Shown piece after piece: positions 1 to 64,000 of a stretch of 64,000 bases of DNA (position 1 is its first letter; each line of letters begins with the position of its first letter). Both the position numbers and the translations under genes were made by a program. Below the pieces are notes generated by a model. It saw only the letters and a program-made list of their open reading frames with translations. It had not been told where the DNA came from and did not search any database. The DNA is taken from NCBI GenBank assembly GCA_027886175.1, contig JAJNNQ010000011.1, forward strand, positions 6,138,001 through 6,202,000, given 5' to 3'. This DNA comes from Phylloscopus collybita (Eukaryota > Chordata > Aves > Passeriformes > Phylloscopidae).

Positions 1-197
1 ATGACTCGTGGTAAGCAGGCTGTGGGAGATGTCTCCTCCACATAGAGATGGGCAGCGAAGCCATATATCCACTGCAATGAGCTGTAGTTCAGGTAACAAA
101 GAAGCCGAGTCCAAGCAGAGTTTTATCCTACCAAGATCTTCACAGCAGGGATCATGAGATCTTGATGCCTAAATGGAGAATTGTGTCATTTTCTCAG

Positions 198-3100
198 GTT
201 TTCCTCGCACCTTGAAGTGTCGCCTGTTTAACACCTCCCCGGTATCCGCGGCCGTCAAGCTCCACATTCCCGGGGATGGCTCGGGACAGCCCAGCATTGA
301 CAGCACTCATCCCAAACTCAGACTCGATGGCCAGCATTGGAGGAAGGAAGCTCACGGTCTTACCAAGCCAAGGGAATTTTTCATAAGCCCCTGCAGAGTG
401 ACCGTCCGTGGCCTGGGATCCGAGGAGATCCAAGTATGGGAAGAGTGCAGCTGGCGGGGCTGAAGCTCCACTGGAGGGTGGGAGGGCTTTAGCTCTGATG
501 CCGCTTTGAGCATCGTGTGAGGGAGGATCTGCACTGGTGTCAGGCCTCTGTCAGCTGGGTCGCTCGGGATGTCCCTGAAGGAGCACTGCTTTGTTTCCAA
601 AATCACAAGCTGAAATCACGCAGCAGATGGTCAAGTACTGAAGGCATTCTTGTGTTTTTGAGAGCAATTTCTTTGATTGCAAGTGGGCAGAGGAAGGATG
701 AGGACAGAAGGTGGCTGTTAAAGAGAGAGAGAACATTTGTAAAGCAGTTTCCTTTTCTTTCTGGTCTCGTTTCTCATCTCCTGGGGAGCAGATGAGTTGT
801 CTTCACTGCAGGGATCTTCAGTGGGGACAGAAAATACTCTGCAGTCATGAACTGCCCAGCATGTGCTGGGCCACACTTTGTCCTCCACTTCCTGCTGTAA
901 AGCTGGACTTGTTCTGTTCAAGTCAGCAGACTTCTTCTGCATTTCTGTTGTTGTAGTAGTCAGGTGAAAAATTAGTCCCTTTAACAAATCTGATCTTGCC
1001 AGAAGGCTTTTGTTACTTCCCAGAACTGTGCTCTACTTATGGACTAGGAGAAGAATTAAGGCAAAATCCTCCCTTTCTGTACCATGGAAGAGGAATCGGA
1101 GGACACCACACATGGGTGATGAGATTTTGGGAGTGAGCAAATGCTTGCTGCACTTCTTTTCTCTTCTACCAGGTCACCCTGTGTTCCAACACGGTCAGAG
1201 ACTACAGCCTGGAGCTGGAGGTGGACGCGGAGGGTGTTGGCAAGAAGGTGTTGGCACTGACCCTCACAGCCAGGTACCAAGGCTTTCCTTGCAGCTGCTT
1301 GTCTTTCCTCCTGCATCCAGCACCAGCATGCTGCCTGGCAGCAGCTCCAAAGGAGAAGTGTTGCTGAGTCAGCGGGATCTGCCCGTCTAGACATGAGAAC
1401 AGTGCTAGGAAAGCAGCCCATGGTGAGATGGCCCCCTGCTCCCAGCCAGGCATGGCCCTAGGCCTTTTTCTAAAGGCCTGGAAGAGATGACTCAGTTTTC
1501 AGGCAGGACAACAGTGCAGGAGCAGAAAAGGGAGTCATTTTCACTGATACACTGGAGCCTTGTGTTCCTTGAGCCTTGGTGGGCTCTGGTCCTGGTTGGA
1601 AAGGCTCCCCCAGAGCTCGTGGACCCCTGGGACTGTTACAGGAGTCCTTGTGAGTGTCCTTGAGCAAAGAAGGGGAAAAACTGCTAAGACAGCTCTGGAA
1701 CAGGGCACGTGTTCTGCCTGGGCATTTGGAAGCCTCTGCAGTGCAAAGCCTCAGGGTTTGTCCCTCCTTGACGAGAGGTGTTTGAGTGAAAAGAAGTTGA
1801 AGGGGTTTTCTCCCTGGAGGACTATTCCATCTTGGTTTGATTTGACAAATGCCTTATGCCCCGCTCCATGCTCTTTGAGGACAAAAGTTCTCAATGCTCT
1901 CAGGATCTCTAATTCCCTTGGGGTCATTTCTTTGCCCAGATGCATCGTTCCTGTCCTGCGAGTGCTCAACCCTGTGGTGAGGTTGGAGCACTGCTGTCTC
2001 AAGGCCCCCTATGAGGTGAAGCGGACCCTTGTGAACGACAGCGACATTCCCGGCTGCTACCGTGTTCTCCCTCAGGTGTGGCCTTGCATCCAGCTGCTCC
2101 CCTCAAATGTTCCTGAGGGGGATACTAGGGGAATAAAAGGGTTTGGATAAGACCTTGCTGGTTTCTAGTCCAACCTAAAGGTTTCCTGAGAACAGGAACC
2201 TGAATACAAACTGTAGGAAACAGCTGAACCTCTTGAGGAAGATGTTTAGATTCTGGTCTTTGACTTGTTCTCAAGTCAGAAGAGCTTAGAGGGCAGTGAA
2301 AATCTGATGCAAGGAGGCTGTCAGCACAGAAGTGGGTGTCTGTGGATGCAGCAACTTTTGGACCCCGTGGGGATGCTCAGCACCTACACCTTGCATTTTG
2401 TTCTTTGCTTTTTTGCTTTCTCCTGGGAATTTTTACAAGTGTGTGTGAGGTGCTCTCATATTAAGGATGTTAAGGAGCTGAAAGTTTCCTCCGTTCTGAA
2501 GTTGCTCTTGATTCTGTCCCTTCTAGGAACACAAGGAGAAGGCCACTGCATGGTACTCCAGCTCTAAGCCATTTGGGATTATCGAGGCTCACAGCTCCCT
2601 GGAGATCCCCATTACACTGGTGGCCCAGTTGCCAGGAGAGTGCAAGGTCACTGCTGAGCTGGCCGTCTTTGGGAGACCAGGATCCCCACTGGTGAGAGCA
2701 AGGGGAGATGTGTGCCTTGAGCAGCTCATCCCAGTGGGCTGTAACTGTACAGGGATTCTTCCAGGAATTTGTGCTGTCTGGCTGCTGTGGACAAGGACAG
2801 AAGGCACTGGGGGCACGAGCAGCAGCTTAGGCCTAGCAAAAGGAGGAAAGGTGGAAGCCTCCTGGGTAGCAATCTCAGTGCCTGACCCAGCAGAGAGTAA
2901 CAAATGTGGCAGATGGGATAACAGCCCCAGTCTGAAGCCCAGACCAGGCCCTGGCTCTCACACTCTGTGGTGTTACCAGATGAACTCAAGTGCTGCTTCC
3001 TTGCAGCTGTTCAGGATCACACAGGGACATCCCTGGATCCTGCTAAAGCAAGCTCTGCGTACCAGACTGTTACAATGTTGCAAGTTTAATGACGGGGCCG

Positions 3101-6100
3101 TAAATCCAAAGATGTTAAAAAGGAAAGGCCAATCGTTTATTGTTGTAAAATCGGCTACAGGAACAGGAGACTGGGCTAGTCCCAGCCCCTCACGGCAAGT
3201 CAGAGTAAAATAAAGTGCGCACGGGCCACCCCTCAGGACAGTCCAGTTCCTGAGAGCCAAGCACCCACTGAGGGCGGGGTCAGTCCCTTTTAAAGGCTCG
3301 GTCCCCTCAGGGATTGGTCCGTTCTGGATCCTTTCCCTGATTGGTGCATTCTTCGGGCTCTCATTGGCTCTTAGCGGGGTGTGTTCCACACCAATCATTT
3401 CTTCCCGCCGTGTTTTGATTGGCTGGCCGTGTTCTCCAATGGAGGCTCTGGGTGGTGCTCTCCGTTTCTGAGTTGTTTGGGGAAGGGTGGAAGATCCCCC
3501 TGCGCTTTGGTGTTGTCCTTTCAATTGCAGTCGGGGAGGCAGCCGCACAAAACTCTTACAAACATCGTCACTAAACACTGTAACACTATCTAACAACTAC
3601 TGAACAACATTGCAAGGGTATTTTTAACAACTTAGCACTAGTTGGAAAATAAACACAGCTGCAAACAGAAATCGAAACATACAGCTAGTATACAATCACA
3701 ACCACCTAAAAGTTTCCACTTCCTTTTTGTATCTATAACAAGACCACGCGGAAGGAATGTTTTGTGCAGAGCTGGATTAAGGCTTCTCTGAAAGCCAGGT
3801 GCCTCAGATCTGAGAAACATCCATCGTATTTCCTGAGCAAAAGCCCAGCCAAAAATATAGGAATGCCCACCCAACTTGTATCTGGAGCACAGACTTGGCT
3901 TGTTTTTGCCATCAAGTTTGGAAATGGACGAGGAAAGCAGCTCCTGTACTCAAGCTTCCTAAAAGAGGATTCTGAAGATTCTAAAGAAACTTCTAAGGAT
4001 TCTAAAGAAGCTTCTAAAAGAGCTCCTAAGGGAGGCATATCTCATCACAGCAAGAGTGACTGCAAATACAGGCCCTGTTTGCCAGACACGGATGCTCTTC
4101 ATCCCTAAATAGTCTGATTTGTGATGTTACCACCCCACCAAAGCATGCAGGGCTGCAGGATGTGGGTGTGTGTATGTTGCAATAACACTGAGGACAAAGT
4201 TGCCCTCTGCTTTTATTCTTGTTCCTGTGTGTCACATTGCCTGCAATGCTGGTGTCAGTTCAGACTTTTTTTTTTTTTTTCTTTTCCCATTAGAAAATAC
4301 AGCTCAAATGATGCAATTAGTAATTAATGCCCCTTACTCCTATGCATGAAGAATACACATAAGCACAAATTGAAGGCAGCTGACTTGCCTCATCTCTGCT
4401 GTGAAGAGCCTGCTTTGCTTCTGACTTGTGCTGGCTTCAGCAGTGTAGCTTTGTGAATGTTAAAGAAGTTGGTGTTCAAGGATGGCTGTGCAGCAGCAAG
4501 AGTTGGGAAGGTGGTTTGGGGCAAGGTGAAGCAGTCAATGAAGCAGGCAGGAGAATAGCAGAGGAAATAGCCATTTCCTATGGAGCAAAAAGGAGGAGGT
4601 GTGAAGAAGCAAGCATGGCAAACAACACTTCTTTGTGCCCTGATAATGGGAGCTTGTGGCTTTCAGGTGGGATCATTGCAGACCCCACACTTGCTGCAGG
4701 CCTTCTGCTTCAGTCTGCATCACTTGGGACTTCAAACGGCCAAAATTATCCCCAGTCTAGGAGTGCTCTTAGAGCTGGCAAAGTTTTTTAAACTCTCCTT
4801 GGTGAGTCATTTTTTGTTCTTTTCTACCTTCTTCCTGGAACAGGAAATCCATTTAGAGTGCATTGGCCAGGGACCCGCTGTCTATGTCTATCCGAGGGAG
4901 ATCGACTTTGGCATGATCCCAGCCTTACAAGATAGTCCCAGAATGCTCCATATCTCCAATCAGAGTGACGTTCCTGCAGCCTTCTGGGCAGAGATGGTAA
5001 GTGTCTGTGGGGCTGTTTTCCAGGGAAAAGTGCTGGGTAGTAGCAGCCCATGCAATGTTTCTGTGTTGTTCTGTGGGAGTGGAAGCAAGAGATTCCATCC
5101 GAGTGCAAGCAAGAGGAGCCAGAATCCCAGGCACACCTCTGTGAAGTAGTGTGCGCAGAGCTTGGAGCAGAAAAGAGTCTGGATCACGTTTGCAAGTTCT
5201 CTCTTTGTTTTGTGGAAGATATTTAGCAGTGCAAGTCATGTTTTTGGAGCTCTGAGATCAAGAGAAGCCTGTGTGCCTTTGCTCCTGGGAGGGCATGGAT
5301 ATCTCCATGGATTTCCCCATGGATTTCCCCATGGATTCCCCATTCCATCCGCATTTGCTTTGTGCCAAACTTCTGGTAGTGGCAGAAAAACCAGGGTGTG
5401 AGATCTGCCCTCAGACTGCTCATGGGAAGGCAAGTTTCCCAACTGCTGTGGGTGAGAGCAGCAGGGCTGTTGCACACCAATGCACCTGTGAGGGTTGTGC
5501 ATCCCAGACTCTGTGGTCTCTGTGGCATTGCAGAATATCTCTGGAGACCACCTGCAGAGAAAGGTGGTTTCATTGGTGGAGGTTACACAGAGGGACAAGG
5601 CACAGGGCTGGAGCTGGGGCTGCTCCTCTGGCAGGAGGAGCAGCCAGGAAGGGTACGTGCCTTGGGGCCAAGTGGGATGTGCTCTCTGCTGGAGGGGGCA
5701 TCTGGGAGAGGCTTGAACAAAGCTTGGAAAAGAGACTTGTTCTCTCTATTGGGTGGGTTCAACTTCTGGAGCTGGTTAAAGCCCAGCCTGACACTGTTTG
5801 TGTTTGTGTGTGTGTGTCTGTGGATAAAGCATCGGGTGTTGTGGGAGAGTCCAGGCCCAGCCTCCTGTGCCAAGGAAGAGCGGGGTGAATTTTCCTCTTG
5901 CTGCTTTTCCAGCTTTTTAGGGAGAAATGTAAGCCCAAAGCGGGGGATTGCCAGGGCAGCTTTCCCTGACTCCACAATGCAAGTCTGCTCTCAGCCTCTG
6001 CAGGCAGCAATGCAGCCTGCCTGGGTGGTGGTGGTGTGTAAAGGGTGGGCTCCACATGCTGGTAGCAGGGCAGGAGCTGCAGAGCTGTGCCTGTGCAGCT

Positions 6101-9100
6101 GTGCTGGTGCAGGGCCTTTCCTCCCTGCCTGGGGCAGCTTCCAGCGCTCTTGCCCCATCTGTAGAGGGAGGTCCATGAGAAAGCAGAGGACAAGAACGCT
6201 TAGGAAGGCCATGCCATGCCCAGAGGGCATGTCTTGTAGGTTGTTTTTTTTTTTTTGCATCCTGCTTTCCTGTTCTGCTATAACCATTTAGAGCTGACTT
6301 TTCCCAAGCAGAGGGCACTGGGGCACCTCTCTACAGCTGATGATCAGTGGGAAGTGAGGGCCTCATCCTTCAGGGGCTGCTGAGGAGCACTGGTGGCCCC
6401 TTGGGAAAGGAGACACTGGGGTTTTGCTCAGCTGGCTTTGCAGAGTTATTCTTCAGGCTCTCAGCAGTGTCGTCCAGCTGTGTGGTTGCTGGGCTGGGAT
6501 TTGAGCAGTCCTGGCTTCCTCCAGCCTTGAGCCTTTGTGCAGACCAACTCTGCTGTTGAGAAGCCAGGGGAGAGTAAATAGCTTCCTTTGGCAAGCACTC
6601 CAAAGAGAGTCAGGAGGGGGAATAACCTTCTCCTGAGGAGGAGCATCCCTTGGCTTGAGCAAAACAGAGCTAATGACCTGAGTCTGTTAAAGAAAGGTAA
6701 AATACACATTGTATAAGCTCTTGGAGAGTTGCTGCTGCCAGACACCATCACTTACATTTAGGGAAATTAAACTTGGATGCTTTTTACACTCCTCTCCTTA
6801 GCCTTCCCCTTCCTTTCCTGCACCTCACAGCACAGCAGGGTCCATGGTTGCCATCCCACATTTGTGTTTGGCTTGTCTTGCAGGCTGGGAAAGGCTCACG
6901 CTGGAGGATTGAACCCAGTAAAGGAGTGGTCGGCCCTAATACTCAGCTGTCTGTGAAAGTCATAGCAAACCTGAATGACACTGAGAAATTCCAGGACAAG
7001 GTGAAGGTGTTCGTTGAGAACAGCCCTACCACCTCCATCTCTGTCCAGGCCGTGGGCATTGGCACCACCATTGTCCCCAGCAAACCTCTCCTTCCAAAGC
7101 TGGACTTGAAATCCCACTTCAGGTAGGTAGGAGACTCTCGGCTTCCACTTCTCCCGTGGGTTCAGCAAGGAACAACTTTTCCATAGTCCTTCAGGCTAGA
7201 TCTTCTCTAATACTCGAGGCCCCAGCTGTGTTTCCCTGAAGCCACAGGAATTCCTGTAGAAAGATGTCATCTGAAAGTCGCTAGATAGCCTGCAGAGCCA
7301 CTGATGTGGAAAAGCTGGAAGACCTGGCAGGGCTGAAGCTTTGAGCCTGGGCAGCCTTTTGGGCGGAGGTTTGATGGCAGAGCGTGCAGTCAGGGAATGC
7401 CATCAGGGGGAAGCTGGAGCTGAGTGAGCACAGGGAAATAGCAGCTCCCATGACATTTTCCATCTCTGCTTCTCTTGTAGCTCCTCTCGCTGCCGTTTCG
7501 AGTTCCAGCTGACAAACCAAGGCCGACGCAGGCAGCGGCTGTACTGGAGGACAGAAGGTTTCCACATCTGTCAGCAGAGTACTCGTCCTCCTGCCCGCGC
7601 TGGCACCAAGAGCAAAGGTGCTTCCCAGAGCTCCAGAGCTGGCAGCCCCGTGTTTAAGCTCTGGCCGCAGACGGTGCACCTGTGGCCGGGCCAGAGCGTG
7701 GACATGGTGCTGGAAGGCTGCTCCAGCACTGTCCAGGTGAGGCCCCTGCCAAGGGCTGAGCCTTCCCTGTCAGATGCCCTCCAGTGCAGCTTCTTCTGCA
7801 GCCCCTTGACATTTGCCTGGGAGAAGGAGCAAGTGACTTCTGCTGAAAGAAACTGTTGGAAGGCCAGCTGCTTTCCCTGCTGGCCACCATCAGTTGCTAA
7901 GGCTCTTTTGTCTTTCCATAAACCCAACCCAACTTGCTGATGCCAAAATACAAGCTGAAGGAAGTATTGCTCATTTGGGCAAACAGGGGTTACTGGTGTC
8001 ACGTGCTGAGGCAGAAAGGAAGAGCAGAGAAAATGAGCTGCACTTACGATTAGAAGCCCAGGCAGGAAGTCAAACTACTATCAAGTGGTTTTTCTGAGGG
8101 AAGCAGGCAGTAAAACAAAAGCCCTGTGAATGGCAGGAGTGTCTGGGAGAGGCATTGCTCTTTCCCTCTGAAGACAAACATGAGCAGAGGGCTGGTCTAG
8201 CCCTGAGTCCTGGAGGAGGAAAACACAGTGTGCCAGCTCTAGTGATCAGTGCCATGTCCATCCAGGTGGGAAACTGTTCCCTGGGCTCATTCTAATTGAC
8301 AAATTGACTTTGGTCAACTTTTCCATTACTGCTTGCCCCAGTCTCTCAGGCAGCCCTGGTGGCCCAGGGGCAGCCAGGTTTTGCAGCAGCCTTGGAGAGC
8401 AACTCAGAGAGGGAGATTTTAGCAGAGTCTTGGGGTGTTCTCCTACCTGGACCTTTCTTTCCAGGGGAAATGAAACTCTGCAGAGAAGCTGCCAGCTAAG
8501 CCTGCTATGCCTTCTCTGGCTCCAGGACGCCTGGGCACAGATCTTTACAATAAATAGGCAGCAGCACAGGAAGAGAAGAGAGCTACTGAGGAGAGCAAAG
8601 ACTAATTAGAGGCCCTACTAAGAAGTGACAGGAATAGGGCCCATGGGTGGGTGGCAAGCCAGTGTGGGGTGTTTGGCCTGCCAGCACACACTGGGTGACA
8701 AGTGACTCTTGCATGCAGGAGGTGCAGGGGCGGCTGCTGTGTCGTGCTCTGGTGGGGAACGACACTGCAACAAAACTGATAATGCAAGTGGATGTCACCT
8801 GCAAGTTCATTCGCCCTGTTGTGAAAATCTCTTCCAGAGCAATCACTTTCCGTGTGGAAAAGGTAAGCCTCTGGATTGCATGCTGACATTTAAGGGTGTA
8901 ACTCTTAAATTGGCTGGACGTAAATAGAAATAGATGCACTGCTGGGATTGAAAACTGCAAAATGCCTTGGAAGGGGAAGGAGGTCTATGGCTACTTGGGG
9001 TTGTGTTCCCTTGTCTCCTGTTTCTGTAGAAATTCAGTGATGTCCTGACGCTCCAGTACCAGCCTTTGTCTTTCAAAAACACCTGCTCGCTGCCATTCAG

Positions 9101-12100
9101 CATTGTGCTGGACTTGGAGCAGCCATTCGTGATCTGTGGTGTGGACCAGCAGCCCCTCCCTGCAGATTCCAAGGTGAGCCTCTGTGGCCTTGTTTGGTGG
9201 GGTTGAAGAGGAGGGAGTGGTGGTGCACTTCTCTTGGGAGGTCTTGGAGCTGAGAAGTTCATTCTGTGGTGTCAGAAGTGCACTGGCCTGAGCTGCATCA
9301 GCAGAACTGCTGAAGGAATCAAAATCTTCCCTGAATTGGTAATATCCTGCTGGCTCTAAAACAGGAGGAGAGGGGAGCAGGAAAGCAGACTGGGGCAAGC
9401 TATGCAGTAAAGGTGTCTCCTGGAAAACATCCCAGCTCTCCAGCAGCTACCCCCTTGCATTGCTGCTGAGCACAGAAACGTGAACCTGAGAGCATCTGGG
9501 ACCAGAGCGTGGTGTCTGCAGACAGATCCTCACTGTAAAGAAATGAGGGTGAACTGCGAAGCCCACGCTGGGGTCACACTTTGAACATTTACTCTTTCCT
9601 GCTGGCAGACCTTGGGACTTGATCAAAAAGGTGATTAATGCTTTTCATCTCCTTGCAGCCCATGACGCTGGATGTAGGGGAGGAACTTCATCTCTACATC
9701 CAGTTTAACCCAGCTTATGAGAACAGTCTCTACGACTGGGATGTAGAGAGGATTCTCAGGATGCGTGTCATGGAATATCCTCATGAGGAGCAGATCACTG
9801 TTCGGGGAGAGGTCTACATCCCAAATCTCCATCTTGAGGCCGACGCCGTGGACTTTGGCTGCATCCACAATGAGACGGAACAAGAGCTGTCTATGGAGAT
9901 GACCAACTGCAGCCAAGTTGTTGCCCAGTACCACTGGTCGTTCCGGACGGACAGACGGGTGAACACCATTAGGTATGTGGGCATCATCCCTGTGCTGCTC
10001 CCAGCATGGACCTGCTCCAGCCTGCTTTGGGGTGGCTGTTAGTGAGCTCACCACACCAGCACCCAGCCAGGGGCCGCATCCCGGTCAGGAGCTGCTCTTG
10101 CAGGCATCTCTCTCTCCCACTACAGGTCCATGATCCATAGCTATGTTATTTTCCAGGTTCAGGCCTTCGCCACCTGAAGTCAAATGCCAGTCATCAAAGA
10201 ATGAGGGAGTGTTTCCAAGGAGATGCTCCAAGACTGGAAGTGCGGAGGAGCCAACCGAAACCCCGAAAATTACAAATGTAAGGAGGGACAAGCGTTTCTC
10301 AAAGGCCCAGTGTTGGCATTAAGTTAAAGGAGAGGAGTTGTACCTGCTCACACACAAATACCAGTTGTTTGAACACTGCACAGTTTTTCTGAATCAGGAG
10401 AAACAAAGCCCTGTAGATGCAACGAAGAGTGTGGCTGAGTGTTTTCAGATCGAAGCATTCAATCCTCTTTATTTCCTGATTGTTGCCATGTATGCCCAAG
10501 TAAACCAGGGAAATTCAAGCTGCCATCCTCGAATCCTGGAATGGTTTGGCTTGGAAGGGACTTTCAGAGATGATGTAGTTCCAGCCCTCCCTGCCTGAGT
10601 GCTGGGGGCACCCAGTTCCCTGGTGCAAGTTTGATGTAGGAAGTGCAGATGGAGCCCAGGTCCCATCTGTGGGTAGGCTTGGACCCACCCTCGACTGATG
10701 GCCTGGACATTTTCACACCTGATTTGTGCCCAGGTCCCTTTTCAGCTGCTCCTGCTGTGCTGAGGTGGTGGAGCCTGCAGCAGAGTGATCTTGCTCAGAC
10801 CAGCCAGCTGCTCACTGCAGCCCATGGTGCTTGTTTTCCAGGAGCTGTCATCCACTGCTGTGAAGTCTCAGGGCTCAGTGAGGAGGAGGGGGCTGAGTCG
10901 ATTGCCAGAGGTGGAGCGCCACAACATCAGAATGCAGGAGGTATGTGGGAATTTGTCTCCCTTCCATGTTCCCAATGTGGAAAGCAGTTCTGTAGCCCCA
11001 CTCCCACTGGTGGCCTCAGCATTGCCCACCGAGGGGCCTCACATCCCTCCAAGCCCATCACAAAGCTCTGCTGAAGCAACTGGTCACTGGAGAGGCCATG
11101 TGGGAGGTTTGATAGGGCTGTCTCAGGATGCTCCCTGTGCCTGTGGAGGGCATTGGTCCCGTTTACCTCATCAGGTGGTTGCCAGGAAATTTTGGGAGGT
11201 ACTTTGGCTGCAGTTCCCACAAGTCTCCCACAAGTCTCCTGTTTTTCTGAAGGCAGTGAGAAGTATTTCCAAAGACAAGTTCTGCAGCAGAGAGAATTTC
11301 TTGCTGCCAGGAGACATTCCGGTTGACTTGAATGTAGTGTATACTCATGGATAAGTGGCTGTGGGAGAAGATTTTCCCCATGGTTCCTCCACTGGTCAGT
11401 GGCATGGATGCAGGAGGAGATTAGGGTGATTCTGGCTGTGCTTGGGGAATAGGCCCCTCCAGCTCTGACTCTACTTTGCTCCGAGACACAGCTGCTCTTC
11501 TGTATCCATTTCCACACTCAACAGCTCGATCTCTCCTCCCCTCCCCTCCCCTCCCTCCAGGTTTTTGATGTCCGGCCAGCGTGGGGTGAGCTGCAGCCGG
11601 GAGAGAGCCAGCTGGTCACCTTCACCTTCTTTGGCCACGCCAACATCGTCGCCCGTGTCAAGGCGCTGTGCCACGTGCACGGAGGCCCCACCCACCAGGT
11701 GGTGGTGACCGGGGAGGCTTCGGTCCCCAGATACCAACTGGACCTGGAGGAGATTGACTGGGGGCTGCAGGTACCACAGGCTTCTCCTGGCACAGCTCCT
11801 TGTCCTGCAGTCATGGCCAGTGGGTTCCTGCCCACCTCGATCCCAGGCCCCTTCTCAGCTCCTTTGTTGGCCCCGGGGCTTAGGATCCAACCTTGGAGAG
11901 ATATGTCCAGCATCCAAGCTGGTTTAGAATGGCCATCTCCACCCCTCCCCTCCCTTCTCCCCTGGCCCAGGGACATCACCCTGTCCTCTTCAAGGCACCT
12001 ACCACGGCCACCTGGGGAAGACAAGGGTCCCAGTGAAGATGTCCAGAGGGACACAGCCCTGAGATAGCCCTCCACTGATCAGCTGCTAAAGCCTGAGCTC

Positions 12101-15100
12101 CAAGGAGGTGCTCCTGTCTAATGCTCTTGCTTGATCCACAAAAGAATGCAGGCGAGAAGTTGGGATTTCAGTCACTTCAGTAGCTGAAGAGCATGTCCCA
12201 GAATAATCCCCACTTCACTCTTTTTCAGTTGAAAGCCCACAAATATTTCCAGCTGCTGGCCCTGCCCTGTCTGTGTTGTCCTGAGTGTCTCTCTTGTCAC
12301 CTGTATGTTTCTTGCCAATATTTGCGTGCAGGTGCCTTTTCTTCTGGAATTCCTCTCTTAGAAATGCTCTGACTTTTAGACACAATTCAATGGGGACAAA
12401 GTTGTGGAAGTAAAAGCAAACTGTTCATTAGTACCGAGTCAGCTGAGCCGAGTGTGCATCTCCCTCGCCGAGAGCCGAGCACACGCACCCCCTTCACCAA
12501 AATGGCTTTTTTATACCCTTCACCCAAATGGTTTCTTTTATATCCTTTATACCTGGCAGGGGGGTCCTGTCCCCTTTCCCATTGCCTGGCTGCTCGGGAA
12601 CTTACATTCTCTCTGACCCCCAACTTTGCTGTCCCCTCCCCTCTCATCCTACTTCCTTTTAGTCAGGTCTCCAACCCCGCCCCTCTCCCAGCTCACAGCA
12701 CCACCCAGCAAACCAACCGGAACAAATCCAAACCACAAGCAACAACACACAGAACCAACAACTTTCATTCTTTCACGTAATCACTCTTGGCTTCATCTCA
12801 CACACCTCAGTGCCACCTCCTTTGTTTCTCCTGGCTGTCGCTGACCCCTCAGAGTGCAGAGGACCTGTGTCCCCTGGGACACGTACTCCTGGCCCTCACA
12901 TGGTTCTGCCACCTCTCTGTAGTTGTGTGCTTGAATTGTGGCTGTTTGCTTCCAACGGCATGGAAGAGGAAGGAGATTCCCAGCATCAGGCCTGTATCTG
13001 TAACTTCCCACTCCTCTATCCTGTCTCCAGGAGCTTAACAAAGTCCTCAAAGCAGAGGTCACCCTGCGCAACACCGGGTTTCTTGAATTCACCTACGCGG
13101 TGCCAGACTCCAGCACAGGCACTGCAGAAGACCCTCTGCCTGGTGTGCCCATGGTCGTGCCCCCCAAAGTGAGTAGCACAAGTCATTGGCTCTGGCCCTG
13201 TGTCAGGTGACCCAGGAGAGTTAAAGAAAAAAAGAGAGGGAAAAGAGGGAAAAAAGTAAGGGGGAAACGCCAACCCCAGCCCTGGGAGACAGGGCTGAGC
13301 AAATGCTCACCTGCTAGACTCCCCTCTGGCCTTGGTGGGCAGGTACCGCTGGCCAGAGGCACAAGTGCTGAGCTCTCAGGCTCTGCTGATACTGGAGTTG
13401 GGTGCTGCTGGCTCTTCTGAGGGTCACTTTCTTCCTTGTCCCTGCCTCCCTGCTGCCAGCACTAAGCAGCATTTCCATATTCCTTGCTTGACCCTTAAGC
13501 TCCTTTGCCAGAACTTGCACAGCCTCTGTGCTGGTCCCTCCCTCCTGCAGCTTTGCCTCTCTGCAGGAGCTTTGTGGGACAGTGAGGGCACCAGGGAGGA
13601 GTGGGGCTGAAAGAGCAAGGAGAAGAGTTTGCAGCATCCCACCATCCTAGCTTCTCAGTCCTGCCTGGGTGTCTTGGAGCTTTAGCAGTATTCCTGTCTC
13701 TGGCCCTCTTTGGAATGGCAAGGGGAAGGCAAATGGCTTTCCCGTGGTTCGGTGCGTGTCTCGTGCAAGGGCTGACACTTGGCTGGTGCCTCCTCCTGCC
13801 AGCACCTGCAGACACAGCTGTGCCTGGGCCCTGCAGGCAGCTGCTGTGGCAGCATCCTGGCGCTGGCAGCTGGGCCGGGCTCCCTCTGGCTGCAGCCCTC
13901 TTGTGTGCCCGAGCAACTCCGGAGTCCCAGGGGCAGGGTTTGTCCTGCTCAGCTGCTTCTCCCTGCACTGGGAGCAGGAATGGGGAGCCCAGGGTCCAGC
14001 CCGGTGTGCAGGGGGAAGCCAAGGAAAGCTGCAGCTGTGTCCTGTCACCTAGAGCCCTGTTTTCCTTCAGCAGCCTTGCTGCTGTCAGCCCAGCCTGGGG
14101 TTTGGACAGCATTTCTGAAAGCCCAAAGAGGAGGATGGCCCTTCCTGCCATCACTCTCATGGCCAGATCTCATCCTAGGCTCGGCTCCTGCATTTCCAGA
14201 GATGCTTGTTTGCAAGAAACCACGAGTCAGGATGGCGTAAGCACAGAGGCAAGAGGTGTTTGTGTTGGGATCATTAATAAGGGGTCAGGCCCTTGGACAC
14301 CAGCCTGGAATTGCTGATGTGCTGTGACAGGGGCTGCTGGCCCTCCTGAGAGTGCAGGCACTTGACTCCTTTTCCACAGAACCTGGCCAAAGAGTGTTTG
14401 TTTGTTGAGCATGGCCCTTGCTGGCAGAGGCCATATGCCACGAGCAGCAGAGCTGTGCTCACATCAGGCTGTGCTGGGGCTGCAGCCTTGCCAGACCTCA
14501 GCAGGACACACTGCAGCCCAGGGTTGGAGGCGCAAGCTTTTGGGCGCAAGGAGGGTAAAAAGTGATGGGGTCTGATGTTTTCTTCTAGATGAGAACCTGT
14601 CTTCTCAGCCTGTCTGTCCCCTGAGCCATCCCTCATCAAACCTTTGCTGCTTTGCTTCCTCCTGTTCTGTCCCTGCAGGGTTCCATTGCAGGTGGCCAAG
14701 AGCAAGTGTTGGAAGTCTATTATCTGCCAGAAAAGCAAGGAGCCTTCTGCAGCAGTTTCCACGTCCACGTGGATTATCTGGATCCAGCAGAAATCTTCCT
14801 GAAAGGGGAGGGAACCTTGCCTAGCATGACCGAGGACCTACCCAGCATGTTGGAAGGTGAGCACTAGCTGTCCTCTTCCAGGAAGATGCCCTGGTTTTTC
14901 CCCCTCCATAGCGCATCAGGCAGCTCCCACCCATCTCCACCAAGCCTGGAAGCTGCAGGGCTGCCAGACCAACACTTTGGCCTCTCTGGTTGCTTCCTGA
15001 GTTTTGAGCAGTTGAGCCCATTTAGGCTTTCTCTCAGGAATCACCCTGCAGATCTTGCCAGCACATTGTTGGAGGCCTGGAAAGGTGATGGCCAGGCAGA

Positions 15101-15430
15101 AAAGCTTGGCAAAGCTGTAAGAGAGGCTGGCAGGGCTTTTGGCAGGGTTGGTTTTACGTGATGTGGCAGGGGATGAGATGGTTCCCTGTGAAGGAGAAGT
15201 GAAAATGCACATGAGGGTTCAGAGAGGAGCAGCAGCATCCACTGTGTCTGGGAGTGGCCAGTGGTGGGGAAGTGGGACTTCCCAGCTTCAATGGGGTTGG
15301 CAATGTGCCTAGTCTTCTATTTATGGATAATTTTTTTCCTTCAGAAAAGGAGGAGGAGATAGTGCCAAAGAAAGAAAAAACCCGACGGAAGAAGAAAGTC
15401 ATCCATGGAGCCACTGATGGTCAAGGCTGA
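198..15430 (+). CDS. HYDIN: HYDIN-like axonemal protein, 16 internal-to-terminal exons (5' end outside window)
   Basis: HYDIN is a very large scaffold of the ciliary central-pair apparatus built of ASH/MSP-type beta domains. Exons that join in frame with AG/GT borders: 198-433, 1173-1273, 1940-2075, 2527-2691, 4844-4996, 6884-7122, 7481-7736, 8719-8862, 9030-9173, 9659-9972, 10157-10277, 10842-10940, 11561-11770, 13031-13168, 14679-14856, 15345-15430. Together they give about 906 codons with no stop before TGA 15428-15430. Typical HYDIN segments are VTLCSNTV (exon 2), FQDKVKVFVENS (exon 6), VTFTFFGHANIVARVKA (exon 13) and EQVLEVYYLP (exon 15). The first exon needs a base from an upstream exon, so the gene starts left of the window. 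Exon 16 is a lysine-rich tail unlike the HYDIN core, so this looks like a shortened paralog covering only part of HYDIN. The intact frames argue against an old pseudogene. Family call firm; exact paralogy unknown. Confidence 0.85.
3076..3609 (-). mobile_element. Solo LTR in HYDIN-like intron 4
   Basis: The element ends in TGTT...AACA. It is flanked by 6-bp target-site duplications with one mismatch (TTACAA at 3070-3075, TTGCAA at 3610-3615). On the minus strand it has several CCAAT boxes, a TATA-like TTTAAAAG near 3288-3296 and AATAAA at 3136-3141. No retroviral internal sequence adjoins it. The 6-bp duplication fits ERVK or alpharetrovirus-type integrases. Confidence 0.75.
3962..4022 (+). 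repeat. Short imperfect tandem repeat GATTCTAAAGAA(ACTTCTAAG)
   Basis: About four imperfect units of 12-15 bp built on GATTCTAAAGAA / GCTTCTAAAAG in HYDIN-like intron 4. The rest of that intron (2692-4843) holds the solo LTR and a T-run at 4266-4280, with no other recognised element. Confidence 0.6.
5291..5345 (+). repeat. 12-bp tandem repeat (ATGGATTTCCCC)
   Basis: Three to four consecutive ATGGATTTCCCC-type units in HYDIN-like intron 5 (4997-6883). The intron also has a short TG run near 5798-5818 and a T-run at 6243-6256. No gene is seen in it. Confidence 0.7.
10531..10600 (-). mobile_element. CR1 LINE fragment
   Basis: The + strand carries a variant of the avian CR1 signature GAATGGTTTGGGTTGGAAGG followed by a GATGATGTAGTTCCAGCC-like stretch, so the CR1 lies on the minus strand. 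It is a short 5'-truncated remnant in HYDIN-like intron 11. Confidence 0.8.
12385..12790 (-). mobile_element. Probable LTR insertion in HYDIN-like intron 13
   Basis: The stretch differs in composition from the surrounding intron. On the minus strand it contains two TATAAA-type boxes (plus-strand TTTTTTATACCC near 12508 and CTTTATACC near 12556). The plus-strand start carries the GTTCATTAGTACCGAG-type sequence seen in avian LTR ends. No clear target-site duplication was found, so borders are approximate. Confidence 0.45.
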
Positions 15431-16028
15431 ACAACAGGTGAGTGTCCAACATCTCCAGGGCCTCTTCAGCCGAGGGGCTCCCCCAGCAGCATGCTGGGTC
15501 TGGTGGAAGAGGTGGAGGGGTTATTCCAACTTGGGTAATGGGAGGAGTAGCAGCTGTGCTCCCTCTCCAAGTTGCCTTTGCTTGTGGCCAGCCCATCCTC
15601 TGCACTCTCAGAGCTCTCAGAGAGATACTGCCATCATCAGATGATGAGATTTCTGGGCCACTTGCTGGCTTTGGGGAGCTTTTGGTCTGTTCTCTTTTGG
15701 GACTGAGAGAGAGATTTGTATTGAAGTCTTTATACCTATAAAGAGAGCAGAATATTCAGAGTCAGTGAAGGGCCAAGCACCAGCAAACTCTTCTTCTCTT
15801 GCACCGTAAATGGCAAGAAGGGCAACTGAACTGGTGAACTTGGTGATTTCCAAATGGCCTTATTCCTGATAGCCCTCATTTACTTTCCTTATTGGTGTAG
15901 ATTCCATGAAGCATCTCTCTCCTCTTCTGGAATACAGACATTAAGCAGAAACAATTGTTCTTTAAGCAAAAAACAACTTTGCCTGTTTCTCTACCTGTCT
16001 GATGGGAATGATGTGGTTTCTTCTCCAG

Positions 16029-16194
16029 TGCTACTGCCGACCTTGCAAATTCAGCTGAAGATCACGAAACTGAATCATCCATACATTCTTCAGAAGACAA
16101 ACCTCGAGAGATACCGAGAGATCAGAACCTCGAGGATTGGCGTTGGCACACCTCGTTTCCCAATAAAGCAGGGAAAATAATGACTTCTGTGTAG
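16029..16194 (+). CDS. Candidate 3'-terminal exon of the HYDIN-like gene, currently out of frame
   Basis: A TTCTCCAG acceptor at 16021-16028 opens a 54-codon frame (GCT at 16030 to TAG at 16192-16194) that is acidic and protein-like (for example EDHETESSIHSSEDKPREIP). An AATAAA at 16162-16167 lies inside it. To be read, the preceding exon would have to extend past the TGA at 15428 to the good donor CAACAG|GTGAGT at 15438 and be one base longer. So this is either a real last exon lost through a one-base deletion in exon 16, or 3' UTR. No transcript evidence. Confidence 0.3.
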
Positions 16195-17109
16195 AAACCT
16201 GTGAATGCTGAGCTCTCTAGGCAGGCATGGTGTAAACTTCATGAGATCCTGCACAGTCTTCCTCTGCTCCCAGATGAAGCTTTTCAGGACACAGAACTGC
16301 ATTCTGCCCACCCCTGTGACGCACCTGGAGCTTTTCTGGCCAGCCTTAAGCACTACCTGAAGTCCCCCCATGTCCCTTGCCACTGGAATTGGGTAGCTAA
16401 TACTCTAAACCCGTCTCATGACGCCAGTGACACCCTTACCATGACGGTGGATGATGGTCTGATAGCAAATACGTTACCTTGGTGGCACTTTGGCCCAGAT
16501 AGCACTGGGGATTGTGGCAGACTCGTAGAGAGAAGACTCTTGGTCCGGTGTGAGCTGTATGACACTGATTACATGGATCATCATGGCTAAACCTACTGCT
16601 ACGGTATCTAAATACTGTCACTGCAGTATAAAATAGAAGCAGGTCTAAGGGGCTATAAGCAGGTGTGGCCAGAAACCCACAGGTTTACATTCCTTGGCAT
16701 TGCAGAACTCACAGCGACAAAGCAACTCCAGAGCTGCTTCAGGATTTTATCTCCAGACATGGCTGGATCTTAGTTGGATCTGCAGTCAGAGGCACCAGGA
16801 AGCCAGCTGGGGCACGCAAGGAGCTCAAGTGGCACACGGGGAGGATGGCACGAGCCTTTCAGCACTTGCTCCTTGCCAGGTGCAAGGGAACCCTACGAGG
16901 CTCGGCGGGAGGCTGCAGCTCTTCCTCTGCCTTCTGGACCCCTTCCCATCAAGAATGGGATTTCACACTCCAGGAGAGCAGCCTCCCTGAGGTGCACTCC
17001 CAAAGGCAAAGGTATTCTAAAGTGAAATTCACTGCTCTGACCTGTGCCACTTTGCTTCTGAGTTTAACAAGAGGAGCCTCCCCACGAGCACCCCTTTTTG
17101 CAGATACAT
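16195..17109. other. Intergenic sequence without recognised features
   Basis: Some open frames exist here (for example 16201-16590), but none resembles a known protein or has splice support. Composition is ordinary. Nothing else is seen. Confidence 0.5.
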
Positions 17110-17900
17110 AGGATAGAAGAATGCATGAGTCTTATTATTTGCTTAAAAACAACATTATTATAAGCTTTAAGCAGATTTGTAACAAGAAGCTTTGAACTAT
17201 AGCTTTAGAAAATATAAAAGGAGTTGTAATCACCTTAATAAAAGAAAGAAGTGATCTTATCCCAAGCTAAGAATTGATGTTCCTGGAAAGGAATACTGGA
17301 CTGCCCTGGAAAGGGAAGCTAGACATCACCTTCACTGATTTACGACCCTGGAGAGGAAAGCTGGACCGCACCATCACTGAATTTCCATCCTGACAAAGGA
17401 AGCTGGACCTCACCATCATTTGATGTACACTTCTGAAGAAGGGAAGCTGGACATCATCTTCGCTAATGTACAACTTTAGGGTATAGAAATTATACATCAT
17501 CAATAGGAACTGATCACAATGGGGTATTAAAATTAAAGTTCACAAATAGAAACTAGGAGGAAATCAGAAAAAAAACCCTGCTGAGAAATGTTTATGAAGA
17601 TGCTCAATAAATACCAGCAAAAAATTTGTAGCCGGCGTGCAGCTGGAGGGGAGACCCCCACTGTACCCAGCGCGCTGCTTTGCTCACACTTTACCGCTTG
17701 AAATAATGAATAAATAAATTGGTTGCTGCTTGACATAGTGGCCGAGTCAAGCTCTTTATTCCTTACAACCGGACAGCGTTGCAATCACAAAGCAACACTT
17801 GCACAACATTATCACAGGAATGACTTACCCCCGTACAAAACCGTGGGAAGCACCTGAAACCACACACAGTTACAAACCGAAATGAACCTTAGAGGGCACA
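17110..17900. mobile_element. LTR/ERV-like AT-rich region
   Basis: AT-rich sequence with several AATAAA signals on both strands (17606-17611 and 17708-17717 on +, 17755-17760 on -). A segment around 17720-17760 (TTGCTGCTTGACATAGTGGC) has the look of an avian ERV LTR end. It contains the 43-bp tandem repeat listed separately. Family and borders are not established. Confidence 0.35.
17283..17480 (+). repeat. About 43-bp tandem repeat, 4-5 units
   Basis: Units begin GGAAGCTGGAC(A/C)TCACC and end near a TGATTTAC-type stretch, with starts near 17283, 17309, 17350, 17397 and 17443. The units are diverged, so the array is old. Confidence 0.75.
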
Positions 17901-17954
17901 TCCTTCTACACTCCTACTACTTAACCAGAGTTGAACTTCCCGTGTCCGTAACAC

Positions 17955-18200
17955 GGTGGGACCGTGCCATCTCCGAGGTCCTTTGCAGCGGCCTGGTTCT
18001 GTGAGCCGGTGCCGGGGGCTGCTGCGGGCGCTGCCCGGGCGGGCGCGGGGCGGAGGGCGCTGCGCAGCCGGGCCAGGGCGACGGGCGGGCCCCGGCGGCT
18101 CCGCGGCCATTCCACAGGGCGGCAGCGCGGGAGCCGCGCCACGGCCAAGGAGGGAGCGCAGCGAGCCGGGCAGACGGAGCAGATGATGGGGAAGGAGGGC
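17955..18200. promoter_or_regulatory. CpG-rich island-like stretch
   Basis: Dense CpG and GC (for example GGGCGGGCGCGGGGCGGAGG). Long open frames on both strands here are what GC-rich DNA gives by chance. It may be a promoter or first exon of an unidentified gene, as no coding match is seen. Confidence 0.4.
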
Positions 18201-18234
18201 GGCACAGGGCGCCGGGGACGCCAAGGAGGTGCGA

Positions 18235-18310
18235 GTCATCGGCTCAGAGGAAAGCCCTCCGTTCTCCTACCCGTAATTAGGAACATCAGTGCATGGGTTG
18301 GATTTCCCCC
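18235..18310. other. Short block shared with 53,655-53,730
   Basis: A stretch containing CTCAGAGG(A/G)AAGCCCT, CTCCTACCC(G/C)TAATTAGGA and GGATTTCCCC-like sequence also occurs at 53655-53730 in the same orientation. It contains kappa-B-like and GAAA-rich (ISRE-like) words, but function is unknown. Confidence 0.5.
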
Positions 18311-18835
18311 CAAAAGGGAAAGAAAAAATCAAACTCAAGGGAGGTGATGCCCCCCACCCATCCCGGGGGGTTCGGCCCCTCACCTTTCAGCCCCGGGAAC
18401 AGCGCCGGGACTGGGCGGGTCCGAAGCGGGACTGGGGGGGCATAGGGGGCTCCCCAGTACCGAGGGGGACCCTTGGGGCTCGGTCCTGTCCTTCCCCCGC
18501 CGTTATCTGTGGGGACCACCCTTATCACCAGGGACCCCCCACTCGCAAACTACCGGGGCCCCCCCACTGACCGGGACCCTCCCATCGTCTGCCACCCCTC
18601 CTTCAACGACCCCCCCAAAGCTCTAGGACCCTTCCCATCCTTGAGCCCCCGCAGTGCGCCAGGACCCCCCACTCACCGCCCCTCTCCCACCCATGGGAAC
18701 CCCCCCTCACCGCGTCCCCCCCCCGATCACAAGGACCCTCCCAATCCATGGGACCCCCGCACTCACCACGCACCCCCCTCAGAGCCCCCCGGGCCCAGCG
18801 CCGGGGCCGCTCCGCAGCCGAGGTACCCGAGAAAT
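18311..18835. repeat. C-rich imperfect tandem repeat (GGACCCCCCAC type)
   Basis: Irregular units of GGGACCCCCCACTCAC-like sequence. The composition and word use match the repeats in intron 1 of the MHC class I gene at 33.7-35.2 kb, suggesting that this stretch came from an MHC class I intron or flank. Confidence 0.5.
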
Positions 18836-18863
18836 GCCGCCCGCAGAGCCCGCCACTCGCCTC

Positions 18864-18914
18864 GATTGGCTGGTTCTGCCGTCACTCCTGGGTCTGACTG
18901 CGCGCTGATTGGGC
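18864..18914 (-). promoter_or_regulatory. CRE/CCAAT promoter module, unit 1
   Basis: On the minus strand it reads CCAATCAGCGCGCAG, spacer, GAGTGACGGC, spacer, CAGCCAATC. Read on + it is a CGTCA half-site followed 20 bp later by CTGATTGG. The same module recurs at 36375, 36626, 53403 and 56102. It lies just upstream of a probable non-coding first exon of the ZNF-a unit. Confidence 0.6.
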
Positions 18915-18956
18915 AGAGCAGAGCGGGGACACGCCCACGTCTCGCCCCCATCGCGT

Positions 18957-19029
18957 AGAAGAGCCGCCATTTTTTGGATCCTCTGTGCGGAGGAGGCGGC
19001 GGCGGAGCTCGGAGGCGGCTCCGGCGCAG
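18957..19029 (+). other. Probable non-coding first exon, unit 1 (ZNF-a)
   Basis: A YY1-like GCCGCCATTTT at 18964 is followed by a donor GGCGCAG|GTGGAAG at 19030. The same donor context (CCGGCGCAG|GTGGGAG) is found in the CpG islands of unit 3 (53293, minus strand) and unit 4 (56249), each oriented towards the ZNF coding exon of its unit. Splicing is inferred, not shown. Confidence 0.45.
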
Positions 19030-19139
19030 GTGGAAGCCGCGCTGGGTTGTGCCGGGGCTCGGGGCTCGGGGCTCGGGGCTCGGGGCTGGCTGCGGGCGGA
19101 GGGGGCGGCAGGGGGCTCTGGCTGTGACTGGGTTGTGCC

Positions 19140-19420
19140 GTGTCCTCGTTAATATGCACCCCCCTTTTGTATAACATCCGATATTCCTGGCTCTGTTCAG
19201 GCTTTGTTCTTCTTCTCTGTGTTGAGGAATTCAGCAGGACCTTGGCTGAGCAGCAGTCCGTGTCAATGAGTAACATTTTCTGAAACTGATGAGTTTCTCC
19301 CGTTCCTTCCTTATCTCCAAGTCCCCGTCCCTCTCTCCGAGCAGATTTCAGTCACTGACTCTGTTTTTGCTTCCTGGTTCCTCTTTGGTTTTGGGATTAT
19401 TCTCAGTGACCTCAATTCTG
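19140..19420 (-). mobile_element. Truncated 3' LTR (U3 part), unit 1
   Basis: Matches U3 of the fuller LTR at 52660-53000 (minus strand here). The match stops abruptly at 19140, where CpG-island intron sequence begins, so the TATA, R and U5 parts are missing. Confidence 0.65.
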
Positions 19421-20422
19421 AGAAAAACGAAAATTCAATCTTAGAATATTTTCCAAAAGTTTTCCTGGCCATCAGCCAAGGAACACCCTGCACATTAATG
19501 CAGCCTTATCTGTGTGCTGTTCCTTTACTGAGGTACATACATATTCATGAGTTTCATGCTCTACTCAAACATTCTTGGCTGCTTTTGATGGTTTAGAAAT
19601 TTTCTTTGTTTTGGTTTTCTGCTCTGGCTTATCTACATCACATCCTGCAGATCAGGTCCTGCTCATGGATAATCTGATCCCATCCCACGGTGAAATGTTG
19701 TGTTCTTGGTTTGAGTGGGTTGGTGGGCCAGACTGAGGGGCTGGATCTGTCTCCTTGGTTCTTATTTTGAGGACAGCTTGTAATCTAATGATGCCATTGA
19801 AATGATCAGTGGGTTCTCTGGCTCCTGATATGAATTTGTTGGGGTTCCCAGGGGCTGGTCCGTGGTGTTGTGGGATTTGTTCTGGTGGCCGTTTCATCTT
19901 TTCCCCTTTTTTGGGTGCTCCATCCAGCCAGGGCTGCATCAATTTGTCTCTTTTCTGTAGTTAAATCATCACATTCTTGGATTCCCAACTGATTTCTCTG
20001 AACTTGTGGCAGCAGAAACACTCCACTGCTCTGATGCTCCCTGTGTGACACAGACAGGGACAGCACATGTTGGACTGGGGAGAGGGGTGATTGCCTCCCA
20101 CTTATTTTAGTGAAGCTTTCTCAACATTTTCCGTTTGCTGTTTCCCTTTGCAGCTGAACCAATTTCTGTTGCAGAGTCAGAGATCCTCACTCTGGGCTCT
20201 GCCTTTAGCTGTGCAAATTCTGTCTTTGTGAGCAGGCAGAGCTTGGGCTGAGGGACAAAGGGAATCAGCCCAATTCCTGCCCCAGGCAAGGAGCCCCTGG
20301 TGCATTGTCCACACTTTTCCCCAGCAGGGTTAATTTGCATTTCTAAAGCTCCTCTCCTGCCTGCCTGGGGGAATCTCTCTTCCTTGGCAGGCACTGAATG
20401 ACTCATGTGTGCCATACACAAT

Positions 20423-20458
20423 CTTTTTTTTTTTTTTTTTTGCTTTTTTTTTTTTTAG
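20423..20458 (+). repeat. Poly-T tract inside the ERV
   Basis: A T-run interrupted by GC. The corresponding inverted copy has an A-run at 51835-51853. Confidence 0.8.
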
Positions 20459-21837
20459 ACAATATTCTGTTAACTGTTTCAGCGTTAAAGTGTCACCTTT
20501 AAAGCTGTTCTGGTTTTGCAAAATGGAATCTCAAGGTGACCTTTGAAAAACTGATTTACCAAACTTTTCTGATCACTGAGAGCCACACACAAACACACAC
20601 AAAAACATTCCAAAGCAATCAAAGGTTTTCTACTTCTTCTCCTAAGACTACAAATTGATTCTCACACCCCTGGCCCAAATCTAAATGGCAATATAAAATT
20701 AGAATTATTGCAAAAAATATTCTGATTGTAATCTTTTATCTGAAATTGGAAAACCGCAGAACTCTTCAACAAAATCTTATTGTCAGAGACTCAAGGCATT
20801 ACTTGATTCTGGCCAGGATGGGCAACAGAAATCATTTCACCCACACATAGCCCGGTGTGCAGAGAAAATCATTCCATGACATGTGAGCTTTACTGGATTT
20901 TTCCTAAACTTTTTACAGTCTGAACCCATAGAAATCCCTTGGTTTGATGTTCATTGCTTCCAGGTTGCTGAGGTCTCAGGATTTGATTTCCTGTTGGACC
21001 CGGATTCCTCTGCCTCTGATGTTAATCAGGTCTGCACTCCTGGAATTCCTTCTCAGCCTTTTCCAGCCCAGGTGTCTGCAGCTCTTCCAGGGGCAGTGTC
21101 TGGGCTGGGTGTTGGTTGCTGGTTGCTGATGGTCGTTGATGTTTTGCTGATGGTCGTTCTCTCTGTGGAGATCTTTTGGGCTCTTCCCAGTCTGGTGAGA
21201 TGTTCAACTCATCTCTGCTGAGTGCTGTAACATCCCTTCAAATAAAACCTTGAAAATTCCTTTCCCCGGGGCAAAGGCCAACCGAGGCTGAGTGGAGAAA
21301 TGAAATCAAAAAAAATTTTAAAGTCGGTCTCTTTTCCACCCATATAAGCCCAGCCAGCCCAGAGTGTGAGTGTGGCTGAGGCCCAGAGTGGAATTCTCCC
21401 GGTGTCTCCCCAGCCCCTGTGGCAGTGCAGGCACAGAAAGCCCTGAAGCTGCAGCAGTGGCAGCAAGGATTGGCCCGCAGTGCCTGGAGATGCCAAGGGA
21501 GGGTGCCCAGGCAGAGCATTCCAGCAGAGGATCTGTGGGCAGGCACAGGGGCTTCCCCCGCTGTGGAGCCCTGGCTGCTGCTCCCTTGCCTTCAGTGCAG
21601 GCTCAGCCGTGGCCTGTTTGACATTCCCAGGCAATTCCAGTTCCTTTGCTCAGCCTGGGAGAGCCATGGCTGGGGCATCAATCATTTGGGGTTTTTATTT
21701 TCTCCAGCTTTGTTCTCTTTCTCGTGTCCATCCCATAACACTGAGGCTGTCTGGGGTTACAAAGTCACACAATGTTCTGGCTGGAGCAGAGAATCCTCAG
21801 TGCAGGTCCTGCAATTCCCTGTTAATCCTCAGAACTG

Positions 21838-22674
21838 TCACATCTCCTTTTTAGTCCTGAGTAAGGTTACTTCTGAGATTCCTTGGACCTTCTCTGGGTA
21901 AATACACCAGAAAATTTCAGCCAAAATATGTCCCAAATATTTAATCTTTTTCTCGACCACTTCTGCTTTTTTATCAAATACTCCAAGATGCTTTTTAGCC
22001 TGAAAACTGAGCCATTTCACAGAGGCTTCTTCTACCACTTCTTCTTGTCCTCCTCACTGGAGCTGGTGTCACCCACACCCTGCAATAACCCAATCCCTGG
22101 GGGTGAGGTGAATTCTTTTGATGTTTTCTGCAGTGCTTGCCCCAATCAGGCTGGTGCTTCCCTGCATCCCTGCAGCAGGACCGTCCATGTCTTTCCCATT
22201 TTCCCTTCTCCCTCTTGTTCCCACTCCAAGGCCAAACCCTGTTCACCACACTGTGTGAGTGGGCATCCCCAGAAAGCATCTTTTCCATCAAGGGCAGAAT
22301 GGGAGCAGTGTGAGGAGGGAACCTGGTTCCAGATGGTGTCAGGATCTGAGACTGGGTGGGGTGCCTGGGTTTCAGAATCTCGTTTATTGTTCTTAGGTCC
22401 TGCACCATTCTGTGGATTCCATCTGATTTCCTGACTGGCAGCACAGGAGCATTACAGGGAGAGACCCCTGGCTCCAAAAGCCCTGCCTTTCCCAGGGGCT
22501 CAATACCAGGCTGTGAGCCCTTCCTTCCCTCCCTGGGAATAGGGGATTGCTTTTAGACCCCACTTGTCCTGGTGGCTTCAGAGGAATTTGGAGAGGCTGG
22601 GGATCTGATTTTCCCAATTTCCCTGGGGCTGCCCACACTTCTGGGTTCACTTCAGCCCAGGCCTTGCCAGACAT
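21838..22674 (-). pseudogene. ERV reverse transcriptase remnant (gammaretrovirus-like pol)
   Basis: Three short frames with RT hallmarks: a WAAPGKLGKSDPQPLQIPL-type RT entry (22674-22560), CNAPVLPV and VQDLRTINE (about 22450-22380), and a KYLGHIL motif (about 21950). Frameshifts and stops separate them, and the catalytic YXDD region is not seen. Class I ERV pol; not functional. Confidence 0.8.
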
Positions 22675-22885
22675 TTGTCACCAAGGTACAGGAGAACTAG
22701 CCTGTGTATCACCTTTGACAATATTAATTTGCATTCCCAATTTAGCCGTCAAATCCCTTCCCAGTGAATGACAATCACATTTAGGAGGAAATGAAAATTC
22801 CTGCATTTCCAACCCATCCCCACATCTGTTAATAGTGGTTGAATAAAACACAGCTGCTCATCTTTCCCACTTATCCCATGAATAA

Positions 22886-23860
22886 TCAAAGACATTTTTG
22901 GCCTTTTCCCCCCTTAGGTGTGAGATTGAGAGTGGATGGAGAGGCCCCTGTGTCTGTGAGGAAAGGCCTCCTGTCGATGCAGAGCCACCCTGAATGTTCT
23001 CCAGGGCTCCAGTGCGGTGGGTCCCTGGTGTGCTGGGAGCTCTGCCACCCCTCCCAGTCCATGTCCCTGCAGGGGTGGACTTGCTGCTGGTGAGGGTGCT
23101 GCTGTCTGTGCTTGCAGTGTCCTTGTGGCCTGCAGCTGGCAGCCTGATTCCTTGCCAGGGGCTGTTTGGGTGGGCTCTCCCCTGACCAGGAGGGCAATGC
23201 CTCTGCCAGGTCCTTGTGGCCGAGCCGGTGCCCTGGGTGCTGGGGCCCCCTTGGGCCCTGGGCTTGATCCCTCAGGGGCTGTAGAAACTCTGCCATGGCC
23301 TTTGCCTTCCCCTTGGCCTTTTCCTCCTCCCTTCTTGCCTTCTTCCCCTGCTGTGCCTTTCTGACCAAGTGCTGCAGGGGCTTCTTCTGCCCCTCCTACA
23401 GCCCCCCTGAGTTCCTGTGGGTGCTCATCCTCTGACAGCTGCTGAGCTTTCTGCAAAACCATTCATTTCTGCAGTGCACCAAGCAAAGTCATTCAATGAT
23501 AATCTCGATCATTGCAGGTGGAATCCACATTTCCCGTCTTCTTCCTCTTTCCCATCAATCTTTTTCTTCCTGCAGCGATTCCTGCTGCTGCTTCTTTCCT
23601 ACACCATATTCCTGCACATTCTCCTTCACCCTTTCCCTTCCCAGCACACCAAAGCCATCCATCCCCTGCTGTCTAAATCCCTTCTTGACTTCCCTCATTG
23701 CCCCCTGTGTGTCCATGTCCTTAATTACCTCTGGGAGAATGTGCAAACTGCCTCGACATTCCCACAAGGGACCCTTCAGAGATATTTTGGGATCATCATC
23801 CCTTTTGCTGGGACCCCTTCCCGGCTTTCCCTTTTCCACCCTGCATGGGTGCCCTGCCAT
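22886..23860 (-). pseudogene. ERV gag-protease remnant, unit 1
   Basis: The minus-strand frame 23368-22886 carries a Lys/Arg/Glu-rich gag tail and ends in the aspartyl-protease motif DTGAS at about 22954-22940. An overlapping frame 23860-23555 is the upstream gag portion. The two are in different frames, so gag is broken. Copies: 48056-48966 (+), 58694-59550 (-) and a short piece at 38220-38400 (-). Confidence 0.75.
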
Positions 23861-23959
23861 GTTTCCTCCCTGAAGATCCCAGTGTCCTCCCTGATGAGAT
23901 TTTCAGTGCTCTCTCCCTGCTGACTCTTCCCAGACCGCCCTGATCTCTTGCTTGTGTTC

Positions 23960-24235
23960 AGTCTCTTGATTGTACCCCCTTCATATGCACCCCACTTCTA
24001 TCTGGGTAGGGATATTCACAGCTCTGTTCACTCTTTGTTCTTCTTCTACTCGAAGTTCACGAATGTAGCAGGACCTTGGCTGAGCAGCAGTCTGTGTGGT
24101 CAGTGAATAACATTTTCTGGAACTGAGGGCTTCTTCTGTCCCTTCCTTATGTCCAAGTGCCTGGCCCTGTCTCCAAGCAGATTCCCAGCATCTGTTTGTA
24201 AAGACACTTTCCTCTTCCTTTCATGTCCCTTTTTA
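23960..24235 (-). mobile_element. Diverged LTR-like block upstream of ZNF-a
   Basis: Resembles the U3 block at 19140-19330 (shared AGCAGGACCTTGGCTGAGCA, AGTAACATTTTCTG-like and TTCCTTAT words) but is more diverged. It sits where units 2 and 3 carry a candidate ZNF exon ('exon A'). Same arrangement at 59560-59810. Confidence 0.6.
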
Positions 24236-24419
24236 CAGGAAGTCCTTTTGATTTAGAAGAGGTTTTGGCTGAGTCTTGATATTTGGGGAGTTTTTGATCT
24301 GTGTCTTGATATTTGGAGGACTTTTGGGCTGAATCTTTGTATTTTGGAGGTTCTTACAGACACAAGGTGCCCAATGATTTTTTGAGATGGACTTGGGCAA
24401 GGAGGAACCCCCAGCCTAA

Positions 24420-25220
<801 letters not shown>

Positions 25221-25306
25221 GGGAAGCCCTGGGAGTGCCCTGAGAGCGGGAAGAGCTTCGTGCGCTGCTCCAGCTCCATCCCCCGTGGGAGGATCGGCGT
25301 TGGATG
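25221..25306 (+). pseudogene. Fossil zinc finger after the ZNF-a stop
   Basis: Immediately after the TAA the frame continues with a decayed finger, KPWECPESGKSFVRCSSS: its second cysteine is serine and the histidines are lost. The same fossil follows ZNF-b and ZNF-d, so the ancestral array was longer by at least one finger. Confidence 0.7.
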
Positions 25307-25539
25307 ATCCCCAGTGACCCCTGTTGGGCAGAGCTGTGGTGATTTGTGTTCCTGGTGATCCCTGTTGGGAAGACACCTGGCTGGGGGGACTCCACAATTT
25401 CCTGTCTCCCCGTGGGCACCTGGATGAACGCAGGGGCAGGAACATCCATCAGGACACAGACAGACACTGGGAATTCCTTGGGGAGAGTGGATTTGTTGAC
25501 TTTCTGTAGCAGCACGTGTGGCAGCAGTGATCATCGTGT

Positions 25540-26110
25540 CCAGGGAGGTTCACCCGCTGGCAGGGAAGCAAACAAGGCAAGTCTCTTTATTAAGCTCTAC
25601 AATCCATTTTTTCCCCCCCACCCCGAACCAGTGAGGGGGTGAGGATGAAGAAGTTGATTGTGTGGTTTTTCTCAGTTATGTAGTGCCTGAGGTTTGTGGG
25701 TGGTACAGGGGGCAGGGCAGCGGGCAATTGACCATAGGGAGACACAAACTGGACACCAGGCCCCCACAGCCAACGGGGAAATAGGGAAAGGGGATAACAT
25801 GGGCAGGGGTGATGGGCTTGAGAAACCCAGGGAGAAGATTACACAACGTTTGCAGGGAGCTTTTGATCTTTGTTAGATCTGGGAGGGGTCGCTTTTCCAG
25901 GGCAAGGCAGTTGGAAATTCCTTTAATGGTGGAAAGGAATCCACAACTCCTCCGTTTTTAAATTGGCTGTAACAAGGGGATTCTAGTCTTTAGACTCCCT
26001 CCACAGGTCTGGGGCACTGAGCCAAGGCAACCCCTTTCACCTCTTCTGGGAAATGAGCCAAACCCACCTTCTTCTCAACCTCCAAGAAACCACCCTAATC
26101 CACAGTTAAA
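25540..26110 (-). mobile_element. LTR-like sequence
   Basis: Minus-strand AATAAA (25586-25591) next to a GCAGGGAAGCAAACAAGGCAA stretch, followed by sequence not shared with the other ZNF units. Interrupts the 3' flank of ZNF-a. Family not identified. Confidence 0.4.
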
Positions 26111-26253
26111 CTAGAAACTCCATCTCTCACTAGTGGGCTCACTTTATGAAAAGGCTTCCACTATTGGAATAACTGGTAATTTTTCTAGAACCAGATGGGA
26201 AAAGCGATTCTCACCCCTACATTTCAGCAGAATTTTGTCCCACAAAGAGATGG

Positions 26254-26586
26254 ATGTGTGCCAAACAAACACCCTTAGAATTGTGTTGTCAGCAAGAGTA
26301 TATTGGTAACCACCTCCTGAGCCTAAGAGCTGACAATGTCGCAATCACAAAGGAATGTGATCATGAATTTGCATCTGACTGCTGGTATAATTTCACCTTA
26401 ACCAAACTGACTTACGTAACATGCAGTTGGTATAATAACCCAATCAAAGGGCTTTCTTTTAGGTTCAAAATAAACGCCATAACCCAATCCGTTACGACCC
26501 CTACCACTACTCAAACACAACCACCTATGGTTCTTAGCCCAAACATTTATGGTGTTGGATCATACATTGCTGCCAACCGCTGGTGA
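26254..26586 (+). other. Unrecognised 110-codon open frame, possibly an ERV envelope fragment
   Basis: From ATG 26254 to TGA 26584-26586. It has several cysteines, one NFT glycosylation-type site (DCWYNFTLTK), a CSWYNN motif and a Thr/Gln/Pro-rich end. It lies between LTR-like pieces, which suggests an ERV env or accessory fragment, but no family is recognised and there is no splice evidence. Confidence 0.3.
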
Positions 26587-26599
26587 CCGCTCTAGTGGT

Positions 26600-27205
26600 C
26601 ACTCGGGTGCCGCGAATCTTCCCCAGCGAGACCGTCCCGGGAATGGGTGGCTCGGGCTTCTTAGGGGCACAGGCACTCAGCTGTGATTTCGCTCTTGTGA
26701 AGCTGCTCCAAGCTGCTCTTGCCCTAACAGCTCTTTTGTGAAGCTGCTCTTAGCGGCTCTCCCTGGCAGCTCTTCTCCAGGCGATGCAGGAATGAGCAGG
26801 AGGCAGACATCCAGTCGAGAAGGCTCTTTATTTCTCAGGGACGGACGACCGAAGGCGAACAATGGGGTGAAAACGGGGGGTTATATAGGGTTTAGGGAAG
26901 GCGGGGCTGACAATGTGGACCAATCACGAGAGGGAACCAATCAGGGAGAGGATCCAAAATGAACCAATCAGGGAAGAGGAAAAACTAGGAAGTGGGGAAA
27001 CAACCAATGTGGGGTAACAAATTAACATGGAGCCTCAAGGGCTCATGGGGTGAAACATTTTGGTCTCCCTACTGGAAACTCAGTCTCCCAAGGAGACTTC
27101 CCTGTGGGGAGCTCTGCCATTGTGCATTCAGCTTATACGCTGTGCTCTCTCCATGGCAGGGCAAGCTCCCTTGTGGTAACCTCAAGGGTTACCACAATCA
27201 TCCAC
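26600..27205 (-). mobile_element. ERV LTR
   Basis: On the minus strand there is a CCCTATATAA TATA box (26881-26890) and, about 50 bp downstream, AATAAA (26827-26832), followed by a repeated AAGCTGCTC/GAGCAGCTT region. The element adjoins the broken end of the gag remnant at 27234. Its sequence differs from the LTR at 30.8-31.2 kb, so it is from another family or insertion. Confidence 0.6.
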
Positions 27206-27233
27206 CTGCTTCTCAACAGCTGCAGAAAGCTTC

Positions 27234-29526
27234 TCAACAAAGTCCAAAAATGACTCTTTTGACCCCTGGACTATGGTCACAAATCTCTGTTTTGGAGCAG
27301 CTAATGGTTTTCACCAACGCTGCAATTCCTGTTTTCTGGCACTGCTCCAGCACAAGGTGGTGAAAGGTAGCCTGAAGATCAGGGTCAGCGTATTGGCCAA
27401 CACCTGTGAACACATCAACCCCAGCTGCATGCCTGAGGTCCTGTGGAGCCAATTGACTATTCTGTGCAATCACCTTGATAGCCAATCGATTCCAATTTTG
27501 CTCGAACACCTCAAGCTGAACAGGCCGGAACAACACCTGAGCGATGTGCCTGATACCGTATGGTGCCAACAGATCTGCACTCGGGACACGAATCATCTGC
27601 ATCACCTCTGGAGAACCCAGACCATACTTGGCTACCTTCTCCTGTAGGTCTACTACAGCTTTCCATGCTTAGACATGGTGGGTGCCAGACTGTCCTGTGG
27701 TAGGATTACCCCTAAGCACAGGAAAAGCCTGAACAACTCCTTGCAAGGTGACAGGATCTGTCTGGATCTGCTCTGTGGATGTCACAGGAACAGACACAGA
27801 TACCTGTCCAGGGTTCTCAGCACCCAATATCACATCCTTTTCAGTGCTAGCAGAGCCAGAAGGAACCTCTCCACTCCCCACGAGACGCTCTACAATGTCC
27901 CAGTGCCCCACTTCAAAAGCTTTGGATTTCACTTCATCCCAGAAAGGCTTAGGGTCCCTGGGACAGACCGTGATCTGGCATGGGGGTAGGGTCCAGTGAC
28001 TGGCCAAAGAGAGAGCACCAACTCAGGGCCCCCTCCTTCGAGCAATCACAGGTGTCGTGGCAGCTGTGTTGCCCCCAACCCGATCATGAATACCGGGGGG
28101 GCCATAGACACGGCAGTCCCAGACTCACTAGAGGTTGGGGGTAGTGCAGCCACCAGAGCCACACCAGCCGCTGTGGAAGTTCCTGGTGCCTGCGACACGG
28201 AAGCAGCAGATGCATCCGAAACCGACGCGGGGCAAGGGGCGGCGAAGGAGATTCGGTGCCGCCCACACCCTGCACCGGGGGGGAGCTGGCGTGGGGGTGT
28301 TTGCTAGAACCGATAAGGATTTGGCACCAGTCCCGCCTGGAGCCAGGAGAGCAGACGCAGGGGCAGCCGGGGCTTGCACTGCCCCGGCACCATTCCCTGG
28401 CACCGTGAACATGTATGGGGTGGGAGCGGCCGACTGAGCCGCAGCCCCACTCCCGCCCAGCACTGCAGGAAGAGACAGTGGAGCCTTGGTGCGAGGGCGC
28501 ACGGAAGGCGCTGCTCGCATCGGGCAGAGGGGAGTGAGCTGACCCCCCACCAGGACAAAATCGGTGAACAAATCCACCAAAACCGCGGCTGCTGGCGTTT
28601 CCACCGACTACACGTGTGCTGATGCTGCCGCTGGCTGCGCAGGCACAGTGGGCAGCGAGGAGCTGGGAGAGGACCCACCTGCCCCCCCAATGGCAGGGGC
28701 GAGTTGCGGTGGGGGCGCGGCGCCGCCACCAACCGGGGCGGTTACCACGACATCGGCATTGCCCAAAGGGCACCGTGTAGACACACCGCAGTGCAGGCAC
28801 TTAGTTGTGACCGATCCCTGCAAACCTGACTCTGCCAGTGGTGCTGGCAGAGCCACCAGCTGTGTGCCCCCCCTACTGCCACAAACACACAGGGGATGGG
28901 CTGTTCTCTGCCTCCGCACGCGCTCCCACACGCTGCAGGACACAGGGTCAGGGGGGTGCCACTGGACATCTGTGCCACGGTGCAGGGGGCTCCAAACCCC
29001 TCCCCAAAGGTCAAAATCCTGGGGAGAAGCAGAAGGCGAACTGAACATGGTGTCTTGGGCAGGGGTGATTCCAATCCACGGCTAGGTTCACGGTCTGGCT
29101 CCGCTCCTTTGCTGTCTATGCCCACAAGGTTTCCGTCTTCCGTTCCTGCATCCGACTTAGATTGCTTAGAGCGCTGTCTCCGTTTTCAGAAACTGCAGAA
29201 CTTGGGTTTGAACTGGAAAGTGAACTAGAAGAACCTCCAGAACTTTTGAGCACCATGGCCAATCTCTTCCAGGTTATTATTAAATTTGCCACGTCTGCAT
29301 TACCAGAATATAGAGTCTCATGCAGACTGTCTCCCAGAGAATGCCACAATGTCTTCAACAGTGCTTTCTCTGCATTTGGAAAAATGCTGTGCTCTTTTCC
29401 CCAGAGATAAAGGGCTTTAAATTGTTCTCTGGGGATTTTTGCCTCTTTTTGCTCCAAGAGACTTTCCCAGAGCTCCAGGACCAGATCATCTTCTGGGTCT
29501 AGCAGAGGAATTACCATTTTTGCCAA
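27234..29526 (-). pseudogene. Betaretrovirus-like (ERVK) gag remnant
   Basis: On the minus strand an intact N-terminal matrix-like frame (29526-29116, beginning MAKMVIPLLDPEDDLVLELW) is followed by Pro/Ala-rich sequence in shifting frames (28800-27669), then capsid sequence (27605-27234) with SADLLAPYGIRHIAQVLF and FTGVGQYADP motifs typical of betaretroviral CA. Frameshifts break it and it ends at the neighbouring LTR, with no pol or env. Non-functional. Confidence 0.75.
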
Positions 29527-29974
29527 AATTTTGTCTCCTTAACGGAGAGAAAAACGAACTGGCAAGAGCTCGCGGGCCGGTTTTTACTGAAAAACCCTTC
29601 TTTTTTTCTTTAAATAGAGGAGGGTACGGTTTTACCTTGTTCCCATGGCTGCAATCACGTCGGCGTCCACCACATGACGCTGTTCAAGGTTACAATGACA
29701 CGGACTCCGAACTTTTCAGAAGGCTGAAATGACACTAAATCTTTTTTACCTGGGAATTTCTTCCCTTTATACTATTTTACAAAGAACCACACAAAGGGGT
29801 GGAAGAAAGACAAACTTCTTCAACTACATTGGTCAAGTCAGAGGGACATGAAGAAGAAGTCCCTCCTAGGGACAGGAATGTAAACATGGGATACAGTTAG
29901 GAAAACGTGTCTCTTGTTGACAGAACAGTATCTGGGAAAAAGTTTCAGAGAAACCAAAACATCACAGCACGAAC
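29527..29974 (-). other. ERV leader region and unassigned sequence
   Basis: Lies 5' of the gag start on the minus strand. It belongs to the leader between the PBS at 30.75 kb and gag. No gene seen. Confidence 0.4.
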
Positions 29975-30232
29975 CATGGCTACACTCCCCCACTTACAAG
30001 CCCCTGCAAGCCCAGGTTCTGTGCCTTTTTCTGTCCCTGACCCTCTGGGCAATAAACACCTTTGGAAATCACCCAGAAGGCCTCTCCCTGTCCCTTGTCC
30101 CTGCCCTGGATGCGTGCCACCTGTGCTATAGAGCAGCTGTGCCCTGCAGCTGCACCCCGGATTGCCTGGCTTTCTGGGGGCAGCCCACTCCTGGCGCCGG
30201 TGCTGGGAGCTGGCTGGGCTGAAGAACATCGT
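29975..30232 (+). mobile_element. LTR fragment of the 41.2/61.0-kb family, nested in the ERVK leader
   Basis: Near-identical to the 3' part of the LTRs at 41166-41841 and 60986-61668, including GGGCAATAAACACC (AATAAA 30051-30056) and the GGCTGAAGAACA end. It is opposite in orientation to the surrounding ERVK. The sequence to 30480 is unlike the other two copies. Confidence 0.75.
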
Positions 30233-30748
30233 TATGGTGTCCGGCTCCCAAAGCCACGCAGTGTCCGGTGTTCACGCCATTTCCTTTAATTGCCACCGTA
30301 ACTGTCCCCCATGTAGAGAGGTGGCCGCAAGCTCCAGCATCACCATCCCCAGCAAGATTAAAAAGTCTCTGCCCCACCGCTTGCCAGGCTTCGAATTGTA
30401 GGGGCCCACAAAGGGGAAAATTTTTGACATGGTCAGACACCCAGTGCACCCAGGTTTGACACGGTCAGACACCCAGGATGTTTAACTTCGCATCAGCCAT
30501 ACTAACAGACTGCTGATGTACGAGCTGCCGTACCTGGCCCAGGCTCCTGCTTTGCTCCAGGGATATTCCTCCTCCCATACTTGCTCTCACTGGTCTACTC
30601 ACCCTCCAGGTGAGGTGTGTGCACTTCCAATTCCTTGAGTTCCTCTCCTGAACTCTTCCCAGATCCTATTGCTGGACTTCCCAGTCGGTTCCTTGATCCA
30701 GTGGGAGTTGCCACCAGAGCAGTCTGCACACCCTGTGTCACCTTAAAG
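30233..30748. other. ERV leader sequence
   Basis: Between the nested LTR fragment and the PBS. A CATGGTCAGACACCCAG-type word is repeated at 30427 and 30460. No coding sequence is recognised. Confidence 0.35.
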
Positions 30749-30766
30749 GTCCCTGTTTAGGCGCTA
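30749..30766 (-). other. Retroviral primer binding site (Lys type)
   Basis: On the minus strand TAGCGCCTAAACAGGGAC matches the canonical tRNA-Lys PBS at 16 of 18 positions. It lies 2 nt after the CA end of the LTR. Confidence 0.75.
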
Positions 30767-30768
30767 TT

Positions 30769-31171
30769 TGTAGCAATGGGGAACAAAGCAACACGGACCC
30801 CCTTAGGCATCCGAAGGAGATCAATTTATTGTAGAAATTGCACCCTTTTTATACCTCTAATCTCTACCTGATATAACTGAAACCAAACCAAGACCTAACA
30901 GAACTAAACAGGAAGAAGGGACCCACTGGCTGGCCCAGCTGCAGTGCTGCTGCCCACACGTCCTGCTGTGCAATCACCGTTCTGATCACATCTGATCTGC
31001 TGTCCAGGCCTCCCTCCAGCCAATCACAACCTCACTTCAACCATCACTCAGCTGAATCTCTCCTCACTCCCAACTGCCTCTCACCTCTCAATTGACTTCC
31101 AACCGTCCAGCCCACAGCTCTTCCTTTCCTATGGGGCCTTCTGGTGAGCGTAAACCATAAACACTTTTACA
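30769..31171 (-). mobile_element. 5' LTR of the ERVK-like provirus
   Basis: On the minus strand it begins TGTAAAAGTG and ends CTACA, with a TATA box (plus TTTTATAC, 30847-30854) and AATAAA (30825-30830). It is followed by the Lys PBS and, after 1.2 kb interrupted by another LTR, gag. It lies 30-40 bp from the MHC class I polyadenylation signal. Confidence 0.65.
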
Positions 31172-31207
31172 TTTATAACCCTAAACCCTAAATCGCCCCA
31201 AGCAGGA

Positions 31208-31213
31208 TTTATT
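31208..31213 (-). promoter_or_regulatory. Polyadenylation signal of the MHC class I gene
   Basis: AATAAA on the minus strand, 189 bp past the stop codon at 31402. Confidence 0.7.
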
Positions 31214-31401
31214 GCCCAAAGCAGGAAAATTTCACACCAGAACTAAAGCATTGGGAATATCTCTGCCAATACATTGGAAAATGGGAAATTGATCCGTTAG
31301 CAAAAGCTGAGGGGTGTGTGGGAGCAGCGGGATGAGCTCTGCTGGCAGCTCTTGGCTTTCCCGGGAAGAGGAAAGGAGCTGGATCCAGCTCCATGGATCG
31401 T

Positions 31402-34400
31402 TCAGGCGGTGGTTCCTGCAGGGATGAGAGAGGATCACAGTGTCACCCTGTCCCTGTCCCCATCAAACAGAATGGACCTGGCTGTAGAGCCCATGGAGAG
31501 CAGGAGCTGCTCCAGAATCCCACCTGATTCCACCTCAATCCTGTCCCAATCCCTCTCTGGAATCCCAACCTGATCCTGTTCCATCCATCTCACACCATCC
31601 CAACTAATCCTGCACTGGAATCCTGCCTTGATCCAGAATCCCACCTGATACTGCCCCCTCCCTCCTGCCCCAGTCCTGCCCCATTCCATCCCACCTGATC
31701 CTTGTCTGGAATCCAGCCCTGATCCCTCTCCATCCATCTTGCACCAATCCTGCTCCATCCATCCAACCTGATCCTGCTCTGAATCCAGCCCTGATCTCAC
31801 TCTACAATTCCATCTGATCCTTCTCTGGATCCCTACTCTGATCCAGAATTCCTCCCAGATCCCAGTCTGTCCATCCTAACCCAACCTCCCTCTGGAGTCC
31901 CACCGGGATCCCGCTCCGTACCTGTGGTCGAGCCGTTGGTTCCCACATCTCCTCCTGCAGAAAGAGAAAATCCATGAGATTCCAGCACGGATCACACATT
32001 GGGATTAACCCCAGGATCCATCCTGGGAATCGCACAGAGGGGATCCAGAGCTGGATCCGCCACTGGAACTCACTGGCTGCCATGTTGTATCCATCCCTGT
32101 CCCTCCTCCCTGTGGAAAAACAGTGGGATCAGCGTCAGTGGCGCAGGATTCCTGGAATGGTGCTAGGTGGATCCGTGCCCCTTCCCGACCCCCATCCCGT
32201 GTGTTACCGGATTGGAGCTTCCAGACAGTGAATCCAATGAGGGCGATGAGGATGAGGATGGCAGCGATGACGGACACAGCGACCACCACGGTGAGATTCC
32301 CGCCAGGTGTCGGCTCTGGGAAACGTGGGATAGTGAGGAGGGGAAGGGGAATCCCCATTTGGGAATTCCCCATTCCCAATTCCCACATTCCCAGCCTCAC
32401 CCCAAGCGAAGATCCCGGGCTCCGGCATTCCGGGATGCTCCACCCTGCACCGGTACTGCTCCCGCTCCTCCGGCAGCGCCTCGATCCTGGCCCAGGTGTG
32501 GAAGGTGCCGTCGCTGTTGGGAACGACCCCGCCCCACTCCGTCTCCTGATCCCAGATGTCATCCCCCTTCATCCAGTTGACTGCGATGGTTCTGGGGTAG
32601 AATCCGTACGCGTGGCAGGACAAGATCAGCGTCCCGTGTTCCTCCCTTCCGGACACATGGACATCAGGGGGCTCTGGAATGGGATAGCGGTGAGATGCAC
32701 CCATGGAATTCCATGGGAATGGGATGGGGGTGACATCTAACCATGGAATTCCCACAGGAATTACCGTGTTCCCCAATCCTCCATTCCCAAATCCCAAATT
32801 CCCACCCACCTTTGCGCTCCAGCTCCTTCTGCCCGTATCCAACGTATTTCTGGAGCCATTCCGGGCACTCGTGCTTCAGGTAATTTGTCCATCTCTCAGC
32901 CGCAATCCCTTCATGTTCCAAGCGCCTCCTGGTGATCTCAGCAGCGCCGTCGGCCGCCACGAATCTCCCGGATCCCAGATCAAAGGAGATGGTATCCCGC
33001 CCGTCGTAGCCATGCCGGAAGGATCCACGGACGCTCCCGTCAGACAGGAGCTCACAGCCAGAAACTCGCAAAAATGTGTGGAGACCTGGGGGGATTGTAC
33101 CCACAGAGCCACATGGAATTGTGTTCCAGCCCCACAGAGCCCCATTCCAGCCTTATGGAGCCCATGGATGCACATCCCAACCCCATGGATTCCAAACTGG
33201 CCCCACAGATCACATCCCAGCCCCATGGATCCATGTCCCAAAACCATGGATCACAAGATATCCAATACCAGCCTAATGGATCCCCATCTCAGCGCCTTGG
33301 GGCCCTGTGAATCCACATCTGAGACCTACAGATCCCATCCCAGCCCCATGGATCCCATCCCAGCCCCATGGATCCCATCCCAGCCCCGTGGATCCCATCC
33401 CAGCCCCACAGATCCCATCCCAACCCCACAGATCCCCCCACTCACCCCTGCTCTGGTTGTACCGGTCCCGCAGCGTCTCCAGGTTCAGAGCAGCCACGTG
33501 CTGGTTCCCCACAGCAATCTGGGTCTGCCCATCCCAATATCCCGGCTCAGCTCCATCCTTCATCCACTGCGTCAGCGGCTCCGTCCGGCCCCGCTCGCTG
33601 TCGTAGCGTGTGAAGGGGATCCCATCCACGAACCCAATGGTCATGAACTGGGGGATCTCCGGGCTGGGCTCTGACACAGCCACTTGCAGGTAATGCAGGG
33701 AGTGGAGAACTGGGGGGACACGGAGATTTGGGGGGGTTGAGGGGGTCCTGGATCAATGAAAGGGGAAACTGGGAGAGCTGGGAAGGGGTTTGGGGATCCC
33801 AGGGCCAAGGAAAGGGTTTGCAGGGGTGGGAGAGGTGGGATGGACAGGAAAGGGCGTGCAGAGGGGTCCTGGTGTCCAGGAATGGGGGCTCAGGGGGTTC
33901 CAGGGTTATGGAAGGGGGACGGGGGTGCAGGGACTGGGAGAGGTGGGGTGGGGGTTCCAGGGGATCCCCAGTGCCAAGGAAAGAGGGGTCACAGGGTGGG
34001 GAGACCTGACATGGCTCAAATGGGGAGTTTGGGGGTCCTTGATGCAGAGGAAAGGAGGAGCTGAGAACTGAGAAAAGCAGGAATGGGGGTCCAGGGTGTC
34101 TCAGGGTCAAGGAAAACGGATTGGGGAAGGCAGGATGGATGGGAAAGGGGGTGCAGGGAGGGGATTGGTGCAGGTTAAGGGGCTGTAGGGGGGTCCCAGT
34201 CCCCAGGGATGGAAATTCAGGGGGATCCCAGAGCCCAGAATCCCCCCTGGCATAGTCCATGACCCCCAGGGACCCTCCCGGACCCCCTGGGACCCCCCAT
34301 GCAGAGGGTGAAGAACTGGGGGGACGCAGAGATTGGGGGGCCTGGGGGTGTCCAAGGGTCAGGAAGCGGAACCGGGAGAGCCGGGAAGGGTCCAAGGGTC

Positions 34401-35291
34401 AAGGGAGGGACTGGGAGAGGCGGGATGGGGGATCCGGGGGGTCCCTGTGCCCACCAAAGGGGGGTCCGGGGGTCCCCGGTGTTGAGGGAAGCGGGGTCTG
34501 GGAGCTGGGAAAGGCAGGACTGGGGGTCCAGGGGGTCCCTGGGTCACGGGCAAGGGGGGTCTGGGGCTGGGAGAGGCGGGCGGGTCCCGGAGGCGCAGCC
34601 GGGGCAGCGGGAAAGAGAAAGTGACCGAGGGAACGCGCTGGGGGAGGGGACGGGGGAAAAGGGGAATTCCAGGGAGTTCCTCTGGATCCCATTGGATCCC
34701 CGCTGCGACCCCCCTGAAACCCCCGGGACCCTCTGGGACCCCGTTTGGGGAAGCGGCGGGAGTGGAAAACGGGGGGGACACGGAAAGCTGGGAGATCTGG
34801 GGGGTCCAAAGGTCAAGGAAAAGGGCGAGACCGGGCTCTGGGAAAAGCGGGATGCCCGAAAAGGGGGTGCGGGGGGGTCCCAGGGCACTGACGGGGGTGC
34901 GGGGGGGGCCCAGTCCCGGATCAGGGGGTGCAGGGGGGTCCCGGTGCCCGGAAATGGAGATCCAAGGGTGTCCCAGTGCCCAGGAAAGGGGGTTCAGGGG
35001 GGTTTCCCTGCCAAGGAACGGGGGTTTAGGGGGTCCCGGTGCCAGATCAGGGGGTACAGCGGGGTCCCGGTGCTGGGGAAGGGGATGGAGGGGGCTGCTC
35101 GGACAAAAATGGGGCTTCGGGGGAGTTTCCGTGCCCGGGAATGGAGATCTCGGGGATTCCCAATGCCCGGAAATGGAAGTTCAGGGGGGTCCCGGTTTCG
35201 GGGGGTCCCACTCACCTTTGGCCGCGCCCCCGGGGTCCCCCAGGAGCCCCAGGAGCCCCAAGAGCAGCCCCGGCCCCAGCGCTGGAGCCAT
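31402..35291 (-). CDS. MHC class I alpha chain, complete, 8 exons
   Basis: Presents peptides at the cell surface with beta-2-microglobulin. Exons: 35291-35216 (signal peptide), 33709-33446 (alpha-1), 33085-32810 (alpha-2), 32673-32401 (alpha-3), 32315-32208 (membrane span), 32109-32074, 31954-31922 and 31415-31402 (tail and TGA). Every junction keeps phase 1 and has GT/AG; the product is 359 residues. Seen: YWDGQTQ and RDRYNQS (N-glycosylation site; Arg84 as in non-mammals) in alpha-1; the SGC and HEC cysteine pair in alpha-2; LSCHAYGFYP and YRCRVEHPG in alpha-3; a span of about 25 hydrophobic residues; a tail with GYN. Peptide-end residues kept: Y7, Y59, R84, T143, Y159, W167, Y171. The usual K146-W147 is Arg-Leu. 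Intron 1 (1.5 kb) is G-rich and repetitive. The frame is fully open, so it is probably expressed; whether it is classical is uncertain. Confidence 0.95.
31440..31920. repeat. ATCC/CATCC-rich degenerate repeat in the last MHC intron
   Basis: Irregular units such as CCTGATCCTG and CCATCCATC fill the intron between exons 7 and 8 of the class I gene. Confidence 0.6.
33230..33445. repeat. 20-bp minisatellite in MHC intron 2
   Basis: Head-to-tail CCCAGCCCCATGGATCCCAT units, with four near-perfect copies at 33344-33420 and decayed ones on both sides. Confidence 0.85.
33715..35205. repeat. G-rich repeat array in MHC intron 1
   Basis: Units of GGGGGTCC(A/C)GGGGG type. Copies of the exon-2 acceptor context (plus GAACTGGGGGGACAC-like) recur at 34314 and, diverged, at 34757, so the intron grew by duplication of segments that included the exon 2 border. 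Confidence 0.7.
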
Positions 35292-35397
35292 CGCGCTGCT
35301 CCGCTGCGGCCCCGCTCCCAGCCCGGACGCCGCTCCCAACTCTGGCCCCGCCTTCGGAACGCCTCCGGCCTCGCCATTGGCGCCGAGATTTCGTGCT

Positions 35398-35441
35398 AGC
35401 CAATAGGGGCCCTCTGTGTCAGTGACGTCACCGGTCGCCGG
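35398..35441 (-). promoter_or_regulatory. MHC class I X2/Y-type promoter
   Basis: On the minus strand a perfect CRE/X2 box TGACGTCA (35430-35423) is followed 17 bp later by an inverted CCAAT Y box TATTGGC (35405-35399), about 105 bp upstream of the start codon. A CCCGGCGACCGG sequence immediately 5' is a possible X1. In other vertebrates such modules bind RFX, CREB/ATF and NF-Y and recruit NLRC5/CIITA. The role here is inferred. Confidence 0.75.
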
Positions 35442-35469
35442 GCAGATCCCGGTCTCGCAGGTTCGGACG

Positions 35470-36055
35470 CGGAAGCGAAGGAGCCCGAGGGAGCGCGCGG
35501 GGGGGGAGGGGACGGGGGAATTCCCGAGAATTCGTCTGGATCCCTCTGGATCCCCGCTGCGACCCCCTGGAGCCCTCTGAGAACCACCTGGGACCCCCTT
35601 AAGAAAGCGCTGGGAGTGGAGAACTGGGGGAGACACGGAAATTTGGGAGATCTGGGGGTGCAAAGGTGAAGGAAAAGGGCGGGTCTGGGGTCTGGGAAGG
35701 GCGGGATGGCCGGGAAGGGGTGCGGGGGGTCTCAGTGCCGGATAAGGGGGTGCAGGGGGTCCCCATACCCAGGAACGGAGGTTTGGGGGGGGGCCGGGGT
35801 CAAGGAAGGGGGGTGAGGGCACTGGGAGAGGCGGGATGGGGGGTCCAGGGGGTCCCTGTGCCCAGGAAAGGGAGTGCGCGGGTCCCCGGTGTTGAGGAAA
35901 GTGGAGGGTGGGGGCTGGGAAAGGCAGGAATGGGGGTCCAGGGGGTCCCGGAGTCAAGGAAAAGCGGGGGTTGGGATCCCCGAGAGGGGCAGGGCCGGGA
36001 AAGGGGGTGCGGGATGGCGTTGGTGCTGGATAAGGGGGTGCAGGGGGGTCCCGGT
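35470..36055 (-). pseudogene. Relic of MHC class I intron 1/exon 2 border upstream of the MHC promoter
   Basis: Repeats the sequence plan of 34575-34900. At 35611-35625 the plus strand reads GGAGTGGAGAACTGG, which on the minus strand is the exon 2 acceptor plus its first 13 nt; beyond that the coding sequence is gone. Probably the remnant of a neighbouring class I gene or a local duplication. Confidence 0.55.
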
Positions 36056-36374
36056 GCGTGAGAACGGAGGGTTTGGGTTGTGCCGTGTCCGCGCCGTGTT
36101 CCCCGTGCCCTGAGGGCGCTGCGGGAGCGGCTGCCCGCGGTCTCCTTCCCGCGGCTGCCTGGGCAGGAGCCGGGGCCGGAGCAGCGCTGGCTGTGTCCCG
36201 GTTCCTGCGGGTAGGACAGAAGCGGCTGCCCCGTGCCCGGGCGCTGCGCCGGGGCCGCCTCCGAGCTCCGCCGCCGCCTCCCCGGGCTCCGGCCGCTGCC
36301 GCCGCTCCCGGGCCCGCACAGACGCTCCAACAACGGCGCCGCCGCAAAGCCAGGGCCGCGCTTCTGCCCTCTGT

Positions 36375-36425
36375 GCCCAATCAGCGCGCAGCGAGGCCAG
36401 GAGTGACGGCACCATCAGCCAATGG
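36375..36425 (+). promoter_or_regulatory. CRE/CCAAT promoter module, unit 2 copy 1
   Basis: CCCAATCAGCGCGCAG, spacer, GAGTGACGGC, then CAGCCAATGG. Confidence 0.6.
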
Positions 36426-36625
36426 CAGCGATCCAGGGGCGGGCTCTGCACACGGCTCAGTGAACCCGCCCCCACTGTCACCCCTCTGTGGGCGTGGCTA
36501 AGAGCCCGTCGGCGTTGATTGACAGGCTCCGCAGAGCGGCGGCCTCGGGCCCGCACAGACGCTCCACCAATGGCGGCTCTGCTGCGCCAGAGGGGCGGGA
36601 CGCGGGCTTCTGCCCGCTCTGCTCT

Positions 36626-36673
36626 GCCCAATCAGCGCGCAGAATCGAAGAGTGACGGCGGAACCAGCCAATC
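36626..36673 (+). promoter_or_regulatory. CRE/CCAAT promoter module, unit 2 copy 2
   Basis: CCCAATCAGCGCGCAG, spacer, GAGTGACGGC, then CAGCCAATCC, 250 bp after copy 1. Confidence 0.6.
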
Positions 36674-37020
36674 CCGGCGAGGGGCGGGCTGTGCAGACGG
36701 CCCGCCCTCCCCTCCCTCTCCCCTCACTCCGCCATTTCCCGCAATCCCGCAGCTCCCAGCGCCCTCAGGTCCCGCTCCCCCCGAGCTCCCGGCGGTTCCG
36801 GGCAGCAGCGGTTCCTTGGCCTCCTGCCCGGGCCGGGCCCAGCGCCGGGGCCGCTCCTCAGCGCAGCTTTCGCAGAGATTCAGCCGCAGTTCAGCCCGAG
36901 GGAGCCGAGTCCCTGCCCCGTGCAGAGCCCGTCTAAAGCGCCGCTTCTTTCTTCTCCGCTCTTCTGTCTCCGGGGCTCTCGGGACGGTTCCTGAAGGACT
37001 CGGCAGGGCCGCTGCAGGAG

Positions 37021-38019
37021 AGGTCAGTGCCAACACGGCCGGCACGTCCGGCAGCTCTCCAGGGCTTTCCCCTCTGCCGGGAGCTGTGGCCGGAGCTCGG
37101 GGGGCCCAGCAGAGCTTTCCTGCCCAGGCTGCTCCTCTGAAGGCAGAGCAGGGTCAGCCTGCAGGGCACGGCTGGGACAGACTCGCTCCTGCGGGAGTGC
37201 CCAGGGGAAGGCGAGGAGGGCAGCGGTGTCTGTCAGAGCAGGACACGCTGCCTTGGCCTTCGTGTCTGACACTGGGGATGCATCAGCCGGGGGAGGCTGA
37301 GGCCCGATTCACCTCCATCCCAGCCTGGGGCAGGAACGCTGTGCAGCAGTTTTTCCGGGCTGAGTTTCACCTTCCAAGGGCACCTCAAGGGCTGATGAGG
37401 GAGAGATCCTGCCTGGGCTCACTTTGGGCTTTGAGTCCCACAGCTGCACGGGTGTGGGGCTCTGAACTTCAGCCAAAGTGTGAGCAAGTTCTCCTCAGAG
37501 CTCCCTCAGACAAAACAATTCCCTGTCCAGCCCCAGAGCCAAGGGCACCGCTGCAGCTTTGGGCCCAAAAAGTGCAAACAGCAGGGAATTGAGGAGAGTG
37601 ACCTGGGACAGTGGGACTGCATCACCTGAGGTGTAATTGGACAATGAACCCCGGTGTGGAAATGAACCAAAACTTCTCAAAGAGTGAAAGTCGTGACCGG
37701 GATCCATCCTGGGTCCATTTCAGGCCCATCCTGGGTGTGCCCCTGGCCGGGCTCTTGTGCTGCCCCGGGTGAATCCTTTGAACCCTTTCCATAAATCCCT
37801 GATTTGTTCATTTCCCTCTGCCCAGCCCCTGTCCCAGGAGCCTCTCCAGGCCCCAGCTCCACTGCAGGGGCTGCGGGTGCGGATTTTGGGGGGTCCCGGT
37901 GCCCCCCGGGGCGGGGTCAGTGCTCAGCAGCGGGGCCGTGATCGGGGGTGGCGGGGGCTGCCCGGGACCCCCCCGGCCCCCCAAATCACAGCCGGGGGTG
38001 AAAAACAAAGCTCATTCTT
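37021..38019. other. Unit 2 intron-like stretch
   Basis: GC-rich, then ordinary sequence between the CpG island and the gag fragment. No coding frame resembling a protein family and no repeat shared with the other units is recognised. Confidence 0.4.
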
Positions 38020-38219
38020 TGGAATTGTTACAAGTTTAACCAGGGATGGAGAAGGGACAATATCCAGGGCTGGGGTGTTTTAGAACAATGTTCTCTGTGC
38101 ACGGCTCCATTGCTGGGGCACACACACATCCGTGAGTTCGGGCAACACTCAAACATTCCTGTGAGCTTTGGATGTTCCAGGAACTCTCTCTCTCTGACAG
38201 GGATAGAAACACAGTGGGG

Positions 38220-38400
38220 AGATAGCCATGGGTGAGATATTTTGGGATCATCCTCCCTTTTGCTGGGACCCCTTCCTGGCTTTCCCTTTTCCACCCTGCA
38301 TGGGTGCCCTGCCATGTTTCCTCCCTGAAGATCCCAGTGTCCTCCCTGATGAGATTTTCAGTGCTCTCTCCCTGCTGACTCTTCCCAGCCCCCCCTGATC
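38220..38400 (-). pseudogene. Short ERV gag fragment, unit 2
   Basis: Matches 23787-23945 (GCTGGGACCCCTTCC..., ATTTTCAGTGCTCTC...). It is the only ERV piece left in this unit, showing that the ERV was present before the units duplicated and was later mostly lost here. Confidence 0.65.
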
Positions 38401-38480
38401 TGTCACTCGTCTGTCTCCTGGACACTCTCGGGTCCCCAGTCAATCCTGGGGGCAGGAGGAGAAGGGAAGGAGAAGCAGGG

Positions 38481-39854
<1,374 letters not shown>

Positions 39855-39941
39855 GGGAAGCCCTGGGAGTGCCCTGAGAGCGGGAAGAGCTTCGTGCGCT
39901 GCTCCAGCTCCATCCCCCGTGGGAGGATCGGCGTTGGATGA
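39855..39941 (+). pseudogene. Fossil zinc finger after the ZNF-b stop
   Basis: KPWECPESGKSFVRCSSS follows the TGA, as in ZNF-a. Confidence 0.7.
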
Positions 39942-40159
39942 TCCCCAGTGACCCCTGTTGGGCAGAGCCCTGGTGATCCCTGTTGGGGAGACACCTGGCT
40001 GGGGGGGCTCCACATCTTCCTTGCTCTCCATGGGCACCTGGATGAACGCAGGGGCAGGAACATCCATAGGGACACAGACAGACACTGGGAATTCCTTGGG
40101 GAGTGCGGATTTGTTGACTTTCAACCCCAGAAAATCTTTTGTGTTCAATCTTATCTTCT

Positions 40160-40225
40160 GGTGGCCTCAAGGAATACTGGATGGTCTTGGAAGTCTTTTC
40201 CAACCTCTGGCATACCACAGTTTTG
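40160..40225 (+). mobile_element. CR1 3'-end fragment
   Basis: TGGTCTTGGAAGTCTTTTCC followed by AACCT is the CR1 3' tail sequence. The same fragment lies at the matching place in unit 3 (46035-46105, inverted). Confidence 0.65.
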
Positions 40226-40279
40226 ATTTCCTATTGCTCAAGGGCATCTTCCGCAGTCAGATGGTGATGAACTGAGGCA

Positions 40280-41160
40280 AAGATCAGGATTTTGGAGACA
40301 GTGGGGTGGAAATCCCCCCAAAAAAGGTTCTTCCCTCCCACCCAGGCACATGGATTCTCAGCTGGCACGGACACAGAAATCTTTTTTTTGGCCTTGATTT
40401 GCTTTTCATTTTTCTACATTTCTTTAAAAAAAATCCAAGACTGTTGTAAAAATGAGGGCATTGAACTAAGACCTGGTGAGGACATGGGGGGACAAAGACA
40501 TGGACAGTGACATGGACATGGAGGGGGACGTGGCCATTCCTGGGGACACAGAGGGACACGAGCTCAGACGGAGATGTGGAGGACAATGACAGGGATGGAA
40601 ACCTGGTGGGGAGACGCCCAGCAATGGGTGAGGCCATGGTGGGACATGGCCAGTGCCATGTGGGGACATGGCCATGGCCGGTGCCATGGGGGGAACTTGC
40701 AGGGGCTGTGGGGGATGCTGGGTGTGAGGGAGTTGAGGGTTCCTGGGAGGGATTTGGGGCTTGCTGAGGGCTTTGGGGACCCCAGGCCGAGCGGCTCTGG
40801 CTGCGCTGGGAGACCCTGGCGGAGGTTCTGGGGTAGCTGCTCAAGGAGCCCCTGACCTGGAGCCCCAGCCAGGCATTGAGCCCCTGGAGGGGAATGAACG
40901 TCCTTGTCCCCAGGAGGGAAATCCCAGCAGCCCCAGGGTGTTGGGGGCAGCTGAGAGGCCACAAAAAAGAAGGTGAAAGCCAGACAGAGTTGTCCCCCTC
41001 CAAAACTACTCCCCAAAAATCATCAAACTCATGGATTCTTGCAGGAAAAAGCTGCCAGGAGGTGCCTGAAGTAAGGGAAAGGAGGGATGAGACCCCCAGA
41101 CTGAGCAGGAGGGGCCTGGAACCCCCAAACCCAAGAATGGATGTCTTGGGTTATGCAACC
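40280..41160. other. Unit 2-specific 3' flank
   Basis: Contains a GGACATGG-rich stretch (40480-40690) with open frames on both strands that look like low-complexity artefacts. It is absent from unit 4, where the ZNF 3' flank joins the LTR block directly at 60985. No gene recognised. Confidence 0.45.
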
Positions 41161-41165
41161 AAAAA

Positions 41166-41841
41166 TGTGTGTTCTGTTTCATGTGTTGAAAGCAGCTGGG
41201 GAGATGTTTATCTGTTGTTGTGGTGGATTTTTATTGTGTTTCCAATTGCAGCTCAGTTTTAATCGTCAGTTTTATACACCACCCATATTTTGTATTTTAA
41301 CAGTATATTTTATCCCTAATGGATTGTTCCTTTCCCCTCTATTGTTGGTTCTGCCCTGGTTGTCTGTCTTCCCTAGACCTGCCCTTCCCTCCTCCTACAG
41401 AATTGTCAATCCTTCCCTCACCCTGCCCCTTCTTCCAGACCCTTCCCTGTCAATCCCCCAACCTTCGACGCCCCAGTGGTTGGTTTAAACTGTTCCCTCC
41501 CCTTGTGTTCTTTCATTGCTCTGTGCATTGTACTCCCCGCCTTATGTTCCTCCCCCATGTCACCCTCATTGGTTGGAAATTGTATCCTCTCCCCAGACCT
41601 CCCCCACTTATCAGCCCCTGCAAGCCCAGGTTCTGTGCCTTTTTCTGTCCCTGACCCTCTGGGCAATAAACACCTTTGGAAATCACCCAGAAGGCCTCTC
41701 CCTGTCCCTTGTCCCTGCCCTGGACGCGTGCCACCTGTGCTATAGAGCAGCTGTGCCCTGCAGCTGCACCCCGGATTGCCTGGCTTTCTGGGGGCAGCCC
41801 ACTCCTGGCCCTGGTGCTGGGAGCTGGCTGGGCTGAAGAAC
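41166..41841 (+). mobile_element. ERV LTR, block A
   Basis: Begins TGTGTGTTCTG and ends GGCTGAAGAACA. AATAAA at 41665-41670. Second copy at 60986-61668; fragment at 29975-30232. Confidence 0.65.
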
Positions 41842-42384
41842 ACCGGCATCGTGTCCTGTCCCCATTTCTTTGCCTGAGAGCCCCTGAATTTTCTAAACTA
41901 TAATAATTTGGAGAGAGGGAGTTTACATTCTCCACTCCAAGGGAGTCTCTGGCTTTCCCTGGCACACACCTGTCTTTCAAACTAACACCTTTCTCTGACT
42001 TAGTTACAATGTAAAAGTCAGTTATAATAGAAAAGTTAGCTATAATAGTTATACTATAAAAGCATTTCAGCATTGAGCATTGTGTATTTTAATATGTTGC
42101 TAAGGCCTATGATATAAAATCAATTTATTACGCTGCCTTTTCTGTTGGCTACACAGTGTACACGCAAACTGATAGATTGTGTTATACCAGAAAGCAGCTG
42201 GAAAGAACTATAAATTGCACTGTATCAAAATAATTGTGGTCAATGACAACGTGCAAAAGCTGACGTGAATGCAGAAGGCAATATTGTATTGTCATTGATA
42301 TTGCCATTGATATTTTTACATTGTCATTTATAACCGCCTCTGCTTCAGGCACCAAGGGGGCTCATTCACCCCCTGCCCCTGCAT

Positions 42385-42540
42385 CCCTGAGAGTCCTCAA
42401 GTGCCCCTGAGTGCCCTGAACATCCCTGAGTGTCCCCGAGTGTCCCTGTATGTTCCCTGAGTATCCCCAGGTATCCCCAAGTGTCCCTGAGTATCCCTGC
42501 ATGTTCCCTGAGTGTACCTGAGTGTCCCGAGTGAGGTCAC
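42385..42540 (+). repeat. Minisatellite CCCTGAGTGTC/CCCTGAGTATC, expanded copy
   Basis: About 13 imperfect 11-12-bp units. The matching place in block B (62206-62262) has only about 5 units. Confidence 0.8.
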
Positions 42541-42982
42541 CCCAGGAATTCCCATCAGTATTTGGAACAGTTTCAATGAAAATCTCCAGAACATTCCCTG
42601 ATTTTGTCTCACTGTGCAGGGAGAGGGGAGGGGACAAGTGACACCATGTTCCCGATGATGCCATCACCCCAATGATGTCCCCAAGCTGTTAAGAATGGGG
42701 CCAGCAGACCAGCTCCTTTGAAAAGGCCTTTATTGATAAACAGCGCTGGGTGGGGGCCCGAGGGGTCGCGCACACGGCCGCTGCTCCTGCTGGACGGCGC
42801 CGAGGAGGACACGGCAGAGCTGGGGCTCCCATCCCCACCAGAGTCCCTGGGAAGTCACTTGTAGGGTCGTGGTCTGGGGCTGTCACACTGGCCCGGTACT
42901 GTCCGGTCATGGCGAGGAGTCGGAGGTCTTTAGTTGGTAGCCTGATGTTCACCACTGTTCTCCTCAGCTGAAGAAGTCACTT

Positions 42983-43438
42983 TCAGTCTTTGGTGTTGTA
43001 ATGGCTCGTTGCCTTTGGGGTCTTTACCCTGAAATATTGTCCCATCGTTCCCTGGTGTCTCCTCATTTGCATGTGCGCCATCTTGGGGAGCAGTGGCAGT
43101 GGCTCCCGACGGGAAATGGATTCCGGTGTACAATGGAAGGGGATCAATGGAGTGAAATCATCAATAACAGGTAAGTAATTAACGTCCTTTAACATGAACA
43201 GGTGTTGTGGTGTGCCTTTAAGGTTTTCAAGGTGGGCTCCCTTTTGGAGATTCTTCCCCTCCCCCAGGGTAGGTTTTTCCCAGCCAACCCTGAGGGAATG
43301 ATTATAATACACCGGGTTTACCAAGCAACCTGAGATTCTGCAGGGGCTGCCCATCGAAGGAATTGGCCCCGGCAGAGAGGGCCCACCCCTCCTCACAGGT
43401 GATTTGACCTTTAGGCTGCCCTTTAGCCCTCGGGTCAC
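42983..43438 (-). other. Unrecognised 151-codon open frame, copy A
   Basis: Includes NPVYYNHSLRVGWEKP and VNYLPVIDDFTPLIPF. The first codon is GTG here and ATG in copy B (63174). The frame is kept in both copies with only a few amino-acid differences, but the DNA is itself nearly identical, so this is weak evidence for coding. Could be an ERV fragment; no family recognised. Confidence 0.25.
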
Positions 43439-44282
43439 GCCCTGTCCCTCTCTGGTAGGTAGGCTGTGTGCCCTCCCCCTTCCCCCTCTCCCAGGTGAAA
43501 ACCCAGCACAGGCACATGGTCGGGGTTCTGCTCAGGGCAGTCACACGGTTCAGAAGTGCTGCTGTAACTGGAATAAAATCTCTGGACAAGACTCCTGAGG
43601 CAGATCCGTTTCCTTTCTCCACTGATTCATCCAACCCCTCTGAAGGAGCCATGCAGGATTCATCTTGCTACATTTACCCTGGGTCCTACGCTGCCTGAAA
43701 CAAGCCTGGACTTGTCCGAGGGGTCTGTGCCTGTGTTAGCAGTGCAGGGAGAGGATCCTTTTGGGACTGTTATAAATGCACATTTTAGAGCTGGCTTTTC
43801 GCAAATATTGAAATGAATGTTATACATATAGTGTAAGAAGTTTATAATGTATTTCCTTTTACTTGTGGAATTTAAAAATGTAACGAAGATATATTTTCAG
43901 ATTGTAACAAAGTAGAGATGGGGGTTGTTGTTTGTTTGTTTTTTTTAACTCCTCAACGAGATAGAAGACAGAAGGGACATCTGGAATTACTGAACTGAAG
44001 ATTTCTGATAAAGAACAATTAAGCCTTTGAAAGTTTGAATCTTCGGAAGACAGATTTACAACATACATCTAGACTGCGTGGAATCCCACAGGTAAACTGT
44101 GTGCTTAGGGGGGTCTTGAAACCAAAATGAATATTTGAATCATGCATTAGCTTATTTAAATATGTAACACCAAGACTTTTATATACCAAGAAATTTGGAA
44201 TGGGCGGTGTGTTGCTTGTCACCCTCAGCTGAGAAGCTATCTTTTTTGTCTTCTTATCTATTTTATTTTATTTTTATTAAAC

Positions 44283-44824
44283 TTATAAATTAATAGAACA
44301 AGGTGAAATGCCGTTTTTCACACTGCTGGGACATCTTGCTGGCCCAGCTTGCTGCTGCCGAGAGTCCTGCTGGGGCACTGGGATGGGCAGCCCCAGGGCT
44401 CTGGGAAGCAAAGCCTCTCCTCCATCCCTTCCCGTCCCGGACAAAGCCGCCATCACCGCGCGCTCCCCGAGCCCGCGCCACAGCGCCCCCTGCAGCCGCG
44501 GGGGGATCATCGCACCTGCCCTGCCCACCGGGAGCCACCAGCGCCCCTGCCGGCTGTGCCCGGAACTGCACCCCAGGGGAAAGTGCCGCGCTCAGGGAAG
44601 CTGTTCCTGGGCTCCTGGTTCTGTTTGTTATCAATGCTGTGGGTGGTGGTGTTTGTTTGCCTGGTTATACACACCAGGAAAGAACTGGGATTCCTGACCC
44701 CATAGCTGTGCCTGAGAGCCCCTGAATTTTCAAAATTATAATAATTCAGAGGAAGGGGGTTTGAATTCTCTGTTCCACGGGAGGCTCCTCCTTCCTCAGC
44801 ACACACCTGTCGTTCAAACCTAGA
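44283..44824. other. GC-rich stretch and ERV-like end
   Basis: 44400-44600 is CpG-rich without a recognised gene. 44690-44820 repeats the GAGAGCCCCTGAATTTTC(A/T)AAA stretch that follows the LTR at 41880, with a GAGGAAGGGGG polypurine tract, so it is probably a second ERV piece. Confidence 0.4.
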
Positions 44825-45345
44825 CACCATGAGATGATCATGACGATGCGATGACCGTGATTGTGACCCTGCCCAGGAGATGATCATGACCATGAGAACG
44901 CTGTGACCATCAGATGACCACAACACAGCTCTGAGGTGATCGAGATCATGAGCTGACCATGAGATGAACATGACATAACCATGGCCATGAGGTCATCATG
45001 GCCATGAGAAGACCGCGACCATCAGATGACCATGACACAACCATGAGCATGAGATCGTGCCCATGAGAGGACCATGAGTATGAGGTGATTGTGATCAGTA
45101 GACGACCATGAACATGAGATGATGGTGCTCAGGAAATGACCATGACACAACACTGTTATGTGACCATAGCATGACTGTGGCCATGAGTTGACCACAAGAC
45201 AAACATGACCATTTGATGACCACAAGCATTTCACGATGATGACCATGAGGTGATCAAGATCATGAGGTGGCCATGACCATGAGGTGACCATGAGGTGACC
45301 ATGACTTAACCATGGGGTCATAAAGACCATGAGATGAGCAAGAGA
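44825..45345 (+). repeat. ATGACCATGAGATGATCATGA-type minisatellite
   Basis: About 520 bp built of irregular 10-12-bp CCATGAGATGA / TCATGAC units with many internal TCATGA and CCATGG-like palindromes. It sits between unit 2/block A and unit 3, exactly where orientation of the duplicated units flips. Confidence 0.9.
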
Positions 45346-45347
45346 TG

Positions 45348-46030
45348 TGTAGTGGTTTAGGGCAAATTTGGGAGGAAACCTCCTAAGGGGCCCTCCCTCC
45401 CCTTCCCCTAAATGGTTCGGGAGAGACCTCCTCAGAGAGAAGTGGAAAGAAACCTGTTTATTAAACCAGCAAAGCACTCCCCAGCACAATAAACTGAACA
45501 AAACCAGATGACAAGAACTTTGTGCCACTCTGGAGAGATGACAATTTAGAAAAGAAGTCCTTCCTGTAGGTGGTTGCTCTGTTCTTAGTCCCTCTGGTGC
45601 TGGGAAAAGTTGCTGTGCAGAGTAGATCTTGGTGGGTCCCAGGTGCACCAGTCCCCCTGGTGCTCCCCTGGGTCCTCAGTCCGGGGAGGTTTGAACAGTT
45701 CCAAGAGAAGGCGAAAAAAAGAGGAAAAAAAAATAGGAAAAAGAAAACCGAAGCTTCACCGCCTCAGCCAGATTCACTTACTAACTAAAAAGAAAAGAAA
45801 AAGAGAGGGGAAAAAATCCCTCTCTGTCTCATGTCTGTGTGTTGTTGACTCCCACTCTCAAGGCCAGTCTGGGGGCAGAAGATTTCTGAAAACAAACCAT
45901 GTGCTTCTCACCAGATTTTTACTCTCAGACATCATATTAAAGGTACACAGTGTAATATCCAGCATAAACCCTACAGACAATTGGGGATATAAACAACGTA
46001 ACATCACACTAGGACACGCTTGGAAAATAG
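45348..46030 (-). mobile_element. Probable LTR
   Basis: The plus strand starts TGTAGTGGTTTAGGGC, so the minus-strand end is CCACTACA. Minus AATAAA at 45457-45462. A/G-rich stretch at 45703-45830. The far border is uncertain. Confidence 0.5.
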
Positions 46031-46034
46031 GAAA

Positions 46035-46105
46035 TCAAAATTGTGGAATCCGACAGGTTGGAAAAGACCTCCAAGACCATCCAGAATTCCTTGAGGCCCC
46101 AGGAG
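46035..46105 (-). mobile_element. CR1 3'-end fragment
   Basis: The plus strand reads GGTTGGAAAAGACCTCCAAG, the complement of the CR1 3' end. Same insertion as 40160-40225, carried along by duplication. Confidence 0.7.
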
Positions 46106-46396
46106 AGAGGACTGAACACTAAAGATTTTCTGGGGTTGAAAGTCAACAAATCCACTCTCCCCAAGGATTTCCCAGGGTCGGTCTCTGTCCCGATGGATGT
46201 TCCTGCCCCTGCATTCATCCAGGTGCCCACAGGGAGCCAGGAAGATGTGGAGCTCCCCCAGCCAGGTGTCTTCCCAACACGGATCACCAGGGCTCTGCCC
46301 AACAGGGGTCACTGGGGATCATCCAACGCCGATCCTCCCACGGGGGATGGAGCTGGAGCAGTGCACGAAGCTCTTCTTGCTCTCTAAGGGCTTCCC

Positions 46397-47826
46397 TTAG
46401 TGGTGCCTCCGTTGGTGTGTGGTCAAGGCTGAGCTCTGTGAGAAGCTCTTCCCACACTCAGGACACTCGTAGGGCCTCTCCCCGGTGTGGATGCGCCGGT
46501 GCTTGATGAGGTCGGAGTTCTGCTTGAAGCCCTTCCTGCAGTCGGGGCAGCGGAAGGGCCTCTCCTCCGTGTGAATCCGCTGATGGACGAGGAGAGTGGA
46601 GCTGGTGTGAAACCTCTTCCCACACTCGGGACACTCGTAGGGCCTCTCCCCAGTGTGGATGCGCCGGTGTCTGCTCAGGTCAGAGCTGCATCCAAAGCCC
46701 TTCCCACATTCCAAGCAGGTGTAGGGCCTTTCCCCAGTATGGATCACCTGGTGCTGGATCAGGGCTGTGCTATCTCTGAAGCTCTTCCCACATTCCCCAC
46801 ACTTGTAGGGCTTTTCCCCTGTGTGGATCACCTGGTGTTTCCTAAGATTGCCCTTCCGGCTGAAGCTCATCCCACATTCCCCACACTCATAGGGCCGTTC
46901 CCCAGTGTGGATCACCTGGTGGTCCCTCAGGACAGAGCTATACCTGAAGCTCTTCCCACATTCCACACACTCATAGGGCCGTGCCTCAGAGTGGATCCGC
47001 TGGTGTTTCATCAGGGTGCCCTTCAGGCTGAAGCTCTTCCCACACTCCCCACACTCATAGGGCCGTTCCCCAGTGTGGATCACCTGGTGCCGGATCAGCT
47101 TGGACCTGCAGCTGAAGCCCTTCCCACACTCCAAGCACTTGTGGGGCTCCTCCCCTCCATCAGGCTTCTCCTCCAGCTCTGAGCTCCGGCTGCATCTCTG
47201 GCCGCCCTCCTGGCACAGGGGGGGTCTTTCCTCCTCGTAGCTCATTGGGCTGGGTTTGCAGCCCCTTCTCCTGCGGGAGCTCCGGGGCTTTTCCTCCTCC
47301 TCCATCCGGACACTCCTTGGGAATGACAAATCCTGCTTTGGGGAAAAAACAAGAGGAGAGCACTTTAGGCTGGGGGTTCCTCCTTGTCCAAGTTCATCTC
47401 AGGAAATCATTTTGCACCTTGTGTCTGTAAGAACCTCCAAAACACCAAGATTCAGCCCAAATCTCCTCCAAAAATCAAAACTCAGAGAAAACCTCTTCTA
47501 AAACAAAGATTCAGCTCCTTGCAGAAACCCAAAGCACCAACATTTAGCCCAATAAAGATCAGAAACACCAAGATTCACTCCCATGAAAATCCTGGATTCC
47601 CCTCATCGGTCACCTGCTGCATGTGGGGGGGCAACGCTCCCGGGGCTGGGGGAGGCTGCAGATCCAGGGAGGGGTGGAACCTTGTGCTGCCTCCTCTTCC
47701 TGCTCCTCCTCCTCCTCCTGTGTCCCTACTCTTCCTCACACTCCTCTTCCTCCTACTGTTCCTCCTTCTCCTGCACAATCCCACCTTCTCCTCCCACGTG
47801 CATCCTTTGACCATTTTCTCCTTCAT
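46397..47826 (-). CDS. C2H2 zinc-finger protein ZNF-c, 9 fingers (unit 3)
   Basis: Inverted relative of ZNF-b. Exon A 47826-47614 (71 codons, ending ATGCAGCAG|GTGACC) joins exon B 47332-46397 (acceptor AAAGCAG) in phase 0 for 382 residues. The alternative start is the ATG of MEEEEKP at 47305. Nine complete C2H2 fingers, the longest array in the window. Contact residues (-1,2,3,6): C-S-K-R, L-G-T-K, Y-S-V-D, R-G-N-K, D-T-A-Q, C-S-D-R, T-S-T-V, Q-S-D-K, Q-S-A-T. The linker after finger 2 is HSEARP, after finger 7 HTEERP. No KRAB or SCAN domain is seen. The post-stop fossil finger is largely lost here. A gammaretrovirus-like ERV lies antisense between this gene and its CpG promoter at 53.3 kb. 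Confidence 0.85.
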
Positions 47827-48369
47827 CCCTGCTTCTCCTTCCCTTCTCCTCCTGCCCCCAGGATTGATTGGGGACCCGAGAGTGTCCAGGAGACAGACGA
47901 GTGACAGATCAGGGGGGGCTGGGAAGAGTCAGCAGGGAGAGAGCACTGAAAATCTCATCAGGGAGGACACTGGGATCTTCAGGGAGTAAACAAGGCAGGG
48001 CACCCATGCAGGGTGGAAAAAGGAAAGCCAGGAAGGGGTCCCAGCAAAAGGGATGATGATCCCAAAATGTCTCTGAAGGGTCCCTTGGGAGAATGTTGAG
48101 GCAGTTTGCACATTCTCCCAGAGGTAATTAAGGACATGGACACCCAGGGGGGCAATTAGAGAAGTCAAGAAGGGATTTGGACAACAGGGGATGGATGGCG
48201 TTGGTGTGGTGGGAAGGGAAAGGGTGAAGGGCAGTGTGCAGGAATATGGTGAAGGCAAGAAGGAGCAGCAGGAATCTTGGGAAGAACAAGGCTGATGGAA
48301 AAGAGGAAGAAGATGGGGAATGTGGATTCCACCTGCAAGGATCCAGATTATCCTTGAATCTGACTTTGT

Positions 48370-48966
48370 TTGGGGTGCTGCAGAACTGAATGGATTTGCA
48401 GAAAGCTCAGCAGCTGTCAGAGGATGAGCACCCACAGGCACTCAGGGGGGCTGCAGGAGGGGCAGAAGAAGCCCCTGCAGCACTTGGTCACAAAGGCACA
48501 GCAGGGGAAGAAGGCAAGAAGGGAGGAGGAAAAGGCCAAGGGGAAGGCAAAGGCCATGGCAGAGTTTCTACAGCCCCTGAGGGATCAAGCCCAGGGCCCA
48601 AGGGGGCCCCAGCACCCAGGGCACCGGCTCGGCCACAAGGACCTGGCAGAGGCATTGCCCTCCTGGGCAGGGGAGAGCCCACCCAAACAGCCCCTGGCAA
48701 GGAATCAGGCTTCCAGCTGCAGGCCACAAGGACACTACAAGCACAGACAGCAGCACCCTCACCAGCAGCAAGTCCACCCCTGCAGGGACATGGACTGGGA
48801 GGGGTGGCAGAGCTCCCAGCACACCAGGGACCCACCGCACTGGAGCCCTGGAGAACATTCAGGGTGGCTCTGCATCGACAGGAGGCCTTTCCTCACAGAC
48901 ACAGGGGCCTCTCCAGCCACTCTCAATCTCACACCTAAGGGGGGAAAAGGCCAAAAATGTCTTTGA
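48370..48966 (+). pseudogene. ERV gag-protease remnant, unit 3
   Basis: Frame with the Lys/Glu-rich gag tail and protease DTGAS motif near its end, nearly identical to 22886-23368. Upstream gag lies in another frame, so it is non-functional. Confidence 0.75.
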
Positions 48967-51900
48967 TTATTCAGGGGCTAAGTGGGAAAGATGAGCAGCT
49001 GTGTTTTATTCAACCACTCTTAGCAGATGTGGGGATGGGTTGGAAATGCAGGAATTTTCATTTGCTCCTAAATGTGATTGTCATTGACTGGGAAGGGATT
49101 TGATGGCTAAATTGGGAATGCAAATTAATCTTGTCAAAGGTGACACAGAGGCTAGTTCTCCTGTACCTCTGTGACAAATGTCTGGCAAGGCCTGGGATGA
49201 AATGAACCCAGAAGTGTGGGCAGCCCCAGGGAAATTGGGAAAATCAGATCCCCAGCCTCTCCAAATTCCTCTGAAGCAACCAGGACAAGTGGGGTCTAAA
49301 AGCAATCCCCTATTCCTAGGGAGGGAAGGAAGGGCTGGCTCACAGCCTGGTATTGAGCCCCTGGGAAATGCAGGGCTTTTGGAGCCAGGGGCCTCTGAAG
49401 AAACTGGATGGATGGAGACCAGAAGGAAAGCAGGATTTTTAAGTGTTAAAAAACTGACAAACTGTGGCTCCTGTCCTGGACTGCCCAGAAAGGAAAAAAG
49501 AATTTGGATTGTATGAGGATGTAAAACACAGCCAGGCCAAAGGAATTCCTGGGCTAAAATGCTGAACCCAGTGGCCAGAGAGTGGCCTCATTGTCTGCAG
49601 AATTGTGCAGCCACAGCCTGAATGGGAACTGAGGCCTGACAACTGATGGCAGGAGAATCTCCTCAAGTCTGGCACCAACTCAAAGCTTTGAGAACCACAA
49701 GAGCTTCTAAAGGGGTGAGCAGTGCTGGATTATTACAGGATGGAACTTGTTCAGTGGCACAGGAGGATTTAGAATTGAGGAGAGGGGGTTTAACCCAGCC
49801 TCCTGCTGGAACAGCCTGCACAGGGGGCTGGGAAGAAACCCATGGCTGCATCCAAGTGAGAGAGATTTGGGCCGGGGCTGTGAGATATTCATGGGACACA
49901 CCCACCTTGGGACTTTGCTGCTGACAACATCCAACCAGGACATTGGGTCCTGCCCAAGGAGTGGGAAGGAGGAGCAGGATGGGAGGCTGCTGATATGGGA
50001 AATGTATATGGATATGAAAATGCAGAATTTTAGAAACATATAAAGTGCTTAAACAGGTGAAGGGGAGAACAGAAATATATACAGCTCATTTAGCAATTGT
50101 GTAAAAGAAGAAAAACAAGTTGTACCAGAAGGCACAGGAGTGTAACTTGTAAGGCAGGACCCATGAACAGAATCCAAAGGAATTTGGGTGCCAGGTAAAG
50201 GCCACAGAGAGAAGATGTATTGTTAAAACTCACTGAAGCGGGACTTAGGTATTGTGAAGACCCAACAAAGCAGAACCAGTTGATTAACAAACCAGCAAGA
50301 ACCAGGCTGCTGGTTTCAGCCGGGACAAACTGACCTGGGAATTCCCCAAACCTTCTCTGCACCTGCTCAGAGAGGGAGGTCAAAGACTGAACACCGAGGA
50401 AGAATTCTGACCTCATCAGCACACTCCTGCCCGCGACCACCAGAAGGCGTGGCACCACAAAAGGCTGATTGTAATATAAAGGGCAAGAAGGCAGAGAATG
50501 TGCAAAGGATGGGTGGGCAGGGAGGTGCAGCTTTGTGGGGTCTGAGTGCATTTAAACCTGGAACCTGTCTCCACCAGGTCGGCATCAGTGGTGGAAAGAT
50601 CCCGTAGGCGTCCCAGCAGGAATAAAACAAACCTGCTTTACAATTCCTGACTGTGCAGTCCTGATCCTGCAATTCCCCACGGCTGAGCCTGCACTGAAGG
50701 CAAGGGAGCAGCAGCCAGGGCTCCACAGCGGGGGAAGCCCCTGTGCCTGCCCACAGATCCTCTGCTGGAATGCTCTGCCTGGGCACCCTCCCTTGGCATC
50801 TCCAGGCACTGCGGGCCAATCCTTGCTGCCACTGCTGCAGCTTCAGGGCTTTCTGTGCCTGCACTGCCACAGGGGCTGGGGAGACACCGGGAGAATTCCA
50901 CTCTGGGCCTCAGCCACACTCACACTCTGGGCTGGCTGGGATTAGATGGGTGCAAAATAGACCGACTTTAAAATTGTTTTTTATTTCATTTCTCCACTCA
51001 GCCTCGGTTGGCCTTTGCCCCGGGGAAAGGAATTTTCAAGGTTTTATTTGAAGGGATGTTACAGCACTCAGCAGAGATGAGTTGAACATCTCACCAGACT
51101 GGGAAGAGCCCAAAAGATCCCCACAGAGAGAACGACCATCAACAAAACATCAACGACCATCAGCAACCAGCAACCAACACCCAGCCCAGACACTGCCCCT
51201 GGAAGAGCTGCAGACACCTGGGCTGGAAAAGGCTGAGAAGGAATTCCAGGAGTGCAGACCTGATTAACATCAGAGGCAAAGGAATCCGGGTCCAACAGGA
51301 AATCAAATCCTGAGAACTCAGCAACTTGGAAGCAATGACCATCAAACCAAGGGATTTCTATGGGTTCAGACTGTAAAAAGTTTAGGAAAAATCCAGTAAA
51401 ACTCACATGTCATGGAATGATTTTCTCTGCACAGCGGGCTATGTGTGGATGAAATGATTTCTGTTGCCCATCCTGGCCAGAATCAAGTGATGCCTTGACT
51501 CTCTAACACTAAAGATATTGTTGGAGAGTTTTTGTTTTTCCCACAGTTTCAGTGACCAGATTATCATTAAAATAATTTTTTGCAATATCCTACTTTTGTA
51601 TCGTCAGTTTGGTTTGGGCCAGGGCTGTGAGGATCAATTTTTAGTCCTGGGACAAGAAGCAGAAAAACCTTGATTGCTTTGGAAATGTTTTTGTGTGTGT
51701 GTGTGGCACTTAGTAATCTCAAAATTTTGGTACATGGGTTTTTCAAAGCTGATCTTTAAGTTCCATTTTGGAAAACCAGAAAAAGCTGTAACGGTGACCC
51801 TTAAATGAATAAAAAGTTAACAGACTATGTAAAGAAAAAAAAAAAAAAAAAAAGAAAACATGCAGATTGCCCAAGGGCCAGATATGAGTCATTAAGTGGC

Positions 51901-52659
51901 TGCCCAGGAAGAGAAGCTCCAGTTCCAGGCAGGCAGGAGAGGAGCTTTAGAAATGCAAATTAACCCTGCTGGGGAAAAGTGTGGACAATGCACCAGGGGC
52001 TCCTTGCCTGGGGCAGGAATTGGGCTGATTCCCTCTGTCCCTCAGCCCAAGCTCTGCCTGCTCACAAAGACAGAATTTGCACAGCTAAAGGCAGAGCCCG
52101 GAGTGAGGATCTCTGACTCTGCAACAGAAATGGGTTCAATTGCAAAGGAAAACATCAAACCGAGATTGTTATGAAAACTTCACGTAAAAAAGTGTCTGCG
52201 GGGGGGAATCATCCTTCTCCCCACTCTAACATGTGCTGGCATTGTCGGTGTTGTACTGGGGCTATCAGACCTCTGGGTGTTTTTAGCTACCGCAAGTTCA
52301 CCCAAATCAGCTGGAAATCAAAATTTACCATTTAATCAGAGAAAAGCGGTCAATTGACGCAGCCCAGGCAGGAGGGAGCGCCTCAGAAATGGGGAAAAGA
52401 TGAAACGGCCACCAGAACAAATCCTACAACACCACGGAGCAGCTCCTGGGACCCCAACGAATTCAGATCAGGATCCAGAGAACCCGGTGAGCATTCCAAT
52501 GGCATAATTGAAACGGTTACAAAAGCACAAGGAATGAAGTCACTGAGAATAATCCCAAAACCAAAGAGAAACCAGGAAGAAAAAACAGAGTCAATGAGTG
52601 AATCTGCTTGGAGATAGGGCCGGGAACCTGGAGATAAGGAAGGAAAGGAGAAACCATCA

Positions 52660-53000
52660 GTTTCAGAAAATGTTACTCATTGACACGGACTGCTGCTCAG
52701 CCAAGATCCTGCTGAATTCCTGAACTCGGAGAAGAAGAACAAACCCTGAACAGAGCCAGGAATATCGGATGTTATACAAAAGGGGGGTGCATATTAACGA
52801 GGACATGCAGCAATAGGATCGGGAAGGCTGAACTTTCCAAGGACGTTCGCCAGCGGGCAAAGGGAGAGGGAGATGCAGAAGGGAAAATCAGGATAAAAAG
52901 GAGGCTGCGAACTACAACAATTGGAGAGACCGCATGGCAAATGCCGCATGGCCTCTCCCTTTGTTCATGAATAAAGTCACTTTTACAGGACTCCTCTGGC
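52660..53000 (+). mobile_element. 3' LTR of the unit 3 ERV (best-preserved copy)
   Basis: A polypurine tract GGAAGGAAAGGAGAAACC (52637-52654) is followed by U3, a TATA box GGATAAAAAGG (52891-52901) and AATAAA (52969-52974). Copies on the minus strand: 57046-57400 (full) and 19140-19420 (U3 only). Confidence 0.75.
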
Positions 53001-53029
53001 TCCTTCGGGCACAGAAACCTCTGGCGATG

Positions 53030-53530
53030 CCAATTTTCCCGCTCAGGCCCGGGGACAGCGCAGCCGCCTCCGTCCTACCCACAGGAACCGGGACGAGCCA
53101 GCGCTGCTCCGGCCCCGGCTCCTGCCCAGGCACCCGCGGGAAGGAGACCGCGGGCAGCCGCTCCCGCAGCGCCCTCAGGGCACGGGGAACACGGCGCGGA
53201 CACGGCACAACCCAGCCACAGCCAGAGCCCCCTGCCGCCCCCTCCGCCCGCAGCCAGCCCCGAGCCCCGGCACAACCCAGCGCGGCTCCCACCTGCGCCG
53301 GGGCCGCCTCCCCGGGCTCCGGCCGCTGCCGCCGCTCCTGGGCCCGCACTGAGAGCCGAAAATGGCGCCGCTCCTACGGCACGACCGCGCTCTGCCCGCT
53401 CTGCCCAATCACCGTGCAGCGAGAGCCAGAAGTGACGGCACCATCAGCCAATGGCAGCGAGGCAGGGGCGGGCTCTGCACACGGCCCAGCCCCGCCCCGC
53501 GCTCTCAGGCCCCGCCCCCGGGCTGTCTGA
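53030..53530 (-). promoter_or_regulatory. CpG-island promoter region, unit 3
   Basis: Inverted counterpart of 56230-56545. Includes the shared donor CCGGCGCAG|GTGGGAG (exon end 53293, minus strand), a GGCGCCATTTTC initiator-like site near 53365 and the CRE/CCAAT module at 53403. Points towards ZNF-c. Confidence 0.6.
53403..53454 (+). promoter_or_regulatory. CRE/CCAAT promoter module, unit 3
   Basis: GCCCAATCACCGTGCAG, spacer, AAGTGACGGC, then CAGCCAATGG. The first CCAAT flank has one change relative to the other copies. Confidence 0.6.
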
Positions 53531-54400
53531 GGGCAAAGCCGCAGATGAGGAACAGCCCTGGGACGGGCCCGGGCCCGAGGCGGGATGGAGCTGAAAACAC
53601 AAACAAAGTTCTCCGCACCTCCCGCACCGCCTTGCCCAGCCCTGCCTGCTGGGTGCCTCCGACTCAGAGGGAAGCCCTGAAGCCCCACTTCTCCTACCCC
53701 TAATTAGGAGCATCAGTTCGTCACTTTGATTTCCCCGAAAAAGGGAAAACTGCCCCAAACCCCTTCGGCTGAGTGAAGGAGGGCAGAGATTTCTGGCAGA
53801 AAACTCCCAGAGTCGTTCTTCCCCGCGTTGGGAGGAACAAACCCAACCCAAGTGAGGTGGGGCCCCCCAGCTGAAGCCCTCGCTGGCTGCTCCAGGCTGG
53901 ACGGGCGGGCTGGGAGCGCTGGGAAGGGGCCCCGGCTCGGGACGGAGCCCCCGGGGCAGCCCCACGGCCCCCACGGCAGCTCCAAGGCTCCGCCAGCCGG
54001 GATGGAACGGGGCAGGGGGAGCAGGGCAAGGGACGGGGCTGCCGGCGCCGAGGGAACACCAGGGGACACCGGGGGCACTGCACAGGCATTTAATGCGAAA
54101 GATAAAATCATAACGGAGACAAAAGCAACAGCAACTGTGGCACCACAGCACAGGGCCACACAAGGACATGTCCCGTTCCAGTGGGGTGACACTGGCCCCG
54201 TGCCAGGCACTCAGCAAAGCCGCTCAGGCACTGCCCTCCACAGCCGCCCAGGGAAGAGGAAATGTCACCAACGATTCAGGAGCTGACCTATGGATCGGGA
54301 GAGATCCCTCAGCAAAGAACACCATCACAGGCGAAAGAGGCTTGAAACTGGAGATATGAATTTAGTTTATTCCTAACAATCTCAGATCAGGATAACGAGA
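53531..54400. other. Spacer between CpG island and the damaged ZNF
   Basis: GC-rich with open frames on both strands but no recognised protein. Shares the 53655-53730 block with 18235-18310. Confidence 0.4.
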
Positions 54401-54639
54401 AGTAAAAGAATACTCTCAAAAACACCTTCCTCCCAATCCTTCCAGCCCTACCTCCTCTCCTGGCAGTTCAGGGAAACAGGGAGTGGGGGCCATGGTCAGT
54501 TCATCCCACGTGGCTTCTCCTGCTGCTCAGGGACAGGAGTCATTCTGCTGCTGCATTCTGGGGTCTCTCCCACAGAAGAGTTCTCCAGAAACTTCCCCAC
54601 CCTGAGTCTATCCCAGGGGAAACAGCTCCCCTCAAAGTG

Positions 54640-54830
54640 CCACGGGCTCACTCCTTCAAGGACAGGCTGCTCCAGTGGGTGCCCCTCTGTCTACAGGGTC
54701 ACGGGCTCCTCTCAGGCATCCCCCTGCTCCAGCTTGGGCTCCTCCAGGTGCTGTGGGTGGATCTCTGCATCCTCACGGACATCCAGGGGCTGCAGGGGAA
54801 TCTCTGCATCCCCACAGATCTCTGCACCCA
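54640..54830. repeat. Degenerate CATCC(A/C)CA / GGGCTGCAGGGGAATCTCTG repeat
   Basis: A CTCTGCATCC(T/C)CAC word recurs at 54763 and 54801 with GGGCTGCAGGGGAATCTC between. This is a low-copy repeat type met in avian gene flanks. It lies in the open tail of the damaged ZNF. Confidence 0.4.
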
Positions 54831-54848
54831 GTGCCCCCATCTTTGGAG

Positions 54849-55835
54849 CTACCAGCAATTGGATCTGCCAGACACGGAGGAGCTTTCAGAACTTTCTCTC
54901 AGAATCCACCCCGTAGCACGGCCACCACCAACACCAGGCTGTGCCAACCCAATAGAGCCCCCAAAATGGGCTCCTAGATAATCAAAAGCTCTGGTGCATT
55001 CCAAAATGGGGATGGAGATGTCTCGGGGCTCAGGTGTGCCCAAAAATGAGGCCCCAGCTGAGGACGTTCTCTGCTTGGCTGAGCGCTGCCTGAGGGCTGG
55101 GGCTGCAGCAAGGGGGGGACACCCTCCAGCGGGGATGTCCCACAGACACGGGACCCCCCAGAAGCCCCTCGGAACCCCTGGGGCTGGGATGGCCCTGCCT
55201 GGATGCCAGGGGCCACCAAAACTGTTCTGTCCCTGCCCTCTGCAGCTGCACAGGGAGAGGAAATACAAGGGAAGGCCCAGGAGCTGAGAGAAGGATCGGG
55301 AGAGATCCTTCCCCGAGCAGCAGCACAGGGACAAGAGACCCAGCCCGGTGTAGTGGTTTTGGATGTGCTCGTGTGCCTTCAGGTGGGAGTTCTGGCTGAA
55401 GCCCTCCCCACATTCCCCACATTTGCAGGGCTTTTCCCCGGTGTGGATCCAGCGCTGCTGGATCAGGCTGGAATTCTCCCTGAAGCTCTTTCCACACCCC
55501 CCACACTTGCAGGGCCTCTCCTCAGTGTGGCTCTGGCGGTGACTGATGAGGCTGGAGCTCCGGCTGAAGCCCTTCCCACATCCCAAGCACTTGTGGGGCT
55601 TCTCCCCGCCCTGAGGCTTCTCCACCAGCTCTGAGCTCCGGCTGGATCTGCGGCTGCCTTCCCAGCACAGGAAGGGCTTTTCCTCCTCGCAGCCCCCCGG
55701 GCTGGGTTTACAGCCCCTCCTCCTGCACCTCCGGGGCTTTTCCTCCCCATGGCATCGTCCCTGTGCAGTGGGGCTGCTCCAAACAGCCTCTCCCACAAGG
55801 TTCTCTGGCAGGGCTTTGTTCTCCCCGGGCTCCAT
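54849..55835 (-). CDS. Damaged C2H2 zinc-finger gene (ZNF-e), 3 fingers plus unrelated tail
   Basis: From ATG 55835 ([13 protein letters not shown]) in an exon that probably starts at 55849 after CTCCCTCAG. The N-terminal basic segment is like ZNF-a to d, but the MEPGE leader marks another subfamily. Finger 1 is complete. Finger 2 has Gln for the first zinc-binding His (LIQQRWIH). Finger 3 has abnormal histidine spacing (AHEHIQNH). The frame then runs on for about 230 residues with no finger-like sequence to a stop at 54849-54851, through what looks like former 3' UTR and repeat. Either a decaying gene or a short finger protein with a new tail. It faces ZNF-d across a shared CpG island. Confidence 0.6.
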
Positions 55836-55849
55836 CTGCAGCTCAGCGC

Positions 55850-56035
55850 CTGAGGGAGGAGGGAAAAGGAGAGGAAGAGACAGCGAGAAGGGAAAAGACA
55901 GAAGGAGAGGAAGGAGCAAGAAGAAACAAGGGAGGAAACAGAGGAAGATGAAGGAACAAGGAAGGGCGAAGGACAGAATGAGGAGAGGAAAGAGGGCGGA
56001 GGAGAGGATGGGATTTGCCTCCGTGCCCGAAGGAA
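55850..56035 (-). other. Pyrimidine-rich intron end of ZNF-e
   Basis: On the minus strand, C/T-rich sequence (TCTTCC/CTCCTT words) running into the exon at 55849. The open frame across it is a composition effect. Confidence 0.55.
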
Positions 56036-56250
56036 GGGAAAGGAGATCCCGGCACAGAGACTCTGCCAATGGCGGCTGGGGGCTGTGCTTCTCCCCGCGC
56101 TGCCCAATCAGCGCACGAGTAACAAGAGTGACGGCAGATCCAGCCAATCACGAGGAGTGGCGGGCTCTGCTGCACTGCACGGACTCGCCTCCATTTCGCT
56201 GACTCCGCCATTGCTCGGAAACCTCGGCTGAGGAGCGGCCCCGGCGCAGG
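56036..56250. promoter_or_regulatory. Bidirectional CpG-island promoter between ZNF-e (-) and unit 4 (+)
   Basis: Contains the CRE/CCAAT module 56102-56149 (CCCAATCAGCGCACG, GAGTGACGGC, CAGCCAATC), CCGCCATT at 56206 and the unit 4 first-exon donor CCGGCGCAG|GTGGGAG at 56249/56250. ZNF-e begins on the minus side, the ZNF-d unit on the plus side. Confidence 0.6.
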
Positions 56251-57045
56251 TGGGAGCCGCGCTGGGTTGTGCCGGGGCTCGGGGCTGGCTGCGGGCGGAG
56301 GGGGCGGCAGGGGGCTCTGGCTGTGGCTGGGTTGTGCCGTGTCCGCGCCGTGTTCCCCGTGCCCTGAGGGCGCTGCGGGAGCGGCTGCCCGCGGTCTCCT
56401 TCCCGCGGGTGCCTGGGCAGGAGCCGGGGCCGGAGCAGCGCTGGCTCGTCCCGGTTCCTGTGGGTAGGACGGAGGCGGCTGCGCTGTCCCCGGGCCTGTG
56501 CGGGAAAATTGGCATCGCCAGAGGTTTCTGTGCCCGAAGGAGCCAGAGGAGTCCTGTAAAAGTGACTTTATTCATGAACAAAGGGAGAGGCCATGCGGCA
56601 CTTGCCGTGCGATCCCTCCAATTGTTATGGGCAGCCTATTTCTAAAATTATTTTATTAACTCTTTACACGTTTAATTGTCATCTTTAAAGCTCTTCTCGT
56701 TTTGCAAAATGCAACGTAAAGGTGAACTTTGAAAAACCCATATACCAAAATTTTTAGATTCCTAAGTGCCACACACAAACCATTGCAAAGCAATCAAGGT
56801 TTTTCTTCTTCTCCTAAGACTAAAACTTGGTTCTCACAGCCCTGGCACAAACCTGAGAATTCAAAAGCAGGATTATTGCAAAAAAAATTATTATTATGGT
56901 GTCATCTTGTCACTGAAACTGTGGGAAAAACAAAAATGCTCCAACAATATCTTTTGTGTTAGAGAGTCAAGGCATCACTTGATTCTGGCCAGGATGGGCA
57001 ACAGAAATCATTTCACCCACACATTGCCCGGGGTGCAGAGAAAAT

Positions 57046-57400
57046 CATTCCAGAGGAGTCCTGTAAAAGTGACTTTATTCATGAACAAAGGGAGAGGCCA
57101 TGCGGCATTTGCCATGCGGTCTCTCCAATTGTTGTAGTTCGCAGCCTCCTCTTTATCCTGATTTTCCCTTCTGCATCTCCCTCTCCCTTTGCCCGCTGGC
57201 GAAGGTCCTTGGAAAGTTCAGCCTTCCCGATCCTATTGCTGCATGTCCTCGTTAATATGCACGCCCCTTTTGTATAACATCCGATATTCCTGGCTCTGTT
57301 CAGGCTTTGTTCTTCTTCTCCACGTTCAGGAATTCAGCAGGACCTTGGCTGAGCAGCAGTCCGTGTCAATGAGTAACATTTTCTGAAACTGATGAGTTTC
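57046..57400 (-). mobile_element. LTR, unit 4
   Basis: Minus-strand copy of 52660-53000, with the TATA box complement near 57150 and, at the AATAAA position, the variant plus TTTATTC near 57074. Confidence 0.7.
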
Positions 57401-57759
57401 TCCCGTTCCTTCCTTATCTCCAAGTCCCCGTCCCTCTCTCCAAGCAGATTCACTCACTGACTCTGTTTTTGCTTCCTGGTTCCTCCTTGGTTTTGGGATT
57501 ATTGTCAGTGAGCTCAGTTCTGAGAAAAACGAAAATTCAATCTTAGAATATTTTCCAAAAGTTTTCCTGGCCATCAGCCAAGGAACACCCTGCACATTAA
57601 TGCAGCCTTATCTCTGTGCTGTTCCTTTACTGAGGTACATCCATATTCATGAGTTTCATGCCTATTCAAACATTCCTGGCAGCTTTTGATGGTTTAGAAA
57701 CTTTTCTTTTTTTATTTTTCTGCTCTGGCTTATCTACATCACATCCTGCAGATCAGGTC

Positions 57760-58560
57760 AATCTCTTTTATTTCTTCTTGTGGCCTCATCCTGTTGTTTC
57801 ACACTTCCCAGAGAGCGAACAGTTCACAAACTCTTCTCTCCTTCTTCTCTGCTGCTCTGGTTTGTGTGGCCCTTATCTCATCCCTTGGAGAGGTCAGTCA
57901 GCAGCTGTGGGAAACAACCTGATTGCTTTATACAGTTCTCTGGGTTACACACAAGGATTTGACCATTTTCTATTTTGCTCAGGCCTACAGTACAATACAT
58001 TCATCCCATGATCAGTTCTAGAAGCTGTCAGGTGTCTACATCAACATCAAATACTCATCCCACTGCTGCTTCCATGAGTTACACGGTGCAGACTTCAAAT
58101 GAGCAATGAGGTTAAATGAGCAAGCAGCTCAAAGGGATTCTAAACTGCACTGTGCTTACAATCAATAACCACAGATAAAGACCAGCACACAAATGTGAAA
58201 GCCAATATTCTGGGGTCATTTTCAGCAATTCCCTGTCCTTTTGTAGCCCTTTGTGGCTCAGGAGGCCTGGCTGCCACCTGCATCCCCTTGCTCAGCTGCT
58301 GACTGAGCTGCACTCAGCAAGGTGTCCTGCATGGCCCAAAGATGAGAGTTGCTGTAGCACAGAAGAGGAGGAAGAGCATTCGTTTAACCCATGGTGTGCC
58401 AGGGAACCCCGACACCGTGTCCCATTCCCATCCTTTCCAGGTTTGGGCTGGAACATGAGCTGCTTTCTTATTTCCTTTGTTCTCTGTTTCACCACTTTCC
58501 CCTTGTCATCTCTTTGCCAGCAGTATCTTGAGTCATTTAATTTTCCACACTGTGCTCCTC
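57760..58560. other. Sequence unique to unit 4
   Basis: No counterpart in units 1-3. Open frames are short and unrecognised. It may be an insertion of another element, but no ends or target duplications were found. Confidence 0.4.
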
Positions 58561-58693
58561 CTCCTGCTCATGGATAATCTGATCCCATCCCACAGTGAAA
58601 TGTTGTGTTCTTGGTTTGAGTGGATTGGTGGGCCAGACTCAGGGGCTGGATCTGTCTGCTTGGTTCTTATTTGGAGCACATCCTGTAATGTAA

Positions 58694-59550
58694 TTATTGC
58701 TTGCAGTGTCCTTGTGGCCTGCAGCTGGCAGCCTGATTCCTTGCCAGGGGCTGTTTGGGTGGGCTCTCCCCTGCCCAGGAGGGCAGTGCCTCTGCCAGGT
58801 CCTTGTGGCCGAGCCGGTGCCCTGGGTGCTGGGGCCCCCTTGGGCCCTGGGCTTGATCCCTCAGGGGCTGTAGAAACTCTGCCATGGCCTTTGCCTTCTT
58901 CCCCTTGGCCTTTTCCTCCTCCCTTCTTGCCTTCTTCCCCTGCTGTGCCTTTGTGACCAAGTGCTGCAGGGGCTTCTTCTGCCCCTCCTGCAGCCCCCCC
59001 GAGTGCCTGTGGGTGCTCATCCTCTGACAGCTGCTGAGCTTTCTGCAAAACCATTCATTTCTGCAGCGACCCAAACAAAGTCATTCAAGGAAAATCTCGA
59101 TCCTTGCAGGTGGAATCCACATTTCCTGTCTTCTTCCTCTTTTCCATCATCCTTTTTCTTCCCACAGCGATTCCTGCTGCTGCTTCTTGCCTTCACCATA
59201 TTCCTGCACACTGCCCTTCACCCTTTCCCTTCCCAGCACACCAACACCATCCATCCCCTGCTGTCCAAATCCCTTCTTGACTTCCCTCATTGCCCCCCTG
59301 TGTGTCCATCTCCTTAATTACCTCTGGGAGAATGTGCAAACTGCCTCAACATTCTCCCAAGGGACCCTTCAGAGATATCATCAGCCCTTTTGCTGGGACC
59401 CCTTCCTGGCTTTCCCTTTTCCACCCTGCATGGGTGCCCTGCCATGTTTCCTCCCTGAAGATCCCAGTGTCCTCCCTGATGGGATTTTCAGTGCTCTCTC
59501 CCTGCTGACTCTTCCCAGACCGCCCTGATCTCTTGCTTGTGTTCAGTCTC
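58694..59550 (-). pseudogene. ERV gag remnant, unit 4
   Basis: Same Lys/Glu-rich gag tail as units 1 and 3, ending at the junction near 58700 before the protease motif. Frames are broken. Confidence 0.7.
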
Positions 59551-60052
59551 TTGATTGTACCCCCTAAATATTCACCCCACTTCTATCTGGGTAGGGATAT
59601 TCACTCTTTGTTCTTCTTCTACTCGAAGTTCACGAATGTAGCAGGAACTTGTCTGAGCAGCAGTCTGTGTGGTCAGTGAATAACATTTTCTGGAACTGAG
59701 GGCTTCTTCTGTCCCTTCCTTATGTCCAAGTGCCTGGCCCTATCTCTAAGCAGATTCCCAGCATCTGTTTGTAAAGACACTTTCCTCTTCCTTTCATGTC
59801 CCTTTTTACAGGAAGTCCTTTTGATTTAGAAGAGGTTTTGGCTGAGTCTTGTTATTTGGGGAGTTTTTGATCTGTGTCTTGATATTTGGAGGACTTTTGG
59901 GCTGAATCTTTGTATTTTGGAGGTTCTTACAGACACAAGGTGCCCAATGATTTTTTGAGATGGACTTGGGCAAGGAGGAACCCCCAGCCTAAGGTGCTCT
60001 CCTCTTGTTTTCTCCCCCAAACAAGGATTTGTCATTCCCAAGGAGTGTCCGG

Positions 60053-60793
60053 ATGGAGGAGGAGGAAAAGCCCCAGAGCTCCCGCAGGAGGAGGGGCTGC
60101 AAACCCAGCCCAGGGAGCTGCGAGGAGGAAAGACCCCCCCTGTGCCAGGAGGGCGTCCGGAGATCCAGCCGGAGCTCAGAGCTGGAGGAGAAGCCTGATG
60201 GAGGGGAGAAGCCCCACAAGTGCTTGGAATGTGGGAAGGGCTTCAGCCAGAGGTCCAAGCTGATCCAGCACCAGATGATCCACACTGGGGAACGGCCCTA
60301 TGAGTGTGGGGAGTGTGGGAAGAGCTTCAGCCTGAAGGGCCATCTTAGGAAACACCAGATGATCCACACTGGGGAAAAGCCCTACAAGTGTGGGGAATGT
60401 GGGATGAGCTTCAGAGAAAGCTCAGACCTGATCAAGCACCAGGTGATCCACACTGGGGAAGGGCCCTACACCTGCTTGGAATGTGGGAAGGGCTTTGGAT
60501 CCAGCTCCAACCTGAGAAGACACCAGCTCATCCACACTGGGGAGAGGCCCTACGAGTGTCCTGATTGTGGGAAGAGGTTTCAGACCAGCTCCAGTCTCCT
60601 CGTCCATCAGCGGATTCACACGGAGGAGAGGCCCTTCCGCTGCCCCGACTGCGGGAAGGGCTTCAAGCAGAACTCCACCCTCACTCTCCACGGGCGCATC
60701 CACACTGGGGAGAGGCCCTACGAGTGTCCTGAGTGTGGGAAGAGCTTCTCACAGAGCTCTGCTTTGACCAGACACCAACGGAGTCACCACTGA
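60053..60793 (+). CDS. C2H2 zinc-finger protein ZNF-d, 7 fingers (unit 4)
   Basis: Closest in structure to ZNF-a: 246 residues from ATG 60053 (MEEEEKP), coding exon probably from 60026 after an AAG acceptor, and the same LTR-like block in place of exon A. Seven complete fingers. Contact residues (-1,2,3,6): Q-S-K-Q, L-G-H-K, E-S-D-K, S-S-N-R, T-S-S-V, Q-S-T-L, Q-S-A-R. None equals the ZNF-a finger in the same place, although the scaffold is almost identical. The linker after finger 3 is TGEGP. Transcription probably starts in the CpG island at 56.2 kb; no KRAB or SCAN domain is seen. DNA target unknown. Confidence 0.85.
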
Positions 60794-60882
60794 GGGAAGC
60801 CCAGGGAGTGCCCTGAGAGCGGGAAGAGCTTCGTGCGCTGCTCCAGCTCCATCCCCCTGTGGGAGGATCGGTGTTGGATGAT
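60794..60882 (+). pseudogene. Fossil zinc finger after the ZNF-d stop
   Basis: KPRECPESGKSFVRCSSS follows the TGA, as in ZNF-a and ZNF-b. Confidence 0.7.
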
Positions 60883-60985
60883 CCCCAGTGACCCCTGTTG
60901 GGCAGAGCCATGGTGATCGGTGGTCCTGGTGATCCCTGTTGGGAAGACACCTGGCTGGGTGGGCTCCACATCTTCCTGTGTCCTG

Positions 60986-61668
60986 AATGTGTGTTCTATT
61001 TGATGTGTTGAAAGCAGCTGGGGAGATGATTATCGTTGTTGTGGTGTATTTTTATTGTGTTTCCAATTCCAGCTCAGTTTTAATGCTCAGTTTTATACAC
61101 CACACCCTCCATATTTTGTATTGTTACAGTATATTTTATCCCTAATGGATTTTTCCTTTCCCCTGTATTGTTAGATCTGCCCTGGTTGTCTATCTTCCCT
61201 CGACCTGCCCTTCCCTCCTCCTACAGAATTGTCAATCCTTCCCTCACCCTGCCCCTTCTTCCAGACCCTTCCCTGTCAATCCCCCAACCTTCAACGCCCC
61301 AGTGGTTGGTTTAAACTGTTCCCTCCCCTTGTGTTCTTTCATTGCTCTGTGCATTGTACTCCCCGCCTTATGTTCCTCCCCCATGTCACCCTCATTGGTT
61401 GGAAATTGTATCCTCTCCCCAGACCTCCCCCACTTATAAGCGCCTGCAAGCCCAGGTTCTGTGCCTTTTTCTGTCCCTGACCCTCTGGGCAATAAACACC
61501 TTTGGAAATCACCCAGAAGGCCTCTCCCTGTCCCTTGTCCCTGCCCTGGACGTGTGCCACCTGTGCTATAGAGCAGCTGTGCCCTGCAGCTGCACCCCGG
61601 ATTGCCTGGCTTTCTGGGGGCAGCCCACTCCTGGCGCCGGTGCCGGGAGCTGGCTGGGCTGAAGGACA
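60986..61668 (+). mobile_element. ERV LTR, block B
   Basis: TGTGTGTTCTA start and AATAAA at 61491-61496; copy of 41166-41841. The end reads GGCTGAAGGACA instead of GAAGAACA. Confidence 0.65.
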
Positions 61669-62205
61669 CCGGCATCGTGTCCTGTCCCCATATCTTTGCC
61701 TGAGAGCCCCTGAATTTTCTAAACTATAATAATTTGGAGGGATGGAATTCTCCATTCCAAGGGAGGCTCTGGATTTTCCTGGCACACACCTGTCTTTCAA
61801 ACTAACATCATTCTCTGAGTTAGTTACAATATAAAAGTCAGTTATTATATAAACCTTAGCTATAATACTAATACTATAAAGCATTTCAGCATTGTGCAGT
61901 CTCTCTTTTAATATTTTTCTAAGGCCTATGATATAAAATCAATTTATTATGCTGCCATTTCTGTCGGCTATGCAGTGCACACACAAACTGATAATGTTAC
62001 GCCAAAAAGCAGCTGAAAGGAATTATAATGTGTACTGTATGAAAATAATTGTGATCAATGACAATGTGCAAAACCTGACATGTGAATGCAAAAACCAATA
62101 TTGTATTGTCATTGATATTGCCATTGATATTGTCATTTATAACCCCCTCTGCTTCAGGCACCGAGGGGGCTCATTCACCCCCTGTCCCCGCATCCCTGAG
62201 TGTCC

Positions 62206-62262
62206 TCAAGTGCCCCTGAGTGTCCCTGAACATTCCTGAGTGTCCCCGAGTGTCCCCAGTGA
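62206..62262 (+). repeat. Minisatellite CCCTGAGTGTC, contracted copy
   Basis: About five units; counterpart of the expanded array at 42385-42540. Confidence 0.75.
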
Positions 62263-62718
62263 GGTCACCCCAGGAATTCCCATCAGGATTTGGAACAGTT
62301 TCAATGAAAATCTCCAGAACATTCCCCAATTTTGTCTCAAACACCATGCAGGCAGAGAAGAGGGGACAAGTGACACCAGCCATGTTCCCGATGATGCCAT
62401 CACCCCAATGATGTCCCCAAGCTGTTAAGAATGGGGCCAGCAGACCAGCTCCTTTGAAAAGGCCTTTATTGAAAAACAGCGCTGGGTGGGGGCCCGAGGG
62501 GTCGCGCACACGGCCACTGCTCCCGCTGGACGGCGCCGAGGAGGACACGGCAGAGCTGGGGCTCCCGTCCCCACCAGAGTCCCTGGGAAGTCACTTGTAG
62601 GGTCGTGGTCCGGGGCTGTCACACTGGCCCGGTACTGTCCGGTCATGGCGAGGAGTCGGAGGTCTTTAGTTGGTAGCCGGATGTTCACCACTGTTTTCCT
62701 CAGCTGAAGAAGTCACTT

Positions 62719-63174
62719 TCAGTCTTTGGTGTTGTAATGGCTCGTTGCCTTTGGGGTCGTTACCCTGAAATATTGTCCCATCATTCCCTGGTGTCTCCTC
62801 ATTTGCATGTGCGCCATCTTGGGGAGCAGTGGCAGTGGTTCCCGACGGGAAATGGATTCCGGTGTACAATGGAAGGGGATCAATGGAGTGAAATCATCAA
62901 TAACAGGTAAGTAATTAACGTCCTTTAACATGAACAGGTGTTGTGGTGTGCCTTTAAGGTTTTCAAGGTGGGCTCCCTTTTGGAGATTCTTCCCCTCCCC
63001 CGGGGTAGGTTTTTCCCAGCCAACCCTGAGGGAATGATTATAATACACCGGGTTTTCCAAGCAACCTGAGATTCTGCAGGGGCTGCCCATCGAAGGAATT
63101 GGCCCCGGCAGAGAGGGCCCACCCCTCCTCACAGGTGATTTGACCTTTAGGCTGCCCTTTAGCCCTCGGGTCAT
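62719..63174 (-). other. Unrecognised 151-codon open frame, copy B
   Basis: Counterpart of 42983-43438, here starting with ATG. A few amino-acid differences (for example CLENPVYY for CLVNPVYY). No family recognised. Confidence 0.25.
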
Positions 63175-64000
63175 GCCCTGTCCCTCTCTGAGAGGTAGGC
63201 TGTGTGCCCTCCCCCTTCCCCCTCTCCCAGGTGAAAACCCAGCACAGGCACATGGTCGGGGTTCTGCTCAGGGCAGTCACACGGTTCAGAAGTGCTGCTG
63301 TAACTGGAATAAAATCTCTGCACAAGACTCCTGAGGCAGATCCGTTTCCTTTCTCCACTGATTCATCCAACCCCTCTGAAGGAGCCATGCAGGATTCATC
63401 TTGCTACATTTACCCCGGGTCCTACGCTGCCTGAAACAAGCCTGGACTTGTCCGAGGGGTCTGTGCCTGTGTTAGCAGTGCAGGGAGAGGATCCTTTTGG
63501 GACTGTTATAAATGCACATTTTAGAGCTGGCTTTTCGCAAATATTGAAATGAATGTTATACATATAGTGTAAGAAGGTTTTACTGTATTTCCTTTTATTT
63601 GTGGAATTTAAAAATATAACGAAGGTATATTTTCAGATTGTAACAAAGTAGAGATGGGGGTTGTTGGTTTTCTTTTTTAACGCCTCAACTAGATAGAAGA
63701 CAGAAGGCATGTCTGGAATTCCTGAACTAAAGATTTCTGATAAAGAACAATTAAGCCTTTGAAAGTTTGAATCTTCAGAAGACAGATTTACAACATACAT
63801 CTAGACTGTGTGGTATCCCACAGATAAACTGTATGCGTAGGGGGGTCTTGAAACCAAAATGAATATTTGAATCATGCATTAGCTTATATAAATATGTAAC
63901 ACCAAGACATTTAAACACCAAAGAATTTAGAATGGGCGGTGTGTTGCTTTTCACCGTCAGCTGAGAAGCTATCATTTTTGTCTCCTTATCTATTTTTATT

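What the first reader, a model, noticed from the sequence alone, without database searches (positions are those of the whole stretch)
18850..64000. Four-copy [CpG promoter - antisense ERV - zinc-finger gene] duplicon around one MHC class I gene, with one copy inverted
Units at 18.85-25.5 (+), 36.06-44.8 (+), 46-53.5 (-) and 56-64 kb (+) share promoter, ERV, ZNF exon and flanks. Units 3 and 4 face each other head to head around 53.5-56 kb. The ERV predates the duplications, since a gag scrap survives even in unit 2. This couples ZNF copy number to MHC-region rearrangement.
Basis: partly seen in the sequence, partly recalled or inferred. Interest (0 to 1): 0.8.

Follow-up and report, generated by a model that had tools for sequence, protein, structure and literature searches.

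The report
Songbird MHC inside zinc-finger gene array
The repeated zinc-finger units seen around one immune gene are a tiny sample of a multi-megabase array of paired zinc-finger genes at a songbird chromosome end, in which MHC class I genes appear to be copied together with a zinc-finger neighbour facing the other way.

Summary
The units are real: CpG promoter, antisense ERV remnants and a C2H2 zinc-finger (ZNF) exon at about 18.8-25.5, 36.1-44.3, 46.0-53.5 (inverted) and 56.1-64 kb, plus a fifth, decayed ZNF at 55.4-55.7 kb. "Four-copy duplicon around one MHC-I gene" is wrong. The window lies on a 6.37-Mb contig starting in telomeric repeat. A 23-mer of the ZNF exon occurs 767 times in the genome (control 0), and each window unit has closer relatives elsewhere. 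Inversion is the rule: 108 of 143 neighbouring ZNFs are opposite in strand, 72 by shuffling. The MHC-I gene and ZNF unit 2 form a divergent pair; their intergenic module adjoins 16 of 17 MHC-I loci on the contig, so the pair looks co-duplicated. No KRAB was found on this contig. DNA-contact codons of the fingers show omega 1.62, other finger codons 0.39, though finger exchange contributes. Function (DNA binding, perhaps transposon control; co-regulation with MHC-I) is inferred. ZNFs beside songbird MHC genes were known; the nearest paper could not be read.

The parts
18843..19148 (+). U1 CpG promoter / first-exon region with a CCAAT-GTGACG-CCAAT module (starts 18865, minus strand)
19149..24184 (-). 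U1 antisense ERV remnant (coordinate range): LTR-like blocks 19149-19347 and 23980-24183 (77.6% identical), RT piece within 21995-22552, gag/protease-like frame 22886-23462
   Evidence: direct repeat; RT, E 5.8e-9; 15 copies of the gag-like scrap in 248 kb, itself included, 96.6-100%
24420..25220 (+). U1 ZNF exon, 7 fingers, open
32208..35291 (-). MHC class I gene, exons 1-5 (ATG 35291; cytoplasmic exons not worked out)
35190..36760 (.). MHC-I / ZNF divergent intergenic module: MHC-I exon 1 and its promoter (CRE and CCAAT by eye), minisatellite, ZNF CpG promoter with two CCAAT-GTGACG-CCAAT modules (36377, 36628)
   Evidence: full length at 16 places including itself, 92-100%
38234..38401 (-). 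U2 ERV scrap, 168 bp, 97.6% to U1 23779-23946; outside the gag-like frame
38937..39854 (+). U2 ZNF exon, 8 fingers, open; divergent partner of the MHC-I gene
41164..44264 (+). U2 3' flank shared with U4 (60986-63996)
46397..47398 (-). U3 ZNF exon, 9 fingers, open
47906..52805 (+). U3 ERV remnant (coordinate range, strand opposite to the U3 ZNF): gag-like piece 48364-48966, LTR-like block 52535-52805
53038..53498 (-). U3 CpG promoter region, module at 53405
55360..55746 (-). U5: fifth ZNF, decayed (one canonical and two altered fingers by eye), divergent partner of U4; like pairs at C11:907 kb, C11:2405 kb and C115:727 kb (91.6-92.1% over 368 of 387 bp)
56066..56640 (+). U4 / U5 CpG promoter with CCAAT-GTGACG-CCAAT module at 56104
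57244..59757 (-). U4 ERV remnant (coordinate range): LTR-like blocks 57244-57511 and 59600-59757, gag-like scrap from 58698
59993..60793 (+). U4 ZNF exon, 7 fingers, open

Best explanation
Shown: the finding is a small piece of a ZNF/MHC array whose members occur from 0.66 to 6.34 Mb of a 6.37-Mb contig that starts in telomeric repeat. The repeated element is an arm of roughly 10 kb (CpG promoter, intron carrying dead antisense retrovirus-like remnants, C2H2 finger exon, 3' flank; upstream coding exons not determined), and arms mostly alternate in orientation as divergent pairs. MHC class I genes stand in this lattice next to the same divergent intergenic module at 16 of 17 loci of the contig. 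Inferred: the ERV inserted before the spread and was copied as a passenger; the MHC-I/ZNF pair was duplicated as one module; growth went by unequal exchange, conversion and long-range copying. Also inferred: the ZNF proteins are DNA-binding factors that keep the finger framework and change the DNA contacts, most simply to follow changing targets such as mobile elements, acting without KRAB; and the MHC-I/ZNF promoters may be co-regulated.
For: Copy number: 23-mer 767 at <=2 mismatches, 513 exact, controls 0. Relatives elsewhere: the 39 non-self hits listed for the U2 exon, U3 and the U2 3' flank include no window unit, nor do the 39 non-self near-full-length places for the U4 promoter; for U1, U4 ranks 31 of 40. 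Alternation: 108 of 143, shuffle mean 71.9, max 94 of 10,000 (max 97 in a second run); 17 of 18 steps among full N-terminal exons in 248 kb, 19 of 21 if U5 and two ZNFs of another type are counted (hits). Module: full length at 16 places, 15 on C11 and 1 on C109; of 17 C11 MHC-I loci 14 have it full length, 2 broken, 1 not. The four best non-self relatives of the U2 ZNF exon all adjoin MHC-I loci. KRAB: 9 hits in the genome, none on C11. Contact codons omega 1.62 (bootstrap 1.33-2.12), other finger codons 0.39 (0.29-0.52), 80 pairs of 24 genes. Promoter module: 14 in 248 kb, 0 in the same sequence reversed.
Against: Synonymous divergence at contact codons is also raised (0.242 against 0.101), so finger shuffling or conversion can mimic diversifying selection. 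In the tree of 31 N-terminal exons only 1 branch is starred; the 5 MHC-paired ZNFs need 2 changes (shuffled mean 4.8, 0 of 500 as low): 4 group at 91/80, unstarred, and 1 lies elsewhere. A ZNF at the far end of the module was seen for 7 of 17 C11 MHC-I loci; for 9 only the promoter module, for 1 neither. Counting only exact-match ZNFs, 4 of 6 MHC-I loci in 0.66-2.96 Mb have a divergent ZNF neighbour. Class II B loci do not show it: 6 of 16 have any divergent 5' neighbour, 4 of these class II. One full-length module copy (3.98 Mb) has no MHC_I hit. No expression, binding or read data.
Confidence: 0.8

Rival explanations
1. A local four-copy segmental duplication of promoter-ERV-ZNF around one MHC-I gene.
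For: The four units align with flanks and one is inverted.
Against: Each unit has closer relatives elsewhere than in the window, for U3 by a small margin; 767 matches of the ZNF 23-mer.
Confidence: 0.04
2. Assembly artefact: haplotypes or repeats placed side by side inflate the array.
For: High-copy repeats are hard to assemble and no reads could be inspected. PMC10349553 (abstract and passages) says that songbird MHC alleles can be quite divergent and that assemblers misclassify haplotypes there, so divergence alone does not exclude it.
Against: Window units differ by 3.7-7.8% in the N-terminal exon and have relatives megabases away; no N in the 248 kb; fingerprints differ between most of the 33 ZNFs listed; alternation over 2.3 Mb.
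Confidence: 0.1
3. The ZNF units are decaying repeats that spread like a macrosatellite, with no selected protein function.
For: Extreme copy number; dead ERV passengers; a decayed member, U5.
Against: All 18 full N-terminal exons of the 248 kb that are not cut by its edge run into open frames of 4-14 fingers, and so do 12 of 12 distant loci picked by similarity; framework codons omega 0.39.
Confidence: 0.12
4. MHC-I genes and ZNFs are merely interspersed; the divergent pair hitch-hikes without regulatory meaning.
For: Class II B loci sit tail to tail with a ZNF instead (14 of 16); any gene in an array gets copied.
Against: 16 of 17 C11 MHC-I loci keep the same intergenic region; separate pieces of it at 81-87% lie by both C79 MHC-I loci, 2 of 3 on C32 and, some 15 kb off, 1 of 3 on C80. 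This shows co-duplication, not co-regulation.
Confidence: 0.45

Closest known systems
Zebra finch MHC BACs (Balakrishnan et al. 2010, PMC2907588; passages read)
   Same: Class II clones with numerous zinc-finger-like genes, gag and pol; high LTR content; the authors speculate that retroviral sequence aided duplication. They say red-winged blackbird sequences show a similar pattern.
   Different: No array layout in the passages. Here an ordered, contig-scale array of alternating ZNF arms and an MHC class I/ZNF divergent module.
Chicken MHC-Y (PMC9635633; abstract and passages read)
   Same: Class I genes with ZNF loci amid retroelements; the four ZNFY genes lie in roughly 40-kb inverted sequences.
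   Different: Four KRAB-bearing ZNFY and 45 class I loci there; here hundreds of ZNFs, no KRAB hit on the contig, and class I in the minority.
Passerine long-read MHC contigs (PMC7875000; one passage read)
   Same: ZNF family genes (with PAK1) are the most common other genes on passerine contigs with many MHC loci.
   Different: No arrangement of the ZNF genes in the passage read.
Great reed warbler MHC (Westerdahl et al. 2022, not held; known from PMC10349553, abstract and passages read)
   Same: Closest named MHC-I protein comes from this species (87%); 15 open MHC-I genes over a 5.5-Mb MHC region.
   Different: The key paper could not be read; whether it reports the ZNF lattice is unknown to me. 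The main text of PMC10349553 has 0 occurrences of zinc finger or ZNF.
Mammalian KRAB-ZNF clusters (recalled)
   Same: Clustered C2H2 genes whose contact residues diversify.
   Different: No KRAB found here; alternating orientation; MHC genes inside the array.

Membership tests
C2H2 zinc-finger gene | Tandem C2H2 fingers in an open frame | tested here: met
   Pfam PF00096 and PF13465 in U2 and U3; 7, 8, 9 and 7 fingers in U1-U4
KRAB-ZNF (KZFP) | KRAB domain upstream of the fingers | tested here: not met
   9 KRAB hits in the genome, 8 on C78 and 1 on C145, none on C11 (six frames, all 32 first-look candidates scored)
MHC class I | alpha1/alpha2 and alpha3 domains, signal and TM exons, spliced gene | tested here: met
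   PDB 7zqi E 3.5e-170
MHC class I, classical | Peptide-anchor residues conserved; broad expression | tested here: inconclusive
   87% to a great reed warbler MHC-I. By eye, against anchor positions that I recall, K146 is R and W147 is L; the 7zqi protein has the R but keeps the W (alignment). Expression not testable
Gammaretrovirus-like ERV | pol homology | tested here: met
   RT fragment of U1: E 5.8e-9 to 8wus_E (Gag-Pol), about 1e-8 to MMLV RT chains; Pfam none at E 5
Gammaretrovirus-like ERV | Two LTRs with TG..CA ends and target-site duplication | tested here: inconclusive
   205-bp direct repeat 77.6%; canonical ends not seen by eye, no duplication shown
Segmental duplication / gene array | Many copies with aligned flanks at >=90% identity | tested here: met

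The most novel reading that the evidence does not exclude
Songbird MHC class I number grew by riding a zinc-finger gene amplifier: a divergent MHC-I/ZNF pair with a shared CpG/CCAAT control region is the unit of duplication, so that antigen presentation and a fast-evolving KRAB-less DNA-binding repertoire are copied, and perhaps switched on, together.
Probability: 0.3. Interest if true: 0.85.

Novelty: new variant of a known kind. Interest (0 to 1): 0.62.

Why it matters
Why songbirds have so many MHC genes is an open question. If MHC-I genes are copied as arms of a ZNF array, their number follows from the array's own growth, which can be tested by comparing array length and MHC-I number across songbird assemblies. 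It also points to a large ZNF expansion without detectable KRAB on its contig, in a genome with 9 KRAB hits: a candidate alternative to the mammalian KZFP system.

Tried and rejected
Local duplicon: rejected by relatives elsewhere. Gag label for the U2 scrap: rejected, since it aligns outside the gag-like frame. A domesticated gag-like frame: 15 copies, pN/pS 1.71, 0.99 and 0.58 by frame (codons with one difference only); the gag/protease-like frame is the one at 0.99, and the one at 0.58 carries 2-3 stops in every copy, so no convincing constraint. Divergent pairing for class II B: not the rule (6 of 16); instead 14 of 16 have a convergent ZNF 4.8-7.2 kb downstream. One search scored 150 of 211 class II candidates, and two of the 16 are weak fragments. 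Monophyly of MHC-paired ZNFs: not shown. Likeness of the CCAAT-GTGACG-CCAAT module to the MHC SXY box: looked at by eye, spacing differs, not pursued. Rfam and tRNA scans: none. Paper searches: 10; no listed title names an MHC-I/ZNF divergent module or an alternating ZNF array. Only listings and the abstracts and passages named were read (also passages of PMC10360169 and PMC11373659). Westerdahl 2022 was not held.

Dropped before counts: the 17 of 18 alternation leaves out U5 and two ZNFs that match the N-terminal probe only in part (6303 and 6309 kb); with them it is 19 of 21. One search listed only open frames with at least two fingers. One search used exact matches only, which miss part of the 767.
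Full report
Observation. Self-alignment confirms the four units and their inversion. The alignments are mosaic: U1 and U4 agree over the ZNF end (94.1%, 2306 bp), U1 and U3 over part of the ERV (95.0%, 1494 bp), U2 and U4 over the 3' flank (91.7%, 3116 bp). U2 shows only 168 bp of the ERV. A fifth ZNF, decayed, lies on the minus strand at 55360-55746 and shares a CpG promoter with U4. The ERV in U1 carries a retroviral RT fragment on the strand opposite to the ZNF. The gag/protease-like frame has no Pfam or PDB match and three unnamed relatives at E 0.1 or better among 32 candidates of similar length in the protein database.

Where the window lies. The genome (1.25 Gb, 517 contigs) places the window at C11:6138001-6202000. 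C11 is 6,365,960 bp; its first 10 kb is telomeric repeat (549 non-overlapping matches of three CCCTAA units). The bird is not named; its MHC-I protein is 87% identical to one of Acrocephalus arundinaceus and 86% to one of Sylvia borin, so a songbird near the sylvioids is my inference.

Scale. A 23-mer from the ZNF exon occurs 378 + 389 = 767 times at up to 2 mismatches and 264 + 249 = 513 times exactly; the reversed pattern gives 0. Similarity searches scored 40 candidates out of 1274, 1132, 1077 and 2844; 32, 33, 38 and 40 of the 40 places lie on C11, the rest on C20, C65, C80, C109, C115 and C515. Those lists are capped.

Not a local duplication. For U2's exon, U3 and U2's 3' flank none of the 39 non-self hits lies in the window. 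For the U4 promoter no other window unit is among the 40 near-full-length places. For U1 U4 appears at rank 31 of 40. In a set of 31 N-terminal exons (19 of the 248 kb, 12 distant) each unit's nearest relative is outside the window: U1 99.2% against 96.3% at best inside, U2 98.4 against 94.7, U3 95.1 against 94.3, U4 98.0 against 96.3. For U3 the margin is small.

Lattice. The forward listings give 70 plus and 74 minus exact-match ZNFs from 0.66 to 2.96 Mb; where one search also lists the other strand (to 1.52 Mb) it agrees. Neighbours are opposite in 108 of 143 cases against a shuffle mean of 71.9 (max 94 in 10,000); median gaps are 10.3 kb (divergent) and 12.6 kb (convergent). In the 248 kb from 6118001 to the contig end (no N) the 19 full N-terminal exons alternate in 17 of 18 steps (hits); the single break, U1 then U2, is where the MHC-I gene stands on the minus strand. 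Adding U5 and two ZNFs of another type gives 19 of 21, the second break being U3 then U5.

MHC-I module. The region from MHC-I exon 1 to the ZNF CpG promoter (35190-36760) recurs full length at 16 places including itself (15 on C11, 1 on C109; 92-100%), and broken at 2 more on C11 (40 of 640 candidates scored). Of the 17 MHC-I loci on C11, 14 have it full length, 2 broken, 1 (3.865 Mb) not; one full-length copy at 3.98 Mb has no MHC_I hit. On C79 (2 loci), C32 (2 of 3) and C80 (1 of 3, some 15 kb off) separate pieces were listed at 81-87%; one C32 locus shows only the MHC side. The four best non-self relatives of the U2 ZNF exon all adjoin MHC-I loci, against 6 of 40 in the whole list, self included. 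Two of them share U2's fingerprint almost exactly and two do not, so fingers change while the pairing stays. The ZNF partner itself was seen for 7 of 17 loci.

MHC class II B. C11 also holds many class II B loci (150 of 211 candidates scored). Of 16 listed in 0.66-2.96 Mb, 14 have an exact-match ZNF tail to tail 4.8-7.2 kb downstream, and 2 have a divergent ZNF as 5' neighbour, at 14.3 and 44.8 kb. So the divergent module belongs to class I. A snowfinch gene model joins a ZNF of this kind to a C1-set domain (P0055) that looks class II-like by eye; this hints at similar adjacency in another songbird family, if it is not just a run-on prediction.

ZNF genes. All 18 full N-terminal exons of the 248 kb not cut by its edge lead into open frames of 4-14 fingers; U5 does not. 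Two further ZNFs of another type are open, and so are 12 of 12 distant loci chosen by similarity. KRAB hits number 9 in the genome and none lies on C11. Contact codons have pN 0.352 and pS 0.242, the rest of the finger pN 0.041 and pS 0.101 (80 pairs with equal finger number, at least 5 fingers and at least 75% framework identity, 24 genes). The raised pS at contact codons means that exchange of fingers contributes. The promoters carry a CCAAT-GTGACG-CCAAT module, 14 in 248 kb and 0 in the reversed sequence.

Mechanism. Shown: order, orientation, copy number, recurrence of the MHC-I/ZNF intergenic region, the ERV scrap repeated with the units (96.6-100% among 15 copies, no convincing constraint). 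Inferred: the ERV as an old passenger; exchange and conversion between arms as the motor; DNA binding to changing targets as the selected role; co-regulation of the pair. I give more than 0.9 to the architecture, about 0.4 to a transposon-control role and about 0.3 to co-regulation.

Known work. Zinc-finger genes and ERVs beside songbird MHC genes are known (PMC2907588, PMC7875000, passages), and chicken MHC-Y has four KRAB-ZNF genes in inverted sequences (PMC9635633, abstract and passages). I did not find the alternating lattice or the MHC-I/ZNF module in what I read, but the closest paper, Westerdahl et al. 2022, was not held.

Noticed in passing
window 6701-12067 (+): Frames with weak HYDIN/CFAP65-like Ig (ASH) domain hits (best E 2.5e-5, below the curated cut-offs): a cilium-type gene between the ZNFs at 6118 and 6162 kb.
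   Followed up: partly
window 27234-27668 (-): A second ERV piece with a clear Gag_p24 domain (E 1.1e-24), outside the units, between U1 and the MHC-I gene.
   Followed up: no
window 33700-36050: G-rich minisatellite fills MHC-I intron 1 and the region upstream; pieces of it recur by other MHC-I loci and may lengthen the gene at some.
   Followed up: partly
C11:0.66-2.96 Mb: MHC class II B loci sit tail to tail with a ZNF at two preferred distances, about 5 and 7 kb (14 of 16 listed loci).
   Followed up: partly
C20: Another contig with class II B loci, MHC_I-like loci of weak score (E 2.6e-6 to 8.9e-4) and the same ERV junction at 90-91%.
   Followed up: no
C65, C115, C109, C36, C44, C54, C117: MHC_I alpha2-like fragments, most with a single in-frame TAG, looking like a dispersed pseudogene family.
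   Followed up: no
protein P0055: A snowfinch gene model joins a ZNF of this kind to a C1-set domain, possibly a run-on prediction.
   Followed up: partly
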